Part shown: in pieces, positions 1 to 64,000 of the stretch | How the letters are laid out: each line of letters begins with the position of its first letter | Numbering within the stretch: the stretch's first letter is position 1 | NCBI RefSeq assembly: GCF_021026375.1 | Contig: NZ_JAJNDB010000005.1 | Location: 372,001 to 436,000 of the forward strand | Direction of reading: 5' to 3' | Origin: Actinomycetospora endophytica | GTDB taxonomy: Bacteria; Actinomycetota; Actinomycetes; Mycobacteriales; Pseudonocardiaceae | DNA length: 64,000 nt | Notes under the pieces: generated by a model | What the model saw: only the letters and a program-made list of their open reading frames with translations | Databases searched by the model: none | Told to the model about the DNA's origin: nothing | Position numbers and translations under genes: made by a program

Positions 1-310
1 AGCACCCGACAGCACACCGTTCGGAACGATGGGCCGCCGAGATCCTCATTCGGACGTGCGAGGACGTGCTGATGTCCGAAGAATGAACCGTCGGAACGGA
101 TTTCGGCAGATATGTCGCATTCTGCAACCTCGTCGAGAATCGCCCTTACGTTCCCGCCCCGGCGAGATCCCACGAGTGACCCAGAGTGCTCTTTCTTGCC
201 CGCAACGTATTCCATCTGGGCCAACGACGTTCGATGTCGCAAGATGAGACACGGGACGTCGTCACTCGACGTGGAGACCACCCCGAGATCTGCAGTGAGG
301 GGCGTCGGCG
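1..310. other. Intergenic region with a short inverted repeat
   Basis: No convincing gene is seen on either strand; the frames open here have no family resemblance. It holds a 7-bp inverted repeat, TTCGGAC at 49-55 and GTCCGAA at 74-80. A likely ribosome binding site, GAGGGG at about 297-302, precedes the next gene. The upstream gene lies outside the window. Confidence 0.5.
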
Positions 311-1579
311 ATGGCGCAGATGAGCCAGTTCGGAGCAGCGCGACTTCGACAGGAAATCGAGAGCACCGGAAAGCAACCTCTCGAATCGAACATTTCGCCG
401 GACGAGGCTGCTGCTCCGCCTCCGACCGAGCGCATCGCGCTCGCGACCGATGGCTCGCCGGGGACCGGGGACGGACCGCGGACCCGTCCGTTGAGGCGCC
501 GCGGGTTCGTCCTGCTCGCGCTGGCCATGGTCGCGCTGCTCGTCGTGGGCGGGCTCCTGGGCGCCCTCCTGTTCCGGTCCGGCCCATCGACTCCGGCTCC
601 CGCGGCCGGCCCCACCGCCGGCGTCGGGGCTGCCCCGGTGGCCATCGCGCCGCCTGCGCCCGTCGTCGCGAGCGTGGACACGCCGACGGTGATCGGTACC
701 TGGAGCGTCGGGAACGGACCGGAGTCGATCGTGGTGACACCGGACGGTCGACGCGCCTTCGTCACGGGTTCCACGGCCGACGTTCTCACCTCGCTCGACC
801 TCACCACCGGGGCCACGGCGACGTTCCCGGCGCCCGGGCCGCCGCAATACGTGTCACTGACCCCGGACGGCCAGCACGCCTACGTGACGATCGCCCGCGA
901 CAACCCGCCCATGAACGCCATCGCCGTGTTCGACACGACGCGGAACATGTTCACCGCGCTGATCCCCTCGGACCAGCAGCACCCCTACGCGCTGGCCGTC
1001 GCACCCGACGGTCAACGGGTCTACGTGCCCAACCACGACTCCGGGAACGTGTCGGTCATCGACACCCGGTCGAACGTGATCGTCGCGAACATCCCGGTGG
1101 CGCCGATGCCGCATTGGATCGCCTACACGCCGAGCGGACGACTGATCTACGTCGCCAACCACATGTCCGGGATCGTCACGGTCATCGACACGAAGACCAA
1201 CACCGTGGTGACGACCATTCCCGTCGGCGGGACGCCGCACAGCATCGCCGTCTCGCCCGACGGTCGGCGTGCCATGGTCGCCGATTACGACGGCAACTAC
1301 GTCTCCGTCATCGACACCGCGACGAACCGAGTCGTGGGCACCGTGCCGGTCGGACAGAATCCGCAGGACGTGGCGTTCTCCCGCGACGGCGCCCACACCT
1401 ACGTCGTGAACAACGTCTCGAACGACGTCTCGGTGATCGACAACAGCCGCGACGCCGTCGTCGCCACCGTGCCGGTGGGTACCAGCCCGCGTCAGCTCGC
1501 GGTCTCGACGGACGGCCGTCGGGCCTTCGTGACCAACGGCGAGTCCAACTCCGTCACCGTCCTGAACATCGCCGGCTGA
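311..1579 (+). CDS. Membrane-anchored YVTN-type beta-propeller protein
   Basis: The 422-aa protein has a cytoplasmic head of about 65 residues, one transmembrane segment (roughly residues 66-91), a Pro/Ala-rich linker, and then seven or so repeats of about 42 residues. The repeats carry phrases such as SVIDTRSN, TVIDTKTN and SVIDTATN followed by VPVG..P, typical of YVTN/SMP-30-like beta-propellers. The propeller should face outside. Such proteins often bind partners or act as lactonase-like scaffolds; no catalytic residues can be assigned. The start is chosen by GAGGGG eight bases upstream; an ATG three codons later is possible. It stands alone, with a 260-bp gap to the convergent gene that shows nothing notable. 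Confidence 0.85.
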   Translation: MAQMSQFGAARLRQEIESTGKQPLESNISPDEAAAPPPTERIALATDGSPGTGDGPRTRPLRRRGFVLLALAMVALLVVGGLLGALLFRSGPSTPAPAAGPTAGVGAAPVAIAPPAPVVASVDTPTVIGTWSVGNGPESIVVTPDGRRAFVTGSTADVLTSLDLTTGATATFPAPGPPQYVSLTPDGQHAYVTIARDNPPMNAIAVFDTTRNMFTALIPSDQQHPYALAVAPDGQRVYVPNHDSGNVSVIDTRSNVIVANIPVAPMPHWIAYTPSGRLIYVANHMSGIVTVIDTKTNTVVTTIPVGGTPHSIAVSPDGRRAMVADYDGNYVSVIDTATNRVVGTVPVGQNPQDVAFSRDGAHTYVVNNVSNDVSVIDNSRDAVVATVPVGTSPRQLAVSTDGRRAFVTNGESNSVTVLNIAG

Positions 1580-1841
1580 CCCGGGAGGCTCGGCACGACC
1601 TTCCACCAGCGGCGATGGCGCGTCGATCGAACTCTTAGCGCCCGGCCCACTCATCGCGCTTCGGGCGTGGACGAGATCCGGCCGCCCAGCACGGGGCGGC
1701 CCGCTGGACCTGTGTGTCAGCGGCGGAACAATCCCCGCCACGAGGGGGCCTCCGTTCGCCAGCCCGCAACTGTCGGCGAGGACCACCGGGAACCAAGCAC
1801 GCCGGTCCTGACTTCCCCGAACGGTTCGATCGTCCGGTGGT

Positions 1842-3398
1842 TTAGCAAGGGGTTCGATCTGGGATACACGGGCGACCCGCAGGCGAGCCGAACTTGAACA
1901 GCTGAGGACCACCGTCACTTCCGACTTGGAGAATCGGAACCGCCTTATTGATAGGGTCTCCGTACGGCGAGAGCGATAACCAGCCGGAGGCGAGTGGTAT
2001 CGAGTTCGGTCCATGAAGTCGCTTGAACGCGGCCGTTACACCATCCGTCGTATTGTTGAGCTGCGATCCGAAGGTGAGCGCCGTCGCGACGGTCGTGATC
2101 GCATCGTGGCCCATGATGGCTGCGTCGTCATCGAGCGACGACGATGGGAACTGCCCGTGGAAGCAAGTCGAACAGTTTTCGTTCAACGCGCCGATCGCAC
2201 CCGGGACGAACGCCTCGGGGTTCGTCTTCCACGCGGATGAGTCGGCGATATCGGCGTAGCGCACAGTCACGCCGGAATTGAGGCCGCCGATGAGCCCGAG
2301 ACTGGAGGGAGACGCACCCTTGGTCTCCTGACTGACTTCGTCGGCAACTGCTGCAGTGAAGTCCTCGGCGTCGTCACCGGTCACGATCGTCAGAGGAAGG
2401 TTCCCACAGCTCCGTGTCGCGAGCGCCTTGACGAACTGTTCCAGGTCATCCGAACGTCCGGCGAACATGATGACGTTCGGTTGCCGCTCACAGACGCTGC
2501 TGACGACCGAGGACATGAAGCTGTACGGGCCCGGGTTGAAGGTCTCCTCGGGCGACATCAGGGTCCCGGCCCCGCCGGCGTACTTCTGCTCGAATGCAAC
2601 CGCGAGAGATTGCACGTAAGTGTCCGTCGAATCATTACTGCGCACCACGAGGACTTTCGACGCCGTCGTCCGCAGGTCGGCAGCGAGCGCCGCAGCTTCG
2701 TCGCTGTTCGACGGTGCGATCCGGGCGAATGCACGGTCGGGGGTGCTGACTCCGTCGAGTGTGTCAGCGGTCAGCCGGGTGGTGATCACCGGAATCCGTG
2801 CGACCGACAACGCTGTGATCGCGTCCTGCGTCGCTTGCACCGAGTATCCGGTGGCGACGACGGCGACGAGGTGATCGGAGCCGACCATCTTCATCAAGGT
2901 CGGAACAACCTCCCGCCAATGTGCCGAGCTGTCGCCGTCGTTCGCAATGACCAGGCGGACGTGGACAGGAGCGTTGTCAGCACTGTTGACCTGGAGCTGC
3001 TCGATGAACGCTCCTTGTAGCTCGTGGAGGCTCGCCTGCAGCCCGCCGGCCGAGTCAGCAGAATCCTGGCGCTGAACCGGCATCAGGTACGCAATGGTGA
3101 CGTATGGGATCTTCGAGCTGGTGACGAGATCGTTCTGTGCCTTGATCTTCCCTAGGATGTCGGCGTACCCGGGAACCTCGTGAGCGGTCACCTGTGCGCT
3201 TCCATCACTGACGCCCAGACACTGATCGTCGGTCCGCGACGTGCCGGAGCCACAGGTCGGAGTGAGAAGGGTCCACACGCCGTAGACGACACCGGCGACG
3301 ACCACCAGAACGACCGCGATCACGAGAACCCTGCCGAGAGCGGTCAGCTTGCCGAACCACCCGAAGACCGAGCCGAGGCGTCGGGTCGGAGACATCAT
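1842..3398 (-). CDS. Membrane-anchored type I periplasmic-binding-protein-like receptor
   Basis: This 518-aa protein has a short basic N-terminus, one transmembrane helix (about residues 20-45), and a large extracellular domain resembling the type I periplasmic-binding fold (branched-chain amino acid/ANF-receptor class). Sections such as VPTLMKMV..DHLVAVVATGYSVQATQDA and RIPVITTRLTADT resemble its alternating strands and helices. There is no lipobox, and no permease or ABC ATPase gene is nearby, so a transport role is unlikely; ligand sensing is inferred. The ATG overlaps the TGA stop of the upstream ATPase-like gene by one base (TGATG), implying translational coupling. The ligand is unknown. 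Confidence 0.75.
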   Translation of the reverse strand: MMSPTRRLGSVFGWFGKLTALGRVLVIAVVLVVVAGVVYGVWTLLTPTCGSGTSRTDDQCLGVSDGSAQVTAHEVPGYADILGKIKAQNDLVTSSKIPYVTIAYLMPVQRQDSADSAGGLQASLHELQGAFIEQLQVNSADNAPVHVRLVIANDGDSSAHWREVVPTLMKMVGSDHLVAVVATGYSVQATQDAITALSVARIPVITTRLTADTLDGVSTPDRAFARIAPSNSDEAAALAADLRTTASKVLVVRSNDSTDTYVQSLAVAFEQKYAGGAGTLMSPEETFNPGPYSFMSSVVSSVCERQPNVIMFAGRSDDLEQFVKALATRSCGNLPLTIVTGDDAEDFTAAVADEVSQETKGASPSSLGLIGGLNSGVTVRYADIADSSAWKTNPEAFVPGAIGALNENCSTCFHGQFPSSSLDDDAAIMGHDAITTVATALTFGSQLNNTTDGVTAAFKRLHGPNSIPLASGWLSLSPYGDPINKAVPILQVGSDGGPQLFKFGSPAGRPCIPDRTPC

Positions 3399-5320
3399 CA
3401 GGTACTCCTCGAACGGGTGAGGTGTGCTTCAACTCGAGGGGATCGGTCGTCGCAGTCGGCGTACCGCGCCGCCAGTGCGGTCAAGTGCCTCCGGCCGTCG
3501 ACCTTCCTCGGTCGCAGGTCGTAGATGTCAGAAGCGATCTCGGCGCAGAGCTCATGAGCCGGATCTCCCAAGGGACTCCGGTGGAGTTGGGCAGCCGACA
3601 CGAGCGAGGCTTTGATCGGTCCTGCGGATCGCACTCCACGAACTCTCGCCTCAGCGAACTGGGCCGCGGTGGGCGCGTTGCCCGGTGCGCGGACCGGCGC
3701 AGAGACCACCGCTTGAAACAGTTCACACCAGGCCTCGGGGTGCGAAGTCTCGAAGGCCGCACTCAGCGCCTCTGTGACCTCCTGCAGGCGCCCGGCGGCC
3801 AGGGCGTGGTACAGCCCAGTGACGCCGTCACGCGATGCTGCCCGCTTGCGGAGCCCCTCCTGCACCTCGGTCCAACGCCGACTTTCCGCGAGCTCGTGAA
3901 GCAAGACCTGGCGCGCCAGCGGATGGAGCCGCGGGGTCGCCTCCGGGTCGGCCTCGTGAGGACCGAGCACCCATAGGCTCCGGGCGAGGTATCGCTCGAT
4001 CGCCTTCTGGGAGCGCTCGTCGCACAGACTCTCCAGACGGTCGATGCTGTCATCCCGCAGATCGCGGGCCGCGGCCAGGACCGAAAGACCGTGAGACATC
4101 CCGCCGTTCTCTCCGACAATAAGGTCACGAAGCTCCTTCGCAACCGTCGAGCCCTGCTTCGTGCGCATGGCTAGCACCTGGCGATGATCCGCGTGCTCAC
4201 CTGCCGCCGTGAGGGCGCCCGTGACGATCCGATGTGCCTCCGGGTGCCCCCGGACGAGGCGGTCTACGAACCCCTCCCACATCGCGGCGTCGTCCGAGGT
4301 TGGCGTCGAACGGTCGACTTCCAGAGGGTAGTAAGGACCCCAGTCGCACTTGTCATCGGCGCCGTACCAATGGTCGGTATGCGCTTCCCAGTCTCCGTAG
4401 CTCGCTGTGAGCGCCAGACGTGACAGTCCCGGGGCCGTCGGAGACTCTTTCGCCGGGGATCGCCCGCTTCCGGCGACGAACAGGGTGGGCGCCCACTCAG
4501 GCTCGGGATCGCGATACAGCCGGGCAAGTACCTCCAGGAATCCCGTGAAGGGAGCCCGGTCGCCTCGGTCCACGATGACGAGAGCGTTGTTGTGCGCAGC
4601 CCAGAACCAGTGAGCATGCGAATACTCCTCGCGAATGTCTGCGAGGAACGCTCGACAGAGCGTGAGGTCGACGTCGTCCCGAGCCGCGTTCGAGTCGGTC
4701 CAGTGGCCACGGACGAGGTCAGCGAGCGCGTTCGCACCGTTGGTGTACCTCTGCCCCTTCGGTCGGTAGCCATGCGCATACCAGGCCAGTCCAGGGCGTC
4801 GCCGGGACGCCAACGCTCCCGCGAGGCCGAGCGCGGACGACAGGCCGCGCATGGCGTAGGCCCATGGGTCTGATGCCTTGTCCGCCCATGGGCGCGTGAT
4901 GTCGTCGAACTCGCGACGCCACTTGTCGATCGGGCGACGATTACGCTCAGAGAGCGTCTCTTCCAGCAGGATCTTCGGCGCCTCGGGGTCGGCCATCGGA
5001 CCGTTGAGGTTCACTTTGAGCGCCAGCAGCCCCAGAAGGAGACGCGGAAACCGCAGTCGGCCGTAACGAGGGACCTCGTTCATCAGCCTCGACGCGAGAA
5101 AATCCGCGACCTGGTAGGGCCGCGCCCCCTTGTCGAGCCTCTCCTCCTGGCTGTAGCAGACTGCCGACGGTCGACCTTGACAGAACTGATCCCGCAGTTC
5201 CTCAAGGATGCGTTCGCGCGACGAGCCCGCGGTCCCTCTCACGACGACGATGGGTACCGCGCGGTCACGCTCCGCCGCCGACGGTTCCAGAAAATCCCTG
5301 AACAGTCCGCCCAGTTCCAA
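3398..5320 (-). CDS. ATPase-like (STAND/AAA-type) protein with degenerate Walker A
   Basis: This 640-aa cytosolic protein resembles a P-loop ATPase of the AAA/STAND class. At the expected Walker A position (residues 29-36) it reads GTAGSSRE, lacking the usual lysine. A Walker B-like strand ALVIVDRGD lies at 246-254, and a sensor-like strand LFVAGSGR follows about 25 residues later. The C-terminal half is helical. It may bind nucleotide weakly or not at all. The start is TTG with a strong AGGGGGG site about nine bases upstream. It is coupled (TGATG) to the membrane receptor downstream, so the two probably act together. The precise family is not recognised. Confidence 0.65.
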   Translation of the reverse strand: MELGGLFRDFLEPSAAERDRAVPIVVVRGTAGSSRERILEELRDQFCQGRPSAVCYSQEERLDKGARPYQVADFLASRLMNEVPRYGRLRFPRLLLGLLALKVNLNGPMADPEAPKILLEETLSERNRRPIDKWRREFDDITRPWADKASDPWAYAMRGLSSALGLAGALASRRRPGLAWYAHGYRPKGQRYTNGANALADLVRGHWTDSNAARDDVDLTLCRAFLADIREEYSHAHWFWAAHNNALVIVDRGDRAPFTGFLEVLARLYRDPEPEWAPTLFVAGSGRSPAKESPTAPGLSRLALTASYGDWEAHTDHWYGADDKCDWGPYYPLEVDRSTPTSDDAAMWEGFVDRLVRGHPEAHRIVTGALTAAGEHADHRQVLAMRTKQGSTVAKELRDLIVGENGGMSHGLSVLAAARDLRDDSIDRLESLCDERSQKAIERYLARSLWVLGPHEADPEATPRLHPLARQVLLHELAESRRWTEVQEGLRKRAASRDGVTGLYHALAAGRLQEVTEALSAAFETSHPEAWCELFQAVVSAPVRAPGNAPTAAQFAEARVRGVRSAGPIKASLVSAAQLHRSPLGDPAHELCAEIASDIYDLRPRKVDGRRHLTALAARYADCDDRSPRVEAHLTRSRST

Positions 5321-5555
5321 TGGATCAACCCCCCTAGATGGGGGATCTTGTAGTCACGCAACGGCAAAGGTCAACGCGTCCATTCGTGTCTCGACAAGAG
5401 ACAGAATCGGGCATTCGTGGCTACTCGTTGCTAAACGGGTCACGGACGTGCAGCTCCGTCACATGGCCGTACCGGCATGTGGCGGATGTACACCGCGACT
5501 ATGCCGACCGAGGGAACCACTGCCCACTGAACACATGGCTGACAGCCGTAGGAGT

Positions 5556-6335
5556 TCAGCGGAGGAGCAGCTGGACGAACGCCGCCACCCCGACCACCAC
5601 GATGATCCCGCGCAGCACCAGCGGCGGCAGGCGGCGGCCGATCAGCGCGCCGATCACTCCCCCGACGATCGACCCGCCCGCGACGAGCCCGACCACGGGC
5701 CACGACACCGGCGCGACGAACGCGAACACGATCCCCGACACCAGGTTCGCCAGCGCCGCCAGGACGTTCTTCACCGCGTTGTGCCGCTGCAGATCGTCGT
5801 CGATCAGGATCCCGAGGAAGCCCATGAGCAACACGCCCTGCGCCGCACCGAAGTAGCCGCCGTAGACCCCGGTGCCGAACGTGGCGCCGAGCAGGCCCGG
5901 GCCGACCCGGGTCCGTGGCTCGCCGGACGGATCGCGCGCGGCCACCTTGCGTGACACCCACGGCCCGATCACGACGAGCACGACCGCCAGCGCCACCAGG
6001 ACCGGCACGACCTTGTCGAACGCGGCGGAGGGCAGTACCAGGAGTAGCAGGGCGCCGACCAGACCTCCGAGCGCGGTCGGGACGGCCAGCCGGAGCACCC
6101 GCCCCCGCAGGCCCCGCAGCTCGCGGCGGTACCCGATCGCCCCGGTCACCGAGCCCGGGACCAGGCCGAGCCCGTTGGACACGTTGGCCGTCAGCGGTGG
6201 GAACCCGAGCGCCAGCAGCACCGGGAACGTCACCAGCGTGCCCGACCCGACGACCGTGTTGATCATCCCGGCCCACACCCCGGCGACCGCGATGATGGCC
6301 GCATCGCCGATCGTCACCCCGGGATGGTCGCCCAC
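5556..6335 (-). CDS. TauE/SafE-family membrane permease
   Basis: The 259-aa, very hydrophobic protein has about eight transmembrane segments in two related halves. The glycine-rich first-helix signature (AGMINTVVGSGTLVTFPVLL) is typical of the TauE/SafE (DUF81) family, which is linked to export of sulfite, sulfoacetate and other small organic acids. The substrate cannot be read from sequence. The start is GTG. It lies 54 bp downstream of the chain-length-determinant-like gene in the same orientation, so it may be a late member of the polysaccharide operon or an unrelated neighbour. Confidence 0.85.
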   Translation of the reverse strand: MGDHPGVTIGDAAIIAVAGVWAGMINTVVGSGTLVTFPVLLALGFPPLTANVSNGLGLVPGSVTGAIGYRRELRGLRGRVLRLAVPTALGGLVGALLLLVLPSAAFDKVVPVLVALAVVLVVIGPWVSRKVAARDPSGEPRTRVGPGLLGATFGTGVYGGYFGAAQGVLLMGFLGILIDDDLQRHNAVKNVLAALANLVSGIVFAFVAPVSWPVVGLVAGGSIVGGVIGALIGRRLPPLVLRGIIVVVGVAAFVQLLLR

Positions 6336-6389
6336 CCCGGCCCGGAGCGCTCCGCGATCTGCCTCACGCCGCCCCGCGCAGCGGCGTCG

Positions 6390-7154
6390 TCAGTCCTTGT
6401 TCTTCCGCTTCGAGAGCAACTGCCCGGCCTGCTTGGCCAACGCCTGCTCGAGGTCGTCGCGGGGTTCGTGGAGCTCGGCCCCGGGGACGCGGGTGAGCTC
6501 GCCCGGAGCCGGCCGGCGGAACAGCCACGTCGTGAACCCCCGCCAGCCGCGCTGCGGCAGACCGGTCGCCCATGCGGCGGCCGCCAGGAGGACGACGAGG
6601 GCCCCCGCCAGCGCACCGGCCGCCGTCAGGACACCGACCGGCGGGACGAAACGCGCGGCGGGTGCCGTCGGACCCGACGTCGTGGTCACGGCGACCCGCG
6701 ACGGGTGCCCCTCGGGCGTCTCGAGCCGGGTGATCGCCCCGGTGACCGACTGCGTGACGGCGTTGGCCTCGGCCGTCGCCGCGGACGGGCTCGAGGCGCG
6801 GACGTCGATCGTCAGCTGGTCGCTGTCCTGCACGGCGGCGACGGCCACCTCGGGGCGCAGCTCGTCCAGTGTGGTGCCGGAGCCGGACGCCGCGGGCCCG
6901 AGGACGTCGTCGCTGGTGGCGAGCTCGGCGTACGTCGGCATCTGGTTCTTGATGAAGGAGCGCACCGTGGATGCGGAGTCCGACGACGGCGGCGCCCCGG
7001 TCGCGTCGGACACCGTCAGCTGCACGCTCGAGCTGTCCGGCAGACGGTCCAGGTGCAGGTCGAGGAGCAGCCCGCCCAGAGCGCCCACGACGACCAGGCC
7101 CACGAACGCCCAGCGGGCCGACCGCAGAGCCGCCTTGAAGTCGGTCCATTGCAT
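6390..7154 (-). CDS. Wzz-like polysaccharide chain-length determinant protein
   Basis: The 254-aa protein has two transmembrane segments (about 15-32 and 173-199) enclosing a roughly 140-residue extracytoplasmic domain, then a basic cytoplasmic tail ending in Lys/Arg/Asn. This is the layout of Wzz/polysaccharide co-polymerase proteins. The region before TM2 (DQLTIDVRASSPSAATAEAN) is like the Wzz family. No BY-kinase domain is fused. It sits at the distal end of the minus-strand exopolysaccharide cluster, where it would influence polymer length or export. Sequence conservation in this family is low, so the call rests on topology plus context. Confidence 0.7.
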   Translation of the reverse strand: MQWTDFKAALRSARWAFVGLVVVGALGGLLLDLHLDRLPDSSSVQLTVSDATGAPPSSDSASTVRSFIKNQMPTYAELATSDDVLGPAASGSGTTLDELRPEVAVAAVQDSDQLTIDVRASSPSAATAEANAVTQSVTGAITRLETPEGHPSRVAVTTTSGPTAPAARFVPPVGVLTAAGALAGALVVLLAAAAWATGLPQRGWRGFTTWLFRRPAPGELTRVPGAELHEPRDDLEQALAKQAGQLLSKRKNKD

Positions 7155-7246
7155 GGGTCCTCAGTATGCGCAACGACCCTGCTGGTCTCTGCAGAGGGGC
7201 ATCGCACCGCCGACGGTCTCCCACGAGTCACCAAGTGGTCGCTGGC

Positions 7247-8386
7247 TCACGGCGCTGCGAAGCTCTTCAGGGACGGCAGTCCGTTCCCGTCCCAGCTGAA
7301 CATGCTGAGGTTGGCGTAGTGGTTGCCCTCACCTGACGCCCATCCCACGGGAGGGAGCCAGTCGGGCTCCCAGGCGAGGAAGCCCAGGCCGTGCCCGCCC
7401 GGGACGTTCGCCACCACGGCGCGGAGTGCCTCGTAGTACGCGGCCTGCCCCTGCGGGGTCGGCGGGAAGCGCGCGCCGTCGGGGAGTTGGTTCGCCGAGG
7501 TCACGATGTTCTGCAAGTGGTCCCCCTGCTCGAGAGTCCAGGGGTAGGCCGTCTCCGCCACGAGGACGTCGCGGTGGTATCGGTCGACGAGGCCGTCGAG
7601 GGTCCGGCTGAGCTGGTCGAGCGAGCCGTTCCAGAACGGGTAGTAGGACAGTCCGATGACGTCGAAGCGGATGCCGGCAGCGTCGACATGGTCCACGAAC
7701 CGGCTGGTCGCCACCGCGTCGCCGCCGGTGTCGACGTGGAGCATCACACGAGCCCTCGGAGCGCCTTCGTGCGCTCCGCGTACTCCGGCACGGAGCAGCG
7801 TCAGGAACGCCGACCAGTCGGCGTCGTCGCCGGGTCCGACCCAGCCGGTGGGCCAGAGCATGCCGTGGGAGATCTCGTTCCCCACCTGGACGACGTCGAC
7901 GGGTGTGCCCTGGCGGTCGAACGCCGCGAGGGTCTCGCGCGTGTAGGTCTGCACGACCCCGGCGAGGTCGGGCAGGTCCAGTCCGCGCCACCGCGACGGG
8001 GTCTCCTGCCGTTGATGGTCGGCCCAGGTGTCGGAGTAGTGCAGGTCGAGAATGACGGCGAGGCCGGCGTCGTGGGCGCGCCGGGCGATCGTGAGGGCCG
8101 TGGCGAGATCACTTGAGCCGGAAGGTGGATCCACCCACACCCGGATGCGGACGTCGGTGGCGCCGTGGTCGGCGAGAATGCGCTCGATGGGCGCGGCCGA
8201 GCCGCCGTCCCGATAGACGGTGCCCGCGCGCTCCTCCTGGAGCGTGAACGAGATGTCGGCTCCCCGGATCCGGAGTGGACCCGACCTCGCGTCCTTCGCG
8301 ATGGCAGCGGCGGTGCTCACCGTCAGGACGATGACGCCGATCAACAGCACGGTCAGGAGTGTCATGCGGTCGCTCCGAGGTCTCAC
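7247..8386 (-). CDS. GH53 arabinogalactan endo-beta-1,4-galactanase, secreted or membrane-tethered
   Basis: The 379-aa protein starts with one hydrophobic segment (residues 8-30, signal peptide or anchor) followed by a GH53 catalytic domain. Diagnostic motifs are RGADISF near residue 41, LDLHYSDTWAD at 114-123, QVGNEIS with the acid/base Glu171, and VAETAYPWT with the nucleophile Glu278. GH53 enzymes cleave beta-1,4-galactan. Its ATG overlaps the stop of the PIG-L deacetylase gene by four bases, so it belongs to the polysaccharide biosynthesis operon. In that position it could trim or release the polymer made by the locus rather than digest plant pectin. Confidence 0.9.
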   Translation of the reverse strand: MRPRSDRMTLLTVLLIGVIVLTVSTAAAIAKDARSGPLRIRGADISFTLQEERAGTVYRDGGSAAPIERILADHGATDVRIRVWVDPPSGSSDLATALTIARRAHDAGLAVILDLHYSDTWADHQRQETPSRWRGLDLPDLAGVVQTYTRETLAAFDRQGTPVDVVQVGNEISHGMLWPTGWVGPGDDADWSAFLTLLRAGVRGAHEGAPRARVMLHVDTGGDAVATSRFVDHVDAAGIRFDVIGLSYYPFWNGSLDQLSRTLDGLVDRYHRDVLVAETAYPWTLEQGDHLQNIVTSANQLPDGARFPPTPQGQAAYYEALRAVVANVPGGHGLGFLAWEPDWLPPVGWASGEGNHYANLSMFSWDGNGLPSLKSFAAP

Positions 8387-9366
8387 GGTCCGATCCGGGA
8401 GTCGAGCACCCGCACGGCCTCGAACCCCTCGGCGTGGCGCACCCGGGCCTGGCGCCCACGAACCACGGCGAGTGCACGGACGTGCTCCGGCCGCATGTAG
8501 GGCTTCGAGCCCTGACTGTCGTGGCGGCCGACCGCCTCGACCTTCGTCTCGATGTACTCCTCGATGTCGACGAACACCTGGGGAGCGAACTCGTCGCTGG
8601 CCGACGGGCTCTCGAACGAGAGGATGGCGGGGTGCCCGCGCGCAGCCCGCACGGTCGCTCGATGGACCGCTTCGTGGTCCTGGTGCCGATCGTGGGCTGA
8701 GTGGGTCAGGACGAGATCCGGGTTGTAGCGGCGCAACGCGTCCTCGACCGCGCTGATCATCTCGAACCCGTGCTCGGGCAGCCGACTGTCGGGCAGGTCG
8801 AGGACGACGAGGCTCGAGAGCCCGAGGAAGGCGCCGCCTGCGATGGCCTCGTCAGGGCGGGCCAGACCGCCGCCGTTGCGCCCACCCGACATGACGAGGC
8901 TGTGCACCTCGTGCCCCGAGTCGACGAACTTGGCGATCGCGCCGCCACATCCCAACTCGAGGTCGTCCGGGTGGGCACTTACCGTGACGATGCGTCGGGG
9001 CAGGCACGTCGGTCGGTGGGCGAGCCTGGTCGACCAGAGGATCACGGCTCCGCCGCAGAGGACGACCAGGTCCATGGCCAGGATCGCCGGAGAGACGAGC
9101 GGACCGTCCAGTGCCGTGGCGGCGGCGCCGTTGATGCCCACCATCAGCAGGCAGACCACGACGACGGTCCGGCGCACGACGCCGGGCGAGCGCCAACCCC
9201 GGCCGACTCGAACCGGCAGGGTGGCCGCGGTGAAGCTGGCGAGGGCGAAGCCGGACGCGAGCACCGCGAAGAGTGAAACGACCACGACGGAACTCCTGAC
9301 CGAGCGGACGGCGGGAATGGTGAGATGCCGCGTGAGCGGCGCGTTGCGACGACGTCGGCGCCCCAC
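8383..9366 (-). CDS. PIG-L/LmbE-family deacetylase with N-terminal membrane segments
   Basis: The 327-aa protein has about three hydrophobic segments within residues 25-112, then a PIG-L (LmbE-like) metal-dependent deacetylase domain. The zinc motif AHPDDLE lies at residues 131-137 (His132, Asp134, Asp135) and a second metal/active-site cluster is HSAHDRHQDH. Family members remove N-acetyl groups from sugars. Here it is anchored in the membrane and coupled to the GH53 gene, suggesting action on a nascent or exported amino-sugar polymer or lipid-linked precursor. The start is GTG, five bases after the UDP-glucose dehydrogenase stop. The side on which the domain lies was not determined. Confidence 0.85.
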   Translation of the reverse strand: MGRRRRRNAPLTRHLTIPAVRSVRSSVVVVSLFAVLASGFALASFTAATLPVRVGRGWRSPGVVRRTVVVVCLLMVGINGAAATALDGPLVSPAILAMDLVVLCGGAVILWSTRLAHRPTCLPRRIVTVSAHPDDLELGCGGAIAKFVDSGHEVHSLVMSGGRNGGGLARPDEAIAGGAFLGLSSLVVLDLPDSRLPEHGFEMISAVEDALRRYNPDLVLTHSAHDRHQDHEAVHRATVRAARGHPAILSFESPSASDEFAPQVFVDIEEYIETKVEAVGRHDSQGSKPYMRPEHVRALAVVRGRQARVRHAEGFEAVRVLDSRIGP

Positions 9367-9371
9367 GTGGC

Positions 9372-10697
9372 TCAGGCGGCGAGATTTCCCCGGCCGAGTG
9401 CCCCGACGTCCCAGCCGTGGGTGCGCCAGTGCTCGAGATCCAGCGTGTTGCGGGCGTCCAGCAGCCGCGGCACGTCGACGACGCCGGCGAGCTCAGCCGG
9501 GTTGAGGTCGCGGTACTCCGCCCAGTCGGTGAGGTGCAGGACCAGATCCGCGCCCTCGCAGGCCTTTTCCGGCTCGCGCGCGTAGTCGAGGCAGGGGAAG
9601 GCGGCGCGTGCGTTGTCCAGGGCCTCCGGGTCGTGTACCCGGACGTGGGCGCCCTGGAGCTGGATCGACGCCGCGACGGCGAGCGCCGGCGAGTCGCGGA
9701 CGTCGTCGCTGCCGGACTTGAACGCGGCGCCGAGGACGGCCACGCGACGCCCGAGGAACCGGCCGTCGAGCATCGTCCGGGCGCGGTCGACGGTCCGCTG
9801 CCTCGCCCGCATGTTGATCTCGTCGACGTCGCGGAGGAATCGCAGGGAGTCCCCGAAGCCCAGCTCGTCGGCCCGGGCGGAGAACGCCCGGATGTCCTTG
9901 GGCAAGCACCCGCCGCCGAAGCCGACCCCGGCGGCGAGGAAGCGGTGGCCGATCCGCGGGTCGTACCCGATGGCCTTGGCGAGCGTCGTGACATCGCCGC
10001 CGGTCGCCTCGCAGACCTCTGCCATGGCATTGACGAACGAGACCTTCGTGGCGAGGAACGCGTTGGCCGAGACCTTGACCAGCTCGGCCGTCGTCCGGTC
10101 GGTGACGAGGTAGGGCGTCCCGGATTCGCGCATCGTCGAGTAGACCGCTCCCAGGACGGCCTCGGCCCGATGCGAGGTCACACCGACGACTATCCGGTCG
10201 GGTCGCAGCGTGTCCTCGACGGCCGTGCTCTCGGAGAGGAACTCCGGGTTCCACGCCACTTCGGCGCGGGCGCCCACGGGCGCGAGCTCGGCGATGCGGG
10301 CGGCCAGGCGATCGGAGGTCCCGACGGGGACCGTCGACTTGCCGACGACGAGGCAGTCGTCGCGCAGGTGCGGCGCGAGGCCCTCGATCACCGAGTCGAT
10401 CGGCCGCATGTCCGCGGCCGCCGAGCCGGGCTGTTGCGGTGTGCCCACGCAGAGGAAGTGCACCTCGCCGAAGTCGGCGGCCTCCTCCAGCGAGGTGGAG
10501 AAGCGCAGATTCCCGGACGCCACGGTGCGGGCAAGGATCTCCGGGAGCCCCGGCTCGTAGAACGGTGTCCGGCCCGCAGCCAACGCGGCGAGCTTGGCCT
10601 CGTCGACGTCGACGCCGAGGACGTCGTGGCCGAGGTCGGCCATGCAGGCGGCGTGGACGGCGCCGAGATAGCCCGTGCCGATGACGGTCATGCGCAT
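9372..10697 (-). CDS. ugd: UDP-glucose 6-dehydrogenase
   Basis: The 441-aa protein oxidises UDP-glucose to UDP-glucuronate using NAD+. It shows the N-terminal GTGYLG dinucleotide motif (residues 7-12), the WNPEFL motif near 149, conserved lysines near 208 and 218, and the catalytic cysteine Cys264 in GFGGGCLPKD. Length is normal for the family. The start MRMTVIG is set by GGGAG about ten bases upstream; the open frame runs further but upstream residues match nothing. In the operon it would feed UDP-glucuronate to the adjacent UDP-xylose synthase or directly into the polymer. Confidence 0.95.
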   Translation of the reverse strand: MRMTVIGTGYLGAVHAACMADLGHDVLGVDVDEAKLAALAAGRTPFYEPGLPEILARTVASGNLRFSTSLEEAADFGEVHFLCVGTPQQPGSAAADMRPIDSVIEGLAPHLRDDCLVVGKSTVPVGTSDRLAARIAELAPVGARAEVAWNPEFLSESTAVEDTLRPDRIVVGVTSHRAEAVLGAVYSTMRESGTPYLVTDRTTAELVKVSANAFLATKVSFVNAMAEVCEATGGDVTTLAKAIGYDPRIGHRFLAAGVGFGGGCLPKDIRAFSARADELGFGDSLRFLRDVDEINMRARQRTVDRARTMLDGRFLGRRVAVLGAAFKSGSDDVRDSPALAVAASIQLQGAHVRVHDPEALDNARAAFPCLDYAREPEKACEGADLVLHLTDWAEYRDLNPAELAGVVDVPRLLDARNTLDLEHWRTHGWDVGALGRGNLAA

Positions 10698-10734
10698 GAT
10701 GTGCTCCCAGGAACGGAGGAGGAAGAAGGAAGGG

Positions 10735-11754
10735 TCAGCCGCCGTAGCCGGCAGGATTGGCGTACTGGAATCGCCACGCGTCGACGCACATCGCGGCGAG
10801 GTCGCGCTCGGCCCGCCACCCCAGCGCGGAGTGCGCCCGGGTGGGGTCTGCGACGAGCACGGCGACGTCGCCGGGCCTGCGTCCGTGCACGTCATAGGGC
10901 ACGGGACGCCCGCTCGCGGCCTCGAACGCCGCGATGACATCGAGTACGGAGGACCCGACGCCGGTGCCGAGGTTGAGGACCTGCATGCCCCCGAGGAGAC
11001 GGTCGAGGGCGAGGCGGTGCGCCCTCGCGACGTCGAGGACGTGGATGTAGTCGCGCACCGCGGTGCCGTCCGGCGTCGGATAGTCGTCGCCGAATACACG
11101 GAGGCGCTCGCGGCGGCCGACGGCGACCTGGGCGACGTAGGGCAACAGGTTGTTGGGAACGCCGCTGGGGTCTTCGCCCAGCTCGCCGGACGGGTGTGCG
11201 CCGAGCGGGTTGAAGTAGCGCAGCGCGGCGACGCGCAGTTCGGGCAGGAGACGGCACGTGTCGGCGAGCATCTGCTCGCCCATCCACTTCGAGTGCGCGT
11301 ACGGGTTCGTCGGGCGGGCCGGGTCGTCCTCGGTCAGTGGAACCCGCGTGGTCTCGCCGTAGATCGAGCACGACGAGGAGAACACCAGGTCGTGCACCTC
11401 GTGCGCGTGCATCGTGCGCAGGAGAGCGCTCGTGCCGCCGACGTTGACGTCGAAGTACTCGAGCGGGATCTCGGTGGACTCGTTGACCGCCTTCTTCGCC
11501 CCGAAATGGATCACGGCGTCCACGGGGTGGGCGGCGAACACGGCGTCCAGCGCAGCGCGATCACGCAGGTCGACGGTGTAGGCGATCACGGGCCGGCCGG
11601 CGATCTTCTGCACGCGGTCGAGGGCCACCGGCGAGCTGTTCGAGTGATCGTCGACGGTGACCACGTCGTATCCCTGCTCGAGCAGGTCGACACAGGTGTG
11701 GCTGCCGATGAACCCGGCTCCGCCGGTGACGAGCACGGTGCGGGTAGCGGTCAT
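10735..11754 (-). CDS. galE: UDP-glucose 4-epimerase
   Basis: The 339-aa short-chain-dehydrogenase-fold protein interconverts UDP-glucose and UDP-galactose. It has TGGAGFIGSHT at residues 10-20, SSSCSIYGE for the catalytic serine region, YAHSK for the Tyr-x3-Lys pair, and RYFNPLGAHPSG, which separates GalE from other epimerases. Length and motifs are canonical. GGAGGC lies about nine bases before the ATG. Its place between the GT2 synthase and ugd, with a GH53 beta-galactanase downstream, suggests the polymer contains galactose. Confidence 0.95.
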   Translation of the reverse strand: MTATRTVLVTGGAGFIGSHTCVDLLEQGYDVVTVDDHSNSSPVALDRVQKIAGRPVIAYTVDLRDRAALDAVFAAHPVDAVIHFGAKKAVNESTEIPLEYFDVNVGGTSALLRTMHAHEVHDLVFSSSCSIYGETTRVPLTEDDPARPTNPYAHSKWMGEQMLADTCRLLPELRVAALRYFNPLGAHPSGELGEDPSGVPNNLLPYVAQVAVGRRERLRVFGDDYPTPDGTAVRDYIHVLDVARAHRLALDRLLGGMQVLNLGTGVGSSVLDVIAAFEAASGRPVPYDVHGRRPGDVAVLVADPTRAHSALGWRAERDLAAMCVDAWRFQYANPAGYGG

Positions 11755-11786
11755 GGTGGATCGCCTCCGTTCGCGGTGAGGAATGG

Positions 11787-13676
11787 TCACGCCGGGGCAC
11801 CGGAGAACACGGCGACGGCGTAGGTCGGGAAGCGGGTCAGCGCGGTGACGACCGGGGCGGCGGTGAGGGCGGTCACCAGCAGTGGCCCGGGCACCGTCGC
11901 CCGGATCGCGCGGGCCAGGCCCGCCCCCGAATGCCGGGCTGCCTCGGCGGCGTGCAACATCGAGACGGCCCCGGTGACGACGAGGTACGTGGTCGCCCCG
12001 AGCAGGCAGAGAAAGATGTAGCCCACCGCCGACGTCGACATTTCTCCCACGAGCGCGGCGGAAGAGAGCACGACCGCGATGAACGCGTAGGGCAGGACGA
12101 TGCGCGTCGGCAACGGCTCCAACCCGTCCACGCTCTTGGGCGTCACCTTGAAGGTCAACGGGCGCGGGCGGACCGTCTGGAGCGTTGCTGCACACACCCC
12201 CCACGCCACGAGCGGCCAGCGGGACAGGCTGTACAGCCAGTTCTCCCAGCTGATGATCGGCGCGTTGCGTGGCCGGAGGAGACCGCGACGCTTCAGCAGC
12301 ACCGCCATGAGGACGACCCACATCGAGATCGACCACCAGTGCAGCAGGAACGCGACGTAGTTGACGTTGATCCACGGCAGCCCTGTCACTGCGGCGATCG
12401 GCGGCAGGGAGAGCCCACCGACCGTGGTCACTGTCAGCGAGACGTAGAAGAGCAGCGCGAACATGAACCGGAAGCGGAGCCGCCACGGCATGCGACCGAG
12501 GTGGCGCGGGACGAGCCCGAACAGGACCGTGGTCAGGCTGCGCGACCACTGGAACTCCTGGACCAGCATCGCGGGGAACGTCTGGGGCCCCTCGCCGCGG
12601 GCCTCCGCGTCGATCGCGAAGGCGCCCTGCCAGCCTGCCGAGCTGAGCAGGAAGCTGGTGGAGAAGTCCTCGGCGAGCTCGGGACCCACGCCACCGATGT
12701 CGCGGAGTGCTGCAGTCCGCACCGCGTAGTGCGAGCCGATGCACGACGGGGACAGCCCGTCGCTGTGGCCGAGCTGGGCCGGCCCGTGGAAGGTGGCCTC
12801 GCGGTGCAACCGACCTCGCGCGGCCCAGGAACGAGCGGCGTTCGCGTCGCACACGCTCGGGGCGGCCACGTATCCGATCGCCGGGTCCGCGAAGGGCCGC
12901 ACCATCTCGGCGAGGTAGGTCGGCGAGGGGACGTGGTCGCAGTCGAGCTGGGAGACGACGTCGTAGCGGAGGTAACCCCACCGGTCGTAGAAGTAGGCGA
13001 GGTTGCCCTCCTTGCACTTGGTTCGCCGAGGCCAGGTAGCCCGGTGGTAGGCGTCCACACCGCGCCGAGTGGACAGGTGCACCGCGTGCTCCTCGCACCA
13101 GGCCACCACCTCGTCGGCGGGGTCCTCGTCGCAGAGCCACACGTCGTACGGGTGGGGGAAGCGCTGCGCGAGCATCGCGGTCAACGTCGCGCGGGCCATG
13201 GACCAGGGCTCCGACGGGGCACGTGTCACGACGAAGGCGGTATGCAGGTCGGGGACCGACAGTGCGGGGTTGACCCGACGCAGCCGGTTGACGGCCATGA
13301 CGAAGTAGCCCGGCACGACCGACAGGTAGAGCAGTACCAGGCTGTTGACCACCAGACCGATCCAGCTGACGCGATGCTCGGGTTGGGACCACCAGGCCCA
13401 GAACCAGAGCAGGCAGGCGATCCAACCGACCGAGAGCGCGGCGATCACCCACCGGTCGCGTCGGGCGAGTGCAGGGACGAAGGTCTCGGCGCGGAACGGA
13501 CGCCGCGGCGAGGTACGTCCGGCCAACGTGGGACCGCTCGGTGGGATGTCGACGACGTTGCCGTCCGAGAGGCGGCGGATGTCCAGCGACAGGGCGCTGT
13601 CAGGAGCGGGCCTGGCCTGGTTGGTCGCGAGACGGAGCAGGCGAGGGCCCTGTGGGCTGGAGTCGAGATCGGTCAC
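11787..13676 (-). CDS. Cellulose-synthase-like GT2 polysaccharide synthase
   Basis: The 629-aa membrane glycosyltransferase has two N-terminal transmembrane helices (about 76-97 and 105-128), a cytosolic GT2 domain and about five or six C-terminal helices. Catalytic signatures are present: Asp183 in LCDED, the DxD motif at 245-247 (DCD), the AED base at 335-337, and a Q-x-x-Q-W variant at 373-377 in place of the usual QxxRW. This is the processive, cellulose-synthase-like layout in which polymerisation and export are coupled. No PilZ domain follows. The GTG start is supported by GGAG nine bases upstream. With GalE, Ugd and UXS around it, the donor could be UDP-Gal, UDP-Glc, UDP-GlcA or UDP-Xyl. 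Confidence 0.9.
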   Translation of the reverse strand: MTDLDSSPQGPRLLRLATNQARPAPDSALSLDIRRLSDGNVVDIPPSGPTLAGRTSPRRPFRAETFVPALARRDRWVIAALSVGWIACLLWFWAWWSQPEHRVSWIGLVVNSLVLLYLSVVPGYFVMAVNRLRRVNPALSVPDLHTAFVVTRAPSEPWSMARATLTAMLAQRFPHPYDVWLCDEDPADEVVAWCEEHAVHLSTRRGVDAYHRATWPRRTKCKEGNLAYFYDRWGYLRYDVVSQLDCDHVPSPTYLAEMVRPFADPAIGYVAAPSVCDANAARSWAARGRLHREATFHGPAQLGHSDGLSPSCIGSHYAVRTAALRDIGGVGPELAEDFSTSFLLSSAGWQGAFAIDAEARGEGPQTFPAMLVQEFQWSRSLTTVLFGLVPRHLGRMPWRLRFRFMFALLFYVSLTVTTVGGLSLPPIAAVTGLPWINVNYVAFLLHWWSISMWVVLMAVLLKRRGLLRPRNAPIISWENWLYSLSRWPLVAWGVCAATLQTVRPRPLTFKVTPKSVDGLEPLPTRIVLPYAFIAVVLSSAALVGEMSTSAVGYIFLCLLGATTYLVVTGAVSMLHAAEAARHSGAGLARAIRATVPGPLLVTALTAAPVVTALTRFPTYAVAVFSGAPA

Positions 13677-13719
13677 GGTCGGATCTCCGGTACGCAGACG
13701 TCGAGTGAAAGGGGACGGG

Positions 13720-14817
13720 TCAGCTGGCGCGGGCGGCGTCGCCCTGCCGGGCGGGCGGTGTGACAGGAACTCCCCCGGCCTGCGGGCCGGCGAGTGCGGA
13801 GCCGGCGACGGCAACGGCCCGCGGCCGGGCGGCGAACCACGCGACGGTGCGACGAAGGCCCTCCTCGGCGTCGACGGTCGGCGCCCACCCCAGGGCGGTG
13901 TCGGCGCGCCCGATGTCGGGCCGCCGGCGCGTCGGGTCGTCGACCGGAAGAGGCTGGTGGTCGACCGACGAGTCCGAGCCGGTGATCGTGAGGACCAGCT
14001 CCGCGAGCTCGCGGACGGTGCGCTCGGTCGGATTGCCGAGGTTGACCGGCCCGGGCTCGGCGCTGGCGAGCATGGCGACCAGGCCGCGTACGAGATCGTC
14101 GACGTAGCAGAAGCTGCGCGTCTGGGAGCCGTCACCGTAGATCGTCAGCGGATCGCCGTTGAGGGCCTGCACGACGAAGCTCGACACCACCCGGCCGTCC
14201 TCGGGGCGCATGCGGGGCCCGTAGGTGTTGAAGATGCGCACGATGCCGACGTCGGCGGCCTCGGTACGGGCGTAGGCCGCCGCGAGTGCCTCGGCGAACC
14301 GCTTGGCCTCGTCGTACACGCTGCGCGGTCCGACCGAGTTGACGTTGCCCCAGTAGTCCTCGGTCTGTGGGTGTACGAGCGGGTCTCCGTACACCTCGCT
14401 AGTCGACGCGAGAACGAAGCGCGCCCCGTGGGCGACCGCCAGCTTCAACGCGTTCTCGGTACCGCGGCTACCGACCGCGAGCGTCTCGAGAGGCAGCCGG
14501 TGGTAGTCGGGCGGTGACGCGGGGCTGGCCAGGTGCGCCACCGCATCGACCTCCCCGTCGACGACGAAGGGCTCGCTGACGTCGACCTGCACGAAGGCGA
14601 AGGCGGGGTCACCGAAGAACCCGTCGAGGTTCTCGCGGCGTCCCGTGGACAGGTCGTCGACACAGACGACCTCGTCACCGCGTCGCAGCAGCGCCTCGCA
14701 GAGATGCGACCCGAGGAAGCCGGCGCCGCCGGTGACGACAACGCGGCGCCTGGCCGCGACAGCCGTCGGGTCCAGGCGCGGTAACGCGGTACTGACCGAG
14801 ATCGTCGTGGTGTCCAT
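13720..14817 (-). CDS. UDP-glucuronate decarboxylase (UDP-xylose synthase)-like epimerase/dehydratase
   Basis: The 365-aa extended SDR protein has GGAGFLGSHL, the family phrase ASPASPPDY, TSEVYGDP, YWGNVN, GPRSVYDEAKR (Tyr-x3-Lys) and the RIFNTYGPRM segment that mark UDP-xylose synthases and close relatives. It would decarboxylate UDP-glucuronate, the product of the ugd gene three genes downstream, to UDP-xylose. There is a 20-residue N-terminal extension and an Ala/Pro-rich tail. It is the first gene of the biosynthetic run after a 163-bp gap, where a promoter is likely. Other UDP-sugar dehydratase functions remain possible. Confidence 0.85.
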   Translation of the reverse strand: MDTTTISVSTALPRLDPTAVAARRRVVVTGGAGFLGSHLCEALLRRGDEVVCVDDLSTGRRENLDGFFGDPAFAFVQVDVSEPFVVDGEVDAVAHLASPASPPDYHRLPLETLAVGSRGTENALKLAVAHGARFVLASTSEVYGDPLVHPQTEDYWGNVNSVGPRSVYDEAKRFAEALAAAYARTEAADVGIVRIFNTYGPRMRPEDGRVVSSFVVQALNGDPLTIYGDGSQTRSFCYVDDLVRGLVAMLASAEPGPVNLGNPTERTVRELAELVLTITGSDSSVDHQPLPVDDPTRRRPDIGRADTALGWAPTVDAEEGLRRTVAWFAARPRAVAVAGSALAGPQAGGVPVTPPARQGDAARAS

Positions 14818-14980
14818 GAGCCTGCCTGCCGTGGTCGGAGCAGCCCGGGCCCGACCTCATCGCCGAGGTCGTTTCGGTGGAGCCCGAACTTCGGAGGCAA
14901 GCCTCACCGAGCGGCGGCGGTCGTCTCATCGGCATGGTTGACGATTCCAGCGTCCGCGAAATTGCGGATGGCCATGGCGC

Positions 14981-15625
14981 TCAGCGGGTGGCACGGTAGA
15001 GCGCTGCCGCCTCCAGCTGGGATGCCACCTCGAGCTTTTCCCTGATGGCCTGGACCTGACTGCGGACGGTGGCCACGGACACGTGGGAACGGCTCGCGAT
15101 CTCCGCGACGTGCGACCCCTCCGAGAGTGCGTGCAGCACCTCGCGCTCGCGGGGAGTCAGCCGGTCGAGGAGATCCTCATAGACCTTGCGATCAGCTTGG
15201 CGGGACCGCCGTCGTGCCAGGAGCCGCCGACGCTCCCCCAACGGGAGGATCGATTCACCCTCGGCGGCGGACGTGCATACGGCCACGAGGTCGTCGAACG
15301 CGGCGTTCTTGTGGACCCAGCCGATCGCGCCCTCGGCGAGCGCGTCAGCGAGCCGCTCCTCGTCGGTGGCCCCGGTGATCATGACGACCGTCCATCCGCC
15401 GGCGGCGATGGGTCGCACCAGGTCCACACCGTCGAGCCGACCCCCGTCAGCATCCTCCCCGAGATCGAGGTCGAGGAGGGCGAGCCCGGGCGGCCCGTCG
15501 AGCAGGGCATCGAGCTCGGGTCCGGGAGCAGCGCACCAGTGGACGTCGAGACCCGCGGAGCGCAGCGAGGCGGTGAGCGTCGTCGCGATTAGGCGGTGAT
15601 CGTCGACGAGCACTACCCGATGCAT
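14981..15625 (-). CDS. LuxR/NarL-type response regulator
   Basis: The 214-aa response regulator has a receiver domain with the acidic pair Asp8/Asp9, a phospho-acceptor Asp at 52 or 54 (LLDLDLG), Thr84 and Lys106. A C-terminal LuxR helix-turn-helix follows (LTPREREVLHALSEGSHVAEIA... VSVATVRSQVQ). Its start overlaps the stop of the histidine kinase by one base (TGATG), so the two form a coupled two-component pair. It lies just upstream of the polysaccharide genes in the same direction and is the obvious candidate to control them; that target is inferred. Confidence 0.93.
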   Translation of the reverse strand: MHRVVLVDDHRLIATTLTASLRSAGLDVHWCAAPGPELDALLDGPPGLALLDLDLGEDADGGRLDGVDLVRPIAAGGWTVVMITGATDEERLADALAEGAIGWVHKNAAFDDLVAVCTSAAEGESILPLGERRRLLARRRSRQADRKVYEDLLDRLTPREREVLHALSEGSHVAEIASRSHVSVATVRSQVQAIREKLEVASQLEAAALYRATR

Positions 15626-16839
15626 CAGGAGACCCGGAAGGTGACGTGCGGTGTCTCGGGAGGCACAGCCGGTATCTCGATCTCGGCACGTGCCCCGCCG
15701 GCCGGGGCCGGACGTACGGCGACCGTGCCGCCGTACCGGCCGAGCTTGCGCGCGGTCGCCTGGAGCCCGATGCCGCGGCCGCCACCGGAACGGCTCGGCC
15801 CGTAGGACTGCGTGGGGTCGATCTCATGACGCATGCCGGGGCCGTCGTCGCTGACCTCGATCCGCGCACGCGTTCCGACGCTGCTCACCCTGATCGAGAC
15901 CCGAGCACCGGGGGCATGCCGAGCACAATTCGACAGGCAGTTGGTCAGGGCGAGCTTGAGTACCGACGGGCTGCAATTGCCCCACACGGCGGCTTCCTCC
16001 GTCGAGAAGGAGAGATCGGAGCCGACCCCCCACAGGTCCGCGACCTCGCGCGCGACCGCCGCGACGTCGATGCGCTCGTGCACCGCGACGGGTCTCCGCG
16101 CCTCGGGGTCGTGGAGATCCAACAGAGCCCACAACCGGGAGACCTCGTCGTCGAACGCGTTCCGCACGCGATCGCGCTCCTCCTGACTGAGGCCGGTGCG
16201 TTTCCCACCGATCAGGTGAGACGTCCCGGCGACCCCGGCCAGGATGTTGCGGATCTCGTGATCGCGCTCGGCGTGGGCATGGTCCAGTTCCTGCTGCAAC
16301 CGTTGTCGGTCACGGTCGCGCCGCCGGCGCTCCTGGATCAACAGGAGTAGCAGCGCCACGAGAAGCCCGACTGTCCCCATGGTCACGACGAGGTCTGCGG
16401 TCGGCCGCGGCGACCCGTCCGCCACGATGATGGCACCGAGGCTGATTGCGACAGTGAAGCGCGCGAAGAACCACACGGTTCCCATCCCCCGCCAGGTGGC
16501 CCACAGGATCGCGATCAGCATCGCGATGGCGAACAGACCGGCAACTCGCCGCGGAGCGCCCGGCGGCGAGGACACGACGGTCGGGAAGGCCAGCCACCCG
16601 TACACGATCGCAGGCACGGTCGCCGTCGGGGAGGCCCACCGCGCTGCGAGCGCTCCGGCGCACACACCCCCGACGGCAGCGCCTGCCACAATTCCCGAAT
16701 CGATAGCTCGCGGAACGATTTCTCCGGCTGCGAGATCCAGGAGTCGAATAGCCACCAGCATGGCGCACACTCCGGTCAGGACCGGACCCGCGACCCTCAC
16801 CGCCGCATGAAGCATCGATGCCGACAGCAAATTGGACAC
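15625..16839 (-). CDS. Membrane sensor histidine kinase
   Basis: The 404-aa kinase has about six transmembrane helices within residues 12-168 and no large extracellular domain. A coiled linker is followed by the H-box DHEIRNILAG with phospho-acceptor His194, then the ATPase domain with an N-box (LTNCLSNCARH), G1 (DDGPGM) and G2 (GGGRGIGL). The stimulus is probably sensed within the membrane. The GTG start at 16839 is preferred because GGGGGAG sits about seven bases upstream; the frame stays open to 17184 but that extension is not membrane-like. It is coupled to the response regulator gene. Confidence 0.9.
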   Translation of the reverse strand: MSNLLSASMLHAAVRVAGPVLTGVCAMLVAIRLLDLAAGEIVPRAIDSGIVAGAAVGGVCAGALAARWASPTATVPAIVYGWLAFPTVVSSPPGAPRRVAGLFAIAMLIAILWATWRGMGTVWFFARFTVAISLGAIIVADGSPRPTADLVVTMGTVGLLVALLLLLIQERRRRDRDRQRLQQELDHAHAERDHEIRNILAGVAGTSHLIGGKRTGLSQEERDRVRNAFDDEVSRLWALLDLHDPEARRPVAVHERIDVAAVAREVADLWGVGSDLSFSTEEAAVWGNCSPSVLKLALTNCLSNCARHAPGARVSIRVSSVGTRARIEVSDDGPGMRHEIDPTQSYGPSRSGGGRGIGLQATARKLGRYGGTVAVRPAPAGGARAEIEIPAVPPETPHVTFRVS

Positions 16840-17854
16840 AATATTCTCCCCCTCGGTCACGGCGGGTAGCCAGCCCCCCTGTTGCTCACGCTCATGACCA
16901 TCATTCGGGCGATACAGTATGCGCAGAGCGGGTCTGTGTGAACCCACCGACAGGAGACTGAACCTGCCGGTCGGGGCCGGACACTCGCCTTGACGGGCGC
17001 ACCTGCTGCAACCGGATGAGACCTGTATTTCAGCTATGTGAACTGAGTGAAACGTGATTCCTGGGCCCAGGACCACGCCCTCATCGTCAACAGGTAGAGC
17101 AGAAGGAGTTGCACCTCGCGCGGCAGCGCCTACTGGTGAGGAAAAGCGACGGAACTGGCTCATCGCCCCAATCATTGCGATCACCGACCCTCGGAGTCGG
17201 GCACCGTTTCGGCGCGGGACGGGTCGACGGTAGCGGGACGGGCGTGACGGCCTACGTCGCGACGGTGCGGATGCCCGGGGTCAGACTCCGGGCCGGTGAG
17301 GTCGGGACGACGGTCGCGAGCCCGTCGGGGTACGTCATCTCCGTGTCCGACCGGCTGCGGACGACGGGGCCGTCACGGACCCGGGACACTCGAGCCCCCG
17401 AGTACCTCTCTCCTGGAGAGCACGGGCTCGGCCACGAAATCCCCTTCCGGTCTCGCCTATGACGCGACCGTGGCGGCTCCGGATCGACAAGGAATCCTTC
17501 GAACGAACGGCCGGCTCTCGGCGCGCTCGGAGAAGCGCCTGCCGGGCTTCTCTTTCGCAATGCCGATGGGTCGCGGGCACGGAGAGAGCGCGCAAGGAGC
17601 CCACATGAATGCCCGAAAGAGCGTGGGCCGTGCTTCGATCCGAGCGCTCTGCAATTGTCCTGGTAACGAAACACAAGGTCGGTACGCGCACCGTACTGAG
17701 ACTGCTCACTCGAACGGCCGTCGCACCCAACACATTAGCTGGACGACCGACTCGACTCCATCGAGCGCTCGATATGAAGATTCGGAGCGCCCGGACGCTT
17801 CGTGTTACTGCCCGCTCCGAGGCCGACAGGGCAGGCGTGTCCCGCGCCACAGAT
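16840..17854. other. About 1 kb with no convincing gene
   Basis: Several frames are open here, for example 17296-17874 on plus and 17252-17674 on minus, but none has a good ribosome site, a recognisable domain or family-like sequence. Base composition is somewhat less GC-biased than in the flanking genes. It separates the minus-strand kinase from the plus-strand diflavin reductase, so it must hold both promoters. It may also hold decayed coding sequence or a small RNA; nothing specific can be supported. Confidence 0.45.
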
Positions 17855-17873
17855 TTAGGGTAGGCATACCTTA
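17855..17873 (+). promoter_or_regulatory. Iron box (IdeR/DtxR-like operator)
   Basis: TTAGGGTAGGCATACCTTA matches the IdeR/DtxR consensus TTAGGTTAGGCTAACCTAA at 15 of 19 positions and lies nine bases before the ATG at 17882. It overlaps a possible -10 hexamer, TACCTT at 17867-17872. A bound iron-loaded repressor there would block transcription. No ribosome binding site lies between the box and the ATG, so the transcript may be leaderless. Confidence 0.75.
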
Positions 17874-17881
17874 GCTAATCT

Positions 17882-19594
17882 ATGACCGTTAGATTAAGCG
17901 ACGCAGAGATGCCGACCCGAGCCGTCTGTGAGGTGCCACCCGTGGGAGGACCACCAGCATCGAGCCCTGAGCCGGCGGCGAGCAGCGCCGTCGTGCACGT
18001 GCTCTTCGGGACCGAGACCGGGAACGCCGAGAAGGTCGCCGAGAAGACCGTCGAAGCCCTGACGGCGGCCGGCGTGGACGCGACGCTCGGCGAGCTGGCC
18101 GACGCCATGCCCGAGGATCTCGCCGGGATGACGCGCGTCGCAATCGTCTGCTCGACCATCGACGACGGCCAGCTCCCCTACGACGTCCTGCCGTTCTGGA
18201 AGGCGCTGATCAGGGTCGACGCCGGCCCGCTGGAGTCGCTGGAATTCGCCGTCTGCGGGCTCGGGGACAGCGACTACGAGGACTTCTGCCACGCCGGAGT
18301 ACTGCTCGACGAGCGACTCGAGGAGCTCGGGGCGACCCGGATGCTCGAGCGGGTGGACTGCGACGTCGACTACGCGGCGCCGTCGCAGGGCTGGACCGAC
18401 AGCCTCGTCGCGCTGTTCGGCAGTGCCCCCGACGACACCGCCACCGACCCCCCGACGACGGGTGCCGAGCCCGACGCCGTCGTCGGGACCTCGTCCGACG
18501 AGCCGGCCTGGGGTCGGCACCGGCCGTACCGCTCGACGCTCGTCGCCGCGCAGTCGCTCTCCGGGCCGCGGTCGTCGAAGGAGGTCCGGCACTACGAGTT
18601 CGCGCTCGCCGAGGCCGGGCTGGACTACGCGCCCGGGGACGGGATCGGCGTCGTGCCGCGGAACGACCCCGCGCTCGTCGCGGGCCTGATGGACCACCTC
18701 GGCGTCGCGGGCGACGACGAGCTGCACGTCGCGCTGACCCACGCCCACGAGATCGTCACCCCGTCCCGCGACCTGCTCGGCGAGCTCGCCCGGCGCACGC
18801 GGCACGACGAGCTGCGCGCCGCCCTCACGCACGAGGACACGGGCGCCCGCGCCGCCTACCTGCGCGACCGGGACACCCTCGACCTGTTGCGGGCGGCCGC
18901 CGTCGACTTCGAGGTCGGGGAGCTCCTCGGCCTGTTGCGGCCGCTCAAGCACCGGACGTACTCGATCGCGTCGAGCCCGCTGGTGTGTCCCGGGCAGGTC
19001 CACCTGACGGTCGCGAGCGTCCGCTACCGCGCCGGGGAGCGGGACACCGGCGGCGTGTGCTCGACCCACCTCGCCGACCGCCTGGCCACCGGCGACACCG
19101 CCGACGTGTTCCTCGAACCCAACGAGACCTTCCGGCTGCCGGCGGACGACGTGCCGATGATCATGGTCGGTCCCGGGACCGGGGTCGCGCCGTTCCGCGC
19201 GTTCCTCCAGCAGCGCCGCGAGCAGGGGGCACGCGGCGCGAACTGGCTGTTCTTCGGGGACCGGCAGCGCGAGCACGACTTCCTCTACGGCGACGAGCTC
19301 GAGGCGATGCACGCGGACGGGCTGCTGAACCGTCTGGACCTCGCGTTCTCCCGGGACCAGGCGGAGAAGGTCTACGTCCAGGACCGGATGCGCGAGCACG
19401 GGGCGGCGCTGTGGGCGTGGCTCGAGGACGGCGCGTCGTTCTACCTGTGCGGCGACGAGTCACGGATGGCGCCGGACGTCGACGCGGCGCTGCACGACAT
19501 CGTCGCCGAGCACGGCGGACTCGACGACGACGGCGCGACGGCCTACGTCCGCACGCTGCGGCGGGACAAGCGCTACCTGCGCGACGTGTACTGA
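17882..19594 (+). CDS. Diflavin reductase (CysJ/cytochrome P450 reductase-like), probably iron-repressed
   Basis: The 570-aa protein has an FMN-binding flavodoxin domain (about 38-175, FGTETGNAEKVAEK and STIDDGQLPYD), then an FAD/NADPH ferredoxin-reductase module. The latter shows RTYSIASSPL for FAD, GPGTGVAPFRAF and FFGDRQREHDFLY for NADPH, and the aromatic terminus RYLRDVY. It should pass electrons from NADPH through FAD and FMN to a partner. CysJ-like proteins serve sulfite reductase, but no hemoprotein subunit is adjacent. The iron box directly upstream suggests a role in iron limitation, for example ferric-siderophore reduction; this is inference. An ATG at 17909 is an alternative start. 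Confidence 0.88.
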   Translation: MTVRLSDAEMPTRAVCEVPPVGGPPASSPEPAASSAVVHVLFGTETGNAEKVAEKTVEALTAAGVDATLGELADAMPEDLAGMTRVAIVCSTIDDGQLPYDVLPFWKALIRVDAGPLESLEFAVCGLGDSDYEDFCHAGVLLDERLEELGATRMLERVDCDVDYAAPSQGWTDSLVALFGSAPDDTATDPPTTGAEPDAVVGTSSDEPAWGRHRPYRSTLVAAQSLSGPRSSKEVRHYEFALAEAGLDYAPGDGIGVVPRNDPALVAGLMDHLGVAGDDELHVALTHAHEIVTPSRDLLGELARRTRHDELRAALTHEDTGARAAYLRDRDTLDLLRAAAVDFEVGELLGLLRPLKHRTYSIASSPLVCPGQVHLTVASVRYRAGERDTGGVCSTHLADRLATGDTADVFLEPNETFRLPADDVPMIMVGPGTGVAPFRAFLQQRREQGARGANWLFFGDRQREHDFLYGDELEAMHADGLLNRLDLAFSRDQAEKVYVQDRMREHGAALWAWLEDGASFYLCGDESRMAPDVDAALHDIVAEHGGLDDDGATAYVRTLRRDKRYLRDVY

Positions 19595-19681
19595 GCCGCT
19601 CCCGTAACGCCGGTGTGAGGTCGCGCGATCGTCAGACATCGGCCGCACGGAGCGGCCGCACGGGTGCGCGCGGGAGACGTC

Positions 19682-20377
19682 ATGACACAGGCCGTGGGAG
19701 TACGACCGGGTTCCGTCACCGCGGCCCAGGTGATCATCAGGGTGCTCGCGGTGCTGGGCGCACTCGGCGCCGCCGCAACACTGGTGTTCGGCATCCTCGG
19801 TCTGGTGTCCGGGGCGACCGTGGCGGCGAACTACGCCGGCACCGAGAGCTCCGGGCTGGGGACCGCGTTCGGTGGCCTGATCGGGATGTTCTCCGGCGTC
19901 CTGATCTTCTCGGGGCTGGTCTCGGCGGCCTTCGTCGCCCTCTGGTTCTGGATCGCCTCGGCGCTCGGGCGGGCGAGCAAGGGCGCGCGGATCACCGCGA
20001 CCGTGCTGTGCGGGCTCGACATCGCCTGGGGTCTGCTGATGGTGGTGCTGGCCGCGAGCGAGCGCGAGGCGGTCGTCGTGCTCCCCGCGCTCGTGCTCCT
20101 CGCGATCCCCGGCACCCTGATCTTCCTGCTCTGGGGTTCCGAGAACGCCCGCCGGTTCTTCGATGCCGTGGCGGTTCCGATGCCCGGTGCCTACTACGCG
20201 CCCGCTCCGATGTCCCCGCCGGTCGGGTTCGTCGCGCCGCAGGAGCAGGACGCCGTCACCACGCGGTTCACGGTGCCGCCGTCCTGCCGGACGTGCCGGT
20301 CGGGGCTGCAGCCGGGGTGGACCCACTGCGGCCGTTGCGGGGCTCCGGTCCAGCCGGGGCGGCCGGTCGGGGCCTGA
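19682..20377 (+). CDS. Four-helix membrane protein with C-terminal zinc ribbon
   Basis: The 231-aa protein has about four transmembrane segments between residues 18 and 152, then a Pro-rich cytoplasmic tail. The tail ends in a four-cysteine ribbon, C-x2-C ... C-x2-C (CRTCRSG... HCGRCG). The function is unknown; similar zinc-ribbon tails occur on many actinobacterial membrane proteins. The start is ATG with GGAG upstream. It lies alone, 88 bp after the diflavin reductase, and no functional link to it is evident. Confidence 0.7.
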   Translation: MTQAVGVRPGSVTAAQVIIRVLAVLGALGAAATLVFGILGLVSGATVAANYAGTESSGLGTAFGGLIGMFSGVLIFSGLVSAAFVALWFWIASALGRASKGARITATVLCGLDIAWGLLMVVLAASEREAVVVLPALVLLAIPGTLIFLLWGSENARRFFDAVAVPMPGAYYAPAPMSPPVGFVAPQEQDAVTTRFTVPPSCRTCRSGLQPGWTHCGRCGAPVQPGRPVGA

Positions 20378-20522
20378 CCGGTCGGGGCCTGAGCGGTCGG
20401 GGGCCGCAAGGCGCGCCCACCCGATGGACGCAGCCGCGTCACGGACATGGCGGTGGTCGAGGATGGGACGGCGGGCGACGGTGACAGGGCGTCGTCGAGT
20501 TCGCTGATCCTCGGGGGAAGAC

Positions 20523-22088
20523 ATGAGCTGGTTGGTCGTCTGCTGCGACGGGACCTGGAGCACGCCGGACATGGCGTCCGTGACCAACGTGCGCCGGCTG
20601 TACAACCTGCTCGACGATGTCGACGCCGGGAACGACCCGCAGCAGAGCTTCTACGGTTCGGGGGTCGGCACCACCGGGTCGGCGGCCAGCCGGCTCGAGG
20701 CCGGAGCGTTCGGGACGGATCTCGACGAGAAGATCCTCGAGGCCTACCGCTGGCTGGTGACCCACTACAGCCCGGGCGACGAGATCGCGCTGTTCGGCTT
20801 CAGCCGCGGCGCGTACACCGTCCGCAGCCTGAGCGGGATGATCGCCACCTGCGGGATCGTCGACCCGGCGGGGCTCGACGCGGCCATGCTCGACGACCGG
20901 ATCACCCGTGCCTACGAACACGGCTACCGCGAGCAACGTCCCGACTGGCGCGACGACATCGAACTGCGCTACGACCCGGACAGCGACGACATCCCCGTGC
21001 GGTTCATCGGGGTGTGGGACACGGTGGGCGCGCTCGGCATCCCGGCCAACCTGGAGTGGCTACGCCCTGAGCGCCGCGACCGGTACACGTTCCACGACGT
21101 GGAGCTCGACCGGCGGATCCCGGCGGCCCGCCATGCCGTGGCCATCGACGAGATGCGCGGTCCCTTCACCCCGACCCTCTGGGACGAGACCGAGCTCGCT
21201 CCCGGCCAGGACGTGGAGCAGGTGTGGTTCGCCGGCAGTCACCTCGACGTCGGCGGCGGCCACGTCGACCGCGGTCTCGCCGACATCACCCTCGAGTGGA
21301 TGCTCGACGAGGTCGGGAAGCTCACCAGCATCGGGGTCGTACCGGCGGGGTCGCAGATCGTGCCGGACCCCCTCGCCGTCGTGCACGAGGACAATGACAA
21401 CCAGTTCGGGCCGGGCGTCTCGCTCCTGCTCGACCCGTCGCTCGACCGCTGGGGCCAGCTGCTCTGGGACTCCCGGCCCCGCGCGATCCCGGTGATCGAC
21501 GCCGGCCGGCAGCGGGCGGACGTGCACGGCACGGTCTACGCCCGGCAGCAGGGCCGCCCGATCACCGGCGGCCGGTACCGGCCGACGCGGGTCCTCGAGT
21601 CGGTGGGCGACACCGCCACGGTCGACGTCCCGGCCCGTGACCCGTGGACCGACGCCGGCCTGTATCTGATGCCCGGGCGCTACGAGTTCACCGGCGACGG
21701 CGAGTGGCGGGACGGGGGCGACTGGCTCGGCCCGCAGGGCACCGTCGGGCCCGGACTGAATCCGCTCACGCTGGTGGGCGGCGCGTTCGCCCTGGCTTTC
21801 CGCACCACCGCACGGGTCTGGACCGGGCAGGGGCACCCGGAGTGGACCTTCTTCGGCGAGCGCCGCCGGCCCACCCTCCCCCGCATGCGCCTGGTCGGCG
21901 TCGTCGCGAACGACGACGGGCCGGCGCCCGCACCCGGCGTCGCGACCCATCAGGTCGTCGACGTCGGCCGCGGGCAGGTCGCGGAGGTCGACGTGCCCGG
22001 CTATCTCTACGCCTACGCGAACGACGCCTGGAGCTCCTACGACGACAACGCCGGGTCGGTGCGGCTCACGGTGACGAAGGTGCGGTGA
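20523..22088 (+). CDS. DUF2235 alpha/beta-hydrolase-like protein
   Basis: The 521-aa protein begins with the DUF2235 signature VVCCDGTW, continues with FYGSGVGT, and has the nucleophile elbow GFSRGAYTVRS. A late DVGGGH segment matches the catalytic Asp region. DUF2235 is the fold of Tle1-type phospholipases, but no type VI secretion genes are near and this organism type lacks that system, so an intracellular lipase or esterase role is likelier. About 170 C-terminal residues form an extra beta-rich region of unknown role. Transcription probably ends at the 43-bp palindrome downstream. Confidence 0.85.
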   Translation: MSWLVVCCDGTWSTPDMASVTNVRRLYNLLDDVDAGNDPQQSFYGSGVGTTGSAASRLEAGAFGTDLDEKILEAYRWLVTHYSPGDEIALFGFSRGAYTVRSLSGMIATCGIVDPAGLDAAMLDDRITRAYEHGYREQRPDWRDDIELRYDPDSDDIPVRFIGVWDTVGALGIPANLEWLRPERRDRYTFHDVELDRRIPAARHAVAIDEMRGPFTPTLWDETELAPGQDVEQVWFAGSHLDVGGGHVDRGLADITLEWMLDEVGKLTSIGVVPAGSQIVPDPLAVVHEDNDNQFGPGVSLLLDPSLDRWGQLLWDSRPRAIPVIDAGRQRADVHGTVYARQQGRPITGGRYRPTRVLESVGDTATVDVPARDPWTDAGLYLMPGRYEFTGDGEWRDGGDWLGPQGTVGPGLNPLTLVGGAFALAFRTTARVWTGQGHPEWTFFGERRRPTLPRMRLVGVVANDDGPAPAPGVATHQVVDVGRGQVAEVDVPGYLYAYANDAWSSYDDNAGSVRLTVTKVR

Positions 22089-22263
22089 TCAGGTCGACGC
22101 CCGCCGTCATCGGCGGTCCGCATCGCGGTCGGCGAGGATTGTCGTCGCGTCCAGCCGCGAGCCCGTGGACTCCTTGCGCGCCCGGATCCGGTCCGCGACA
22201 GGCGTACTCACCAGGCCATCGTGCACCAGGTGCGGACCGCACACACCGAGCTCCACGGACAGC

Positions 22264-22306
22264 CTTACCGGGCAACCGAGTCACGGTGACTCGGTTGCCC
22301 GGTAAG
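22264..22306. terminator. Near-perfect 43-bp palindrome between convergent genes
   Basis: Two perfectly complementary 21-base arms flank a single central base. It sits between the ends of the DUF2235 gene (+) and the SDR gene (-), so it can form the same hairpin in either transcript and act as a bidirectional terminator. There is no T-tract, as is usual in GC-rich actinomycetes. Confidence 0.8.
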
Positions 22307-22340
22307 ACTTCCGGTCCCCCGGCCTCGTAGCGGAGCGCAC

Positions 22341-23024
22341 CTACCAGGCCAGCTCCCGGTCGTCCTCCTGGAAGGTGCCGGTCGGTCCGTCGGCGCCGAT
22401 CACGGCCATCCGGACGACGGTCGCCGCGCTCACCTCGACCGGCCGGCCGTGCGGGTTGGCGACCCCGCCGAGCTCGGTGGCGGTGTAGCCCGGCTCGACC
22501 GCGTTGAACTTCACCTCGGGCACCGCCCGCGCGTACTGCACCGTCAGCATCGACACGGCCGCCTTGCTCGCGCCGTAGACGATCGCCTGGACCTGCGACG
22601 CCGGGCGTTCCGGATCGTGGTTGGCGCCGAACGACCCGAGCGCACTGGAGATGTTCACGATGACGGGGTTCGCGGACTTGCGCAGCAGCGGCAGCGCCGC
22701 CTCGGTGACGCGGACGATCCCGACGGCGTTGGTGTCGAAGACGGCGAGCGCGTCCGGACCGTTGAGGGCGAGCATCGCGATGCCGGCGTTGTTCACGACG
22801 ACGTCGACCCCGCCCTCCGACTCGAGCTGCGCGAAGGCGGCGGCGACGGACTCGTCGTCGGTGACGTCGATCCGGACCGAGCGCGCGCCGAGCTCCTCGG
22901 CGACCGCGCGGCCGGCGGCCTCGTCGCGGGCGCCGACGTAGACGGTGTGGCCGGCGGCGACGAGCTGGCGGGCGGTCTCGCGGCCGAGGCCCCGGGTCGC
23001 GCCGGTGATGAGCGTGGTTGTCAT
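22341..23024 (-). CDS. Short-chain dehydrogenase/reductase (SDR)
   Basis: The 227-aa classical SDR has the cofactor motif TGATRGLG at residues 7-14, NNAG, a catalytic serine in NISSALG and Tyr-x3-Lys in YGASK. An arginine and acidic residue pattern after the second strand (GARDEAAG) is compatible with NADP preference. The substrate is unknown. The start MTTTLITGA is used because the longer frame adds no family-like sequence. It is divergent from an MmyB-like regulator 103 bp away, a common pairing in which the regulator controls the SDR gene. Confidence 0.9.
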   Translation of the reverse strand: MTTTLITGATRGLGRETARQLVAAGHTVYVGARDEAAGRAVAEELGARSVRIDVTDDESVAAAFAQLESEGGVDVVVNNAGIAMLALNGPDALAVFDTNAVGIVRVTEAALPLLRKSANPVIVNISSALGSFGANHDPERPASQVQAIVYGASKAAVSMLTVQYARAVPEVKFNAVEPGYTATELGGVANPHGRPVEVSAATVVRMAVIGADGPTGTFQEDDRELAW

Positions 23025-23127
23025 GGCTCCGACCATCCGCGCGTTCACGACGACGAGGCAGCCGTCGGCTTGTCGTAGGACCAGCAGGGCCAGGATCGGG
23101 CCGGCCACGGCGCGCAGACTGGGGCGC

Positions 23128-23982
23128 GTGGAGACCTCGGAGTTCGGCGCGGCGGTACGCCGCTGGCGCGACCGGGTGGCGCCGGAGACGGTCGGCGTCC
23201 GCGTGGGCGGACGTCGGCGGGCCGCGGGCCTCCGTCGTGAGGAGCTCGCGGGCCTGGCCGGGATCTCGGCCGACTACCTGACCCGGCTCGAGCAGGGGCG
23301 GGCGACGACGCCGTCGGCGCAGGTCGTGGAGTCCCTCGCCCGCGCGCTGCGCCTGTCCGACCCCGAGCGCGACCTGCTCTACCGCCACGCCGGGCACGCG
23401 GCACCCGGGCGCGACGTCGTGCCGACCCGGATCACCCCGAGCGTGCAGCGCCTGCTCGACCGGCTGGGCACCACCCCCGTCGTCGTCTACGACGCCACCT
23501 GGACGCTCCTGCTCGCCAACCCCTCGTACGACGCGCTCATGGGCGAGACCTCGACGTGGCGCGGGATCGAGCGCAACGCCGTCTGGCGCCATCTCGTCGG
23601 CCCCGGCACACGCGCCGTGCACACCCCGGCGGAGCAGGCCGAGTTCGAGGCCGGACTGGTCGCCGACCTGCGGCTCACCGCGGCGCGCTACCCCGCCGAC
23701 CGGTCACTGCGGCGGCTCGTCGGCGAACTGCGGTCGCTGAGCCCGCGCTTCGTCGAGCTGTGGGACTCCGGCAACGCCGACCCGGGTCAGGACACGTCGA
23801 AGCACAAGGTGATCGACCATCCCGAGGTCGGCCGGATCACGCTCGACTGCGACACCCTGATCGTCGCCACCGACGACGTCCGGATGATGGTCTACACCGC
23901 CGAACCCGGTACCGAGGACGCGGAGCGGCTCGCCCTCGCCGTCGTGCTGGGGACGCAGAATCTCGGTGCCGCGCGCTCCTGA
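23128..23982 (+). CDS. XRE-family regulator with MmyB-like ligand-binding domain
   Basis: The 284-aa regulator has an N-terminal helix-turn-helix (RREELAGLAGISADYLTRLEQGR, about residues 33-55) and a C-terminal PAS-like MmyB domain (VVYDATWTLLLANPSYDALMG, then RNAVWRHL). MmyB-type domains bind small lipophilic ligands. GTG start. It is divergent from the SDR gene and probably regulates it. Its stop lies three bases from the stop of the convergent MarR gene, with no room for a terminator. Confidence 0.9.
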   Translation: METSEFGAAVRRWRDRVAPETVGVRVGGRRRAAGLRREELAGLAGISADYLTRLEQGRATTPSAQVVESLARALRLSDPERDLLYRHAGHAAPGRDVVPTRITPSVQRLLDRLGTTPVVVYDATWTLLLANPSYDALMGETSTWRGIERNAVWRHLVGPGTRAVHTPAEQAEFEAGLVADLRLTAARYPADRSLRRLVGELRSLSPRFVELWDSGNADPGQDTSKHKVIDHPEVGRITLDCDTLIVATDDVRMMVYTAEPGTEDAERLALAVVLGTQNLGAARS

Positions 23983-23985
23983 GCC

Positions 23986-24456
23986 CTATTCCGTGCCGTC
24001 GGACGGATCCGTGCTCACGGCCGCGGAATGCACCAGGCGGTGCAGCAGCGCCTCGAACTGTTCGGCGTCCTCACCGAGCGATTCCCGGTACTCCCGGCGG
24101 ACGTCCGCGGTCGCCTCCTGCCATTCCGCGTGCGCCTCCCGCCCGCGCGCCGACGCCATGATGAGCACACGGCGACGGTCCGCCGGATCGGTGCGGCGCT
24201 GCAGGAGGTTCGCGGAGACCATGCGGTCGACGAGCTTGCTGAGCTTGGGCGCGAGGAGCAGGACATGGTCCGCGACGACGTTCATCGGACATCCGCCGCG
24301 TTCCACGAGCAGACCCAGAATCCGCCATTGGTCGAGGCTCGAGCCGTGGGCGCGCAGCGCATCCTCGAGCCGTTGGGTGAGGGTCCGCTCGACGAGTGAC
24401 AGCAGGCGGAGCGACTCATCGCTCTCCCGCGTCGACGGTTCCGTACCGGCTGCCAC
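23986..24456 (-). CDS. MarR-family transcriptional regulator
   Basis: The 156-aa protein has the MarR winged-helix layout: a recognition region MNVVADHVLLLAPKLSKLVDRM, then the wing LLQRRTDPADRRRVLI, with helical dimerisation ends. GTG start; its ribosome site is weak. It is divergent from the AmiC-like gene at 24601 across 144 bp. It may control the amide genes to the right, where an 18-bp AT-rich palindrome at 25748-25765 is a candidate MarR-type operator. Confidence 0.9.
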   Translation of the reverse strand: MAAGTEPSTRESDESLRLLSLVERTLTQRLEDALRAHGSSLDQWRILGLLVERGGCPMNVVADHVLLLAPKLSKLVDRMVSANLLQRRTDPADRRRVLIMASARGREAHAEWQEATADVRREYRESLGEDAEQFEALLHRLVHSAAVSTDPSDGTE

Positions 24457-24600
24457 CCGACGATGGTAACGGGGGCACCGATTCCGGCACGGCGACACCG
24501 GGATCGTGACTCGCATTCGGCGGAGCGGGGTCCGAGGGGGCTGGTCGGCTCGTACGATCGGACGAGCACCGGAGGGCGCGCTTCTCGCTAGCGTCGTGCA

Positions 24601-25698
24601 ATGGCGGAGTCCCGGGTCGAGGTGCCGGGAATCGTGCGGCCACCGCACGGCGACGACGTCCTCAACATCGCGCTCGTGATCCCGTTGCAGGGACCGGCCG
24701 GCATCTTCGGACCCTCCTGCGAGGCCTGCGCCGCGCTCGCCGTCCGGGAGATCAACGCCGAGGGTGGGGTGCTCGGCCGCGAGCTGAACCTGGTGCCCGT
24801 CGACGGCGGCGCGAGCCCCGAGACGGTGGCCCTGGAGGTCGACGCGCTCGTCAGTGCCGGAGCCGTCGAGGCGGTGACCGGGTGGCACATCTCGGCGGTC
24901 CGGGAGGCGGTCGCGCCCCGCATCCGGGGCCGCGTGCCGTACGCCTACACCGCACTGTACGAGGGCGGCGAGGACCGGCCCGGCCTGTTCCTCACCGGCG
25001 AGACCCCGGACCTCCAGCTCGGCCCGACCCTCGACTGGTTCGCCGGCACGGCCGGGGTCCGGCGCTGGACGATCGTCGGGGACGACTACGTGTGGCCGCG
25101 GCGGTCGGCCGCGACGGCGTCGCGGTACCTGCGACGGATCGGCGGCACCGTCTGCGACGAGATGTACGTGCCGCTCGGGACGTGCGACTTCCGCGGCGTC
25201 CTCGGCCGGGTCGAGGCCAGCGGGTGCGAGGCCGTGCTGATGCTGCTCATCGGGAACGACGCGGTCGAGTTCAACCGCGCGTTCGCCGCGAGCGGCCTCG
25301 ACCGCGACGTGCTGCGCTTCAGCTCGCTGATCGAGGAGAACGTGCTGCTCGCGTCGGGCGCGGAGAACACCCGCGGCCTGATGACGTCCGCCGGCTACTT
25401 CGAGGACCTCGCGACCAGCTCCGGGCTCGAGTTCGCGGCGACCTACTTCCGCCAGTTCGGCGACGACGCGCCGGTCCTCAACAGCCTGGGTGAGTCCTGC
25501 TACGAGGGTGTGCGGCTGCTCAGCGAGCTGACGCGGCGGGCCGGGTCGCCCCGGGTGCCCGCGATGATGTCGGTCGCCGACGGGCTCGCCTACGAGAGCC
25601 CCCGCGGCACCGTCGAGCTCCGCGACCGGCACCTGCGCCAGCGGGTCTTCCTCGCCGTCGCCGACGGACTGACCTGGGACATCGTCCAGCAGCTCTGA
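24601..25698 (+). CDS. Cytosolic AmiC/UrtA-like amide-binding protein
   Basis: The 365-aa protein has the type I periplasmic-binding fold of the AmiC/urea-amide branch: IALVIPLQGPAGIFGPSCEACAALAVREIN near residue 22, GWHISAVREAV, FAGTAGVRRWTIVGDDYVWPRRSA and a C-terminal YESPRGTVEL. It has no signal peptide or lipobox, so it should stay in the cytosol. That fits AmiC, the amide sensor of Pseudomonas, rather than a transporter component. No AmiR-type antiterminator is adjacent. Its position before fmdB, amiS/ureI and formamidase genes supports a sensing role for short-chain amides. Confidence 0.8.
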   Translation: MAESRVEVPGIVRPPHGDDVLNIALVIPLQGPAGIFGPSCEACAALAVREINAEGGVLGRELNLVPVDGGASPETVALEVDALVSAGAVEAVTGWHISAVREAVAPRIRGRVPYAYTALYEGGEDRPGLFLTGETPDLQLGPTLDWFAGTAGVRRWTIVGDDYVWPRRSAATASRYLRRIGGTVCDEMYVPLGTCDFRGVLGRVEASGCEAVLMLLIGNDAVEFNRAFAASGLDRDVLRFSSLIEENVLLASGAENTRGLMTSAGYFEDLATSSGLEFAATYFRQFGDDAPVLNSLGESCYEGVRLLSELTRRAGSPRVPAMMSVADGLAYESPRGTVELRDRHLRQRVFLAVADGLTWDIVQQL

Positions 25699-25747
25699 CC
25701 GGACGCCTCAGGCGGTGACGGCCGTTGACAGCCGTCCCACGCGTCGC

Positions 25748-25765
25748 TAATTTCCTAGGAAATTA
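25748..25765. promoter_or_regulatory. 18-bp AT-rich perfect palindrome, candidate operator
   Basis: TAATTTCCTAGGAAATTA is a perfect palindrome in otherwise very GC-rich DNA, about 90 bp upstream of the fmdB-like start. Its size and symmetry fit the binding site of a dimeric MarR or TetR regulator; the MarR gene at 23986-24456 is the nearest candidate. Confidence 0.6.
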
Positions 25766-25854
25766 TTTCCTGTCGGTCCATCCGGCGCCGGTCACGCGCG
25801 TCAGGGCCCGCCCGGGGCGGCGGTCCGTGGAGCACGACGAAGGGGGCACTCCCG

Positions 25855-26160
25855 ATGTCCGTGTACGTGTACCGGTGCGACGAGGACGGCCCCGTCGAGA
25901 TCGTGCGCCCCATCGGGACCGCTCCGGCGGTGATCCCGTGCCCGACCTGCGGCGTCGAGGCCCGACGGAGCTTCACCGCGCCGATGCTCGGCCGCTCCGG
26001 CGGCGACCAGAGCGGGCGGGGCGAGCGGATGGCGGCCATCGACCGGGCGGAGGCCTCCCGGACCGAGCCCACCGTGGTGTCCGCGCCGCCGCCCCGGAAC
26101 TCCCAGCCCCGTCGAACGCCTCGTCTCGATCCCCGGACCGCGGCGCTGCCACGTCCATAG
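25855..26160 (+). CDS. FmdB-like small zinc-ribbon protein
   Basis: The 101-aa protein starts like FmdB-family proteins (VYVYRC.. then IPCPTCG) and ends in a basic, Pro/Arg-rich disordered tail. FmdB was named from the formamidase locus, where a regulatory role is suspected. The first cysteine pair is broken: after Cys8 the expected second Cys is replaced (CDED), leaving three cysteines. AGGGGG precedes the start by eight bases. Its stop TAG is the first three bases of a palindromic repeat. It is the first gene of the amide operon after the candidate operator. Confidence 0.75.
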   Translation: MSVYVYRCDEDGPVEIVRPIGTAPAVIPCPTCGVEARRSFTAPMLGRSGGDQSGRGERMAAIDRAEASRTEPTVVSAPPPRNSQPRRTPRLDPRTAALPRP

Positions 26161-26232
26161 GTGCGCTCCGCGCTCGTGAGCAGTAATTGACGCTATAGCA
26201 GCAATTACTGCTCACGAGCGCGACGCGCACCT
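26158..26232. repeat. Palindromic repeat copy 1 (TAG-GTGCGC family)
   Basis: The core is a perfect 20-bp hairpin (26170-26189 with 26202-26221, 12-base loop), enclosed by outer arms GTGCGC (26161-26166) and GCGCAC (26225-26230). The left end supplies the TAG stop of the fmdB-like gene. It lies between two plus-strand genes, so read-through or attenuation into amiS/ureI may occur. Other copies are at 28270, 32129 and 48598. Confidence 0.85.
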
Positions 26233-26254
26233 CTCGAAACCGAAGGGAACACCG

Positions 26255-26332
26255 ATGATGCTGCGTCCCCCGATGACGGCCACCCCCGTTCCACGACACC
26301 GCACCTCCCGACGGGTGCCGCGCCATGGCTAG
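26255..26332 (+). CDS. Possible 25-codon leader ORF overlapping the amiS/ureI start
   Basis: The ORF begins ATGATG six bases after GAAGGGA and ends at TAG (26330-26332). It overlaps the downstream ATG at 26325 by eight bases. The downstream gene has no ribosome site of its own, so translation of this short basic peptide could deliver ribosomes to it. The peptide is Pro/Arg-rich, unlike anything I know, and could be chance. Confidence 0.3.
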   Translation: MMLRPPMTATPVPRHRTSRRVPRHG

Positions 26333-26963
26333 CGTCGGGCTGCTCTTCGTCGGCGCCGTGCTGTTCGTCAACGGCGCCATGCTGCTGGGCTGGGTGGACG
26401 GACGCTCGGCCGCGCCGATCAACTTCTTCGTCGGCGCCCTCCAGATCATCACCCCCACCTACCTGATCTTCACCGCGAACGGCGACGCCGACACGATCCT
26501 GGCGGCGTCCGGGCTCTACCTGTTCGCCTTCACCTACCTCTACGTCGGGCTCAACCTCACGTTCGACCTGGACAGCACCGGACTCGGCTTCTTCTGCCTG
26601 TTCGTCGCGATCTGCGCGGTGATCTTCTCGGGGATCAACTTCGTGCACTTCCAGGACAACGGCCTCGGCGTCATCTGGCTCTACTGGGCCTTCCTGTGGA
26701 CGCTCTTCTACATCCTGCTCGGCCAGAAGCGCGCCGGGATCGAGCGCTACACCGGCGCCGTGTGCGCCATCCAGGGCTGGGTCACCGCGTTCATCCCGGC
26801 CTTCCTGCTGCTGACCGGCGTCTACAAGCAGGTCGTCAACCCCCTCGCGATCGCCCTGGCGATCTTCGGCGTGGTCGTCTTCCTCGCCCTGATCCCGTGG
26901 GCACGCCGATCGCGGACGCCGGCCGCCCCGGCCCCCACGGTCGACCAGCCCGCCGTCGTCTGA
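26325..26963 (+). CDS. AmiS/UreI-family amide or urea channel
   Basis: The 212-aa protein has six or seven transmembrane helices and the AmiS/UreI phrases GLLFVGAVLFVNGAMLLGW, PINFFVGALQ, YLYVGLN and FYILLGQKR. UreI is a proton-gated urea channel; AmiS is its relative in amidase operons. With formamidase 55 bp downstream, short amides such as formamide or acetamide, or urea, are the likely substrates. The start has no ribosome site and may depend on the short overlapping ORF upstream. Confidence 0.92.
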   Translation: MASVGLLFVGAVLFVNGAMLLGWVDGRSAAPINFFVGALQIITPTYLIFTANGDADTILAASGLYLFAFTYLYVGLNLTFDLDSTGLGFFCLFVAICAVIFSGINFVHFQDNGLGVIWLYWAFLWTLFYILLGQKRAGIERYTGAVCAIQGWVTAFIPAFLLLTGVYKQVVNPLAIALAIFGVVVFLALIPWARRSRTPAAPAPTVDQPAVV

Positions 26964-27018
26964 ACGGCGCCGTCGCCCCACCCTCACTCACCGCACGATC
27001 CGATCAGGGAGAGATCCG

Positions 27019-28272
27019 ATGCCGAAGCCGGTGTTCCCGCTCGACAGCAAGAGGAAGTTCACCGATCAGGCCCTCATCGGCCACAACCGTTGGCACCCCG
27101 ACATCCCGGCCCAGGTGCAGGTCAAGCCGGGTGACACGTTCCGGGTGGACTGCCGGGAGTGGTTCGACGGCGCGATCGTCAACGACGACTCCGCCGACGA
27201 CGTCCTCAACGCGCCGCTCGCCGGGGTCCACGTGCTCTCCGGCCCGATCGCGGTCGAGGGCGTCCAGCCGGGCGACCTGCTCATCGTCGACATCCTCGAC
27301 GTCGGGCCGATCCCGCAGGAGGACACCGGCCCGCTGGCCGGCCAGGGCTGGGGCTACACCGGCGTGTTCGCCACCCGCAACGGCGGCGGCTTCCTCACCG
27401 AGCAGTTCCCGGACGCGTACAAGGTGATCTGGGACTTCCGGGGCGGACAGGCCACGTCGCGGCACGTCCCGAACGTGTCGTTCACCGGGATCGTCCACCC
27501 CGGACTGATGGGGACCGCGCCCTCGCACGACCTGCTGCGCAAGTGGAACGCCCGCGAGCAGGCGCTCATCGACACCAACCCGACGCGGGTCCCGGCGCTG
27601 GCGCTGCCGCCCAACCCGGACTCGGCGATCCTCGGGTCGCTGTCGGGCTCCGACTTCGAACGCGCCCGCAACGAGGCCGCCCGCACCGCGCCGCCCCGGG
27701 AGAACGGCGGCAACCAGGACATCAAGAACTTCACGAAGGGCAGCCGGGTCTTCTACCCGGTCTTCGTCGAGGGCGGGAACCTCTCGATGGGCGACCTGCA
27801 CTTCTCGCAGGGCGACGGCGAGATCACGTTCTGCGGCGCGATCGAGATGGGCGGGTTCATCGACCTGCACGTCGACGTCATCAAGGGCGGGATGGCCACC
27901 TACGGGGTCACCGAGAACGCCATCTTCATCCCCGGGAACACCGACCCGCAGTACAGCGAGTGGATCGCGTTCTCCGGCACGTCGGTGACGCTCACCGGGG
28001 AGCAGCGCTACCTCGACTCCCACCTCTCGTACCAGCGGGCCTGCCTGCACGCCATCGACTACCTGATGACGTTCGGCTACACCGACATCCAGGCCTACAT
28101 GATCCTGGGCGCCGCGCCGATCGAGGGCCGCCTGTCCGGGGTCGTCGACATCCCGAACTCGTGCTCGACGGTCTACATCCCGACCGGCATCTTCGACTTC
28201 GACGTCAAGCCCGGGAAGAACGGGCCGGCGAAGATCAACCCCGGTATGGGTGTACCGAAGGCCGCCGCGTAG
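27019..28272 (+). CDS. fmdA: Formamidase (acetamidase/formamidase family)
   Basis: The 417-aa protein matches FmdA formamidases over its whole length, including an N-terminal MPKPVFPLD start, NRWHPDIPA, GWGYTGVFA, FTGIVHPGLMG and the MGDLHFSQGDGEITFCGAIEMGG block. It hydrolyses formamide to formate and ammonia. GGGAGAG lies before the ATG. With FmdB and AmiS/UreI it forms an amide-nitrogen acquisition set. Its TAG stop lies inside a palindromic repeat that also ends the convergent amidohydrolase gene. Confidence 0.95.
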   Translation: MPKPVFPLDSKRKFTDQALIGHNRWHPDIPAQVQVKPGDTFRVDCREWFDGAIVNDDSADDVLNAPLAGVHVLSGPIAVEGVQPGDLLIVDILDVGPIPQEDTGPLAGQGWGYTGVFATRNGGGFLTEQFPDAYKVIWDFRGGQATSRHVPNVSFTGIVHPGLMGTAPSHDLLRKWNAREQALIDTNPTRVPALALPPNPDSAILGSLSGSDFERARNEAARTAPPRENGGNQDIKNFTKGSRVFYPVFVEGGNLSMGDLHFSQGDGEITFCGAIEMGGFIDLHVDVIKGGMATYGVTENAIFIPGNTDPQYSEWIAFSGTSVTLTGEQRYLDSHLSYQRACLHAIDYLMTFGYTDIQAYMILGAAPIEGRLSGVVDIPNSCSTVYIPTGIFDFDVKPGKNGPAKINPGMGVPKAAA

Positions 28273-28346
28273 GTGCGCTTCGCGCTCGTGAGCAGTAATT
28301 GATGCTCTGGCGTCAATTACTGCTCACAGGCGCGTCAGCGCACCTA
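28270..28346. repeat. Palindromic repeat copy 2, bidirectional terminator
   Basis: The core hairpin has perfect 15-bp arms (28288-28302 with 28313-28327) and a 10-base loop, TGCTCTGGCG. Outer arms are AGGTGCGC (28271-28278) and GCGCACCT (28338-28345). The left end holds the TAG stop of formamidase and the right end holds the TAG stop of the convergent amidohydrolase. Confidence 0.88.
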
Positions 28347-29555
28347 TTCCTTGTGGAACCGCCCCTCCTTCATGATCGCCTGGATCCGGTCGTGGTCCTG
28401 GAGGATCGTGATGTCGGCCAGCGGGTCGCCGTCGACGAGGATGAGGTCGGCGAGGTAGCCGGGCTGGACCTGGCCGAGCTCGTCGGGCCGCATCATGATC
28501 TCGCCGCCGAGCTTGGTCGCCGACAGGATCGCCTCCATCGGCGTGAACCCGAGGTACTCGACGAAGTGCTGCAGGTCCCGCGCGTAGGTGCCGTGCGGGG
28601 TCCAGGCGAAGCCGTAGTCGCCGCCGGGAACGATCCGGATGCCACGACGGTGCATCTCCCGCAGGCCCTCGACGGCGATCTCGAGCTCGCGCTTGTAGCC
28701 GACCGCCTCGGCGGCCTCCTGCGGGAACCCGAAGGCCTCCGCCTCGTACAGGGTGGCGATGAGCCAGTTGATGCCCGGCCCGACCCAGACCCAGTCCTTG
28801 TTGGCCTCGAGCATGTCCATGCCTTCTTCGTCGGTGAAGGAGGCGTGGTAGATGATGTCGACGCCGTTGCGCACGCACATCTTGACGCTCAGGCCGGAGC
28901 GGGCGTGGGCACAGACGCGCTTCCCGCGCCGATGGGCCTCGGCGACGGCGGCGGCCACCTCCTCGTCGGAGAAGTAGGTGTCCTCGGCGCGCATCGTGCC
29001 GGTGATCTCCTCACCGGTCATCGACAGCTTGATCTGGTCGACGCCGATGTCGATGAGCTCGCGGACGGCCACCCGCATGCCCTCGGGACCGTCGGCGAAC
29101 TTGGTGATCGACTTGATGATCGCGCCGCCCGTCGTCGCGATCTCGGGCCCGTTCGCGAGGTAGTGCGGGCCCGGGATGCGCCCGGCGTTGATCGCGTCAC
29201 GGCACACGACGTCGAGGCGCTCCTTCGCCGACGCCGCCCCCAGACACATCGTGTAACCGGAGTCGAGGTACTTCTTGGCCGACTCCACCGCGAAGAGCAG
29301 GTGCTCCTCGACGGGCATGTGGCCCAGCCCGTCGAGATCCGCGGAGTTGTTCCAGGTGAAGTGCGTGTGCGCGTCGCACAGCCCGGACATCAGCGTCCGG
29401 CCGCGCCCCTCGACGACACGGGCCCCGTCGGCCCTGTTCGGTTCGACGGTGCCGACGCCGGCGATGCGGTCGTCCTCGACGAGCACGTCGCCGGGGTACG
29501 GATCAGCACCGGTGGAGTCGAGGATCGAGACGTCGCGGAACAGGACCTTGCTCAT
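28344..29555 (-). CDS. Metal-dependent amidohydrolase (imidazolonepropionase-like)
   Basis: The 403-aa amidohydrolase-superfamily enzyme has the metal motif DAHTHF near residue 61, a conserved lysine region (QIKLSMTGEE), HAR and YHASF histidines, and GGDYGFAW for the late aspartate. The closest types are imidazolonepropionase-like and Xaa-Pro dipeptidase-like amidohydrolases, which hydrolyse cyclic amides, ureas or dipeptides. It is the last of three minus-strand genes with an alpha/beta hydrolase and an FAH-family enzyme, suggesting stepwise breakdown of one compound. The real substrate is unknown. Confidence 0.87.
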   Translation of the reverse strand: MSKVLFRDVSILDSTGADPYPGDVLVEDDRIAGVGTVEPNRADGARVVEGRGRTLMSGLCDAHTHFTWNNSADLDGLGHMPVEEHLLFAVESAKKYLDSGYTMCLGAASAKERLDVVCRDAINAGRIPGPHYLANGPEIATTGGAIIKSITKFADGPEGMRVAVRELIDIGVDQIKLSMTGEEITGTMRAEDTYFSDEEVAAAVAEAHRRGKRVCAHARSGLSVKMCVRNGVDIIYHASFTDEEGMDMLEANKDWVWVGPGINWLIATLYEAEAFGFPQEAAEAVGYKRELEIAVEGLREMHRRGIRIVPGGDYGFAWTPHGTYARDLQHFVEYLGFTPMEAILSATKLGGEIMMRPDELGQVQPGYLADLILVDGDPLADITILQDHDRIQAIMKEGRFHKE

Positions 29556-29597
29556 GAGGGACTCCTCGCCATCGAGGGGATTCGGTTGTGGGTCGGG

Positions 29598-30362
29598 TCA
29601 GAAGAACTTGATGAGGTGCTCGGTCACCTCGACCGGGCGCTCGAGCGCCGTCCAGTGGCCGCAGTCGTCGAGGACGTCGAGGGTCGCGGCGCCGTGCGCG
29701 TCGGCGAGGGACCGGCTGATCTCCGGGCGACCGACGCCGTCGTCGGACCCGGTGACGAGCAGCAGCGGGAGGCTCCGGTCGACCGGGCCGGGGTCGGGGG
29801 CGCCGGCGAGCGCCTCGCAGGAGCGGGCGTAGCCCTCCGGGTCCTGGCGCAGCACGAGCTCGCGCACGGCGGCAGCCGTGCCCGGACGGTCGCGGCGGGT
29901 CGCCTCGGCGGTCGCGTTGCCCATGACGGCGTCGGCGATCGCCGGCATCTCCCCCGCGCGCGCCTTGGCCGCCCGGTCGTGCTGCCCCTGCTGCCCCGCC
30001 TCGGGCAGCGGCGCGGGGACGGCGCCGAGCAGCGCGAGGTGGGAGACCAGGTCGGGTCGGGTCGCGGCGAGGAGCCGGACCGTGATCGTGGCCATCGAGT
30101 GCCCGACGACGCGGGCCGGGCCGGTGCCGACCTGCTCGAGCAGGGCCGCGAGGTCGTCGGCGAAGCCCTGGATGGACAGCGTCCCGGTCACCGGGGAGCG
30201 GCCGGAGCCCTCCATGTCCGGGCGGACGACGGTGAACCGCTCGGCCAGGGCCGCTACCTGCGGTTGATAGAAGTTCGACGTGCCGCCGAGGCCGTGGACC
30301 AGCAGGACCACCGGGCCGTCGCCGGTGATCTCGACCGCCAGTTCCTTGCCGTTGACCTTCAC
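29598..30362 (-). CDS. Alpha/beta hydrolase
   Basis: The 254-aa hydrolase has VLLVHGLGG for the oxyanion region, the nucleophile elbow GHSMA, a late Asp in VTGSDDGVG and the catalytic His in DDCGHWTALERP. Such proteins in catabolic operons often cleave C-C bonds, esters or lactones. It lies 42 bp upstream of the amidohydrolase and 31 bp downstream of the FAH-family gene in one operon, presumably under the divergent GntR regulator. Confidence 0.9.
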   Translation of the reverse strand: MKVNGKELAVEITGDGPVVLLVHGLGGTSNFYQPQVAALAERFTVVRPDMEGSGRSPVTGTLSIQGFADDLAALLEQVGTGPARVVGHSMATITVRLLAATRPDLVSHLALLGAVPAPLPEAGQQGQHDRAAKARAGEMPAIADAVMGNATAEATRRDRPGTAAAVRELVLRQDPEGYARSCEALAGAPDPGPVDRSLPLLLVTGSDDGVGRPEISRSLADAHGAATLDVLDDCGHWTALERPVEVTEHLIKFF

Positions 30363-30393
30363 GTGCTCGTCCTCCTACGGGGTTGTGCGGGGT

Positions 30394-31269
30394 TCAGCGG
30401 ACGGTGTTGCGGATGGCGCCGAGGCCGGTGATCGCGCACTCGACGACGTCGCCGGGCTGCAGGAAGCGCGGTGGCTCGAACCCGATCCCGACGCCGGCCG
30501 GGGTCCCGGTGGCGATGACGTCCCCCGGAAGCAGCGTCATCCCGGCGGAGATCACGCGGATCAGCTCGGGAATGTCGAAGATCAGGTCCGCGACGGGGGC
30601 CTTCTGGCGCGGCTCCCCGTTGACGGTGCTGGACACCTCGAGCGCGGTCACGTCACCGACCTCGTCGGCGGTCACCGCCCACGGGCCCATCGGCGCGTGG
30701 GTGTCGAGCGACTTGCCCAGCAGCCACTGCTTGTGGTCGCGCTGCACGTCGCGAGCGGTGACGTCATTGACGATCGTGTAGCCCCAGACGTGTTCCGGGG
30801 CCTGGTCGTAGGAGATGCCCCGACCACCCCGGCCGATGATGACGGCGAGCTCGGCCTCGTAGTCGAGCTCGGCCGTGACCGACGGGTGGGCCTCGACGTC
30901 GTCGTACGGGCCGGTGACGCTCGTCGTCGCCTTGGAGAAGACGATCGGCTTGGCCGGCAGGTCCTCGGAGCGCTGCGGGGTGTCGTAGCCGGAGCGGCCG
31001 AACTCGGCGACGTGCTCGCGGTAGTTCTTCCCGACGGCGAACAGGTCGCGCCGGGGCATGGGCATCGGGGCGCGCAGGGTGGGGCGTGCGATGCGCGGCA
31101 GGTCGTGCACGGCGGCGATCCGCGGCGCCAGACGGTCCCAGTCCTCGATGACCTCGAGCAGCGACCGCTCCCCCAGCACCGGGCCGAGGTCGAACACGGT
31201 CACCTCGTCGGTCGGGTCGATCAGCCCGACGGCCTCGCGATCCCCGACCGCGAACGTCACCAGCTTCAC
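30394..31269 (-). CDS. Fumarylacetoacetate hydrolase (FAH)-family protein
   Basis: The 291-aa protein has the FAH C-terminal domain: VGKNYREHVAEF, KPIVFSKATTS, LDYEAELAVIIG, GYTIVNDVTARD, and a late LLPGDVIATGTPAGVG. Family members hydrate, decarboxylate or hydrolyse 2-oxo acids at the end of aromatic and related catabolic routes, using Mg2+ bound by the Glu/Asp in these motifs. It is the first gene of the three-gene operon and faces the GntR regulator across 169 bp that carries paired TGGTC sites. Confidence 0.92.
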   Translation of the reverse strand: MKLVTFAVGDREAVGLIDPTDEVTVFDLGPVLGERSLLEVIEDWDRLAPRIAAVHDLPRIARPTLRAPMPMPRRDLFAVGKNYREHVAEFGRSGYDTPQRSEDLPAKPIVFSKATTSVTGPYDDVEAHPSVTAELDYEAELAVIIGRGGRGISYDQAPEHVWGYTIVNDVTARDVQRDHKQWLLGKSLDTHAPMGPWAVTADEVGDVTALEVSSTVNGEPRQKAPVADLIFDIPELIRVISAGMTLLPGDVIATGTPAGVGIGFEPPRFLQPGDVVECAITGLGAIRNTVR

Positions 31270-31281
31270 GGGACCTCCCTG

Positions 31282-31311
31282 GGTGCGCTACTCACAGGCG
31301 CGGAGCGCACC
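31282..31311. repeat. Shrunken remnant of the TAG-GTGCGC palindrome family
   Basis: Outer arms GGTGCGC (31282-31288) and GCGCACC (31305-31311) remain, and the interior CTCACAGGCGCG resembles the right half of copy 2, but the AATTG core hairpin is missing. It lies just upstream of the FAH-family start, so it is now part of a promoter region rather than a gene end. Confidence 0.5.
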
Positions 31312-31317
31312 GATCGA

Positions 31318-31333
31318 GACCAATCAGGACCAT
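31318..31333. promoter_or_regulatory. Candidate GntR operator, FAH side
   Basis: Read on the minus strand, this is ATGGTC-N4-TTGGTC, a direct pair of TGGTC half-sites. A matching pair lies on the regulator side at 31419-31436, which supports one regulator acting on both divergent promoters. Confidence 0.45.
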
Positions 31334-31418
31334 TGACGGCGTGTGGTGCTTCACATCGCGGCGTTGTCCCGACCGTACGACGCCGCGATTCGCGTGCCAA
31401 TAGCACGACAACCGCGTC

Positions 31419-31436
31419 ATTGGTCTAATATTGGTC
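31419..31436. promoter_or_regulatory. Candidate GntR operator, regulator side
   Basis: ATTGGTCTAATATTGGTC contains two TTGGTC half-sites five bases apart and ends two bases before the ATG of the GntR gene, so binding would block its own transcription or translation. FCD-type GntR sites often contain TGGT/ACCA half-sites. Confidence 0.5.
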
Positions 31437-31438
31437 GC

Positions 31439-32140
31439 ATGGCCGCACCAGTCAGCCGTGAGACGGCAGGCCCCGTCGTCGCCCGCCTGAAGGCACTGCT
31501 CGACGAGGCGGTCGCCGCCGGGACGCTCGGGACGGGCGCGAAGATCCCGACGGAGCGGGCGCTGTGCGAGACGCTGCAGGCCTCCCGGACCGCGGTGCGC
31601 TCGGCGCTGGCCGAGCTGGAGCGCGAGGGCCGGATCACCCGGCACGTCGGGCGGGGGACGTTCCTCGCCGAGCTCGAGGCCGATCCGGGGCTGCCCGCCG
31701 TCGCGCGCGGAGCCGTGCAGACCAGCCCCGCCGAGATCATGGCGACCCGGCTGCTGCTCGAGCCCGAGGTCGCCGCGCTCGCCGCCCGCCACGCCACCCA
31801 GGCCGACATCGACCACATCCGGCACTGCCTGCGCCGCGGCGACGCGACGACCACCTACGACGAGTTCGAGGCCTGGGACTCCGCACTGCACCGCGCGATC
31901 GCGGCCGCGGCGCACAACGGGCTGCTGCTCCGGCTCTTCGACACCATGAACGCCGCGCGCGACCTCCCGGTCTGGGGCAGCCTCAAGCGCCGCACCGCGA
32001 CCGCCGAGCGGCGTCGCGAGTACGAGCGCTGCCACGGCGAGATCGTCGCGGCGCTCGTCGAACGCGATCCGGACGCGGCCCGCGAGCACATGCGCGGACA
32101 CCTCGTCGACGTCCGGACGAATCTGCTGGGCGCTCCGTGA
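31439..32140 (+). CDS. FCD-domain GntR-family regulator
   Basis: The 233-aa regulator has an N-terminal GntR winged helix (GAKIPTERALCETLQASRTAVRSALAELEREGRI... GRGTFL) and a C-terminal all-helical FCD domain (EIMATRLLLEPEVAALAARHA, FHRAIA-like LHRAIAAAAHN, and HGEIVAAL..RDPDAAREHMRGHL). FCD domains bind organic acids through a metal site. It is divergent from the FAH/hydrolase/amidohydrolase operon and is its likely repressor, relieved by a pathway intermediate. Its stop lies within palindromic repeat copy 3. Confidence 0.93.
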   Translation: MAAPVSRETAGPVVARLKALLDEAVAAGTLGTGAKIPTERALCETLQASRTAVRSALAELEREGRITRHVGRGTFLAELEADPGLPAVARGAVQTSPAEIMATRLLLEPEVAALAARHATQADIDHIRHCLRRGDATTTYDEFEAWDSALHRAIAAAAHNGLLLRLFDTMNAARDLPVWGSLKRRTATAERRREYERCHGEIVAALVERDPDAAREHMRGHLVDVRTNLLGAP

Positions 32141-32204
32141 GCTTGTGAGCAGAAATTGACGCCAGAGCCTCAATTACTGCTCACGAGCGCCGGAGGCGCA
32201 CCTA
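32129..32204. repeat. Palindromic repeat copy 3, bidirectional terminator
   Basis: The core arms 32145-32159 and 32170-32184 pair over 15 bases with one A-A mismatch; the loop is CGCCAGAGCC. The right outer end GCGCACCTA supplies the TAG stop of the DUF5995 gene. The left outer arm (GCGCTCCG) lies within the last codons of the GntR gene, which uses TGA. Confidence 0.8.
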
Positions 32205-32945
32205 CAGGTGGGCGTGCAGGATCCCCAGCCCCCAGACCGCGGCGATGTGATCGCGTCGCTCCTCCTGCGCGGCGCGGTACTCCTCCCAGTCGGGGTCGTC
32301 GTGGTGCGCCCACATCGACATCGCCGCGTCCCAGGCGAAGTCCCGGGTGTCGCGGACGAGCAGGTCGCCGAACCAGTTGCCGAGCCGGTCGAGCAACGGC
32401 CCGTCGTCCGAGAACGGCGAGTGGAACTGGTGGCGCAGCATGTTCATGTTCGCGTAGAAGATGTCGTTGATCCGGTTGTAGTCGCGGTGCTGGGCGTCCC
32501 GCTCGGCCGGGCTGGAGTGCGTCTCCCAGGTGGTGAGCAGCGCGAACGCCAGGTCGAAGTTGACGTGGGCGTTCACGCCGGCCGCCGCGTACTCGAGCGT
32601 GGGCACCGAGTCGTCGGAACGGCAGGAGAACAGCACCTCCCAGCACTTCGGCACGCGCCCGACGCCGTTCGTGAGGGCCTTGATCGCCGCGAGGTACCGG
32701 CACGCGAAGGCCACGTCGAGGTCGATGATGAAGGTCCCGGCCTCGAAGGACCCGGCATTCACCGCGTCCTGCACCCCGCAGGTGATCTGGTGGTAGAGCG
32801 TGGTGAAGGCCGCGATCCCGTCCTCCTCACCGCGCGGGACCACCAGCTGCGCGGCCTTCTTGACCGCATCCAGCGTCTCGATCACCGCCGGGACGTCCGT
32901 CGGATCGGTACTCACCGCCGTGCCCAGTGCGTCGTTGACTCCCAT
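32202..32945 (-). CDS. DUF5995-family protein
   Basis: The 247-aa protein resembles DUF5995, a helical family found widely in actinobacteria; characteristic phrases are FTTLYHQITCGVQ, HVNFDLAFAL, DYNRINDIFYANM and LGILHAHL. Conserved His, Asp and Asn residues could bind metal, but no reaction is known. The start is ATG. It lies 23 bp after the giant LuxR regulator in the same direction, so the two are probably co-transcribed. Confidence 0.8.
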   Translation of the reverse strand: MGVNDALGTAVSTDPTDVPAVIETLDAVKKAAQLVVPRGEEDGIAAFTTLYHQITCGVQDAVNAGSFEAGTFIIDLDVAFACRYLAAIKALTNGVGRVPKCWEVLFSCRSDDSVPTLEYAAAGVNAHVNFDLAFALLTTWETHSSPAERDAQHRDYNRINDIFYANMNMLRHQFHSPFSDDGPLLDRLGNWFGDLLVRDTRDFAWDAAMSMWAHHDDPDWEEYRAAQEERRDHIAAVWGLGILHAHL

Positions 32946-32968
32946 GTCATCCCCCTGTCGGTGGGCGC

Positions 32969-35900
32969 CTACCGCGCCCGCACCCGTTGCAACAGCGCCG
33001 CCGCCTGAGTGCGCGAGCGCGTGTTCGTCTTGCGGAGCACGTTCGACACGTGCACCGCGACCGTCCGTTCCTGCAGCCCGAGCCGGCGCCCGACCTGACG
33101 GTTCGTCAGGCCCTCGGCCACCGCGGCCAGCACCTCGTGCTCGCGGGGTGTCAGGGCGGAGAGCTCCGGGGCGCGCGACGGCGACGACGGCGCCGCGGAC
33201 CCGTCGGCCGCCTCGTCGGCCAGCGCGCCGCTGGACAGGCCGGCGCGGGCGGCGATCGCCTCGATCTCGCGCAGGAACGGGGCGGCCCCCATCTCCCGGG
33301 CGGTGTCGGCCGCCGCGCGCAGGCACGCCCGGACCTCGCTGGAGGGCTTGCGGCCCGCCCCGAGCAGCGCGTCCGCCCGGCGCAGCTGCGCGTACGCGGC
33401 CGGGTAGGGGTTGAGCAGGGCGCTCCACCGCTCGGCGACGTCGCGCCAGGCCTCCGGATCCGCGGCGCCCTGCGCGCGCTTCAGCTCGGCCCGGCACATC
33501 CGCGAGTACGCGATCATCGTGCGCCGCAGCGCCGGGACGATCGAGGGGATGCGCCCCTCGAGGTCGTGGAGCCGGTCCACCAGACGCCGGACGGCCTCGG
33601 CGTCGCGATCGCCGTGCGCCGCGGCCTCCGCCTCGGCCCGCAACCCGTGCCAGAGCAGCGGCGCGACGATGAAGACGTCGTCGGGGTGCCGGTCGACGAC
33701 GTCGAGGCCCGCCGTCACGAACTCCCGGGCCTCGCCCGGCCGCCCCTCCCACATCTTCATGCCGGAGCGCAGCGTCAGCAGCGGCACCTGTCGTCGTTCC
33801 CCCGCCGTCGAGGACAGCAGCTCGACCGCCCCGAGGTCCTGGTCGGCGGCGCCGAACTCACCGCGCCCCACGAGCAGCCGGACCCGCGCGAGCCGGATCT
33901 CCAGGGCCTCGGCGCCCATCGGCCGCAGCGCCCACGCCTCGTCGATCGCCTCCTGGGCCTCGGCCCACCGCCCGAGCCGGAACAGCCCGTTCGCGACCAA
34001 CGCCAGCAGGCCGACCCCGAAGGTGCGCGCCAGCCCCAGCTCGCGCATCCGCGCGACGCCCTGGCGCGCGAGCTCCACCCCCTCGGCGATCTCGCCCAGC
34101 GGGCCCACCAGCAGCTCCGACCAGTGCTGATAGGCACGGCCGACCCCCACCGCGTCGACGACCCGCTCCGCGACGGCGAGTCCCTCCGCCACCGCGGCCA
34201 GCCCGGCCTCCGCGTTCTCCCGGTAGGCCAGCGCGAACCCCAGGGTGACCAGCATCGAGACCTGCTCGACGTCGTCCCCGCCCGCCCGCGAGAGCGTGAG
34301 GGCCCGTTGCGCCTGCTCCTGGGCCTCCCGCACGTCGCCGTCGGCCAGCAGCGCGTCGGCGCGGACCGCGTGCAGCGCCGCCAACTGCCGCGACGGCGCG
34401 ATCGCCGCCCCGGGCCCGGCCGCCACCCGGTCGGCGACGGTGGCCTCGACCTCCCGCACCGGCGCGTCGTCGAGCGCCTTGACGGCGTCGGCGGGGCGGC
34501 CGGCGTCGAGCAGGTAGCGCCCCAGCCTCGTCGCCAGCGTGATGTCCGTGCGGGGTTCGAGGTTCTCCAGCAGCTCCACGGCCCGCTCGTGCTCCCCCGC
34601 GAGATGGGCGACCTCGGCCGCCCGGCTGATCAGCACCGCGCGGTCCCGGCTGTCGTCGCCGGCCTCTCCGGAGGTCCCGCCGACGACGTCGCCCACCGTC
34701 AGCGCCCGCCGGATCGGCCCGGCCCGCAGCGCCCGCCGGTCGGTGAGCTCGAGGACCCGGGTCCACTGCCGGTGGGCGCCGCCGTAGTCGCGGAGGCGTT
34801 CGGTCACGCGGGCGGCGGCCGCGACGGCGTGCACCGCGGAGGCCACGTCCCCGGCGGCGTACCAGTGGTGGGCGCGGCGCAGCACCAGGTCCGTGCGGAC
34901 GTCCACCACGCCGACCCCGCCCGTCGCGGTCCCGTCCGCCGGGAGCTCGTCGAGCAGGCGGTCGAGCGCGAGCGCGTAGCGACGGTGCAGCTCGCGGCGC
35001 TCCCCCGGCATCAGCTCCTCGGAGATCACCTCGCGGATCAGGCCATGGCGCAGGGCGTAGCCGTCGGTGGCGGGGTCGACGACGACGAGCGCCGCGGACA
35101 CCGCGTCCCGCAGCGCCGACACCAGCGCGGGCTCGGAGAGCTGCACGACGTCGGACAGCAGACGGTGCGGCACCGGTTCCTCCCCGAGGGCCAGGGCCTG
35201 CACGACGGCGGTGGCGATCGGGCCCATCGGGGCGACGCGGCCGAGGACGAGGTCGCGCAGCGGGCCGGGGAGCGTCCCGTGCTCGCCGGCCGCGATCGCG
35301 CGCAGCGTCTCGGCGACGATGAACGCGTTGCCGCCGGAGCGCTCCCACACCCGGTCGACGAGCTCGGGGGCGTCGCCGACCGCGGCGCTCACCAACCGGC
35401 CGACGGTGCCCCGGTCGAGCGGCTCGAGGTCGCGGACGACGGCCCGCGGGTGGCGACGGAGCTCGGCGACCATCGTCTGCAGCGGATGCCGGTTCGTGAA
35501 CGCCTCGGGTCGCAGGGTCACCACGACGAACACCGGCTCGTGGTGCAGGTGTGCGGCGAGGGTGACGACGGCGTCGCGGGTCCCGGGGTCCGCCCAGTGC
35601 AGGTCCTCGACGGCGAGCAGCACCGGGGCCGCGTCGGCGAGCGTCGTCAGGACCCGGCGGATCAGCTCCAGCCCGTGCGCGCCCGGATCGACAACCTGTC
35701 CGGGCGCCGGGTCGAGCAGGGCGGGCAGCTCCGCGGCGATCGGGGCGAGTGCGGCGCGGGCGTCCTCGGCGGCGGCCGAGGCCGGGGCGAGCAGGCCGCG
35801 CAGCGCGGAGATCAGCGGCCAGAACGGCAGCTGGTCCCCCACGTCGATCGACGCGCCGGTGAGCACGAACGCGCCCTCGGCCTCGGCGTGATCGACGAGC

Positions 35901-36052
35901 CGCCGGACCAGCCGGCTCTTCCCGGCTCCGGCCTCGGCGCGCAGCAGCACGGTGGCCGGGCGGCCGGCGCGGACGGAACGCCACGAATCGACGATGGCGT
36001 CGAATTCGGCGCGACGCCACGGATCTGTATCCACAGCGCTCTGACCAGCCAC
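32969..36052 (-). CDS. Large ATP-binding LuxR-family regulator (LAL type)
   Basis: The 1027-aa protein has an N-terminal AAA/STAND ATPase with Walker A AGAGKSR near residues 41-47 and Walker B LLAVEDLHWADPG. A long helical repeat region follows, then a C-terminal LuxR helix-turn-helix (LTPREHEVLAAVAEGLTNRQVGRRLGLQERTVAVHVSNVLRKT). This is the LAL architecture, in which ATP and an inducer drive oligomerisation and activation. The target is unknown; the co-directional DUF5995 gene is the nearest candidate. Confidence 0.92.
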   Translation of the reverse strand: MAGQSAVDTDPWRRAEFDAIVDSWRSVRAGRPATVLLRAEAGAGKSRLVRRLVDHAEAEGAFVLTGASIDVGDQLPFWPLISALRGLLAPASAAAEDARAALAPIAAELPALLDPAPGQVVDPGAHGLELIRRVLTTLADAAPVLLAVEDLHWADPGTRDAVVTLAAHLHHEPVFVVVTLRPEAFTNRHPLQTMVAELRRHPRAVVRDLEPLDRGTVGRLVSAAVGDAPELVDRVWERSGGNAFIVAETLRAIAAGEHGTLPGPLRDLVLGRVAPMGPIATAVVQALALGEEPVPHRLLSDVVQLSEPALVSALRDAVSAALVVVDPATDGYALRHGLIREVISEELMPGERRELHRRYALALDRLLDELPADGTATGGVGVVDVRTDLVLRRAHHWYAAGDVASAVHAVAAAARVTERLRDYGGAHRQWTRVLELTDRRALRAGPIRRALTVGDVVGGTSGEAGDDSRDRAVLISRAAEVAHLAGEHERAVELLENLEPRTDITLATRLGRYLLDAGRPADAVKALDDAPVREVEATVADRVAAGPGAAIAPSRQLAALHAVRADALLADGDVREAQEQAQRALTLSRAGGDDVEQVSMLVTLGFALAYRENAEAGLAAVAEGLAVAERVVDAVGVGRAYQHWSELLVGPLGEIAEGVELARQGVARMRELGLARTFGVGLLALVANGLFRLGRWAEAQEAIDEAWALRPMGAEALEIRLARVRLLVGRGEFGAADQDLGAVELLSSTAGERRQVPLLTLRSGMKMWEGRPGEAREFVTAGLDVVDRHPDDVFIVAPLLWHGLRAEAEAAAHGDRDAEAVRRLVDRLHDLEGRIPSIVPALRRTMIAYSRMCRAELKRAQGAADPEAWRDVAERWSALLNPYPAAYAQLRRADALLGAGRKPSSEVRACLRAAADTAREMGAAPFLREIEAIAARAGLSSGALADEAADGSAAPSSPSRAPELSALTPREHEVLAAVAEGLTNRQVGRRLGLQERTVAVHVSNVLRKTNTRSRTQAAALLQRVRAR

Positions 36053-36207
36053 GATATGGACGTTAGAGGGCGTCGCGGGGGATGGTCCAGACGTCCGGGG
36101 GCGGCAGCGTTGTCACTAGTCAGTTCTGCTGATGGCGGTGACGATCCCGTACTGAGGACTCTGGGTACCAGCTGTTCGGATGCGACCCCGAGCAGCATCG
36201 GGTGGAC

Positions 36208-36246
36208 GGCGTGGCAGTGGGGGCGGGGGGCGCCCACTGCCACGCC
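36208..36246. repeat. 14-bp-arm hairpin upstream of a small gene
   Basis: Arms 36208-36221 and 36233-36246 are perfectly complementary, with an 11-base G-rich loop. It is not at a gene end: it lies between the divergent LuxR-type gene and the small gene at 36279. It could be an attenuator, a 5' mRNA structure or a stray palindromic repeat. Confidence 0.55.
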
Positions 36247-36278
36247 GCAGCCCCGGCGACCCGACGAGCGGAGGGCTC

Positions 36279-36461
36279 ATGACCGAGCAGAGGCATCGCC
36301 GGACCGAGCCGGCCGCGCGGATTCCGGAGCCCCGGGAATCGGCCGACGACGGACCCGTCGCCGTGCGGGTGCGGCCCGAACCGTGGGAGCACGGGCTCGA
36401 GCGCCTGCCGCGGCGGGCCGAGCGCTTCCTGTCACTCCTGGACCGGTCGCGCCGCCCCTGA
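36279..36461 (+). CDS. Small charged hypothetical protein
   Basis: The 60-aa protein is rich in Arg, Glu and Pro, with no membrane segment and no domain I recognise. Support comes from GGAGGG five bases before the ATG and from its own orientation between two minus-strand genes. Its stop is 15 bases from the end of the convergent CBS gene. Confidence 0.5.
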   Translation: MTEQRHRRTEPAARIPEPRESADDGPVAVRVRPEPWEHGLERLPRRAERFLSLLDRSRRP

Positions 36462-36476
36462 TCCGGCGGCACCCGG

Positions 36477-37322
36477 CTACTCCTTCGGCGGCGGGGACTC
36501 GGCCCGCAGCAGGTCGCCGCGGCTGACCATGCCGACCACGTGTCCGTCGTCGTCGAGCACCGGCAGCGACCGGAAGCGGTGGTTGATCATCGCCCGGGCC
36601 ACCTTGACGATCGGGACGTCGTGCCGGACGGCGGTCGGACCCGTCGTCATGGCGTCCCCGACGCGCGTGGGTGGCGGGCCGCGGCGCCCGGAGAGCCGGT
36701 CGGGCATCAGGTCGGCCTCACTGATCACGCCGAGCAGGTGGTTGTCGTCGTCGAGCACCGGGAGGCAGCTCAGGCGGTTCACCGAGAGCCACGTGGCCGC
36801 GGACCGGACCGGGGTGGCGGGGGTCGCGACGACGAGGTCGGCCACCGGGGTCATCACCTCGCCCGCCGTCGTGCCCACCCGGGACTCGTCGGGCGGGGGC
36901 ACGTCGAGGTCGACCGGGTCCGAGCCGAGGAGCCGGTCGAGGAACGAGCGGTCGTCGGACGGGCGCAGCAGGTCGCCGCGGGTGACGATGCCGACGAGCA
37001 GCCCGCGCTCGACGATCGGCATCACCCGCTTCTCGCCGTAGTGCCGCAGCCGGTGCGCCAGGATCGTCAGGGGAGCGTCGGGGCTCATCGTCATGGGCTC
37101 GCGGGTCATGATCTCGCCGACCTGGGCGCCGGCGTGGCCGTCGACCTCGGCGCGCAGCACGTCGAGCGTCGTGAGGATCCCGACCAGCCGGTGCCCGCCG
37201 TCGACGACGGGGAGCGCGCTGAACCGGTTGCCGGTCAGCAGCGCGCGGGCGTCCTCGAGCGGCGCGCCCGGCGAGACGGTGACGACGCCCCGCGTCATCA
37301 CGCTGCTCGCCCGGGCCACCAC
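36477..37322 (-). CDS. Four-CBS-domain protein
   Basis: The 281-aa protein consists of four CBS domains (roughly residues 5-58, 68-120, 153-205 and 225-275). Each has the pattern VMT..V..V.P.....A...L.......LPVVD....LVGI....D. Paired CBS domains bind adenosine nucleotides and usually regulate another protein. There is no attached catalytic or BON domain, so it probably acts in trans. Start GTG at 37322, with another GTG directly after it. Confidence 0.93.
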   Translation of the reverse strand: MVARASSVMTRGVVTVSPGAPLEDARALLTGNRFSALPVVDGGHRLVGILTTLDVLRAEVDGHAGAQVGEIMTREPMTMSPDAPLTILAHRLRHYGEKRVMPIVERGLLVGIVTRGDLLRPSDDRSFLDRLLGSDPVDLDVPPPDESRVGTTAGEVMTPVADLVVATPATPVRSAATWLSVNRLSCLPVLDDDNHLLGVISEADLMPDRLSGRRGPPPTRVGDAMTTGPTAVRHDVPIVKVARAMINHRFRSLPVLDDDGHVVGMVSRGDLLRAESPPPKE

Positions 37323-37334
37323 AGGCGGAGCCTA

Positions 37335-37376
37335 TGTGAACGGATGTGGTCGCCGGAACGACCACATTCGTTCACA
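37335..37376. terminator. 18-bp-arm palindrome at the end of the ketopantoate-reductase-like gene
   Basis: Arms 37335-37352 and 37359-37376 pair at 17 of 18 positions with a 6-base loop. The right arm overlaps the stop codon of the upstream minus-strand gene, which it probably terminates before the CBS gene. Confidence 0.75.
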
Positions 37377-38253
37377 TGCTGCGCAGCAGCGCCAGCATCG
37401 TCGCGTTCAGCGGCGTCGGGACACCGTGGCGCTGGCCGGCGGCCACGACCGCGCCGGTGAGGTACTCGTGCTCGGTCGGGCGCCCGGCGAGGCGGTCGTA
37501 GAGCATCGAGGTGCCGGTCCCGGCGGGCATCGTCGCGTAGTGGTTCCGCAGCGTCGTGACGTCGTCCTCGCTCAGGTCGGCGCCCTCGGCGCGGGCCACC
37601 GCGACGACCTCCCGGGACAGGCCGAGGACGAGGTCGGCGGTCTGCGGTTCCGCGAGCACGTCGTTGCGGCGCATCGTGAGCGCGGTGATCGGGTTCGCGA
37701 CGGCGTTGCTGATCAGCTTGCGCCACGCGTCGGTCCGGTAGTCGGGCGAGCCGACGACCTCGACGCCGTCGTCCCCACCGGAGACCAGCGCACTCAGCCC
37801 CGAGACCCACGCGCCGTCCGGGACGGTGAGCCGCCCGTAGCCGTGGTGCACGATCCGGCCCGGCTCGACCGCCTCGGCGCCGAGCACGACGACGGCGGGC
37901 ACCGCGGTCGCGTCCGGGTGCACCAGACCCTCCACCCGACGGTCCTGGTCGACGCCGTTCTGAGCGACCACGACGACGGTGCCGGGTCCGGTCGTCGCCT
38001 TCAGCCATCCGGCCGCGGAGGCGGTGTCCTGGGCCTTCGTCGTGAGGATGACCCAGTCCGCCGGACCGACCGACGCCGGGTCGGTCCGGATCGCCGCGGG
38101 CACCGACCGCTCCTCGCCGTCGGCCCCCGAGCGCACGCGCAGCACGTCGAACGGGGTACGGACGGCGAGGGTGACGTCGTGCCCGCGTTCGTGGGCCAGG
38201 GCGGCGAGCACGCCGCCGATCGCGCCGGGACCGATGACCACCACGCTCGCCAT
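37372..38253 (-). CDS. 2-dehydropantoate 2-reductase (ketopantoate reductase)-like protein
   Basis: The roughly 293-aa protein has the NADP-binding motif VIGPGAIGG at its start, LTTKAQDT, VAQNGVDQ, and the C-terminal domain signature DAWRKLISNAVANPITAL with its catalytic lysine. It fits the ApbA/PanE fold, which reduces ketopantoate to pantoate in coenzyme A synthesis. Such paralogs are numerous in actinomycetes and many have other substrates, so panE itself is not claimed. An ATG at 38265 is an alternative start. Confidence 0.85.
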   Translation of the reverse strand: MASVVVIGPGAIGGVLAALAHERGHDVTLAVRTPFDVLRVRSGADGEERSVPAAIRTDPASVGPADWVILTTKAQDTASAAGWLKATTGPGTVVVVAQNGVDQDRRVEGLVHPDATAVPAVVVLGAEAVEPGRIVHHGYGRLTVPDGAWVSGLSALVSGGDDGVEVVGSPDYRTDAWRKLISNAVANPITALTMRRNDVLAEPQTADLVLGLSREVVAVARAEGADLSEDDVTTLRNHYATMPAGTGTSMLYDRLAGRPTEHEYLTGAVVAAGQRHGVPTPLNATMLALLRSM

Positions 38254-38370
38254 GCCCCCGATCATGGCCCGACGGGCGGGTCCTCACCACGCGGGCGGCT
38301 GCGGGCCGGGGCGATCGGCGAGCACCATCGAGAGCGAACCACCGATCTCGAGAACGGGAGGACGAGCCTC

Positions 38371-38634
38371 ATGCCCGGCAGTCTGTTCACCGTCTGGATC
38401 TATCCGACGCTCGGCGAGCCCATCACCGTCAGCACCCTGGACTTCGACTCCGAGGAGGCCGCCGTCGAGGCCGTGACCGAGAGCTTCGCCCGCGGGACCC
38501 CGTTCCGGATCCGCGAGCACGAGCTCGGCGGCGACCCGGGCGGCACGACGATCATGGTCAACCCGGCCAACGTCGTCGCGATCCGCGTCCGCTCCCCCGA
38601 GCCGGCCGGGAGCTCGACGGGTCAGTACCTGTAG
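38371..38634 (+). CDS. Small hypothetical protein
   Basis: The 87-aa acidic protein has no transmembrane segment and no domain I recognise; it mixes strands and helices (FTVWIYPTLGEPITVSTLDF, then SEEAAVEAVTESFA). GGGAGG about nine bases before the ATG supports the start. Its stop is separated by a single base from the stop of the convergent ABC exporter gene. Confidence 0.65.
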   Translation: MPGSLFTVWIYPTLGEPITVSTLDFDSEEAAVEAVTESFARGTPFRIREHELGGDPGGTTIMVNPANVVAIRVRSPEPAGSSTGQYL

Positions 38635-38635
38635 G

Positions 38636-40456
38636 TCACAGGGCCGCCGCGGTCCAGCGCCCGTCGCCCTCGAGGTCCAGCCGCCGCGAGTGGAACGCCT
38701 CCAGGCTGCTGCGGTGCCCGACGCTGATCAGCACGAGGTCGGGCAGTTCCTGGCGCAGCAGCGTGTAGAGCTCGTGCTCGAGGCCCTCGTCGAGCGCCGC
38801 CGTCGCCTCGTCGAGGAACACGACGTCGGGCCGCGCGATCAGCAGCCGCGCGAACCCGACCCGCTGCTGCTCGCCCGGGGAGAGCGTGCGGTACCAGAGC
38901 TCGTCGTCGTCGACGCGGTCCACGAGGTGCCCCATCGACGTCGCCCGCAGCACCCGCGCCGCCTCGTCGTCGGACACCGACTCCGCCGGGCCGGGATAGG
39001 CGAGCGCCGTGCGCAAGGTGCCCAGAGGCAGATAGGGCTGCTGGGCGAGGAAGACCGACCCGGAGCTGACCGGCCGTTCGACGGTGCCGTCCGCGTAGGG
39101 CCACAGGTCGGCGAGGCTGCGCAGCAGCGTGGTCTTGCCCGTGCCGGAGCGCCCCGTCACCAGCAGCGACTCGGCGCGGGCGAGCTCGAGCGACACGTCG
39201 TCGACGAGCACCTCGCCGTCGGGCTTGCGCACCGTGAGATCCCGGACGACGACCGCGGCGCCGGGACGGTCCCCGACCTCGAGCACCGGCAGTTCCCGCG
39301 CCTGCTCGTCGGCGTCGAGCAGCCCGGTGAGGCGGTCGAGCACGGCGCGGTAGGCGGCGAACTGGTCGTAGGCGTTGCGGAAGAACGAGAGCGCGTCGTG
39401 GACCTGGCCGAACGCCTGCGCGGTCTGCTGCACGTCGCCGAGGCTGATCGCCCGCGAGAAGAACCGGGGCGCCTGGATGATGATCGGGAAGACCACCGAG
39501 ATCTGGGTGATGCCCAGGTTGAAGCCCTGGAACTTCAGCGTCCGGATCACGATGCGCCAGTAGTTCGCGATGATGTCGGAGAACCGGCCGTCGAGCGTGC
39601 GCCGCTCCACCGGCTCACCGCGCGAGAAGGCGATGTTCTCGGCGTTGTCGCGGACCCGCACGAGCGCATAACGGTAGAACGCGCCCAGTCCCTCGTTGAG
39701 GAAGTTCAGCCGGACCAGCGGCCGGCCGATCCGGAACGCGAACACCGAGGCGACGATGACGTAAAGGAACGCGATGAACGTCATCGCGCGGGGAATCTCG
39801 AGCCCGAACAGCGAGAGCGGGCCGGAGAGCTGCCAGAGCACGACCGTGAACGACGGGATCGTGATCAGGGCGCTCACCGCGCCGTTCGGGCCGAAGGAGA
39901 GCGTGTAGGAGTCCTCCGCGAAGGTCCGGATGTCCTCCTGGATCCGCTGGTCGGGGTTGTCGACCGACGTCGGCGAGAAGCGGGAGCGGTGATAGACGCG
40001 GTCGCCGAGCCAGTCGCCGAGGAACCGGTCGTTGAGGTTCTCCCAGAGCCGGATCAGGAACGACTGGCCGACGTAATAGGTCACCAGCGCCTGCGCGACG
40101 TAGAGCGCCGCGATCACCGCGAAGATCCCGATGGCGCGCCAGAACGCCGCCGCGTCGAGGTTCTGCAGCGCGGTGTAGAGCTCGTTGGTGTTGTAGGAGA
40201 GGAGCAGATTCAGGCGCACCGACAGCACGACGAGCAGCAGCAACAGCAGGATGAACAGCGTCGGGCGCCAGGTCCGGCGTTCACCCCGGGTCGGGCGGAC
40301 GAACGGGCCGGCCAACCGCCAGAACTGTCGGCCCCACGTCGTCAGGCGGGCGATCAGTACCGCGACGATCCCGAGCACGATCAGCGCGGCGACGAAGACG
40401 CCGAGGATCCACAGCAGACTGGTGAGCCATTCCGTGCTCCAGTCGACGTCGTCCAT
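38636..40456 (-). CDS. SbmA/BacA-type ABC transporter (fused permease and ATPase)
   Basis: The 606-aa protein has six or so transmembrane helices with the ABC_membrane_2/SbmA-BacA signature (QALVTYYVGQSFLIRLWENLNDRFLGDWL, then VDNPDQRIQEDI). An ABC ATPase follows: Walker A GRSGTGKTT, signature LSPGEQQR, Walker B VVFLDEATAALD. It is the layout of mycobacterial Rv1819c and YddA, which move hydrophilic compounds such as cobalamin, bleomycin or antimicrobial peptides. A short extra helix precedes the core. It is last in a run with the two paralogous membrane proteins and the coiled-coil protein. Confidence 0.92.
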   Translation of the reverse strand: MDDVDWSTEWLTSLLWILGVFVAALIVLGIVAVLIARLTTWGRQFWRLAGPFVRPTRGERRTWRPTLFILLLLLLVVLSVRLNLLLSYNTNELYTALQNLDAAAFWRAIGIFAVIAALYVAQALVTYYVGQSFLIRLWENLNDRFLGDWLGDRVYHRSRFSPTSVDNPDQRIQEDIRTFAEDSYTLSFGPNGAVSALITIPSFTVVLWQLSGPLSLFGLEIPRAMTFIAFLYVIVASVFAFRIGRPLVRLNFLNEGLGAFYRYALVRVRDNAENIAFSRGEPVERRTLDGRFSDIIANYWRIVIRTLKFQGFNLGITQISVVFPIIIQAPRFFSRAISLGDVQQTAQAFGQVHDALSFFRNAYDQFAAYRAVLDRLTGLLDADEQARELPVLEVGDRPGAAVVVRDLTVRKPDGEVLVDDVSLELARAESLLVTGRSGTGKTTLLRSLADLWPYADGTVERPVSSGSVFLAQQPYLPLGTLRTALAYPGPAESVSDDEAARVLRATSMGHLVDRVDDDELWYRTLSPGEQQRVGFARLLIARPDVVFLDEATAALDEGLEHELYTLLRQELPDLVLISVGHRSSLEAFHSRRLDLEGDGRWTAAAL

Positions 40457-40541
40457 CGCGACCTCCCCCTGCGCCGATCACCGGCTGCGTGGCAGGAAGG
40501 TAGCGGAGGGCCCCGACGGTGAGCGGACGAGGTCGTCCGGG

Positions 40542-41177
40542 CTAGCGCCCGTAGGTGATCTGCGCACCCGTCGTCGTGAACTCCTCGCGGCTGAAGGCGA
40601 CCGTGTCGGAGAAGTTCCCGTCGAGCCCGACCCGGTAGTGGGCGTGGTCGGAGGGCACGTCGGTGACGGTGAACGTGACCCGGCAGGCGTCCGCGCCCGG
40701 GGAGCGGGTGTGCCAGCGGTCGACCGCGGTGCCCGTGCTCGCCAGGGGCGCGGAGCCGATGACGGTGCCGTCGGTACTGAAGATCGTGACCGAGCTGGCC
40801 GACATCTCGGGGAAGCAGCTGCCGCCCGGGGCGGGGAGGTCCTCGCCGCTGACCGCGATCGAGCCGGGCACGGACATCGTCGGGGGCGATACCGCGAACA
40901 CGCCCGCGACGCCGGCCCCGGTCGCGAGCACCAGCCCGAGGCCCACGAGGGCACGGGCGCGACGCTGCCGGGCGGTGGGAGCGGGTCGAGTGGCCGGTTC
41001 GGTGACGGGGTCCGGGGCGGGCGGCGCGTCCAGCCAGCGCACGCCGCGCGGCGCCGGGATGGCGAGCTGGGGCGACCACGGCGCGAGCGCGTCCGGCTCG
41101 GGTTCGCGGGGATACGGGACGGACGGGACCGCGGGGATACCGCCGTCCGTACCGACCTCGGGCTCCGTCGTGCTCAT
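40542..41177 (-). CDS. Single-pass membrane protein with C-terminal extracellular domain, paralog A
   Basis: The 211-aa protein has a Pro-rich cytoplasmic N-terminus with a short PRGVRWLDAP motif, one transmembrane helix (about 72-92), and an extracellular beta-type domain. That domain holds two cysteines likely to pair and ends in TTGAQITYGR. It is clearly paralogous to the protein at 43049-43681: the N-terminal motif, cysteine spacing, GSGTALDQW/STGTAVDRW segment and the C-terminus all match. Function unknown. GGGGGAGG precedes the ATG. Confidence 0.75.
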   Translation of the reverse strand: MSTTEPEVGTDGGIPAVPSVPYPREPEPDALAPWSPQLAIPAPRGVRWLDAPPAPDPVTEPATRPAPTARQRRARALVGLGLVLATGAGVAGVFAVSPPTMSVPGSIAVSGEDLPAPGGSCFPEMSASSVTIFSTDGTVIGSAPLASTGTAVDRWHTRSPGADACRVTFTVTDVPSDHAHYRVGLDGNFSDTVAFSREEFTTTGAQITYGR

Positions 41178-41258
41178 CTCCCGAACCTCCCCCGAACGTC
41201 GGTAGAGACTAGGCCACGTGAGCCAGCCGTGTGCTCAGATCGATGATCAGACCACACC

Positions 41259-42863
41259 TCAGGTGCGGGTGTTGCGCAAGTGGCGTCCGAAGTAGGCGAC
41301 GTGGACGGTGCGGGTGCGCTCCACCCACGTGAAGTAGATCCGGGGCGCCATCCCCGCCGACGAGATCTTGATGTGCGACTGGACCATGGCGTCCTCGCCG
41401 TCCACCGGGAACGTCCGGGACTCCGGCCAGCGCTCCATCACGGTCTTCGACTCGCGCATGGCGAGCTTGCGGGGGTTCGCCGGCCAGGCCATGGGGTGGC
41501 GGGAGTTCCAGCACCACTGGAAGAAGTCGCCGTCGTACCCGTCGCGGGACCGTGCGCGCGAGTAGAAGGCCAGCGCCCGCAGCGCCCGCCAGGACTGTTC
41601 GCCCCAGGCCGGCCCCGCCGCCTGCCGGTCGAGCAGCTCCAGGTCGACCCCGGCCTCCGTCGGGAAGTCCAGATAGGTCGACAGGTGCTTGCGGGCGAGG
41701 GCGGCGGCGTCGCTGCAGTCGCGGGCGTGCGAGGGCGCGAGGTCGATGCCCTCGAGGCCCTCCTCGCTGCGTTCCCCGCGCAGGCGGGCGAGCTCGGCGG
41801 CGGCCGCGGCGAGCTGGTCGCGCAGGTCGGTGACCTCGTGCTGCAGGTCGCCGAACTCCTCGATCACCTCCTCCGCGGTGCGCCGTTCCCCGACGAGCTC
41901 GGTCTCGAGGTCGGTGACGCGGGCCGACTCGCGGGCGACCTTCTCGACCATGCCGCCCGGCGTCTGGTCGTCGAGCCGCTCGGCCGCGCGGTCCCAGCTG
42001 TCCGGGGCGCGGCGCATGCCCGACGTCGGGGCGAGCTGGTTGACCGCGATCCGTCCGGCCAGGGCGGGGCGGTCCTTGAAGCGTTCGGCGCGGATCTCGA
42101 GGTGCCGGGTCGTGGCGTCGCCGGCGGGGTCGAGGGCCGGGAGGTAGACGCGCATCGCGCCCGGGTGCACCCCGAACCCGTCGCCGAGGGCGCCGTCGAG
42201 CGTGTCGAGGCCGTCGGTGTCGACGACGGCGACCGTCGCGAGGCCCGCGACGTCCCGAGTCGTGCGCTGCACCGCGGCGTCGAAGACCTGGGCCGCCCGC
42301 TCCTCGGCGTCCGGCTCGAGCCCGCCGAAGACGACGACGGGGACGTCCCGGTCGGCCAGCGTCAGCAGCCCGGCGAGGTCCTCGGCCCCGTCCTCGCCGT
42401 GATAGCGCACGGTCCGGGGCAGCAGCGACACCCCGCCGAGGGCGGCCGCCGTCGTCGTGAGCAGGTCGGCGATGAAGCCGGGCGGCTTCGCGAAGAGCGG
42501 TTCGGTGAGGTCCCGGGAGTCGGCGTCGACGTCGATCCACGTCCAGGCCTTCGCCCCCTCGCCGGTGCAGCTCCCGCCCGACCAGGCCCGCACCGTCGTC
42601 GTCCACCGGCTCCCGTCGCGGTGGGACTCGACGAACACCAGCCGGACGGCCTTCTCGATCTTGGTGTCGCCCGGGTCGTCGTGGGCGTCGCGGCGCAGGA
42701 CGTACCGGTACTGGTCGCTCGCGCGGGTGCGGGCGCTGCCGGACGGGAGCGGCCGGTGGTGGCGCAGCGCGATGCCCTCGGCCCACGCGACGACGGCGCG
42801 GTCGGCCGCGTCGACCGCGTCCGGGTCGTCGGAGGCCCAGATACTGCGGTACAGCGTCGCCAT
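41259..42863 (-). CDS. Coiled-coil protein with a conserved C-terminal domain, unknown function
   Basis: The 534-aa protein has three parts. An N-terminal alpha/beta region (1-290) contains LRRDAHDDPGDTKIEKAVRLVFVESHRDGSRW. A coiled coil covers about 295-375. A C-terminal domain reads QSWRALRALAFYSRARSRDG, then AMVQSHIKISSAGMAPRIYF and ends HVAYFGRHLRNTRT. I recall similar ends on standalone actinobacterial proteins of unknown function, but no activity is established. It is bracketed by two paralogous membrane proteins in the same orientation, which suggests a shared complex. GGGGAGG precedes the ATG. Confidence 0.6.
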   Translation of the reverse strand: MATLYRSIWASDDPDAVDAADRAVVAWAEGIALRHHRPLPSGSARTRASDQYRYVLRRDAHDDPGDTKIEKAVRLVFVESHRDGSRWTTTVRAWSGGSCTGEGAKAWTWIDVDADSRDLTEPLFAKPPGFIADLLTTTAAALGGVSLLPRTVRYHGEDGAEDLAGLLTLADRDVPVVVFGGLEPDAEERAAQVFDAAVQRTTRDVAGLATVAVVDTDGLDTLDGALGDGFGVHPGAMRVYLPALDPAGDATTRHLEIRAERFKDRPALAGRIAVNQLAPTSGMRRAPDSWDRAAERLDDQTPGGMVEKVARESARVTDLETELVGERRTAEEVIEEFGDLQHEVTDLRDQLAAAAAELARLRGERSEEGLEGIDLAPSHARDCSDAAALARKHLSTYLDFPTEAGVDLELLDRQAAGPAWGEQSWRALRALAFYSRARSRDGYDGDFFQWCWNSRHPMAWPANPRKLAMRESKTVMERWPESRTFPVDGEDAMVQSHIKISSAGMAPRIYFTWVERTRTVHVAYFGRHLRNTRT

Positions 42864-42993
42864 CTCCGTGCCACCTCCCCGGTCATCCGCGCTGCCTCCC
42901 GCAGCATGCCTGGTGACCGGGGTCGGGCGCTGCCCCTGATGATCCTTCGGCAGAGCGGCAGGTTGGAGGAGGCCCGGGTGCGCGGTGAGGTCG

Positions 42994-43046
42994 AGGGAGC
43001 CGCTGCGGGTCGAGCGGATCTCCGTCTACCCGTACGGCGGCTCCCT
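42994..43046. repeat. 53-bp palindromic element, copy A
   Basis: Arms AGGGAGCCG (42994-43002) and CGGCTCCCT (43038-43046) enclose a central GGTCGAGCGGATCTCC. A second copy of exactly the same 53-bp length is at 57558-57610, with the same central block and one compensated arm change. This copy ends two bases before the stop of paralog B and may act as its terminator. Confidence 0.75.
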
Positions 43047-43048
43047 GA

Positions 43049-43681
43049 TCAGGCGTGGCCGTAGGTGACTTGGGCGCCCGAGGTCTGCAGCTGCTCCTTG
43101 CTGAAGCCGACGCCCTGGCCGGCGCTGGTCCCCACGGCGACGGTGTAGAAGTCGTCGGCGCCGCTGACGTTGGTGAACGTGAACGAGTACTGGCAAGCGT
43201 CCGCGTATCCGGACGAGTAGGTGTTCCACTGATCGAGGGCGGTCCCGGAGCCGGTCAGGGAACTCGTCCCGACCAGGTCGCCGTTCGACCCGAAGATCGA
43301 GACGGGCTTGCCCCTCATCGACGGGTTCTCGCAGGCCGAGCCCGGCATCACCACTCCGTTCATGCCGTAGACGGTCACGGAGCCGTTGATCGTCATCTTC
43401 GAGGTCTTCTGGGCGACCGTCCCGATGATCGCCACGGCCACGATCGCGAGAACGACGCCGAGGACGATCCAGCCCCAGCGCATGCCCGAGCGTCGCTGCG
43501 GAGTGGGCGCGCCGTAGCCCTGCCAGCCCATCGGCGGCAGGCCGGCCGGCGGAACCGGACCGCCTCCCGACTGCGACGGCACCTCGCCCCAGTGCACGCC
43601 GCGCTGGGTCGACACCCACGGGCCGACAGGCGATGCTGTCGCACCGCTGTCGACGCCCGACTGCGGCTGGGTCTTGGTCAT
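43049..43681 (-). CDS. Single-pass membrane protein with C-terminal extracellular domain, paralog B
   Basis: The 210-aa protein has a Pro/Gly-rich cytoplasmic head containing QRGVHWGEVP, one transmembrane helix (about 69-90) and an extracellular domain with two cysteines ending TSGAQVTYGHA. It is the paralog of 40542-41177, with the same domain order and cysteine positions. It is the first gene in the run paralog B, coiled-coil protein, paralog A, ABC exporter. The ATG is supported by GGGGAG upstream. The function is unknown; sensing or cell-envelope scaffolding is possible. Confidence 0.75.
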   Translation of the reverse strand: MTKTQPQSGVDSGATASPVGPWVSTQRGVHWGEVPSQSGGGPVPPAGLPPMGWQGYGAPTPQRRSGMRWGWIVLGVVLAIVAVAIIGTVAQKTSKMTINGSVTVYGMNGVVMPGSACENPSMRGKPVSIFGSNGDLVGTSSLTGSGTALDQWNTYSSGYADACQYSFTFTNVSGADDFYTVAVGTSAGQGVGFSKEQLQTSGAQVTYGHA

Positions 43682-43905
43682 CTCGGCTCCCCGATGGCGT
43701 GGTCGGCGCCGCACCACCGCGGGCCGTCGGCGGGCTTCTCGACGCCGCCCGGTCCGGCGTTACGGCGGTGTCGCTCGTTCGGGTGGGTTCGTCGCCAGCA
43801 CTCTGATCAGCGGTAACGCCGTTCGGGCCGCGGCGATGAGGGGATCGAGCTCGCGGGGGCCGCTCCCTCGCGAACGGTTCACCCACCATCGCCCGGAGCC
43901 CGACG

Positions 43906-44934
43906 ATGACCACTCCCCCGGCCGAGCGCCTGCCCGACCTCGCGGTCCTGTTCCCGTTCCGCGCCTGGCTGCGCCACCCCGCGCTGCGGGCGTGGACGAC
44001 GTGGTTGTTCGTCGCGCTCGTCGCGGTGCCGCCGGCTGCGCTGGTCCTGTTCTCCGGCGCCGACAGCTTCAACGGCATCGCGACGGTGTTCGCGGCCTAC
44101 TTCGCGGCCGCCTGGTTCCTCCTTCTTCGCGCGCTCGTCCGACCGAGGGCTGTGAGCGGCGGACTCCTCGCTCAGGTGGTGATCGTCGCGCTGCTCGTCG
44201 AGGCACCTCTCGCCGTCTGGCTCGAGAGAGCTCTCGGAGCGAACACCGATTCCCTCGCGTCGAGCGTGTTCGCCGTCGGAGTCCCCGAAGAGCTCGCCAA
44301 GCTGCTTCCGGTCCTTGCACTCGCCCTGTTCCACCGACGGAGCGGCCTCGTGCCGCGCGACGCCCTCTTCCTCGGCGCTGTGAGCGGTCTGGTCTTCGGG
44401 GCCGGCGAAGCGGTCACCTACGTCACCCAGTACATGCCGGAGGCTGGCCTGCTCGGTGTCGGCGGGGCGATCCTGACGGTGTGGCGCTTCGTCACGGACC
44501 CCGTGGTGCACGCGTTGTGGGCCGGGATCGGCGGCTACTTCGTCGGACTCGCCATCCAGTTCCGGACTCCCGGAAGGGCCTGCGCGCTGGTCGCTCTCGG
44601 CCTCGCCGTGGCCGCGGTCCTCCACGGCGTCAACGACTGGCTCGGTGTCAACGTCCTCTGGGTTCTGGTCGACGTCGTCAGCGCGCTGCTGTTCCTCGCG
44701 TACGCCCGGATCGGGCTCGTCGCGGCACCGCGCACGCCCCGGCCCGCCATCCCTGCGGCCCCGCAGCTGTGGGGTCCGCCGGCGGCGGCGATGTCGACTC
44801 CGGCGCCGGCCGCAGCCGCGCGGACCGTCGCACCCAGCACGTCGGTGCCGGCACCCCGTACCGGCGGCCGGCACGCCGTGGCGGACGAGGACCCGGTGAC
44901 GGCCCCGATCGCTCTAGCGACCGCTCGGCTCTGA
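43906..44934 (+). CDS. PrsW-family intramembrane metalloprotease
   Basis: The 342-aa protein has about eight transmembrane helices with the PrsW motifs on three of them: PEELAK (Glu128, Glu129, Lys132), FGAGEAV (Glu168) and DPVVHALW (His202), which together form the metal site. PrsW in Bacillus cleaves the anti-sigma factor RsiW. No anti-sigma or sigma gene is nearby, so the substrate is unknown. The tail after residue 285 is a disordered Pro/Ala stretch. A hairpin terminator follows. Confidence 0.92.
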   Translation: MTTPPAERLPDLAVLFPFRAWLRHPALRAWTTWLFVALVAVPPAALVLFSGADSFNGIATVFAAYFAAAWFLLLRALVRPRAVSGGLLAQVVIVALLVEAPLAVWLERALGANTDSLASSVFAVGVPEELAKLLPVLALALFHRRSGLVPRDALFLGAVSGLVFGAGEAVTYVTQYMPEAGLLGVGGAILTVWRFVTDPVVHALWAGIGGYFVGLAIQFRTPGRACALVALGLAVAAVLHGVNDWLGVNVLWVLVDVVSALLFLAYARIGLVAAPRTPRPAIPAAPQLWGPPAAAMSTPAPAAAARTVAPSTSVPAPRTGGRHAVADEDPVTAPIALATARL

Positions 44935-44973
44935 CCAGAGCGGCCGACGCGGCACCGGTCCACGGTCGTCGAC

Positions 44974-45040
44974 CATGATCACCGGGATGACGAGCTTGTG
45001 ATGCCTGGGCGTCCAGATCCTCGTCGTCCTGGTGATCATG
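44974..45040. terminator. Long hairpin downstream of the PrsW gene
   Basis: Arms 44974-44994 and 45020-45040 pair at 19 of 21 positions with a 25-base loop; the outer ATGATCACC/GGTGATCAT part is perfect. It lies 40 bp past the stop and probably terminates the gene. Confidence 0.7.
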
Positions 45041-45238
45041 CGCTCGGGCGGACGTCAGCCGGCTCCAGCCGTGTGCGCGCCGCACACGCTCTCCGAGCGC
45101 AAACCGGAGCAATCTCCCAGATATTAGACCGTCAGAGTGAATACTCTGGCTTCGACATGACTGACCGTGACTTCATGCTCCTCACACGGCCGCCCGGCCC
45201 CGCGGCGGTCCGGCCCGACGTCCGGTGAGGACACCCCG

Positions 45239-45748
45239 ATGACTCAGCAGATGCCCGCCTCCCCCGAGCAGCCCCTCCCGCCGTCGTACGGAGCGGCTCC
45301 GCAGACGCCGGCGCCCGCCCGGGGCACGAACACGATGGCGATCCTCGCCCTCGTCTTCGCGTTCGTGTTCTCCCCGCTCGGCATCGTCTTCGGGATCATC
45401 GGGCGCAAGCAGACCGCCCGCACCGGGGAAGGCGGCCGTGGGCTGGCCACCGCCGGCCTGGTCCTGTCGATCGTGTTCCTCGTGATCGGCATCGCCACGG
45501 CGGTCCTCGTCACCGTGATGGCCGCGACCCTGGTCAGCTCGGTGAACAACACCGCCGTCGCGGCGCAGATCACCGCCCAGTCCGGCGGCCGCGTCACCGA
45601 CGTCAGCTGCCCCGGCTCGCTGCCCGCTCAGGTCGGAGCCGAGTTGACCTGCTCCGGCACGGTCGACGGAGCGCCGAGCCAGCTGAAGGCGACGGTGACC
45701 TCGGTCGACGGCGGCGTCGTCTCGTTCGACTTCACGCAGGTCGGCTGA
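45239..45748 (+). CDS. DUF4190 membrane protein with DUF4333-like C-terminal domain
   Basis: The 169-aa protein has a Pro-rich cytoplasmic head, two transmembrane helices in the DUF4190 pattern (NTMAILALVFAFVFSPLGIVFGIIGRKQ and GLATAGLVLSIVFLVIG), and an extracellular DUF4333-like domain with a cysteine pair (VTDVSCPGSLPAQVGAELTCSG). The domain combination is common in actinobacteria and its role is unknown. A 6-bp inverted repeat, CAGAGT/ACTCTG at 45133-45148, lies about 90 bp upstream. Confidence 0.85.
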   Translation: MTQQMPASPEQPLPPSYGAAPQTPAPARGTNTMAILALVFAFVFSPLGIVFGIIGRKQTARTGEGGRGLATAGLVLSIVFLVIGIATAVLVTVMAATLVSSVNNTAVAAQITAQSGGRVTDVSCPGSLPAQVGAELTCSGTVDGAPSQLKATVTSVDGGVVSFDFTQVG

Positions 45749-45754
45749 CGCCTC

Positions 45755-45794
45755 GTGCGTGCGTTTCCGTGCTGGAGCACGGAAACGCACGCAC
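45755..45794. terminator. 19-bp-arm perfect hairpin terminator
   Basis: Perfectly complementary 19-base arms (45755-45773 and 45776-45794) with a 2-base loop lie seven bases past the DUF4190 stop and before the LysR gene, which is on the same strand. Confidence 0.8.
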
Positions 45795-45894
45795 ATGCCT
45801 CAGGCGAAGAATAGCGATACGGTCGAGGCATCACCGCAGCTCACAGCACTGAAACGGCCCGGATATCCGACCCGGGGCGCGATACCGTGAGGAC

Positions 45895-46803
45895 ATGAGC
45901 GAGTCGTCGACCGCCGCCGACCTGGACCTGCGCCTGGTGCGCTACTTCGTCGCGGTCGCCGAGCACCGGCACTTCGGTCGGGCGGCGGCGGAACTGGTGA
46001 TCACGCAGCCGTCGTTGAGCCGCCAGATCCGTCGCCTCGAGCAGCAGGTCGGGGCAGGACTGCTCGACCGGACGCCGCAGGGCACCCGACTCACCGAGGC
46101 CGGCGAGGTGTTCCTCGCCGACGCGAAGGCGCTGCTGCGGGCCGCCCGGTCGTCGGTGTCACGGACGCGGGCTGCGGCTCAGCCGCGCCGGGTCACCGTC
46201 GGGTACACGACCGGGGTGATCGCGACGCCGGCCGTGCTCGCGATGCGTCGCCGGCACCCCGACGCCGAGGTCACCATCCGCCACCTCGACCTCCCGACCG
46301 CCCGGACCGACCTGCTCGACGGCGAGGTCGACGCCGTCGTCACCCGGCTCCCGTTCGCCAGCGACGGACTCACCGTGACGGTGCTGTACGACGAGCCGCG
46401 GGTCCTCGTCGTGCCGCTTAACCACCGGTTCGCCGGCAAGGAGTCGGTGACGTTCGACGACATCGCCGACGAGCCGCTGCCGCACCTGCGCGGCACCGAC
46501 CCGGCGTGGGCGGCCTACTGGCGCCTCGAACCGCGACCCGACGGTCGTCCGGCGCCGGACGGTCCCGTCATCGAGGCCATGGAGGACAAGTTCGAGGTGA
46601 TCGCCGCCGGCGAGGCCGTCGTCGTGATGCCGGACATCGGGGTGCAGCACCTCCGTCCGGACCTCACGACGGTGAAGATCGCCGACGTCGAGCCGAGCCA
46701 CGTCGTCGTCGCGACCCGGGCCGGCGACCGCAACCGGCTCGTCGCGGAGTTCCGCCGCTGCGCGCAGGAACTGCTCACCGGACCGGAGCCCGGGAGCGCC
46801 TGA
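45895..46803 (+). CDS. LysR-family transcriptional regulator
   Basis: The 302-aa protein has the LysR helix-turn-helix (RLVRYFVAVAEHRHFGRAAAELVITQPSLSRQIRRLEQQVG, about residues 12-52). An effector-binding domain follows, with the inter-domain TVGYTTGV strand and a late EVIAAGEAVVVMP segment. It most resembles the group that regulates oxidoreductase or aromatic genes. The quinone-oxidoreductase-like gene begins 58 bp downstream on the same strand and is the probable target or partner. Confidence 0.92.
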   Translation: MSESSTAADLDLRLVRYFVAVAEHRHFGRAAAELVITQPSLSRQIRRLEQQVGAGLLDRTPQGTRLTEAGEVFLADAKALLRAARSSVSRTRAAAQPRRVTVGYTTGVIATPAVLAMRRRHPDAEVTIRHLDLPTARTDLLDGEVDAVVTRLPFASDGLTVTVLYDEPRVLVVPLNHRFAGKESVTFDDIADEPLPHLRGTDPAWAAYWRLEPRPDGRPAPDGPVIEAMEDKFEVIAAGEAVVVMPDIGVQHLRPDLTTVKIADVEPSHVVVATRAGDRNRLVAEFRRCAQELLTGPEPGSA

Positions 46804-46861
46804 CCCGGTCCGGTGCGACGATCCGGTGCCGAAGCGATCGGACGACGGCGAGGGAGCGGTC

Positions 46862-47767
46862 ATGCGGGCGTACGGGTTCACGACGGTCGGCGGGCCCGAC
46901 CACGAGGCGTTCCTGGACGTCGAGGTCCCTGAGCCCGGCCCGGGCGAACTGCTCGTCGCCGTCCGGTCCTCCGGGGTGAACCCCGGCGACTGGAAGGTCC
47001 GCGACGGGGCGTACGGCATCGCCGGACCCGCCGTCCTGGGCCGGGAGGTGGCGGGCCGCGTGGTCGCGGTCGGACCCGACGTCGAGGGGTTCGCCGTCGA
47101 CGACGAGGTGTTCGGCGGCTGCCCCGGGATGGTCGGCGGCTGGGCCGAGCAGGCGATCGTTACCGCGGGCTTCGCCGCGCACCGTCCGGCGGCGGTGAGC
47201 CCGGAGCAGGCGTGCGTGCTCCCGGTCGCGGCGGGCACGGCGCTCGACGCACTGCACCAGCTCGATCTCGCCGCGGGCGCGACGCTGCTGGTCAACGGCG
47301 CGGGCGGTGGGGTCGGCGTGGTCCTCGTGCAGCTCGCCGCGGCGCGGGGAATCCGCGTCGTCGCGACGGCGAGCCCCGCCAAGCACGCCCTGCTCGCCCG
47401 GCTCGGCGCCACGCCGGTCGCCTACGGGGACGGCGTGGTCGAGCGGGTCCGCGACGCGGCGCCCGACGGGATCGACGCGGTGTTCGACCTCGTCGGCGGC
47501 GACCCGCTGCGCACCGTCGCCGAGCTGCTGACCGACCGGCACCGTCTGATCTCCATCGCCGACTACGGGCTCTCGACCGAGCTCGGCGGACAACAGCTCG
47601 TCCGCGACCGCAGCACCGCGGTGCTCACCGAGCTCGCGGGCCTCGTCGCCGACGGTTCGCTGAACCCGCACGTCACCAACGTCCGCTCCTTCGACGACGC
47701 CCCGGCCGCGCTGGCCCTCGTCGAGCAGGGGCATGCGACGGGGAAGGTCGTGATCGACGTCGGGTGA
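46862..47767 (+). CDS. Zinc-independent quinone oxidoreductase-like MDR protein
   Basis: The 301-aa protein is a medium-chain dehydrogenase/reductase: SSGVNPGDWKVRDG, VLGREVAGRVVAVG, and the NADPH motif NGAGGGVGVVLVQLA. No structural or catalytic zinc cysteines are seen, which fits the QOR/enoyl-reductase branch that reduces quinones or alpha,beta-unsaturated carbonyls with NADPH. GGGAG precedes the ATG. It follows the LysR gene, consistent with inducible detoxification. Confidence 0.9.
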   Translation: MRAYGFTTVGGPDHEAFLDVEVPEPGPGELLVAVRSSGVNPGDWKVRDGAYGIAGPAVLGREVAGRVVAVGPDVEGFAVDDEVFGGCPGMVGGWAEQAIVTAGFAAHRPAAVSPEQACVLPVAAGTALDALHQLDLAAGATLLVNGAGGGVGVVLVQLAAARGIRVVATASPAKHALLARLGATPVAYGDGVVERVRDAAPDGIDAVFDLVGGDPLRTVAELLTDRHRLISIADYGLSTELGGQQLVRDRSTAVLTELAGLVADGSLNPHVTNVRSFDDAPAALALVEQGHATGKVVIDVG

Positions 47768-47874
47768 GCGGGTCGATGTCGGGCGAGCGAGCGACGTCGG
47801 GCGAGCGGGGCGATTCGGGGGAGGCACCGCGTGCCCGGCTGGTCGCGGGGCGTCGACCGTGGTCGGGTGGTCGC

Positions 47875-48600
47875 ATGAGCTCGCGCGGACAGCTGCCGGA
47901 GGGCAACGGCCCGGACGAGGCGCCGTGGTGGCCCGCCGACGGTCCGTGGGGCGGGCGCGGGCGGACGTCGGTGCTGCTGGTGCTCGGCGGGCTGGCGGTG
48001 GTGGTCGTTGTGGTGCTCGCGGTGACGTTCCTGAGCGGCGGCGAGTCCGACTCGGGCTCCGCCGCGGTCAGCGGCCCTCCCCCGCCGGTGCTCGCGAGCG
48101 AGGGGCTGCAGCCGGGGACGCGGGTGACCCTGGCCGGGGTTCCCTACGACGTCGGGGTCGGGGCGTTCACCCCGAGCACGCGGGCGGCGCCGAGCGGGTC
48201 GCACCTGCTGCTGGCGTCGCTGGTGGTGCGCAACGCCGGGTCGGGACCGGTGCCGAATCCGCTGTCCGGGTCCGCGGGCCTGCTGGTCGCGGTCGGGTTG
48301 CACTCGCTGCCGCCGTCGGTGCTGACCGGTCCGTCCGCGCTGCTCTGCCGCAACACCCCGGCGGCGTCACCGCTCGCGCCGCCGTCGCCGATCTTCCGCG
48401 GTCTCGAGCCGGGGGCGTGCGTGCTCGACGGGCGGGCGGCGCCGTCGGGCGCGGCGAGCCCGACGCTCGCTCCCGGGGAAGCGGCGCAGGGCATCCTGCT
48501 GTCCTCGCCGGTGCCGGACGTCGTCACCGGCGCCACGCCGTCGGTGTGGGTGCAGACGACGCCGGGTCCGCCGGCTCAGTACGAGCGCGTGGGTGCGTAG
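47875..48600 (+). CDS. Single-pass membrane protein, extracellular domain of unknown function
   Basis: The 241-aa protein has a short cytoplasmic head containing PWWPADGPWGG, one transmembrane helix (about 32-52) and an extracellular domain rich in Pro, Ser and Val. Two cysteines (LLCRNTP, GACVLDG) may pair. It could be a DUF4352-like surface domain, given the LLLASLVVRNAGSGPVPNPL segment; this is tentative. An ATG at 47776 would add 33 residues of low-complexity sequence. Its TAG stop lies in palindromic repeat copy 4. Confidence 0.65.
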   Translation: MSSRGQLPEGNGPDEAPWWPADGPWGGRGRTSVLLVLGGLAVVVVVVLAVTFLSGGESDSGSAAVSGPPPPVLASEGLQPGTRVTLAGVPYDVGVGAFTPSTRAAPSGSHLLLASLVVRNAGSGPVPNPLSGSAGLLVAVGLHSLPPSVLTGPSALLCRNTPAASPLAPPSPIFRGLEPGACVLDGRAAPSGAASPTLAPGEAAQGILLSSPVPDVVTGATPSVWVQTTPGPPAQYERVGA

Positions 48601-48679
48601 GTGCCTAGGTGCCTGCGGCTCGTGAGCACTAATTGACGCCAGAGCATCAATTAGTGCTCACGAGCGCGAAGCGCACCTA
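48598..48679. repeat. Palindromic repeat copy 4, bidirectional terminator
   Basis: The core has perfect 19-bp arms (48618-48636 with 48647-48665) and loop CGCCAGAGCA, which is the exact reverse complement of the copy 2 loop, so this copy is inverted relative to it. In the arms one G-C pair of copy 2 is replaced by C-G. The outer ends supply the TAG stops of both convergent genes. The left outer arm is duplicated (TAGGTGCC twice). Confidence 0.88.
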
Positions 48680-49432
48680 CGTGGGCATGACCGCCATGAT
48701 CGGGGCGGTCGTCGAGCCGTCGCCCTGGCCCGAGGTGTCGTCGGCCGCCTGGGTCGCGTCGGCGCCGCCGTCGTCGTCACTGCTGCCCTGGCCGCCGTCC
48801 GCGGACGGATCGGTGTCGCCCGGGATGCTCGGCAGGCCATCCCCCTCACCGTTCGAGGACGAGTCGCCACCGCCCGAGTCGTCCGAGCCCGACGGTGCCG
48901 GATCGTCGGAGGACTGGTCATCGGTCGAGTCGTCCCCGGCGGGCTGGGTCGTCGAGCCCGAGCCGCCCTCGTCGCTCCCCGACCCCGAATCCGGGTTCGA
49001 ACCGTCGACGAAGCCGCCGCCGAAGCCGCTGCCCGGCGACGAGCCGTCGTCCCCGCCCGGCGTGGAGCCCTCATCCCCACCGAGCGGATCGGTGATGGTC
49101 GAGCCGCTGCCCGGCGACGAGCCGGAGTCGCCGTCCTTCGAGTCGTCGCCCTTGGGGCCGTCGGACCCGTCGTGGCCGTCCTTGCCGCCGTGACCGTGCT
49201 TCCCGTGACCGTGCTTGCCGTGGCCGTCCTTCGAGTGCCCGCCGCACGAGCAGTCGTGCCCGTGCTCCCCGCTCTGCGAGCTGTCGTGTCCGCTGTCGGC
49301 CGGTGCGTCCCCGGCGAGCGCGACCCCCGCGCCACCGCCGGCGAGTGCGACCGCGGCCGCGGCGGTCAGGGCCCCGCGGCCGACGAGGCCTGCGAGTCGA
49401 TCGTGTCGCCGGGTCGCGCTGTGAACACCCAT
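48677..49432 (-). CDS. Secreted His/Asp/Ser-rich low-complexity protein
   Basis: The 251-aa protein has an N-terminal signal peptide (hydrophobic core ALTAAAAVALAGGGAGVALA) and then a mature part that is almost all Gly, Ser, Asp and Pro. A cluster near residues 55-85 alternates His with Gly, Lys and Asp and includes HDCSCGGH, a plausible metal-binding patch. The rest looks disordered. Its first 55 residues closely match those of the neighbour at 49691-50230, and the promoter regions are also similar, so the two are duplicates with diverged tails. Confidence 0.7.
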   Translation of the reverse strand: MGVHSATRRHDRLAGLVGRGALTAAAAVALAGGGAGVALAGDAPADSGHDSSQSGEHGHDCSCGGHSKDGHGKHGHGKHGHGGKDGHDGSDGPKGDDSKDGDSGSSPGSGSTITDPLGGDEGSTPGGDDGSSPGSGFGGGFVDGSNPDSGSGSDEGGSGSTTQPAGDDSTDDQSSDDPAPSGSDDSGGGDSSSNGEGDGLPSIPGDTDPSADGGQGSSDDDGGADATQAADDTSGQGDGSTTAPIMAVMPT

Positions 49433-49484
49433 CAGTGTCTTCCCCCCTGCATCGGAATTCCTTGCTCCTCGAGGAGACCGATGT

Positions 49485-49573
49485 CCCCCGAACCGGTGGT
49501 CGACGATCGCGGACCGTGGCCCCCACTACGGCAACGAGAGGGTCGGGAAGCGAGTCACAGAAATATCACGACG
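49485..49573 (-). promoter_or_regulatory. Upstream region duplicated between the two secreted-protein genes, copy 1
   Basis: It contains CCCCCGAACCGG (49485-49496), CGCGGACCGT about 20 bp on, and ATCACGACG (49565-49573), read on the plus strand. The same blocks occur at 50291-50379, and the distance between the first and last block is 80 bp in both. This suggests a shared promoter or 5' leader. Confidence 0.6.
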
Positions 49574-49690
49574 TTTTTCCCGGGCTATTACTCTGCGGAA
49601 TATCGTCGGGTCTTCCGAGCGACCCCGGACACACGTCGGCGGGCGGAGCCATGAGGCTCCGCCCGCCGAGAGTCGTGCTGGTGCTGCGAC

Positions 49691-50230
49691 TCAGCCCAGG
49701 ATGCCCGCGCCGATCGGCAGGCTCGACAGCGCGCTGGTCGGGGCCTGGCTCGCGCCGCTGGTCTGGCCGACGTTCATGCCGGAGAGGCTCGGCAGCGAGC
49801 TGGCCGAGGCGGGGAGCGACGTCGGCAGCGACGTCGGGAGCGACGACAGCGAGTCGGCACCCGGGAGCGACGTCGGCAGCGACGAGAGCGGGAGGGCGGA
49901 CAGCGGCGAGTCGCCGCCCTGGTCCGAGGAGCCCTCGTCGGAGCCCTTGGAGGAGTCCGAGCCCTTGGACGAGTCGTCCGAGCTCTTACCCTCGTCGGAG
50001 CTCTTCGAGGAATCCGAGCTCTTCGACGAGTCGTCCGAGCTCTTGCCGCTGTCGTGCGACTGCGACTGGGTCGCGTCGTGGCCGCTGTCGGCCGGCGCCT
50101 CGTCGGCCATGGCGACACCCGCGCCGCCGCCGATGAGCGCGAGGGCCGCGAGGCCCGTCATCGCACCGCGGCCGACGAGGCCGCGGCCGGTGAGTCGGTC
50201 GTTGTCCTGCTGCATGGCGTGAGCACCCAT
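49691..50230 (-). CDS. Secreted Ser/Asp/Lys-rich low-complexity protein
   Basis: The 179-aa protein has a signal peptide (GLAALALIGGGAGVAMA), a middle of repeated SSK/SDE/DDS units (about residues 60-100) and a C-terminal part built of SSLPTSLP-type repeats. The first 55 residues match its neighbour, including the mature N-terminus EAPADSGHDATQS. It may be a structural or wall-associated protein; the Ser/Asp stretch could bind cations. GGAGGAG about seven bases upstream supports the ATG. Confidence 0.7.
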   Translation of the reverse strand: MGAHAMQQDNDRLTGRGLVGRGAMTGLAALALIGGGAGVAMADEAPADSGHDATQSQSHDSGKSSDDSSKSSDSSKSSDEGKSSDDSSKGSDSSKGSDEGSSDQGGDSPLSALPLSSLPTSLPGADSLSSLPTSLPTSLPASASSLPSLSGMNVGQTSGASQAPTSALSSLPIGAGILG

Positions 50231-50290
50231 GGGAAGTCTCCTCCGCTGTCGGAACGTCTCTCGATCGGCAGGGAGCACCCGTGGCGACAT

Positions 50291-50379
50291 CCCCCGAACC
50301 GGCATGGCGTCGGTCGCGGACCGTTGCCTGAATCCCGTAACGAGGTGATCCGCAGGATGGTCACGGGGAGATCACGACG
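50291..50379 (-). promoter_or_regulatory. Upstream region duplicated between the two secreted-protein genes, copy 2
   Basis: It has the same ordered blocks as 49485-49573: CCCCCGAACCGG at 50291-50302, CGCGGACCGT, and ATCACGACG from 50371. Conservation at fixed 80-bp spacing in non-coding DNA implies selection or recent duplication. Confidence 0.6.
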
Positions 50380-50521
50380 ATTTCTCGATTATCGTTCCGT
50401 AACACGCAACCGGGCCGCTGAGTAGGAGAAGTACCGGCAGATCGGTCTCAAATTTTCGATCTCGGAGCCGTCACGGAGAAACACGTTTCGCGCTCTGCAC
50501 CGTCGGGTATCTGCCGAAACC

Positions 50522-51484
50522 TCACCACATGAATCGGGCAAGCACCGCACGATGGTCGCTACCGGGCACGTCGAGGACCTCGACCGACCGGGCGCGGACC
50601 GGCCCCGTGACCAGCACGTGGTCGATCGTCACGCCGAACGCCCGCCGCCACCGTGACGGCCAGGTGGCCGCCACCCGCCGGGTCACCGGACGCGCCGGGC
50701 CGAGCGCGTCGTGCAGCGGCCCGTGCTCGAGCGTCGCGTTCAGGTCCCCGACCACGATCGTGGGCCGCGCCGGGTCCGCGAGCCACGGACGCAGCAGGGC
50801 GAGCTCGCGCGCCCAGTCCGGGGTCGTGTCGGGCAGCAGGACCGCGGGGTGCACGCCGAGCACCCGGACCGGGCCGAGACCGCCCCCGCTCACCACCACC
50901 CAGCCCGACCGGGTGTCCGTCGACCCCACGGTCACGTCCACCTCGCCCAGCCGCTCGGCCGTGAGCAGCGTCAGGCACGGCCCGTCGTCGGCGCCCGTGG
51001 CCTCCACGGCGCGCCGACCCGGGGCACAGGACCACGCCCGGTACCCCTCGAGGTCGTCGAGCAGGCGCTTGCGGAACGGGTCGCCCGCCTCTGGCAGCAC
51101 GACGACGTCGGGCCGCTCGGCCGCGATCGTCGCGCCCAGCGCCGCCGGGTCGGCCCGCCCGAGCCACACGTTCGCACCGAGCACCGACAACGGCTCGGAG
51201 CCGACCGGAGCCGGCTCGGGACGCCGCCGGTGGCGCCACGCGGAGAGGCCCAGCGCAGCCGCGGCCACCGTCGACACCCCGACCGCGGCCGGACGCCACG
51301 GCCCCGGACGGGCCCCGACGGCCAGCCCCAGGACCCCGGTCCCGACGGCGAGACGGGGCCGGAAGGCGGTGACGATCGGCCAGGGCGGCCTGCGGTCGAG
51401 CCCGAGGGCCTCCGGCAGCAGCACGGCGACCGCACCCGCCGTCGAGAAGACCGTGGCTCCCGCCCGCACGAGCCCAGCCCGCAT
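50522..51484 (-). CDS. Endonuclease/exonuclease/phosphatase (EEP)-family membrane protein
   Basis: The 320-aa protein has about three N-terminal hydrophobic segments (within 5-82) and an EEP domain: LGANVWLGRAD, VVVLPEAGD (metal Glu), VVGDLNATLEHGP (catalytic Asp/Asn) and the terminal GSDHRAVLA (Asp-His). The domain should lie outside the cytoplasm, as in related membrane-bound phosphodiesterases and extracellular nucleases. The substrate is unknown. It follows the large SARP-like regulator gene by 123 bp on the same strand. Confidence 0.88.
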   Translation of the reverse strand: MRAGLVRAGATVFSTAGAVAVLLPEALGLDRRPPWPIVTAFRPRLAVGTGVLGLAVGARPGPWRPAAVGVSTVAAAALGLSAWRHRRRPEPAPVGSEPLSVLGANVWLGRADPAALGATIAAERPDVVVLPEAGDPFRKRLLDDLEGYRAWSCAPGRRAVEATGADDGPCLTLLTAERLGEVDVTVGSTDTRSGWVVVSGGGLGPVRVLGVHPAVLLPDTTPDWARELALLRPWLADPARPTIVVGDLNATLEHGPLHDALGPARPVTRRVAATWPSRWRRAFGVTIDHVLVTGPVRARSVEVLDVPGSDHRAVLARFMW

Positions 51485-51607
51485 GCCGCACCTCCTCCAC
51501 GATCATGCTCCTGTCGTCGCGAAGGCCACGTCACGTGCACGCGAAAGGATGTGGAAAGGCCCATCCGGTTCGATCACGTCGTGGACGACGGCGGGGCGGG
51601 GTCGCGC

Positions 51608-54600
51608 TCAGCGCACCGGTCGGAGTCCCAGAGGCAGGGCCGGTACCGGCGTGGCGGGGGGCGACGCCGGGACCGGTCCTCCGTCGTGCCCGTGCTCGGC
51701 GACGAGAATCTCGGCGGCGTCGACCCACGGGGTCCATCCGAGACCGCCGGCCGTCGCCGCGGCGCAGCGGAAGAGCTCGAGGGCTCCCGCGGTGTCCCCG
51801 AGCGCCGACATGGCGAGGCCCCGGTAGAGATCGAGCGGGCCGAACACCGCGGCCCCGATCCCGACGACGACGGTGGCCCCCGGGTCGGCGGGCATGGCGT
51901 CGAGGACGAGAGCGGCCGTAACCCCGTCACCGACCGCGTAGGCGGCACACGCGGCGAGGCAGAGCCCGCTGCGGTCGAACAGCCCGCCCTCGCGCCCTTC
52001 CCGCTGCTCGTGGAACTCGGTCAGGCGGGTCCGGGCGGTGGACGCGTCGCCGGCGTGCACGGCGTCGACGGCGGCGCAGGCGCGCCAGGCCGAGACCCGC
52101 GGGTACATGCCGGCCGCGGTGGCGGGCAGGCCACCGAGGACCGGCATGTCGCCGCCGAGCAGGTGGCGGGCGACCAGGTGCACGAAGTAGCCGCCGAGTG
52201 CGTCCGGGATCCCGAGTTCCTGACCGCGACTGAACGCCTCCTGCGCGATCTCGTCGGCGTCCGCGACCTTGCCGACCGCGAGGGCCATCGAGGCGTCCAG
52301 CAGCCGGGTCGCCCACATCGTGCGGGGCCGGTGACGCCGCTCCGCCTCGGGCGCGAGCGCGTCGTGCCGGGCGAGGGCGTCCGAGAGCCGGCCCGCGGCC
52401 ACGAGCGCCGCGACGAGCAGCTCGTCGGCCTCGAAGCGCAGCGTCACCTCGCCCGCCGCCTCGGCCAGATCCCGGGCCCGCAGGCAGGTCTCGACGCGCT
52501 CGGCCGCGGGCACCGCCGCGTCGAGCTGGAGGAAGGCGGTGGCGACGGCGACCTCGGCGGCCACGTGCGGGTCGGCCCCGCCTTCCCCGAGCGCCATCAG
52601 CTCGGCGACCAGCGAGGGCGTCTCGGTGACACCGACGAGCTGCTGCTCCTCGGTGATCATCCCGCGCAGCACCCGGGCCCGCTGCCGGTCGTCGAGGGGC
52701 AGCTCCCGCACCCCGCGCAGCCGCTCCAGACGCCGCGGCCGGCCGGCGACGGAGGGCCCCTGGGCGTCGTCGCCCATCGCGGCGGCGACGGCGTCGGCGA
52801 CGTCCGCGCCCGGGTCCGCGACCACCGCGTCGAACTCCTCGGCGGCCTCGTCGACCCGTCCGCGGGCCTCGAGCACCAGCCCCCGCAGCAGCGCGACCCG
52901 GCAGGGCCGGGAGGTGTGCTCCCGGGCGGCCTCGAGCAGGCTCTCCGCCTCGGCGAGGGCGCCGTCGCGGTAGGCCACGAGGATCGCGGGCAGGTGCGCG
53001 TCGGCGACGGTGGCCGCGGGCAGCAGGGCGGCCGCCCCGACGGCGTGGCGCAGCACGGTGAACGGCGACGCCTCGGCGGGCAGCACCTCGTACCGGGCCA
53101 GGTGCAGCTGGGCGGCGACCACCGGGGGCACGGTGTCCAGGACGGCGGCCGCGGTGAGCTCGTGGCGGAACGCGAAGCCGTCCGGGGTCGGCTCGACGAG
53201 GGTCAGGGCGAGGGCGGGCCGCAGGTCGGCGGCGAGCCGGCGCGCCGGGATCCCGACCGCGCCGGCCAGGTCGGTCAGCGGGATCGAGCCCAGGACGGCC
53301 AGGGCCTCCAGGCCGGCCCGGCAGGGCTCGGGCAGCTGCTCCAGCTGATGGGCGAGCAGTGGGCGCAGCCGCTCCGGGACCTGCGCGGTGGCCGCGACCC
53401 GGGCCTCGTCGTCGGGCAGATCCCGGATCTCGGCGAGCAGTGCCGACAGGTGCAGCGGATGGCCGCCGGTACGCGCCCAGAGCGCCCCCGCGAGGGTCTC
53501 CCCCAGCTCCGTGCCGACCAGCGCGCGCGTGCCCGCCTCGTCCAGCTCGCCCAGGACGAGGCGCTCGACCCCGTCGAGCGGGGCGAGGTCGGCCGCCGCG
53601 TCGCTCCACGCCGGGTGCGTGACGGCGTCGGGCTCCCGGGCCGCGACGAGCACGACGACGCCCGGCGGCACCCCCGCCCGGCCGAGGGCCCGCAGCACGT
53701 CGAGCGACGCGGGGTCCGCGCGGTGCCCGTCGTCGAGCGTGACCAGGACCTGGGCGTCGCCGGCGACGAGGGCGAGACGGCGCCGCAGCGTGCGGCCCGG
53801 CGCGGGGTCGCGCAGCGCGGGCGGCTCCACCCCGACGCCGTGCAGGGCCTCGACCCACGCCGCGAACGGCGCCTGGTCGTGCTCCCAGAGCCCGCGCCCG
53901 ACGCGGGCGCCCCGACTGCGGGCCTCCCCGGCGGCCGCCCCGAGCAGGGTCGACTTCCCGATCCCCGCCTCCCCGGCGACGAGCACGATGCGCCCGGCCT
54001 CGGGGTCGTCCAGCCCCTCCCGGATCGTCGCGAGCGGCCCTTCACGGCCGACGACGACCCGTCCGGCCGTGGAACTGCGGTCCCGGGCCTCGAGGACGGT
54101 GCGCTCGACGGCGCGCAGTTCGGAGCCCGGGTCGAGCCCGTGCTCGATCTTGAGCTCCCGGCGGGTGGCGGCGATGGTGCGCAGCGCCTCCCCGGAACGC
54201 CCGAGCCGGTGCAGGGACGTCGCGACGAGGGCGGCGAGGTGCTCGCGGTCGAGATGGCCGGCCAGCGCGGGCGAGGCGACGGAGAGGGCGACGCCGGGCT
54301 GGTCGTCGTCGAGCAGGCGGCGGGCCTTGTCCTCGACGAGCTCGAGCCAGCGGACCTCGACCCGACGACGCTCGGTCTCCAGCCGGGGCGCGGGACGGCA
54401 GCCGGGGAACGGCTCGCCGTCGATGCTGCGCAGCGCGACGTCGGGCTCGGCGTCGTGGAAGCGGCAGAGGTCCACCTCGGCGCGGGAGACCTCGAGGGCG
54501 TACCCGCCGCCGGTGCTCGCGACCTTCGCGGGCGCGACCAGCTTGCGCAGGCGGGTGACCTGCACGTGCAGGGCGGCGGCGGGGTGCTGGGGCAGCGACT

Positions 54601-54748
54601 CCCCGTAGAGCTCGTCGATGAGCGTGGACGTCGGGACCGGCCGGCCCGGGTCCAGCGCGAGCAGGGCGAGCAGCGTGCGCAGCAGCGCGCTGCGCGGCAC
54701 ATCAGCACCGGTGACCTCGACCGTGCCGAGAAGACGAATCTCCGTCAC
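51608..54748 (-). CDS. SARP/AfsR-like regulator with BTAD and ATPase domains
   Basis: The 1046-aa protein has an N-terminal winged helix of the OmpR/SARP type (VTEIRLLGTVEVTG, LLALLALDPGRPV, HVQVTRLRKLVAP), a BTAD helical domain (about 95-245), an ATPase module with Walker A GEAGIGKST and a Walker B-like VLVTLDDGHRADP, and a long helical repeat region. Such proteins activate clustered specialised-metabolism genes or global responses. GTG start with GGGGGG upstream. Its start is 24 bp from the divergent gene at 54773, so the promoters must overlap both coding starts. Confidence 0.9.
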   Translation of the reverse strand: MTEIRLLGTVEVTGADVPRSALLRTLLALLALDPGRPVPTSTLIDELYGESLPQHPAAALHVQVTRLRKLVAPAKVASTGGGYALEVSRAEVDLCRFHDAEPDVALRSIDGEPFPGCRPAPRLETERRRVEVRWLELVEDKARRLLDDDQPGVALSVASPALAGHLDREHLAALVATSLHRLGRSGEALRTIAATRRELKIEHGLDPGSELRAVERTVLEARDRSSTAGRVVVGREGPLATIREGLDDPEAGRIVLVAGEAGIGKSTLLGAAAGEARSRGARVGRGLWEHDQAPFAAWVEALHGVGVEPPALRDPAPGRTLRRRLALVAGDAQVLVTLDDGHRADPASLDVLRALGRAGVPPGVVVLVAAREPDAVTHPAWSDAAADLAPLDGVERLVLGELDEAGTRALVGTELGETLAGALWARTGGHPLHLSALLAEIRDLPDDEARVAATAQVPERLRPLLAHQLEQLPEPCRAGLEALAVLGSIPLTDLAGAVGIPARRLAADLRPALALTLVEPTPDGFAFRHELTAAAVLDTVPPVVAAQLHLARYEVLPAEASPFTVLRHAVGAAALLPAATVADAHLPAILVAYRDGALAEAESLLEAAREHTSRPCRVALLRGLVLEARGRVDEAAEEFDAVVADPGADVADAVAAAMGDDAQGPSVAGRPRRLERLRGVRELPLDDRQRARVLRGMITEEQQLVGVTETPSLVAELMALGEGGADPHVAAEVAVATAFLQLDAAVPAAERVETCLRARDLAEAAGEVTLRFEADELLVAALVAAGRLSDALARHDALAPEAERRHRPRTMWATRLLDASMALAVGKVADADEIAQEAFSRGQELGIPDALGGYFVHLVARHLLGGDMPVLGGLPATAAGMYPRVSAWRACAAVDAVHAGDASTARTRLTEFHEQREGREGGLFDRSGLCLAACAAYAVGDGVTAALVLDAMPADPGATVVVGIGAAVFGPLDLYRGLAMSALGDTAGALELFRCAAATAGGLGWTPWVDAAEILVAEHGHDGGPVPASPPATPVPALPLGLRPVR

Positions 54749-54772
54749 CGGCCCCCCAAGGCGTGACTCACA

Positions 54773-55726
54773 GTGACTATCACCCATCACAGTACGACGG
54801 ACGCCGTCATCCGGCCAGAACAGGTCGAGCCCGGCGACATACTGCTGGTGACCCCGATGCCCGACGAGCCACTCGGTCGGATGATCACCCGCCTCGACGG
54901 GTCGGCATTTTCGCACAGCGGTCTCGCCCTCGGGGACGGCGTGATCGCGTCGGCGCACCAGTCGTTCGTGCCGTCCGAGCCGTGGGATCTGTCGGGGCTG
55001 CGGGCCGAGAAGTTCGAGCACTTCTGGGACAAGGGCCAGTCGGTGTACCGGCTCGCGGTGCCCTCGCCGACGGCGCGAGCCAAGGCCGTCGCGGCGGTGC
55101 ACCGGCTCCGGCTGCCCGACGACGGGTCCTTCTGCGTCCCGAAGATCCTCATCGTGGCGATCGCGCTCGCGTCGTTCGACCGGTCGCTGTTCGACCACGA
55201 GGCGGGCACGACGATCCGCGAGCTGGCGATCGACGCGGCCCGCGCCTGGGAGGGCGCACCGGGTGAGCGGACCTTCTACTGCGCGGAGGTGGTCGCCCGC
55301 GCCTTCGGCGAGCGGTTTCCACTCTCCGCACTCGAGCCCCCGGGCGGTGTCCGCCCCGCCCCGGCGCCGCCGGCCCGGGACGGGCTGCTCGGCTCGATGA
55401 TGGAGCTCTACTTGGACGCGGCGACCGGCGACGAGTGCCAGGACTCGCTCGACCGCCTCGTCGACGCGCTCGACATCGAGGCGCCGGCGTTCCTCGACAC
55501 CGTCGCGCGCGACATCCTCGCGAGCGCCCGCCGCGCGGACGACCGGCGCACGCTCACCGCGCGCTACGCCGGCCGCCGCACACCGCAGAAGGGGTGGGAG
55601 CTGACCGGTCGGCTGCTGCCGTCCGCCCTCGTCACCCCGCGGATGCTGCTCGACGCGCCCTGGACCGCCGACACGGTCGCCCGGATCGACGGCCCGGGCG
55701 CGCCGGAGCCCCTCGACGGGGCCTGA
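54773..55726 (+). CDS. Permuted papain-like (YiiX/YaeF, NlpC/P60-related) protein
   Basis: The 317-aa protein has the permuted papain-like layout: PGDILLVTP, then SAFSHSGLALGDG with the histidine, and later TFYCAEVVARAFG with the catalytic cysteine. Family members cleave amide or thioester bonds, for example on lipids or peptides. There is no signal peptide, so it should be cytosolic. About 120 C-terminal residues form a helical domain I do not recognise. It is divergent from the SARP-like regulator with only 24 bp between the starts. GTG start. Confidence 0.8.
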   Translation: MTITHHSTTDAVIRPEQVEPGDILLVTPMPDEPLGRMITRLDGSAFSHSGLALGDGVIASAHQSFVPSEPWDLSGLRAEKFEHFWDKGQSVYRLAVPSPTARAKAVAAVHRLRLPDDGSFCVPKILIVAIALASFDRSLFDHEAGTTIRELAIDAARAWEGAPGERTFYCAEVVARAFGERFPLSALEPPGGVRPAPAPPARDGLLGSMMELYLDAATGDECQDSLDRLVDALDIEAPAFLDTVARDILASARRADDRRTLTARYAGRRTPQKGWELTGRLLPSALVTPRMLLDAPWTADTVARIDGPGAPEPLDGA

Positions 55727-55729
55727 CGC

Positions 55730-56152
55730 TCAGTTCGCGGGGTTGTCGCTCGCCTTCGCGCTGCCCCAGCCGTGCCAGCGGTCGACCTCGATCCAGGCGC
55801 TGACCCGGGTCCGGTCCCGGACCGGGTAGGGCTCGCCGGTGTAGTGGCGCGAAATCCGGTCGATGTCGACGAGCCCCTCGTCGGCCGCCCACTCCACGAC
55901 GCGGCCCTGCATCGAGACGTGGGTGTACCAGTCGTCGTCGGCGAGCACGGTGATCGTGGTGCGCGGGTCGTCGCGCAGGTAGCGCACCCGGGTCCGGGCG
56001 TCGTCCATGTTGACCAGGACCCGGCCGTTCTCCCAGAAGTACCAGGTCGCCACCGACACCGGGGACCCGTCCGGACGTAGGGACGTGATGACGCTCGGGT
56101 TGGGGCGGGCGAGCAACTGCTGGACCTCGTCGGGCAGCGGCGGCTTCGGCAT
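55730..56152 (-). CDS. PPOX-class (pyridoxamine-oxidase-like) flavin/F420-dependent protein
   Basis: The 140-aa split-barrel protein has SVITSLRPDGSPVSVATWYFWENGRVLVNM, ARTRVRYLRDDPRTTITV and a WIEVDRWHGWG C-terminus, typical of actinobacterial PPOX-class F420-dependent oxidoreductases. The reaction is not predictable. Its stop faces that of the permuted papain gene with three bases between them. Confidence 0.88.
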   Translation of the reverse strand: MPKPPLPDEVQQLLARPNPSVITSLRPDGSPVSVATWYFWENGRVLVNMDDARTRVRYLRDDPRTTITVLADDDWYTHVSMQGRVVEWAADEGLVDIDRISRHYTGEPYPVRDRTRVSAWIEVDRWHGWGSAKASDNPAN

Positions 56153-56479
56153 CGCTCTCGGACCTCCTCGGGGTCGGGTTCGGGTGCGCCGGGGGTCGTC
56201 GGACCGTCACGGCGTCAACCCCTGGATAGACCGTCAGGGACGCGGATAGACCGCCGTCGCCCGTTGTCCGGATCACTGTCGGCCCGCTGCCCGGCGACGT
56301 ATTCCTCCGGTGCCACTCCCGCGCTCCCACCGGAGAGGATCGCCGGTGCCACGGGGGGACGCACGGCCCGGCACGCGGGGGGAGCCCCGGACCGTGCGGT
56401 GGAGCGCGGGAGTGGCCCCACGAGATCGTTCGACTTTCGATAATCTCTGGTGCGGCCGAACTCCGGGGGGAAGTCGCCG
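56153..56479. other. Intergenic region with short direct repeats
   Basis: This is the divergent promoter region between the PPOX gene and the membrane HTH gene. It contains GGATAGACCG twice, near 56223 and 56246, a possible paired regulator site, and GGGGGGA just before the ATG at 56480. No gene is seen. Confidence 0.4.
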
Positions 56480-57514
56480 ATGCCACGACCGCAGCGCGAG
56501 CTGGATCCCGACGGTGGCCCGCTCGTCGAGTTCGCCCGGGACCTGCGTGCGCTGCGCACCCGCGCCGGGACCCCGAAGTTCGCGACGATGGCCCGCCGCA
56601 CCGGGCGCTCGAAGACCGCCCTCGCCGACGCGTCGGCCGGCCAGCACCTGCCCCGCTGGGAGACCGTCGAGGACTTCGTCCGCGCCTGCGACGGCGACCC
56701 CGCCGACTGGTACGAGCGCTGGCTCGCGCTGCGTCCCGGGGTGGGGACGGCGGGTGCGGGGACGTCGGGTGCGGGGACGTCGGGTGCGGGGACGTCGGGT
56801 GCGGGGACGTCGGGTGCGGGGACGTCGGATGCTCGCTCGACGCCGGGTGCCGGCGCCCCGGGTGCCGGCGTGCCGGGTGCGGGCCCGACGACGGGTGAGG
56901 GCCCGACGACGGGTGCGGGCTCGACGCCGGGTCCGGGTGAGCGGGGCGCCGGCGCGCCGGGTGTCGACGACCGCCCCGCGGCCCCGCCCGCCTCGCCTGT
57001 TGCGCTTGGTGCACCGCCCGCGCCGGAGCCGGCCCGATCCCGTCGTCGGGCGGTCCTCGCCGCGGCCGTCGTCGGGGTGCTGGTGATCGGGGCGCTCGGG
57101 TTCGTGCTGGGCCGGGTCACAGTCCCGGGGCCGCCGATCGTGCCCCAGACCGTCGAGGCGATCGAGGTGCAGAACAAGGTGGCGCTCGGCCCGGACCGGC
57201 TGGTCGAGGACCGCACGCCCGCCTACCTGTCGACCCAGGCGCTCGCCTACTGCGCCTCCCCCGACCGGTCCTGCAAGGTGCCCGGCACCGAGATGGCGTC
57301 GGGGGCGGCCGTCGTCGCCAACTGCTGGACCCAGGGTCAGCTCATGTGGAACTGGGACCTCTCCGACCCGACCGCGCAGTCCAATCCCGACAACGCCCGC
57401 TCCGACCTCTGGTACCGCGCCTCGTTCCCGGACGGCCGGACCGGCTACCTCTCGGAGGTGTACGTGGTGCGGGGTGATCGCGGCGGGCGGGGGCTCCCCC
57501 GCTGCACCCCGTGA
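56480..57514 (+). CDS. Membrane-anchored HTH protein with Gly/Thr/Ser repeat linker
   Basis: The 344-aa protein has an N-terminal XRE-like helix-turn-helix region (about 13-75, FARDLRALRTRAGTPKFATMARRTGRSKTAL), a Gly/Ala/Thr/Pro linker (90-188), one transmembrane helix (about 194-214) and an extracellular SH3-like domain with four cysteines ending ..GYLSEVYV. Such proteins could pass an envelope signal to the cytosol, though similar streptomycete proteins are unstudied. The linker gene segment has five perfect 15-bp repeats. GGGGGGA supports the ATG. Confidence 0.78.
   Translation: MPRPQRELDPDGGPLVEFARDLRALRTRAGTPKFATMARRTGRSKTALADASAGQHLPRWETVEDFVRACDGDPADWYERWLALRPGVGTAGAGTSGAGTSGAGTSGAGTSGAGTSDARSTPGAGAPGAGVPGAGPTTGEGPTTGAGSTPGPGERGAGAPGVDDRPAAPPASPVALGAPPAPEPARSRRRAVLAAAVVGVLVIGALGFVLGRVTVPGPPIVPQTVEAIEVQNKVALGPDRLVEDRTPAYLSTQALAYCASPDRSCKVPGTEMASGAAVVANCWTQGQLMWNWDLSDPTAQSNPDNARSDLWYRASFPDGRTGYLSEVYVVRGDRGGRGLPRCTP
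56753..56827 (+). repeat. Five perfect 15-bp tandem repeats within a coding region
   Basis: The unit GGTGCGGGGACGTCG is repeated five times without a mismatch, in frame, encoding Gly-Ala-Gly-Thr-Ser (residues 92-116). Flanking sequence holds degenerate copies. Copy number is likely to vary by slippage, changing linker length without breaking the frame. Confidence 0.92.
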
Positions 57515-57557
57515 GCGCTCGCTCGGCCCGCCGGGCGAGGGAGCCGCCGGTCGGCCG

Positions 57558-57610
57558 AGGGAGTCACTACAGGTCGAGCGGATCTCCTTCTCGCCGCGCA
57601 GCGACTCCCT
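57558..57610. repeat. 53-bp palindromic element, copy B
   Basis: Arms AGGGAGTC (57558-57565) and GACTCCCT (57603-57610) enclose GGTCGAGCGGATCTCC at the same offset as in copy A (42994-43046). The seventh pair is T-A here and C-G in copy A. It begins 44 bp past the stop of the membrane HTH gene. Confidence 0.75.
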
Positions 57611-57631
57611 GATCACCGGACCCGCGCGCTG

Positions 57632-57656
57632 GCGCGCTCGGCAAGATCAATTGCCT
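57632..57656. repeat. Half copy of the palindrome at 58455-58519
   Basis: Its GCGCGCTCGGCAAGATCAATTGCCT nearly equals the right arm of the 58455-58519 palindrome, but the left arm is absent. Together the two copies bracket the decayed glycosyltransferase. Confidence 0.55.
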
Positions 57657-57711
57657 AGTCACGAGGGAGCGTCCGGCCGAGCGCCCCGATCACGCCACCG
57701 CCCGGGACCTC

Positions 57712-58350
57712 ACACCCGACACCCGGCGTCCTGCGGCCAACCCCTCGACCCAGTCGCAGCGGGATCGACGCCGAGGTCGGCGAGCGGCCCGCCGAACTGC
57801 GGGTGCACGACGGCGACCCGGTCGGCGCGGGAGAGCAGCGCACCCTCGAGCTTCGCGCCCCAGCCGGGGAGGCGCGAGGAGGTCATGCGGGTCTCGGCCA
57901 GCGCCCGGCTGTAGAGGTCCTGGATGACGACGCCGAGCGCGGTCCGCCCCTCGCGGCGCCACCGGAGCTCGGCGAGCACCGTCAGGAGGACCGGGCTCAC
58001 GGCGACGACGACGTCGGGTCGCGGGCCACCGACCAGCGCGGCGTGTGCGGTGAAGGCGGCGTCCACGACGATCCGGCGGCGAGGCGACGGAGCCGACGCC
58101 GTCCGCGGCGACGTCCGCCGACGCCTTGATAACGCGTCGAGCGCTCCGTCGAGCAAGGCCCGGCCCCCGGCGAGGGAACATCGTCGTGGAGCACCAACGG
58201 CACCCGCCCGCGCCGGGCGATCCGTGCGACCACCCGCACGCTGTTCCCGAGGGCGCGACCACGACCGTCGAGGGCGCGACTTAGCCGAGAAGCCGGCCCG
58301 GGCGCGCGCCACCCGGGAGCCGCACGACGCGGACCACCGGCAACGGTCAC
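57712..58350 (-). pseudogene. Decayed GT4-type glycosyltransferase
   Basis: Two reading frames together resemble the N-terminal half of a GT4 glycosyltransferase. One gives VRVVARIARRGRVPLVLHDDVPS (about 58170-58290). The other then gives GGRALLDGALDAL, DAAFTAHAALVGGPRPDVVVAVSPVLL, GVVIQDLYSRALAET and LLSRADRVAVVHPQF (about 57760-58180). Joining them needs one extra base near 58170-58178, so a single-base deletion is likely. The C-terminal sugar-nucleotide domain is missing: the frame stops at about 57712. It lies 2 kb from a flippase and the GDP-fucose genes, suggesting loss of one step in a surface-glycan pathway. Confidence 0.6.
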
Positions 58351-58454
58351 GGGCCTGAGTCGACCGAGAACGGCACCCGACCGGCTCGCACCCGTTCCCC
58401 GCGCCCGTCCACGACGAACACGCCCACCTCCGGGTCCTGACCCCGGCCGGCGCG

Positions 58455-58519
58455 CCAGGCAATTGATCTTGGCGAGCGCGGCGCCCGCCGGGCCGCGCTC
58501 GCCAAGATCAACTGCCTGG
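58455..58519. terminator. 28-bp-arm palindrome
   Basis: Arms 58455-58482 and 58492-58519 pair at 27 of 28 positions with a 9-base loop. It lies just after the TetR gene on the minus strand and probably terminates it. The right arm recurs as a half copy at 57632-57656. Confidence 0.75.
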
Positions 58520-58544
58520 TATCGCGAGTGCGGAACACCGCGCC

Positions 58545-59132
58545 CTAGTGGCTCCGCACCCGGGTGTCCGCGACCGCGAGATCCGCCAGGTGCCCGGCGA
58601 CCTCCTGCGGCGCGTGCAACGGCAGCACCACGTGGCTGATCACGAGACGGGTGATCGACTCGGCGACCTCGGCGAGCGGCGCCGGGTCGAGATCCGGGTG
58701 GTGCGTGATCATCGACGCGACCACGTGGTCGCGGGCGCGGGTGACGAGCGGCCCGCCGTCGCTGGTGAGCAGCGGCAGGAACTCATCGCTGCTGGTGCCG
58801 GTGAGCACCGCACGCAGCAGTGGCTCGGAGACGGCCGCCTCGAGCACGAAGCGCACCGTCGCCTCCCACCGGTCGCGCAGTGAGCTCTCCCGCGCGATCG
58901 CGGCGTCGACGCCGTCGAGGAACCGGTCGAGCAGCCGCATGATCAGCGCGTGGGCGAGGCCGTGCTTGTCCCCGAAGGCGTTGTAGAGGGTCTGGCGGCT
59001 CACGCCGATCCGGGTCGCGACCGCGCGCATCTGCAGCCCGTCCCAGCCGTGCGCGAGGACCTCGTCGGCGGCGACGTCCAGCGCGGCGTCCCGCATGAGC
59101 CGGCGCGCGGAGTCGCGGTACGGGTTCGTCAC
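58545..59132 (-). CDS. TetR-family transcriptional regulator
   Basis: The 195-aa protein has a TetR N-terminal helix-turn-helix (MRAVATRIGVSRQTLYNAFGDKHGLAHALI, about residues 35-64) and a helical ligand-binding C-terminal domain. GTG start. It is divergent from the cytochrome P450 gene with 126 bp between starts, which contain a nested palindrome, so it most likely represses the P450 gene and itself. The inducer is probably a P450 substrate. Confidence 0.92.
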   Translation of the reverse strand: MTNPYRDSARRLMRDAALDVAADEVLAHGWDGLQMRAVATRIGVSRQTLYNAFGDKHGLAHALIMRLLDRFLDGVDAAIARESSLRDRWEATVRFVLEAAVSEPLLRAVLTGTSSDEFLPLLTSDGGPLVTRARDHVVASMITHHPDLDPAPLAEVAESITRLVISHVVLPLHAPQEVAGHLADLAVADTRVRSH

Positions 59133-59174
59133 GAACGCCAACCTTAGACACAACAGGCACCAGCATCCACATCG

Positions 59175-59222
59175 TGGACACAAGTCCTCATCGTGTCTTG
59201 ACACAAACCGCCGATGTGTCCA
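59175..59222. promoter_or_regulatory. Nested palindromic operator overlapping the P450 -35 box
   Basis: The inner palindrome GTGTCTTGACAC (59193-59204) and the outer arms TGGACACA (59175-59182) and TGTGTCCA (59215-59222) share the same centre, between 59198 and 59199. The inner site contains TTGACA (59198-59203), a perfect -35 box reading toward the P450 gene. This suits cooperative TetR dimers. Confidence 0.7.
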
Positions 59223-59258
59223 CCATCGTGACCACCGCCACGACATGGAGGTCGCGAC

Positions 59259-60554
59259 ATGAGCGAGCACGCCACCAGCAGCGCCAGCGGCAACCCGGAC
59301 CGGCCCTACGACGACGAGGACATCTCGTCCCGGGCCTTCTGGTCGACGACCGGCGACGAGCGGGAGAAGACGTTCGCCCGGCTGCGTGAGCGCGGCACGA
59401 TCACGTGGCACCCGCCGATGGAGGACTCGCTGCTCGACGACCCCGAGGACTTCGGCTTCTGGGCGGTGACGACGTACGACGACCTCGTCGAGGTCACCAA
59501 GCGCAACGACGACTTCCTCTCCGGGCCCGGGATCCTCATGGAGAGCGCCCCGTCGGAGCTCGTCGAGGCCGCCCAGTCGATCATCGCGATGGACCCGCCC
59601 CGGCACTCGAAGATGCGCAAGCTGGTCTCGGCGGCGTTCACGCCCAAGCAGATGCGCCGGATCAACGACCGCATCGAGGCCAACGCCCGCAAGGTCGTCG
59701 ACAACCTCGTCGAGAAGGCCGAGGCCGGTGGCGGCACCGCCGAGTTCGTCGCGGAGTGCGCCGAGCTGCTCCCGATGCACAACATCAACGACATGATGGG
59801 CGTGCCGGAGGGCGACCGGCAGGAGGCCAACCGCGAGATGAAGGTCCTCGTCGGGTGGCACGACCCGGAGCTCGTCGGGCACACCCAGGAGGAGCGCCTG
59901 ACCCGGATGTTCCAGGCGATCGTCTCCACCCACCAGCTCTGCATCCGCCTGGCCGACGAGCGCCGGACCGACCCGCAGGACGACCTCATCACGGCGCTGG
60001 TGCAGGCCGAGGTCGACGGCGAGCGGCTCTCCGACTCCGACATCGCCGCGTTCTTCTGCCTGCTCACCATCGCGGGCACCGACACGACGCGGCAGTCGAC
60101 CAGCCACGGCCTGCGGGCCCTGACCGATCACCCCGACCAGCGCGAGTGGCTCCTCGGGGACCTCGAGGGCCGTATCCAGACCGCGGTCGAGGAGATCGTG
60201 CGCTGGGCGACCCCGATCATGACGTTCCGCCGGACCGCGTCGCACGACGTGGAGTTCCGCGGCCAGCAGATCACCGAGGGCGACAAGGTCGTCATGTTCT
60301 ACAGCTCGGCCAACCGCGACGAGACCCGGATCGACCGCGCCCACGAGCTCGACCTCTCCCGGCACCCGAACCCGCACATCAGCTTCGGCGGCGGCGGCAT
60401 CCACCACTGCCTGGGCAACCAGCTCGCCCGCTTCCAGCTGCGCGCGCTGTTCACCGAGCTGCTCACCCGCGTCCCGCACGTCACCGCGGGCGAGCCGGAG
60501 CTGATGCCCGGCAACTTCTTCCACGTCGTCAAGCGCATGCCGGCGCACGTGTGA
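59259..60554 (+). CDS. Cytochrome P450
   Basis: The 431-aa P450 has the I-helix oxygen motif AGTDTT (272-277), ExxR at Glu312-Arg315, MDPPRHSKMRKL near 111, and the heme loop FGGGGIHHCLGNQ with the axial Cys384. The heme-loop wording and C-terminal HVVKRMP resemble the CYP125/142 group that oxidises steroid side chains and other hydrophobic acids, but the substrate cannot be assigned. GGAGG seven bases upstream sets the ATG. No ferredoxin gene is adjacent, so a partner is supplied from elsewhere. Confidence 0.95.
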   Translation: MSEHATSSASGNPDRPYDDEDISSRAFWSTTGDEREKTFARLRERGTITWHPPMEDSLLDDPEDFGFWAVTTYDDLVEVTKRNDDFLSGPGILMESAPSELVEAAQSIIAMDPPRHSKMRKLVSAAFTPKQMRRINDRIEANARKVVDNLVEKAEAGGGTAEFVAECAELLPMHNINDMMGVPEGDRQEANREMKVLVGWHDPELVGHTQEERLTRMFQAIVSTHQLCIRLADERRTDPQDDLITALVQAEVDGERLSDSDIAAFFCLLTIAGTDTTRQSTSHGLRALTDHPDQREWLLGDLEGRIQTAVEEIVRWATPIMTFRRTASHDVEFRGQQITEGDKVVMFYSSANRDETRIDRAHELDLSRHPNPHISFGGGGIHHCLGNQLARFQLRALFTELLTRVPHVTAGEPELMPGNFFHVVKRMPAHV

Positions 60555-60557
60555 GGC

Positions 60558-61898
60558 TCAGCTGATCTCGGGCCCCTCCGGCACGGCGGGCGCGACGCCG
60601 ACCACCCCGTCACGTCGCGCCCGGCGCGCCGCCAGGCCGAGCAGCACGAAGATGACGATCTGGCTGATCACGTAGCCGACGGCCGCCCAGACCGCGCCGC
60701 CCCACCAGGAGAGGACCAGCGTCGCGAGCAGGCCGACGGTCAGCCCGACCGCGATGCCCACCGCGACCGCGTGCTGCCGGCCACGGTTCTGGGCGATCAC
60801 CGCGAACGGCTGGTTGAGGGTGACGACGGCGGCGCCGATCGCCAGGATCGCGAACACCGTGCCGGAGCTGGCGTACTCGGGGCCGAGGAGCAGCGGGATC
60901 AGCGGCGGCCCCGCGACGGCGGCCACCAGCGGCGCGAGGCACAGCGCGGCGCCGACGCGCAGGACCCGGCGCTCCTCGCCGCGCAGCGCGGCCTCGTCGG
61001 CACCGGCTCGTGCGAGCCAGGGCGAGGCGACGAGGCCGAGGGAGTTGGCGAGGAACGTGAGCGGTCCGAGCAGGCGCCCGCCCGCGGCGTAGAGACCGGC
61101 CTGGAAGGCACCCGCACCCACCGTCACCAGCGGGGTGTCGAGCTGCTGGGCGGACGCGGCGAGGTTCGCGAGCCCGAAGCCCAGCGACTCCCGGTGGTGC
61201 CCGGCGAGCTCGCGCGCGGGACGCCGCCGCTCCCCCGCCGCGCCGAGGAAGACCCGGTCGAGCGCGGCCTCGAACAGGAACGACAGCGGCAGCGCGGCGG
61301 CCAGCGCGAGCTCCCCGGCCCCGGCCACGGCCAGGACCGCGGCGACGACGAGGCCCGCGACCCGCCCCGCGAGCTGCCCGGTCGACGCGCGCGCGAACTG
61401 CTCGCGGGCCCGCAGCAGCCCGTTCGCGTTCTGGGCCTCCCACACCCCGAGCCCGACGAACGCGAGCAGGACCGCGCTCGGCACGCTCGGCGCGATGACG
61501 AGACTCGGTGCCAGCCCGACGACGAGCAGCACCGCGAGCGCCCACGGCCGCTTGGCGGCGACGACGGCGCGGGCGCGGTCCTCGTCGAGGCGTCCGGCGG
61601 CGGCCTCGCGGACGAGGTAGTTGACCAGCCCGAGGTCGACGACGGTGGCCGCGACCTGCCCGATCGCGGCGCAGGTGGCGACGAGGCCGAGCGTGGCCGG
61701 CGAGATCGAGCGGGCGCCGACGACGTAGGTGACGCCGAGAACGATCTGCCCGACGACGAGCGCGCCGGCCACCCCGCCGATCCGCCCGAGGAAGAGCGAC
61801 AGGGTGCCGCCGGCGGACCGACGGCCGGTCCCGGCCGGCGGGCCGGTTCCGGACGGCGAGCCGGTCCCGGACGGCGAGCCCGGTCCGGCGTCGGTCAC
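60558..61898 (-). CDS. Polysaccharide flippase (Wzx/MATE-like)
   Basis: The 446-aa protein has about twelve transmembrane helices and the polysaccharide-transport layout (GQIVLGVTYVVGARSISPATLGL, then DLGLVNYLVREAAAG). It would flip lipid-linked oligosaccharides across the membrane. The first 28 residues are a Gly/Thr/Pro/Ser repeat in the cytosol. It follows gmd by 10 bp on the same strand. Its stop lies three bases from the P450 stop. Confidence 0.85.
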   Translation of the reverse strand: MTDAGPGSPSGTGSPSGTGPPAGTGRRSAGGTLSLFLGRIGGVAGALVVGQIVLGVTYVVGARSISPATLGLVATCAAIGQVAATVVDLGLVNYLVREAAAGRLDEDRARAVVAAKRPWALAVLLVVGLAPSLVIAPSVPSAVLLAFVGLGVWEAQNANGLLRAREQFARASTGQLAGRVAGLVVAAVLAVAGAGELALAAALPLSFLFEAALDRVFLGAAGERRRPARELAGHHRESLGFGLANLAASAQQLDTPLVTVGAGAFQAGLYAAGGRLLGPLTFLANSLGLVASPWLARAGADEAALRGEERRVLRVGAALCLAPLVAAVAGPPLIPLLLGPEYASSGTVFAILAIGAAVVTLNQPFAVIAQNRGRQHAVAVGIAVGLTVGLLATLVLSWWGGAVWAAVGYVISQIVIFVLLGLAARRARRDGVVGVAPAVPEGPEIS

Positions 61899-61908
61899 GG
61901 CATGAGGC

Positions 61909-62892
61909 TCATCGGGAGACGCCGGCGTCCTGGAGCTCGGCGTCGACCATGATGTGGGCGAGCTGCTCGGGCATGGTCTGCGCGGTCCAGCCCAGCACCC
62001 GCTCGGCCTTCGAGGAGTCCCCGATCAGCGAGTCCACCTCGGTCGGACGCAGATAACCCTCGTCGAACCGCACGTGGCGCTCCCAGTCCGCGCCCACGTG
62101 CTCGAAGCAGTACTGCACCCACTGGCGCACCGTGGTCGCCGTGCCGGTGGCCAGCACGTAGTCGTCGCCCTGGTCGGCCTGCAGCATCCGCCACATGCCC
62201 TCCACGTACTCCGGCGCATACCCCCAGTCGCGGACCGCATCCAGATTGCCCAGGTAGACGAACTCCTCCTTGCCCTGCGCGATCCGGGCGGCGGCGCGAG
62301 CGATCTTGCGGGTCACGAAGGTCTCGCCGCGGCGCGGGGACTCGTGGTTGAACAGGATCCCGTTGACCGCGAACAGGCCGTGCGCCTCGCGGTAGTTCCG
62401 GGCCATCCAATAGCCGTAGAGCTTCGCCGCCCCGTACGGCGAGCGCGGGTAGAACGGGGTCACCTCGGACTGCGGCGGCGGGGTCGCGCCGAACATCTCC
62501 GAGCTCGAGGCCTGGTAGTAGCGGGTGTCGATCCCGACCATCCGGATCGCCTCGAGCAACCGGGCAGTGCCGAGCCCGGTGGTGTTGCCGGTGAACTCCG
62601 GCTCGTCGAAGCTCACGCGCACGTGCGACTGCGCCGCCAGGTGATACACCTCGTCCGGGCGCACCTTCTCGATCAACGTCACCAGCCGGCTCGAATCGGT
62701 CAGGTCGCCGTAGTGGAGAACGAGGCGCTGCTCCGGGTCGTGCGGATCCTGATACAGGTGCTCGATCCGACCGGTGTTGAACGTCGAGGAACGCCGGATG
62801 ATCCCGTGCACCTCGTAACCCTTGGCCAACAACAACTCGGTCAGATACGAACCGTCCTGCCCGGTGATCCCGGTGATCAGCGCGCGCTTCAC
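61909..62892 (-). CDS. gmd: GDP-mannose 4,6-dehydratase
   Basis: The 327-aa SDR-type enzyme converts GDP-mannose to GDP-4-keto-6-deoxymannose. It has the near-invariant start [29 protein letters not shown], the catalytic SSSEMFG and [10 protein letters not shown] (Tyr-x3-Lys), and [16 protein letters not shown], which is diagnostic of Gmd. Its ATG overlaps the stop of the upstream fcl gene by four bases. Together the two make GDP-L-fucose. Confidence 0.96.
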
Positions 62893-63848
62893 GCCGTCGC
62901 TCCTTCGCCAGAGACGTAGTTGTCGAGATACCAGCGGTACGTCGAGGCCAGACCCTCGGCCAGCCCGATCCGCGGCTTCCAGCCCGTCGCGGTGATCCGC
63001 GAGACGTCCAGCACCTTGCGCGGCGTGCCGTCCGGGCGCGACGTGTCGTACACGATCTCGCCGGTGAACCCGACCGTCCGCGCGACCAACGCCGCCAGCT
63101 CCGCGATCGTCACGTCCTCACCGGTACCCACGTTGATCGGCGACGGATCGTCATAGACGTCCAGCAGATGCACACACGCCGCCGCCAGATCATCCACATG
63201 CAGGAACTCCCGGCGCGGCGTCCCCGTCCCCCACACCGTCACCCGCGCATCACCGCGCACCGTCGCCTCGTGGAACTTCCGCATCAACGCCGGCAGCACG
63301 TGCGAGGACTCCAGATCGAAATTGTCCCCCGGCCCGTACAGATTCGTCGGCATCGCCGACACCCACGGCAGGCCGTACTCCCGCCGATACGACTGCACAC
63401 CCATGATCCCCGCGATCTTCGCGACCGCGTACGCGTCGTTCGTCGCCTCCAACGGACCCGTCAACAACGAGTCCTCCCGGATCGGCTGCTCCGCGAACTT
63501 CGGATAGATACACGACGACCCCAAGAACAGGAACCGCCCGGCCCCCGCCCCGGCCGCCGCATCCAACAGATTCGCCTGAATCCGCAGATTGTCGTGCAGG
63601 AACTCCACCGGCCGCGCCGCGTTCGCCGCGATCCCCCCGACCCGCGCCGCCGCGTCCACCACCGCCACCGGATCGACCCCGGCCACGAACTCCCGCGCCG
63701 CGGACGCATCCCGCAGATCCACCTGCGCCGACCGGGCCCCCACCACATCGGTGAAACCCGCGCCCCGCAGCGCCCGCACCACCGCGGACCCCACCAGTCC
63801 CCCCGAGCCCGCGACGAGAATCCGCGCGGAACGATCCAGCTCGCCCAT
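62889..63848 (-). CDS. fcl: GDP-L-fucose synthase
   Basis: The 319-aa protein is the epimerase-reductase that turns the Gmd product into GDP-L-fucose with NADPH. It has [15 protein letters not shown], the catalytic [21 protein letters not shown] and [12 protein letters not shown], all characteristic. The start [11 protein letters not shown] is used because upstream residues in the open frame do not match the family. The gene is coupled to gmd by a four-base overlap. Confidence 0.95.
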
Positions 63849-64000
63849 ACCCCGAGACGGTAGCGGAGCGTGGCCGGATCTCCGATGGCTGCGCCGTCCG
63901 GTGATGGTCACAGTGGCGCCGGGTAACGCGACGGTGGCTCGCGCACCGGCGGTTGCGGCGGCCGGTCGGGCCGCTCGGACCACCGGAGGCTCGTCCCGCC
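63849..64000. other. Window edge, upstream region of the GDP-fucose genes
   Basis: No complete gene is seen; it should hold the promoter of the fcl/gmd/flippase operon. Confidence 0.4.

Follow-up and report, generated by a model that had tools for sequence, protein, structure and literature searches.

Four short palindromic sequences lie at gene ends in a 64,000-nucleotide stretch of the Actinomycetospora endophytica genome (the window), which raises the question of whether they belong to one dispersed repeat family, how such a family comes to end the reading frames of its neighbors, and how its copies spread. All four copies of the original prediction were recovered with a repeat model, which was built from 24 copies and used to score elements (74 to 97 bits for the window copies). 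The features in window coordinates are:

26157–26233, no strand assigned: element copy 1, central hairpin 26176–26215, right end CTC
28269–28346, no strand assigned: element copy 2, central hairpin 28288–28327
32126–32204, no strand assigned: element copy 3 (74 bits), central hairpin 32145–32184
48598–48605, plus strand: short duplicate of an element end (TAGGTGCC), directly before copy 4
48605–48679, no strand assigned: element copy 4, central hairpin 48622–48661, left TAG 48606–48608

Architecture of the element and its junctions in the window

The element is a non-coding unit of approximately 76 bp, in which an outer end (T)AGGTG is followed by a side hairpin, a central hairpin, and the mirror image of the first part. 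The side hairpin is small, with a stem of 3–5 bp (for example GCGC, GGCC, GCC, or GCGAC) and a short, TNC-type loop (for example TCC, TTC, TGC, or TGAC). Two linker bases separate it from GTGAGCA, the sequence with which the central hairpin of about 18 bp starts. The common plan TAG…CTA proposed for the four copies applies to most ends, but the right end of copy 1 is CTC, and a left TAG is missing from copy 3.

The stop codons of the flanking genes were correctly described by the original prediction, with six TAG/CTA junctions and a single TGA. The left TAG of copy 1 (26158–26160) is the stop codon of an ORF encoding an FmdB-like zinc-ribbon protein (25855–26160); the next gene, AmiS/UreI, starts at 26325. 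Copy 2 provides the stop codon of an acetamidase/formamidase gene with its left TAG (28270–28272) and that of a minus-strand amidohydrolase gene with its right CTA (28344–28346). To the left of copy 3, a GntR/FCD gene stops at TGA (32138–32140) within the left arm, and the right CTA (32202–32204) terminates a minus-strand DUF5995 gene. The right CTA of copy 4 (48677–48679) ends a minus-strand gene that has no match in Pfam. A TAG is also used at the left of this copy, but the one that stops the frame picked by the gene caller sits in the duplicated end (48598), whereas the element's own TAG starts at 48606. Copies 2 to 4 are located between convergent genes and copy 1 between co-directional genes, in agreement with the three convergent sites reported before.

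The loops of copies 2 and 4 are indeed reverse complementary, and the exchange of a G–C for a C–G arm pair between these two copies, which had been taken as compensatory, is real. The decisive cases of compensatory change, however, lie within each outer arm and, when species are compared, in the central stem. For the arms, 48 of the 52 elements with at least 60 bits could be parsed, giving 96 arms, 37 of which deviate from GCGC. Self-complementarity was kept in 33 of these 37 (mean 7.9 and maximum 14 in 2000 shuffles), and none of the 37 was matched by the opposite arm. The loops of the two arms were likewise independent of each other (9 equal, 8.8 expected). Because the outer arms covary within themselves and not with each other, the conserved plan is one of three hairpins. 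The single palindrome assumed originally does not describe how the arms covary, but it does describe the in silico fold of the window copies of the GCGC type.

On either strand, the best in silico fold of these window copies is one long stem (z −6.4 to −11.1), an observation that counts against the three-hairpin plan. No Rfam match above the curated gathering threshold was obtained in the window, and a known RNA family was rejected as a candidate.

Copy number, distribution, and position at gene ends

In the 6.98 Mb genome, a half-arm pattern gave 152 forward and 147 reverse matches, whereas the reversed control pattern gave 1 and 0, which places the repeat far above chance. The full core is present in about 150 near-consensus copies, and the model search of the whole genome on both strands scored at least 150 places. 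An unselected sample of contiguous stretches (1.256 Mb in total) searched with the model yielded 127 strand matches, which merged to 64 elements; extrapolation from this sample leads to roughly 350 elements per genome, old copies included. The assumption of a dispersed repeat family is borne out by the half-arm matches and the 64 sampled elements, and the genome-wide model search added many further copies to the initial four.

Matches to the full core were found in 3 of 297 genomes of the family, all of them Actinomycetospora. The half-arm pattern (up to one mismatch) was matched in 14 of 18 genomes of the genus, with 1 to approximately 160 matches per strand, a tally that includes chance matches in coding DNA among the low-copy congeners. 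Of the 397 genomes searched at the level of the order, only those of A. endophytica and G042 carry the arm pattern in multiple copies, and 34 others contain one or two matches. The G042/G098 core-type pattern matches Actinomycetospora chiangmaiensis DSM 45062, whereas the A. endophytica core had no match in the same set of named genomes, in which the genome of the window may be missing. As a multicopy repeat, the family was found only in Actinomycetospora.

Genes were called with a simple codon-usage script, which missed the FmdB-like gene at copy 1; the 1101 called genes stop with TGA (864), TAG (213), or TAA (24). The 64 sampled elements are faced by 103 gene 3' ends, and the stop codon lies inside the element in 97 of them. 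Four of the others are flush with the element border, one stops four bases before it (copy 4), and the last is 458 bases away solely because of the missed gene at copy 1. Statistics on frame and orientation were restricted to the 52 of 64 elements that scored at least 60 bits. Judged by coding score, the neighboring gene runs into the element at 73 of 104 ends, in frame 0 (the TAG frame) at 50, in frame 1 at 8, and in frame 2 at 15 (excess of the TAG frame, p 9e-10). The claim that the repeat ends reading frames holds at nearly all gene 3' ends facing an element, and the TAG frame is over-represented. The terminal TAG is used as stop codon at 43 of the 73 run-in ends, and one more gene has its TAG three bases deeper in the element. 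The T of the terminal TAG is kept at 44 of 50 frame-0 ends versus 23 of 54 others (p 9e-7). At the ends without run-in, the A of AGGTG is kept in 28 of 31 cases and the T in 16 of 31. Other genes stop at TGA or TAA within the element, and frames 1 and 2 add element-coded tails to the proteins, for example RCAPRS and GALRAREQ. The repeats thus set the ends of many proteins, and the tails are a trap for annotation.

Elements are located between convergent genes in 32 of 52 cases, compared to 155 of 1047 other junctions (p 1.4e-13); of the rest, 19 are co-directional and one is divergent. Convergent pairs without an element are separated by a gap of more than 20 bases in 88 of 155 cases. Since real gaps are so frequent at element-free convergent pairs, the elements are not explained by mere insertion into such gaps. 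A model with one end anchored at a stop codon and the other end random was also rejected: the frame pairs of the 25 two-sided elements (11, 11, and 3) fit the values for independence (10.9, 11.2, and 2.9), so no anchoring is shown.

The strong enrichment at convergent ends is what would be expected of ordinary bidirectional terminators, which would be immobile, selected at such ends, and alike for reasons of function only. Stable folds are predicted for each of the two strands (z −6.4 to −11.1), and unrelated hairpins occupy the gap at moeZ in many congeners. As in intrinsic terminators, a stable hairpin is located directly after or over the stop codon. In contrast to intrinsic terminators, copies 1 to 3 are not followed by a T-tract; none of these copies scored as an intrinsic terminator in a scan of positions 26000–33000, which detected a single site, on the minus strand (28239–28260) and outside the elements. 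Moreover, the copies share letters besides structure, down to a species-specific central stem, and function alone leaves the likeness of the cores within a species unexplained. We therefore regard an origin as plain terminators as unlikely.

Shared junctions in Actinomycetospora species

At several junctions, the gene ends could be compared among congeners. The last residue of moeZ is the same in all 17 of 17 congeners; the stop codon is TGA in 15 and TAG in the sister species G210, which carries an element, and in G250, which carries none. At dapD, an element was found by pattern in G210 alone of 16 congeners, and the last residue of the gene is unchanged in 8 of the 16, whereas the other 8 extend by one residue. 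Besides G210, no element was flagged at moeZ in 16 other congeners or at dapD in 15 others. At C10:108328, G118 was flagged among 14 congeners; the gap in G210 comprises 2 bases, and the right gene of A. endophytica ends in an element-coded tail that has replaced its own. According to the comparison at these three junctions, the elements arrived at pre-existing gene ends, and the whole interval from stop codon to stop codon is now often element.

The comparison of syntenic sites proposed for the family was carried out for 39 A. endophytica elements with G210, the single species compared at many junctions. An element was detected by pattern in G210 at 23 of the 39 junctions; one of them has doubtful flanks (C13:233390), leaving 22 junctions that carry an element in both species. 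Among the 16 junctions without a G210 element by pattern, one coincides with the end of a G210 contig, within what looks like an element. No clean empty site was found, as the apparently empty G210 junctions lack the surroundings of both stop codons, and no transposition event was seen in the compared genomes.

The letters of the central stem differ between the species with compensatory changes, and the outer GTGAGCA part is kept. About 130 copies in G210 have the core nTGTCGsTATAsCGACAn, and a second G210 type is characterized by TTTCTGGkG. Several core types coexist in the A. endophytica genome, too, and cores vary within it. The core type is common to both species in 2 of the 22 pairs, when three unclassified A. 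endophytica cores are counted as different. The core edit distance is 10.3 for orthologues and 10.5 for non-orthologues, compared to 8.6 within A. endophytica and 8.5 within G210, and the closeness of orthologous cores is not above chance (permutation p 0.36). For the arms, it is 12.0 for orthologues and 13.4 for others (permutation p 0.0026). Cores are hence alike within species and not by locus, whereas a weak locus signal persists in the arms. The two species agree in an unusual right arm at C10:556005 and in both arms at C13:168857, and at each of these sites the cores differ. We read this pattern, judged from sequence comparison, as one of sites that are probably shared and whose cores would have changed in concert.

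Alternatively, a MITE-like transposon that prefers stop codons (or TA sites) and is moved by some transposase would have reached the same favored gene ends separately in each species, and the core differences would reflect different active subfamilies. Several core subfamilies do coexist in one genome, and the T before AGGTG is over-represented also at ends outside the TAG frame (23 of 54). In addition, the element boundary is shifted by a few codons between A. endophytica and G210 at C10:99633, C10:173748, and C10:235175, which fits independent insertion equally well as replacement. However, G210 also has an element at 22 of the 39 junctions, with none flagged in the other congeners at moeZ and dapD, which exceeds what a site preference would easily produce, and the arms retain a locus signal. 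A TA target duplication is not supported, because the T is kept at only 16 of 31 ends without run-in (the A at 28 of 31). A transposase gene framed by elements was rejected as well, since no transposase-like gene was present among those scanned (20 of the 25 that lie between closely spaced elements). Independent insertion is, in our estimation, possible but doubtful.

Species-specific core letters next to a constant outer GTGAGCA would also be compatible with a chromosomal or regulatory protein that binds the elements and recognizes a different sequence in each species, with all copies following the protein. The elements, however, are located at gene 3' ends in stop-codon register and not at promoters, the cores vary within one genome, and hundreds of sites would need to change on both strands, all of which makes this explanation very unlikely.

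Mode of spread and relation to known repeats

On balance, we lean towards a REP/BIME-like repeat at gene ends, which spread by copying and whose centers were homogenized within each species; in our own reading, the family is REP-like, RAYT-less, and homogenized by copying. Copies would have spread into existing elements as well as to fresh gene ends. Older copies at occupied gene ends may have been overwritten in their center, by recombination or re-insertion, and this overwriting would make the cores alike within each species. The TAG frame might be favored as it leaves the protein unchanged, with selection keeping such copies. The folded RNA could mark or protect mRNA 3' ends and may limit read-through in both directions. 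The enzyme involved, if any, would not be a Y1 (RAYT-type) transposase as far as tested.

The 16 of 39 junctions without a G210 element by pattern, the modest arm signal, and the other core types in the A. endophytica genome are points against this preferred explanation.

A more speculative version, to which we give limited credence, is a RAYT-less system of dispersal and homogenization, in which the sites would be fixed over species time and the central hairpin rewritten in concert. The copying activity would recognize the conserved arms and the GTGAGCA stem base, and the centers would be rewritten to different letters in each species. Half-changed cores in A. endophytica (C12:396912 and C13:168876) would then be intermediates of rewriting.

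Remnants of older arms beside elements were considered as a trace of replacement. They are striking at copy 4 and at C13:47550 but not enriched overall (14 of 104 element ends versus 120 of 983 gene ends; by hairpin pattern, 10 of 104 versus 51 of 983) and were therefore not used as proof.

Known repeats of comparable position are the GTAG-REPs. According to Di Nocera et al. (2013; PMC3733652), they are small hairpins, frequently arranged as inverted dimers, the spacer of which may fold as well, and are located mainly between convergent and unidirectional ORFs near 3' ends; their termini often give TAG to the flanking ORFs, and their variants are species-specific. The supply of TAG by repeat ends is thus already known (PMC3733652); the word Actinobacteria is absent from that paper. 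The family described here shares with GTAG-REPs the high copy number of short hairpins, the location mostly at gene 3' ends, and the convergent bias. It differs in its fixed three-hairpin unit of about 76 bp and in its tag, which is not GTAG but a conserved AGGTG with a preferred T. True GTAG-REP dimers, moved by a RAYT that was lost or missed in the assemblies, would explain the outer TAG ends, the opposed hairpins, the TAG given to flanking genes, and the convergent bias, all of which are known from GTAG-REPs (PMC3733652). Yet the base before TAG is G at only 26 of the 50 ends in frame 0 and at 12 of the 31 without run-in; an unpaired outer GTAG tetranucleotide is not a feature of these ends, since TAG is conserved mainly in frame 0. 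No Y1/RAYT transposase (PF01797, Y1_Tnp) was detected in any of the 18 genomes of the genus, with positive controls found in 5 of 14; the A. endophytica assembly is 96.67% complete, and the incompleteness of assemblies leaves a small gap in this search. Membership in the REP/RAYT system was rejected on tag and transposase, and we consider true GTAG-REPs highly improbable.

What is new in the present case is a family of this kind in actinobacteria, its fixed unit of three hairpins in a genus where no RAYT could be detected, and the occurrence of species-specific cores at shared sites. No description of this repeat family was found in a literature search that left most subscription journals outside. 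The question whether REP-like repeats spread by transposition or evolve by gene conversion reportedly goes back at least to a 1988 review by Higgins and colleagues. The species-specific cores at shared gene ends bear on how such repeats spread; with a species pair that shares positions, differs in the centers, and has no detectable RAYT, this question is open to a direct test.

Other repeats resemble the family in part. ERIC, YPAL, and RUP are short palindromic, non-autonomous MITE-like repeats near genes, which are foldable as RNA and have a TA target duplication. The present elements are likewise short, palindromic, non-autonomous, located near genes, and foldable as RNA, but differ in sequence and length, and no TA target duplication is shown here. 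The mycobacterial MIRU are direct repeats between co-directional genes that overlap stop codons and are not hairpins; the overlap with the stop codon of a flanking gene in an actinobacterium is the same, whereas the elements studied here are hairpins between convergent genes. Neisserial DNA uptake sequences have species dialects and occur as inverted terminator pairs at gene ends, and both the dialects and the inverted pairs at gene ends are found here as well. A DNA uptake sequence was nevertheless rejected owing to the lack of single motifs: all 92 half motifs in the 1.256 Mb sample are located inside elements.

Sister family in the A. endophytica genome

The genome of A. endophytica contains a second family, which has the same ground plan as the element and differs in its core (GTGAGTGGATTTGGTCG...). 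The following members carry this core:

C13:235883, sister-family member
C10:47488, sister-family member
C10:545944, sister-family member
C10:553664, sister-family member

At C13:191612, a stem of the GTGAGTGGATTTGGTCG type likewise encloses both convergent stops.

Mixed, incomplete and terminal elements

The two core halves belong to different types at C12:396912, C13:168876, and C14:54372, and these mixed cores are possible intermediates. At C13:232680 and C10:493829, the arms are present and the centre is absent; both are apparently elements after loss of the central hairpin. Just ahead of copy 4, the element end is duplicated in short form (TAGGTGCCTAGGTGCC, window positions 48598-48608), which is no general feature of the elements. 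One element (C14:529721-529800) is located at the end of contig C14 (529866 bases), and the repeats may break the assembly.

Other palindromes at congener junctions

In the moeZ junctions of congeners (sequences L159, L160, and L161-L164), the same gap is occupied by other long palindromes, which appear to form separate repeat families. An example is:

congener moeZ gap, palindrome GAACGAACGCGCCGTTCGCTGC...GCAGCGAACGGCGCGTTCGT

The counterpart of the C10:362354 junction in the sister species G210 (L219, G210:C1:821300-822500) contains an unrelated palindrome (GAGTGGACTCCCACGGCTGC...) in two near-identical copies, the pair being enclosed by the same TAG and CTA.
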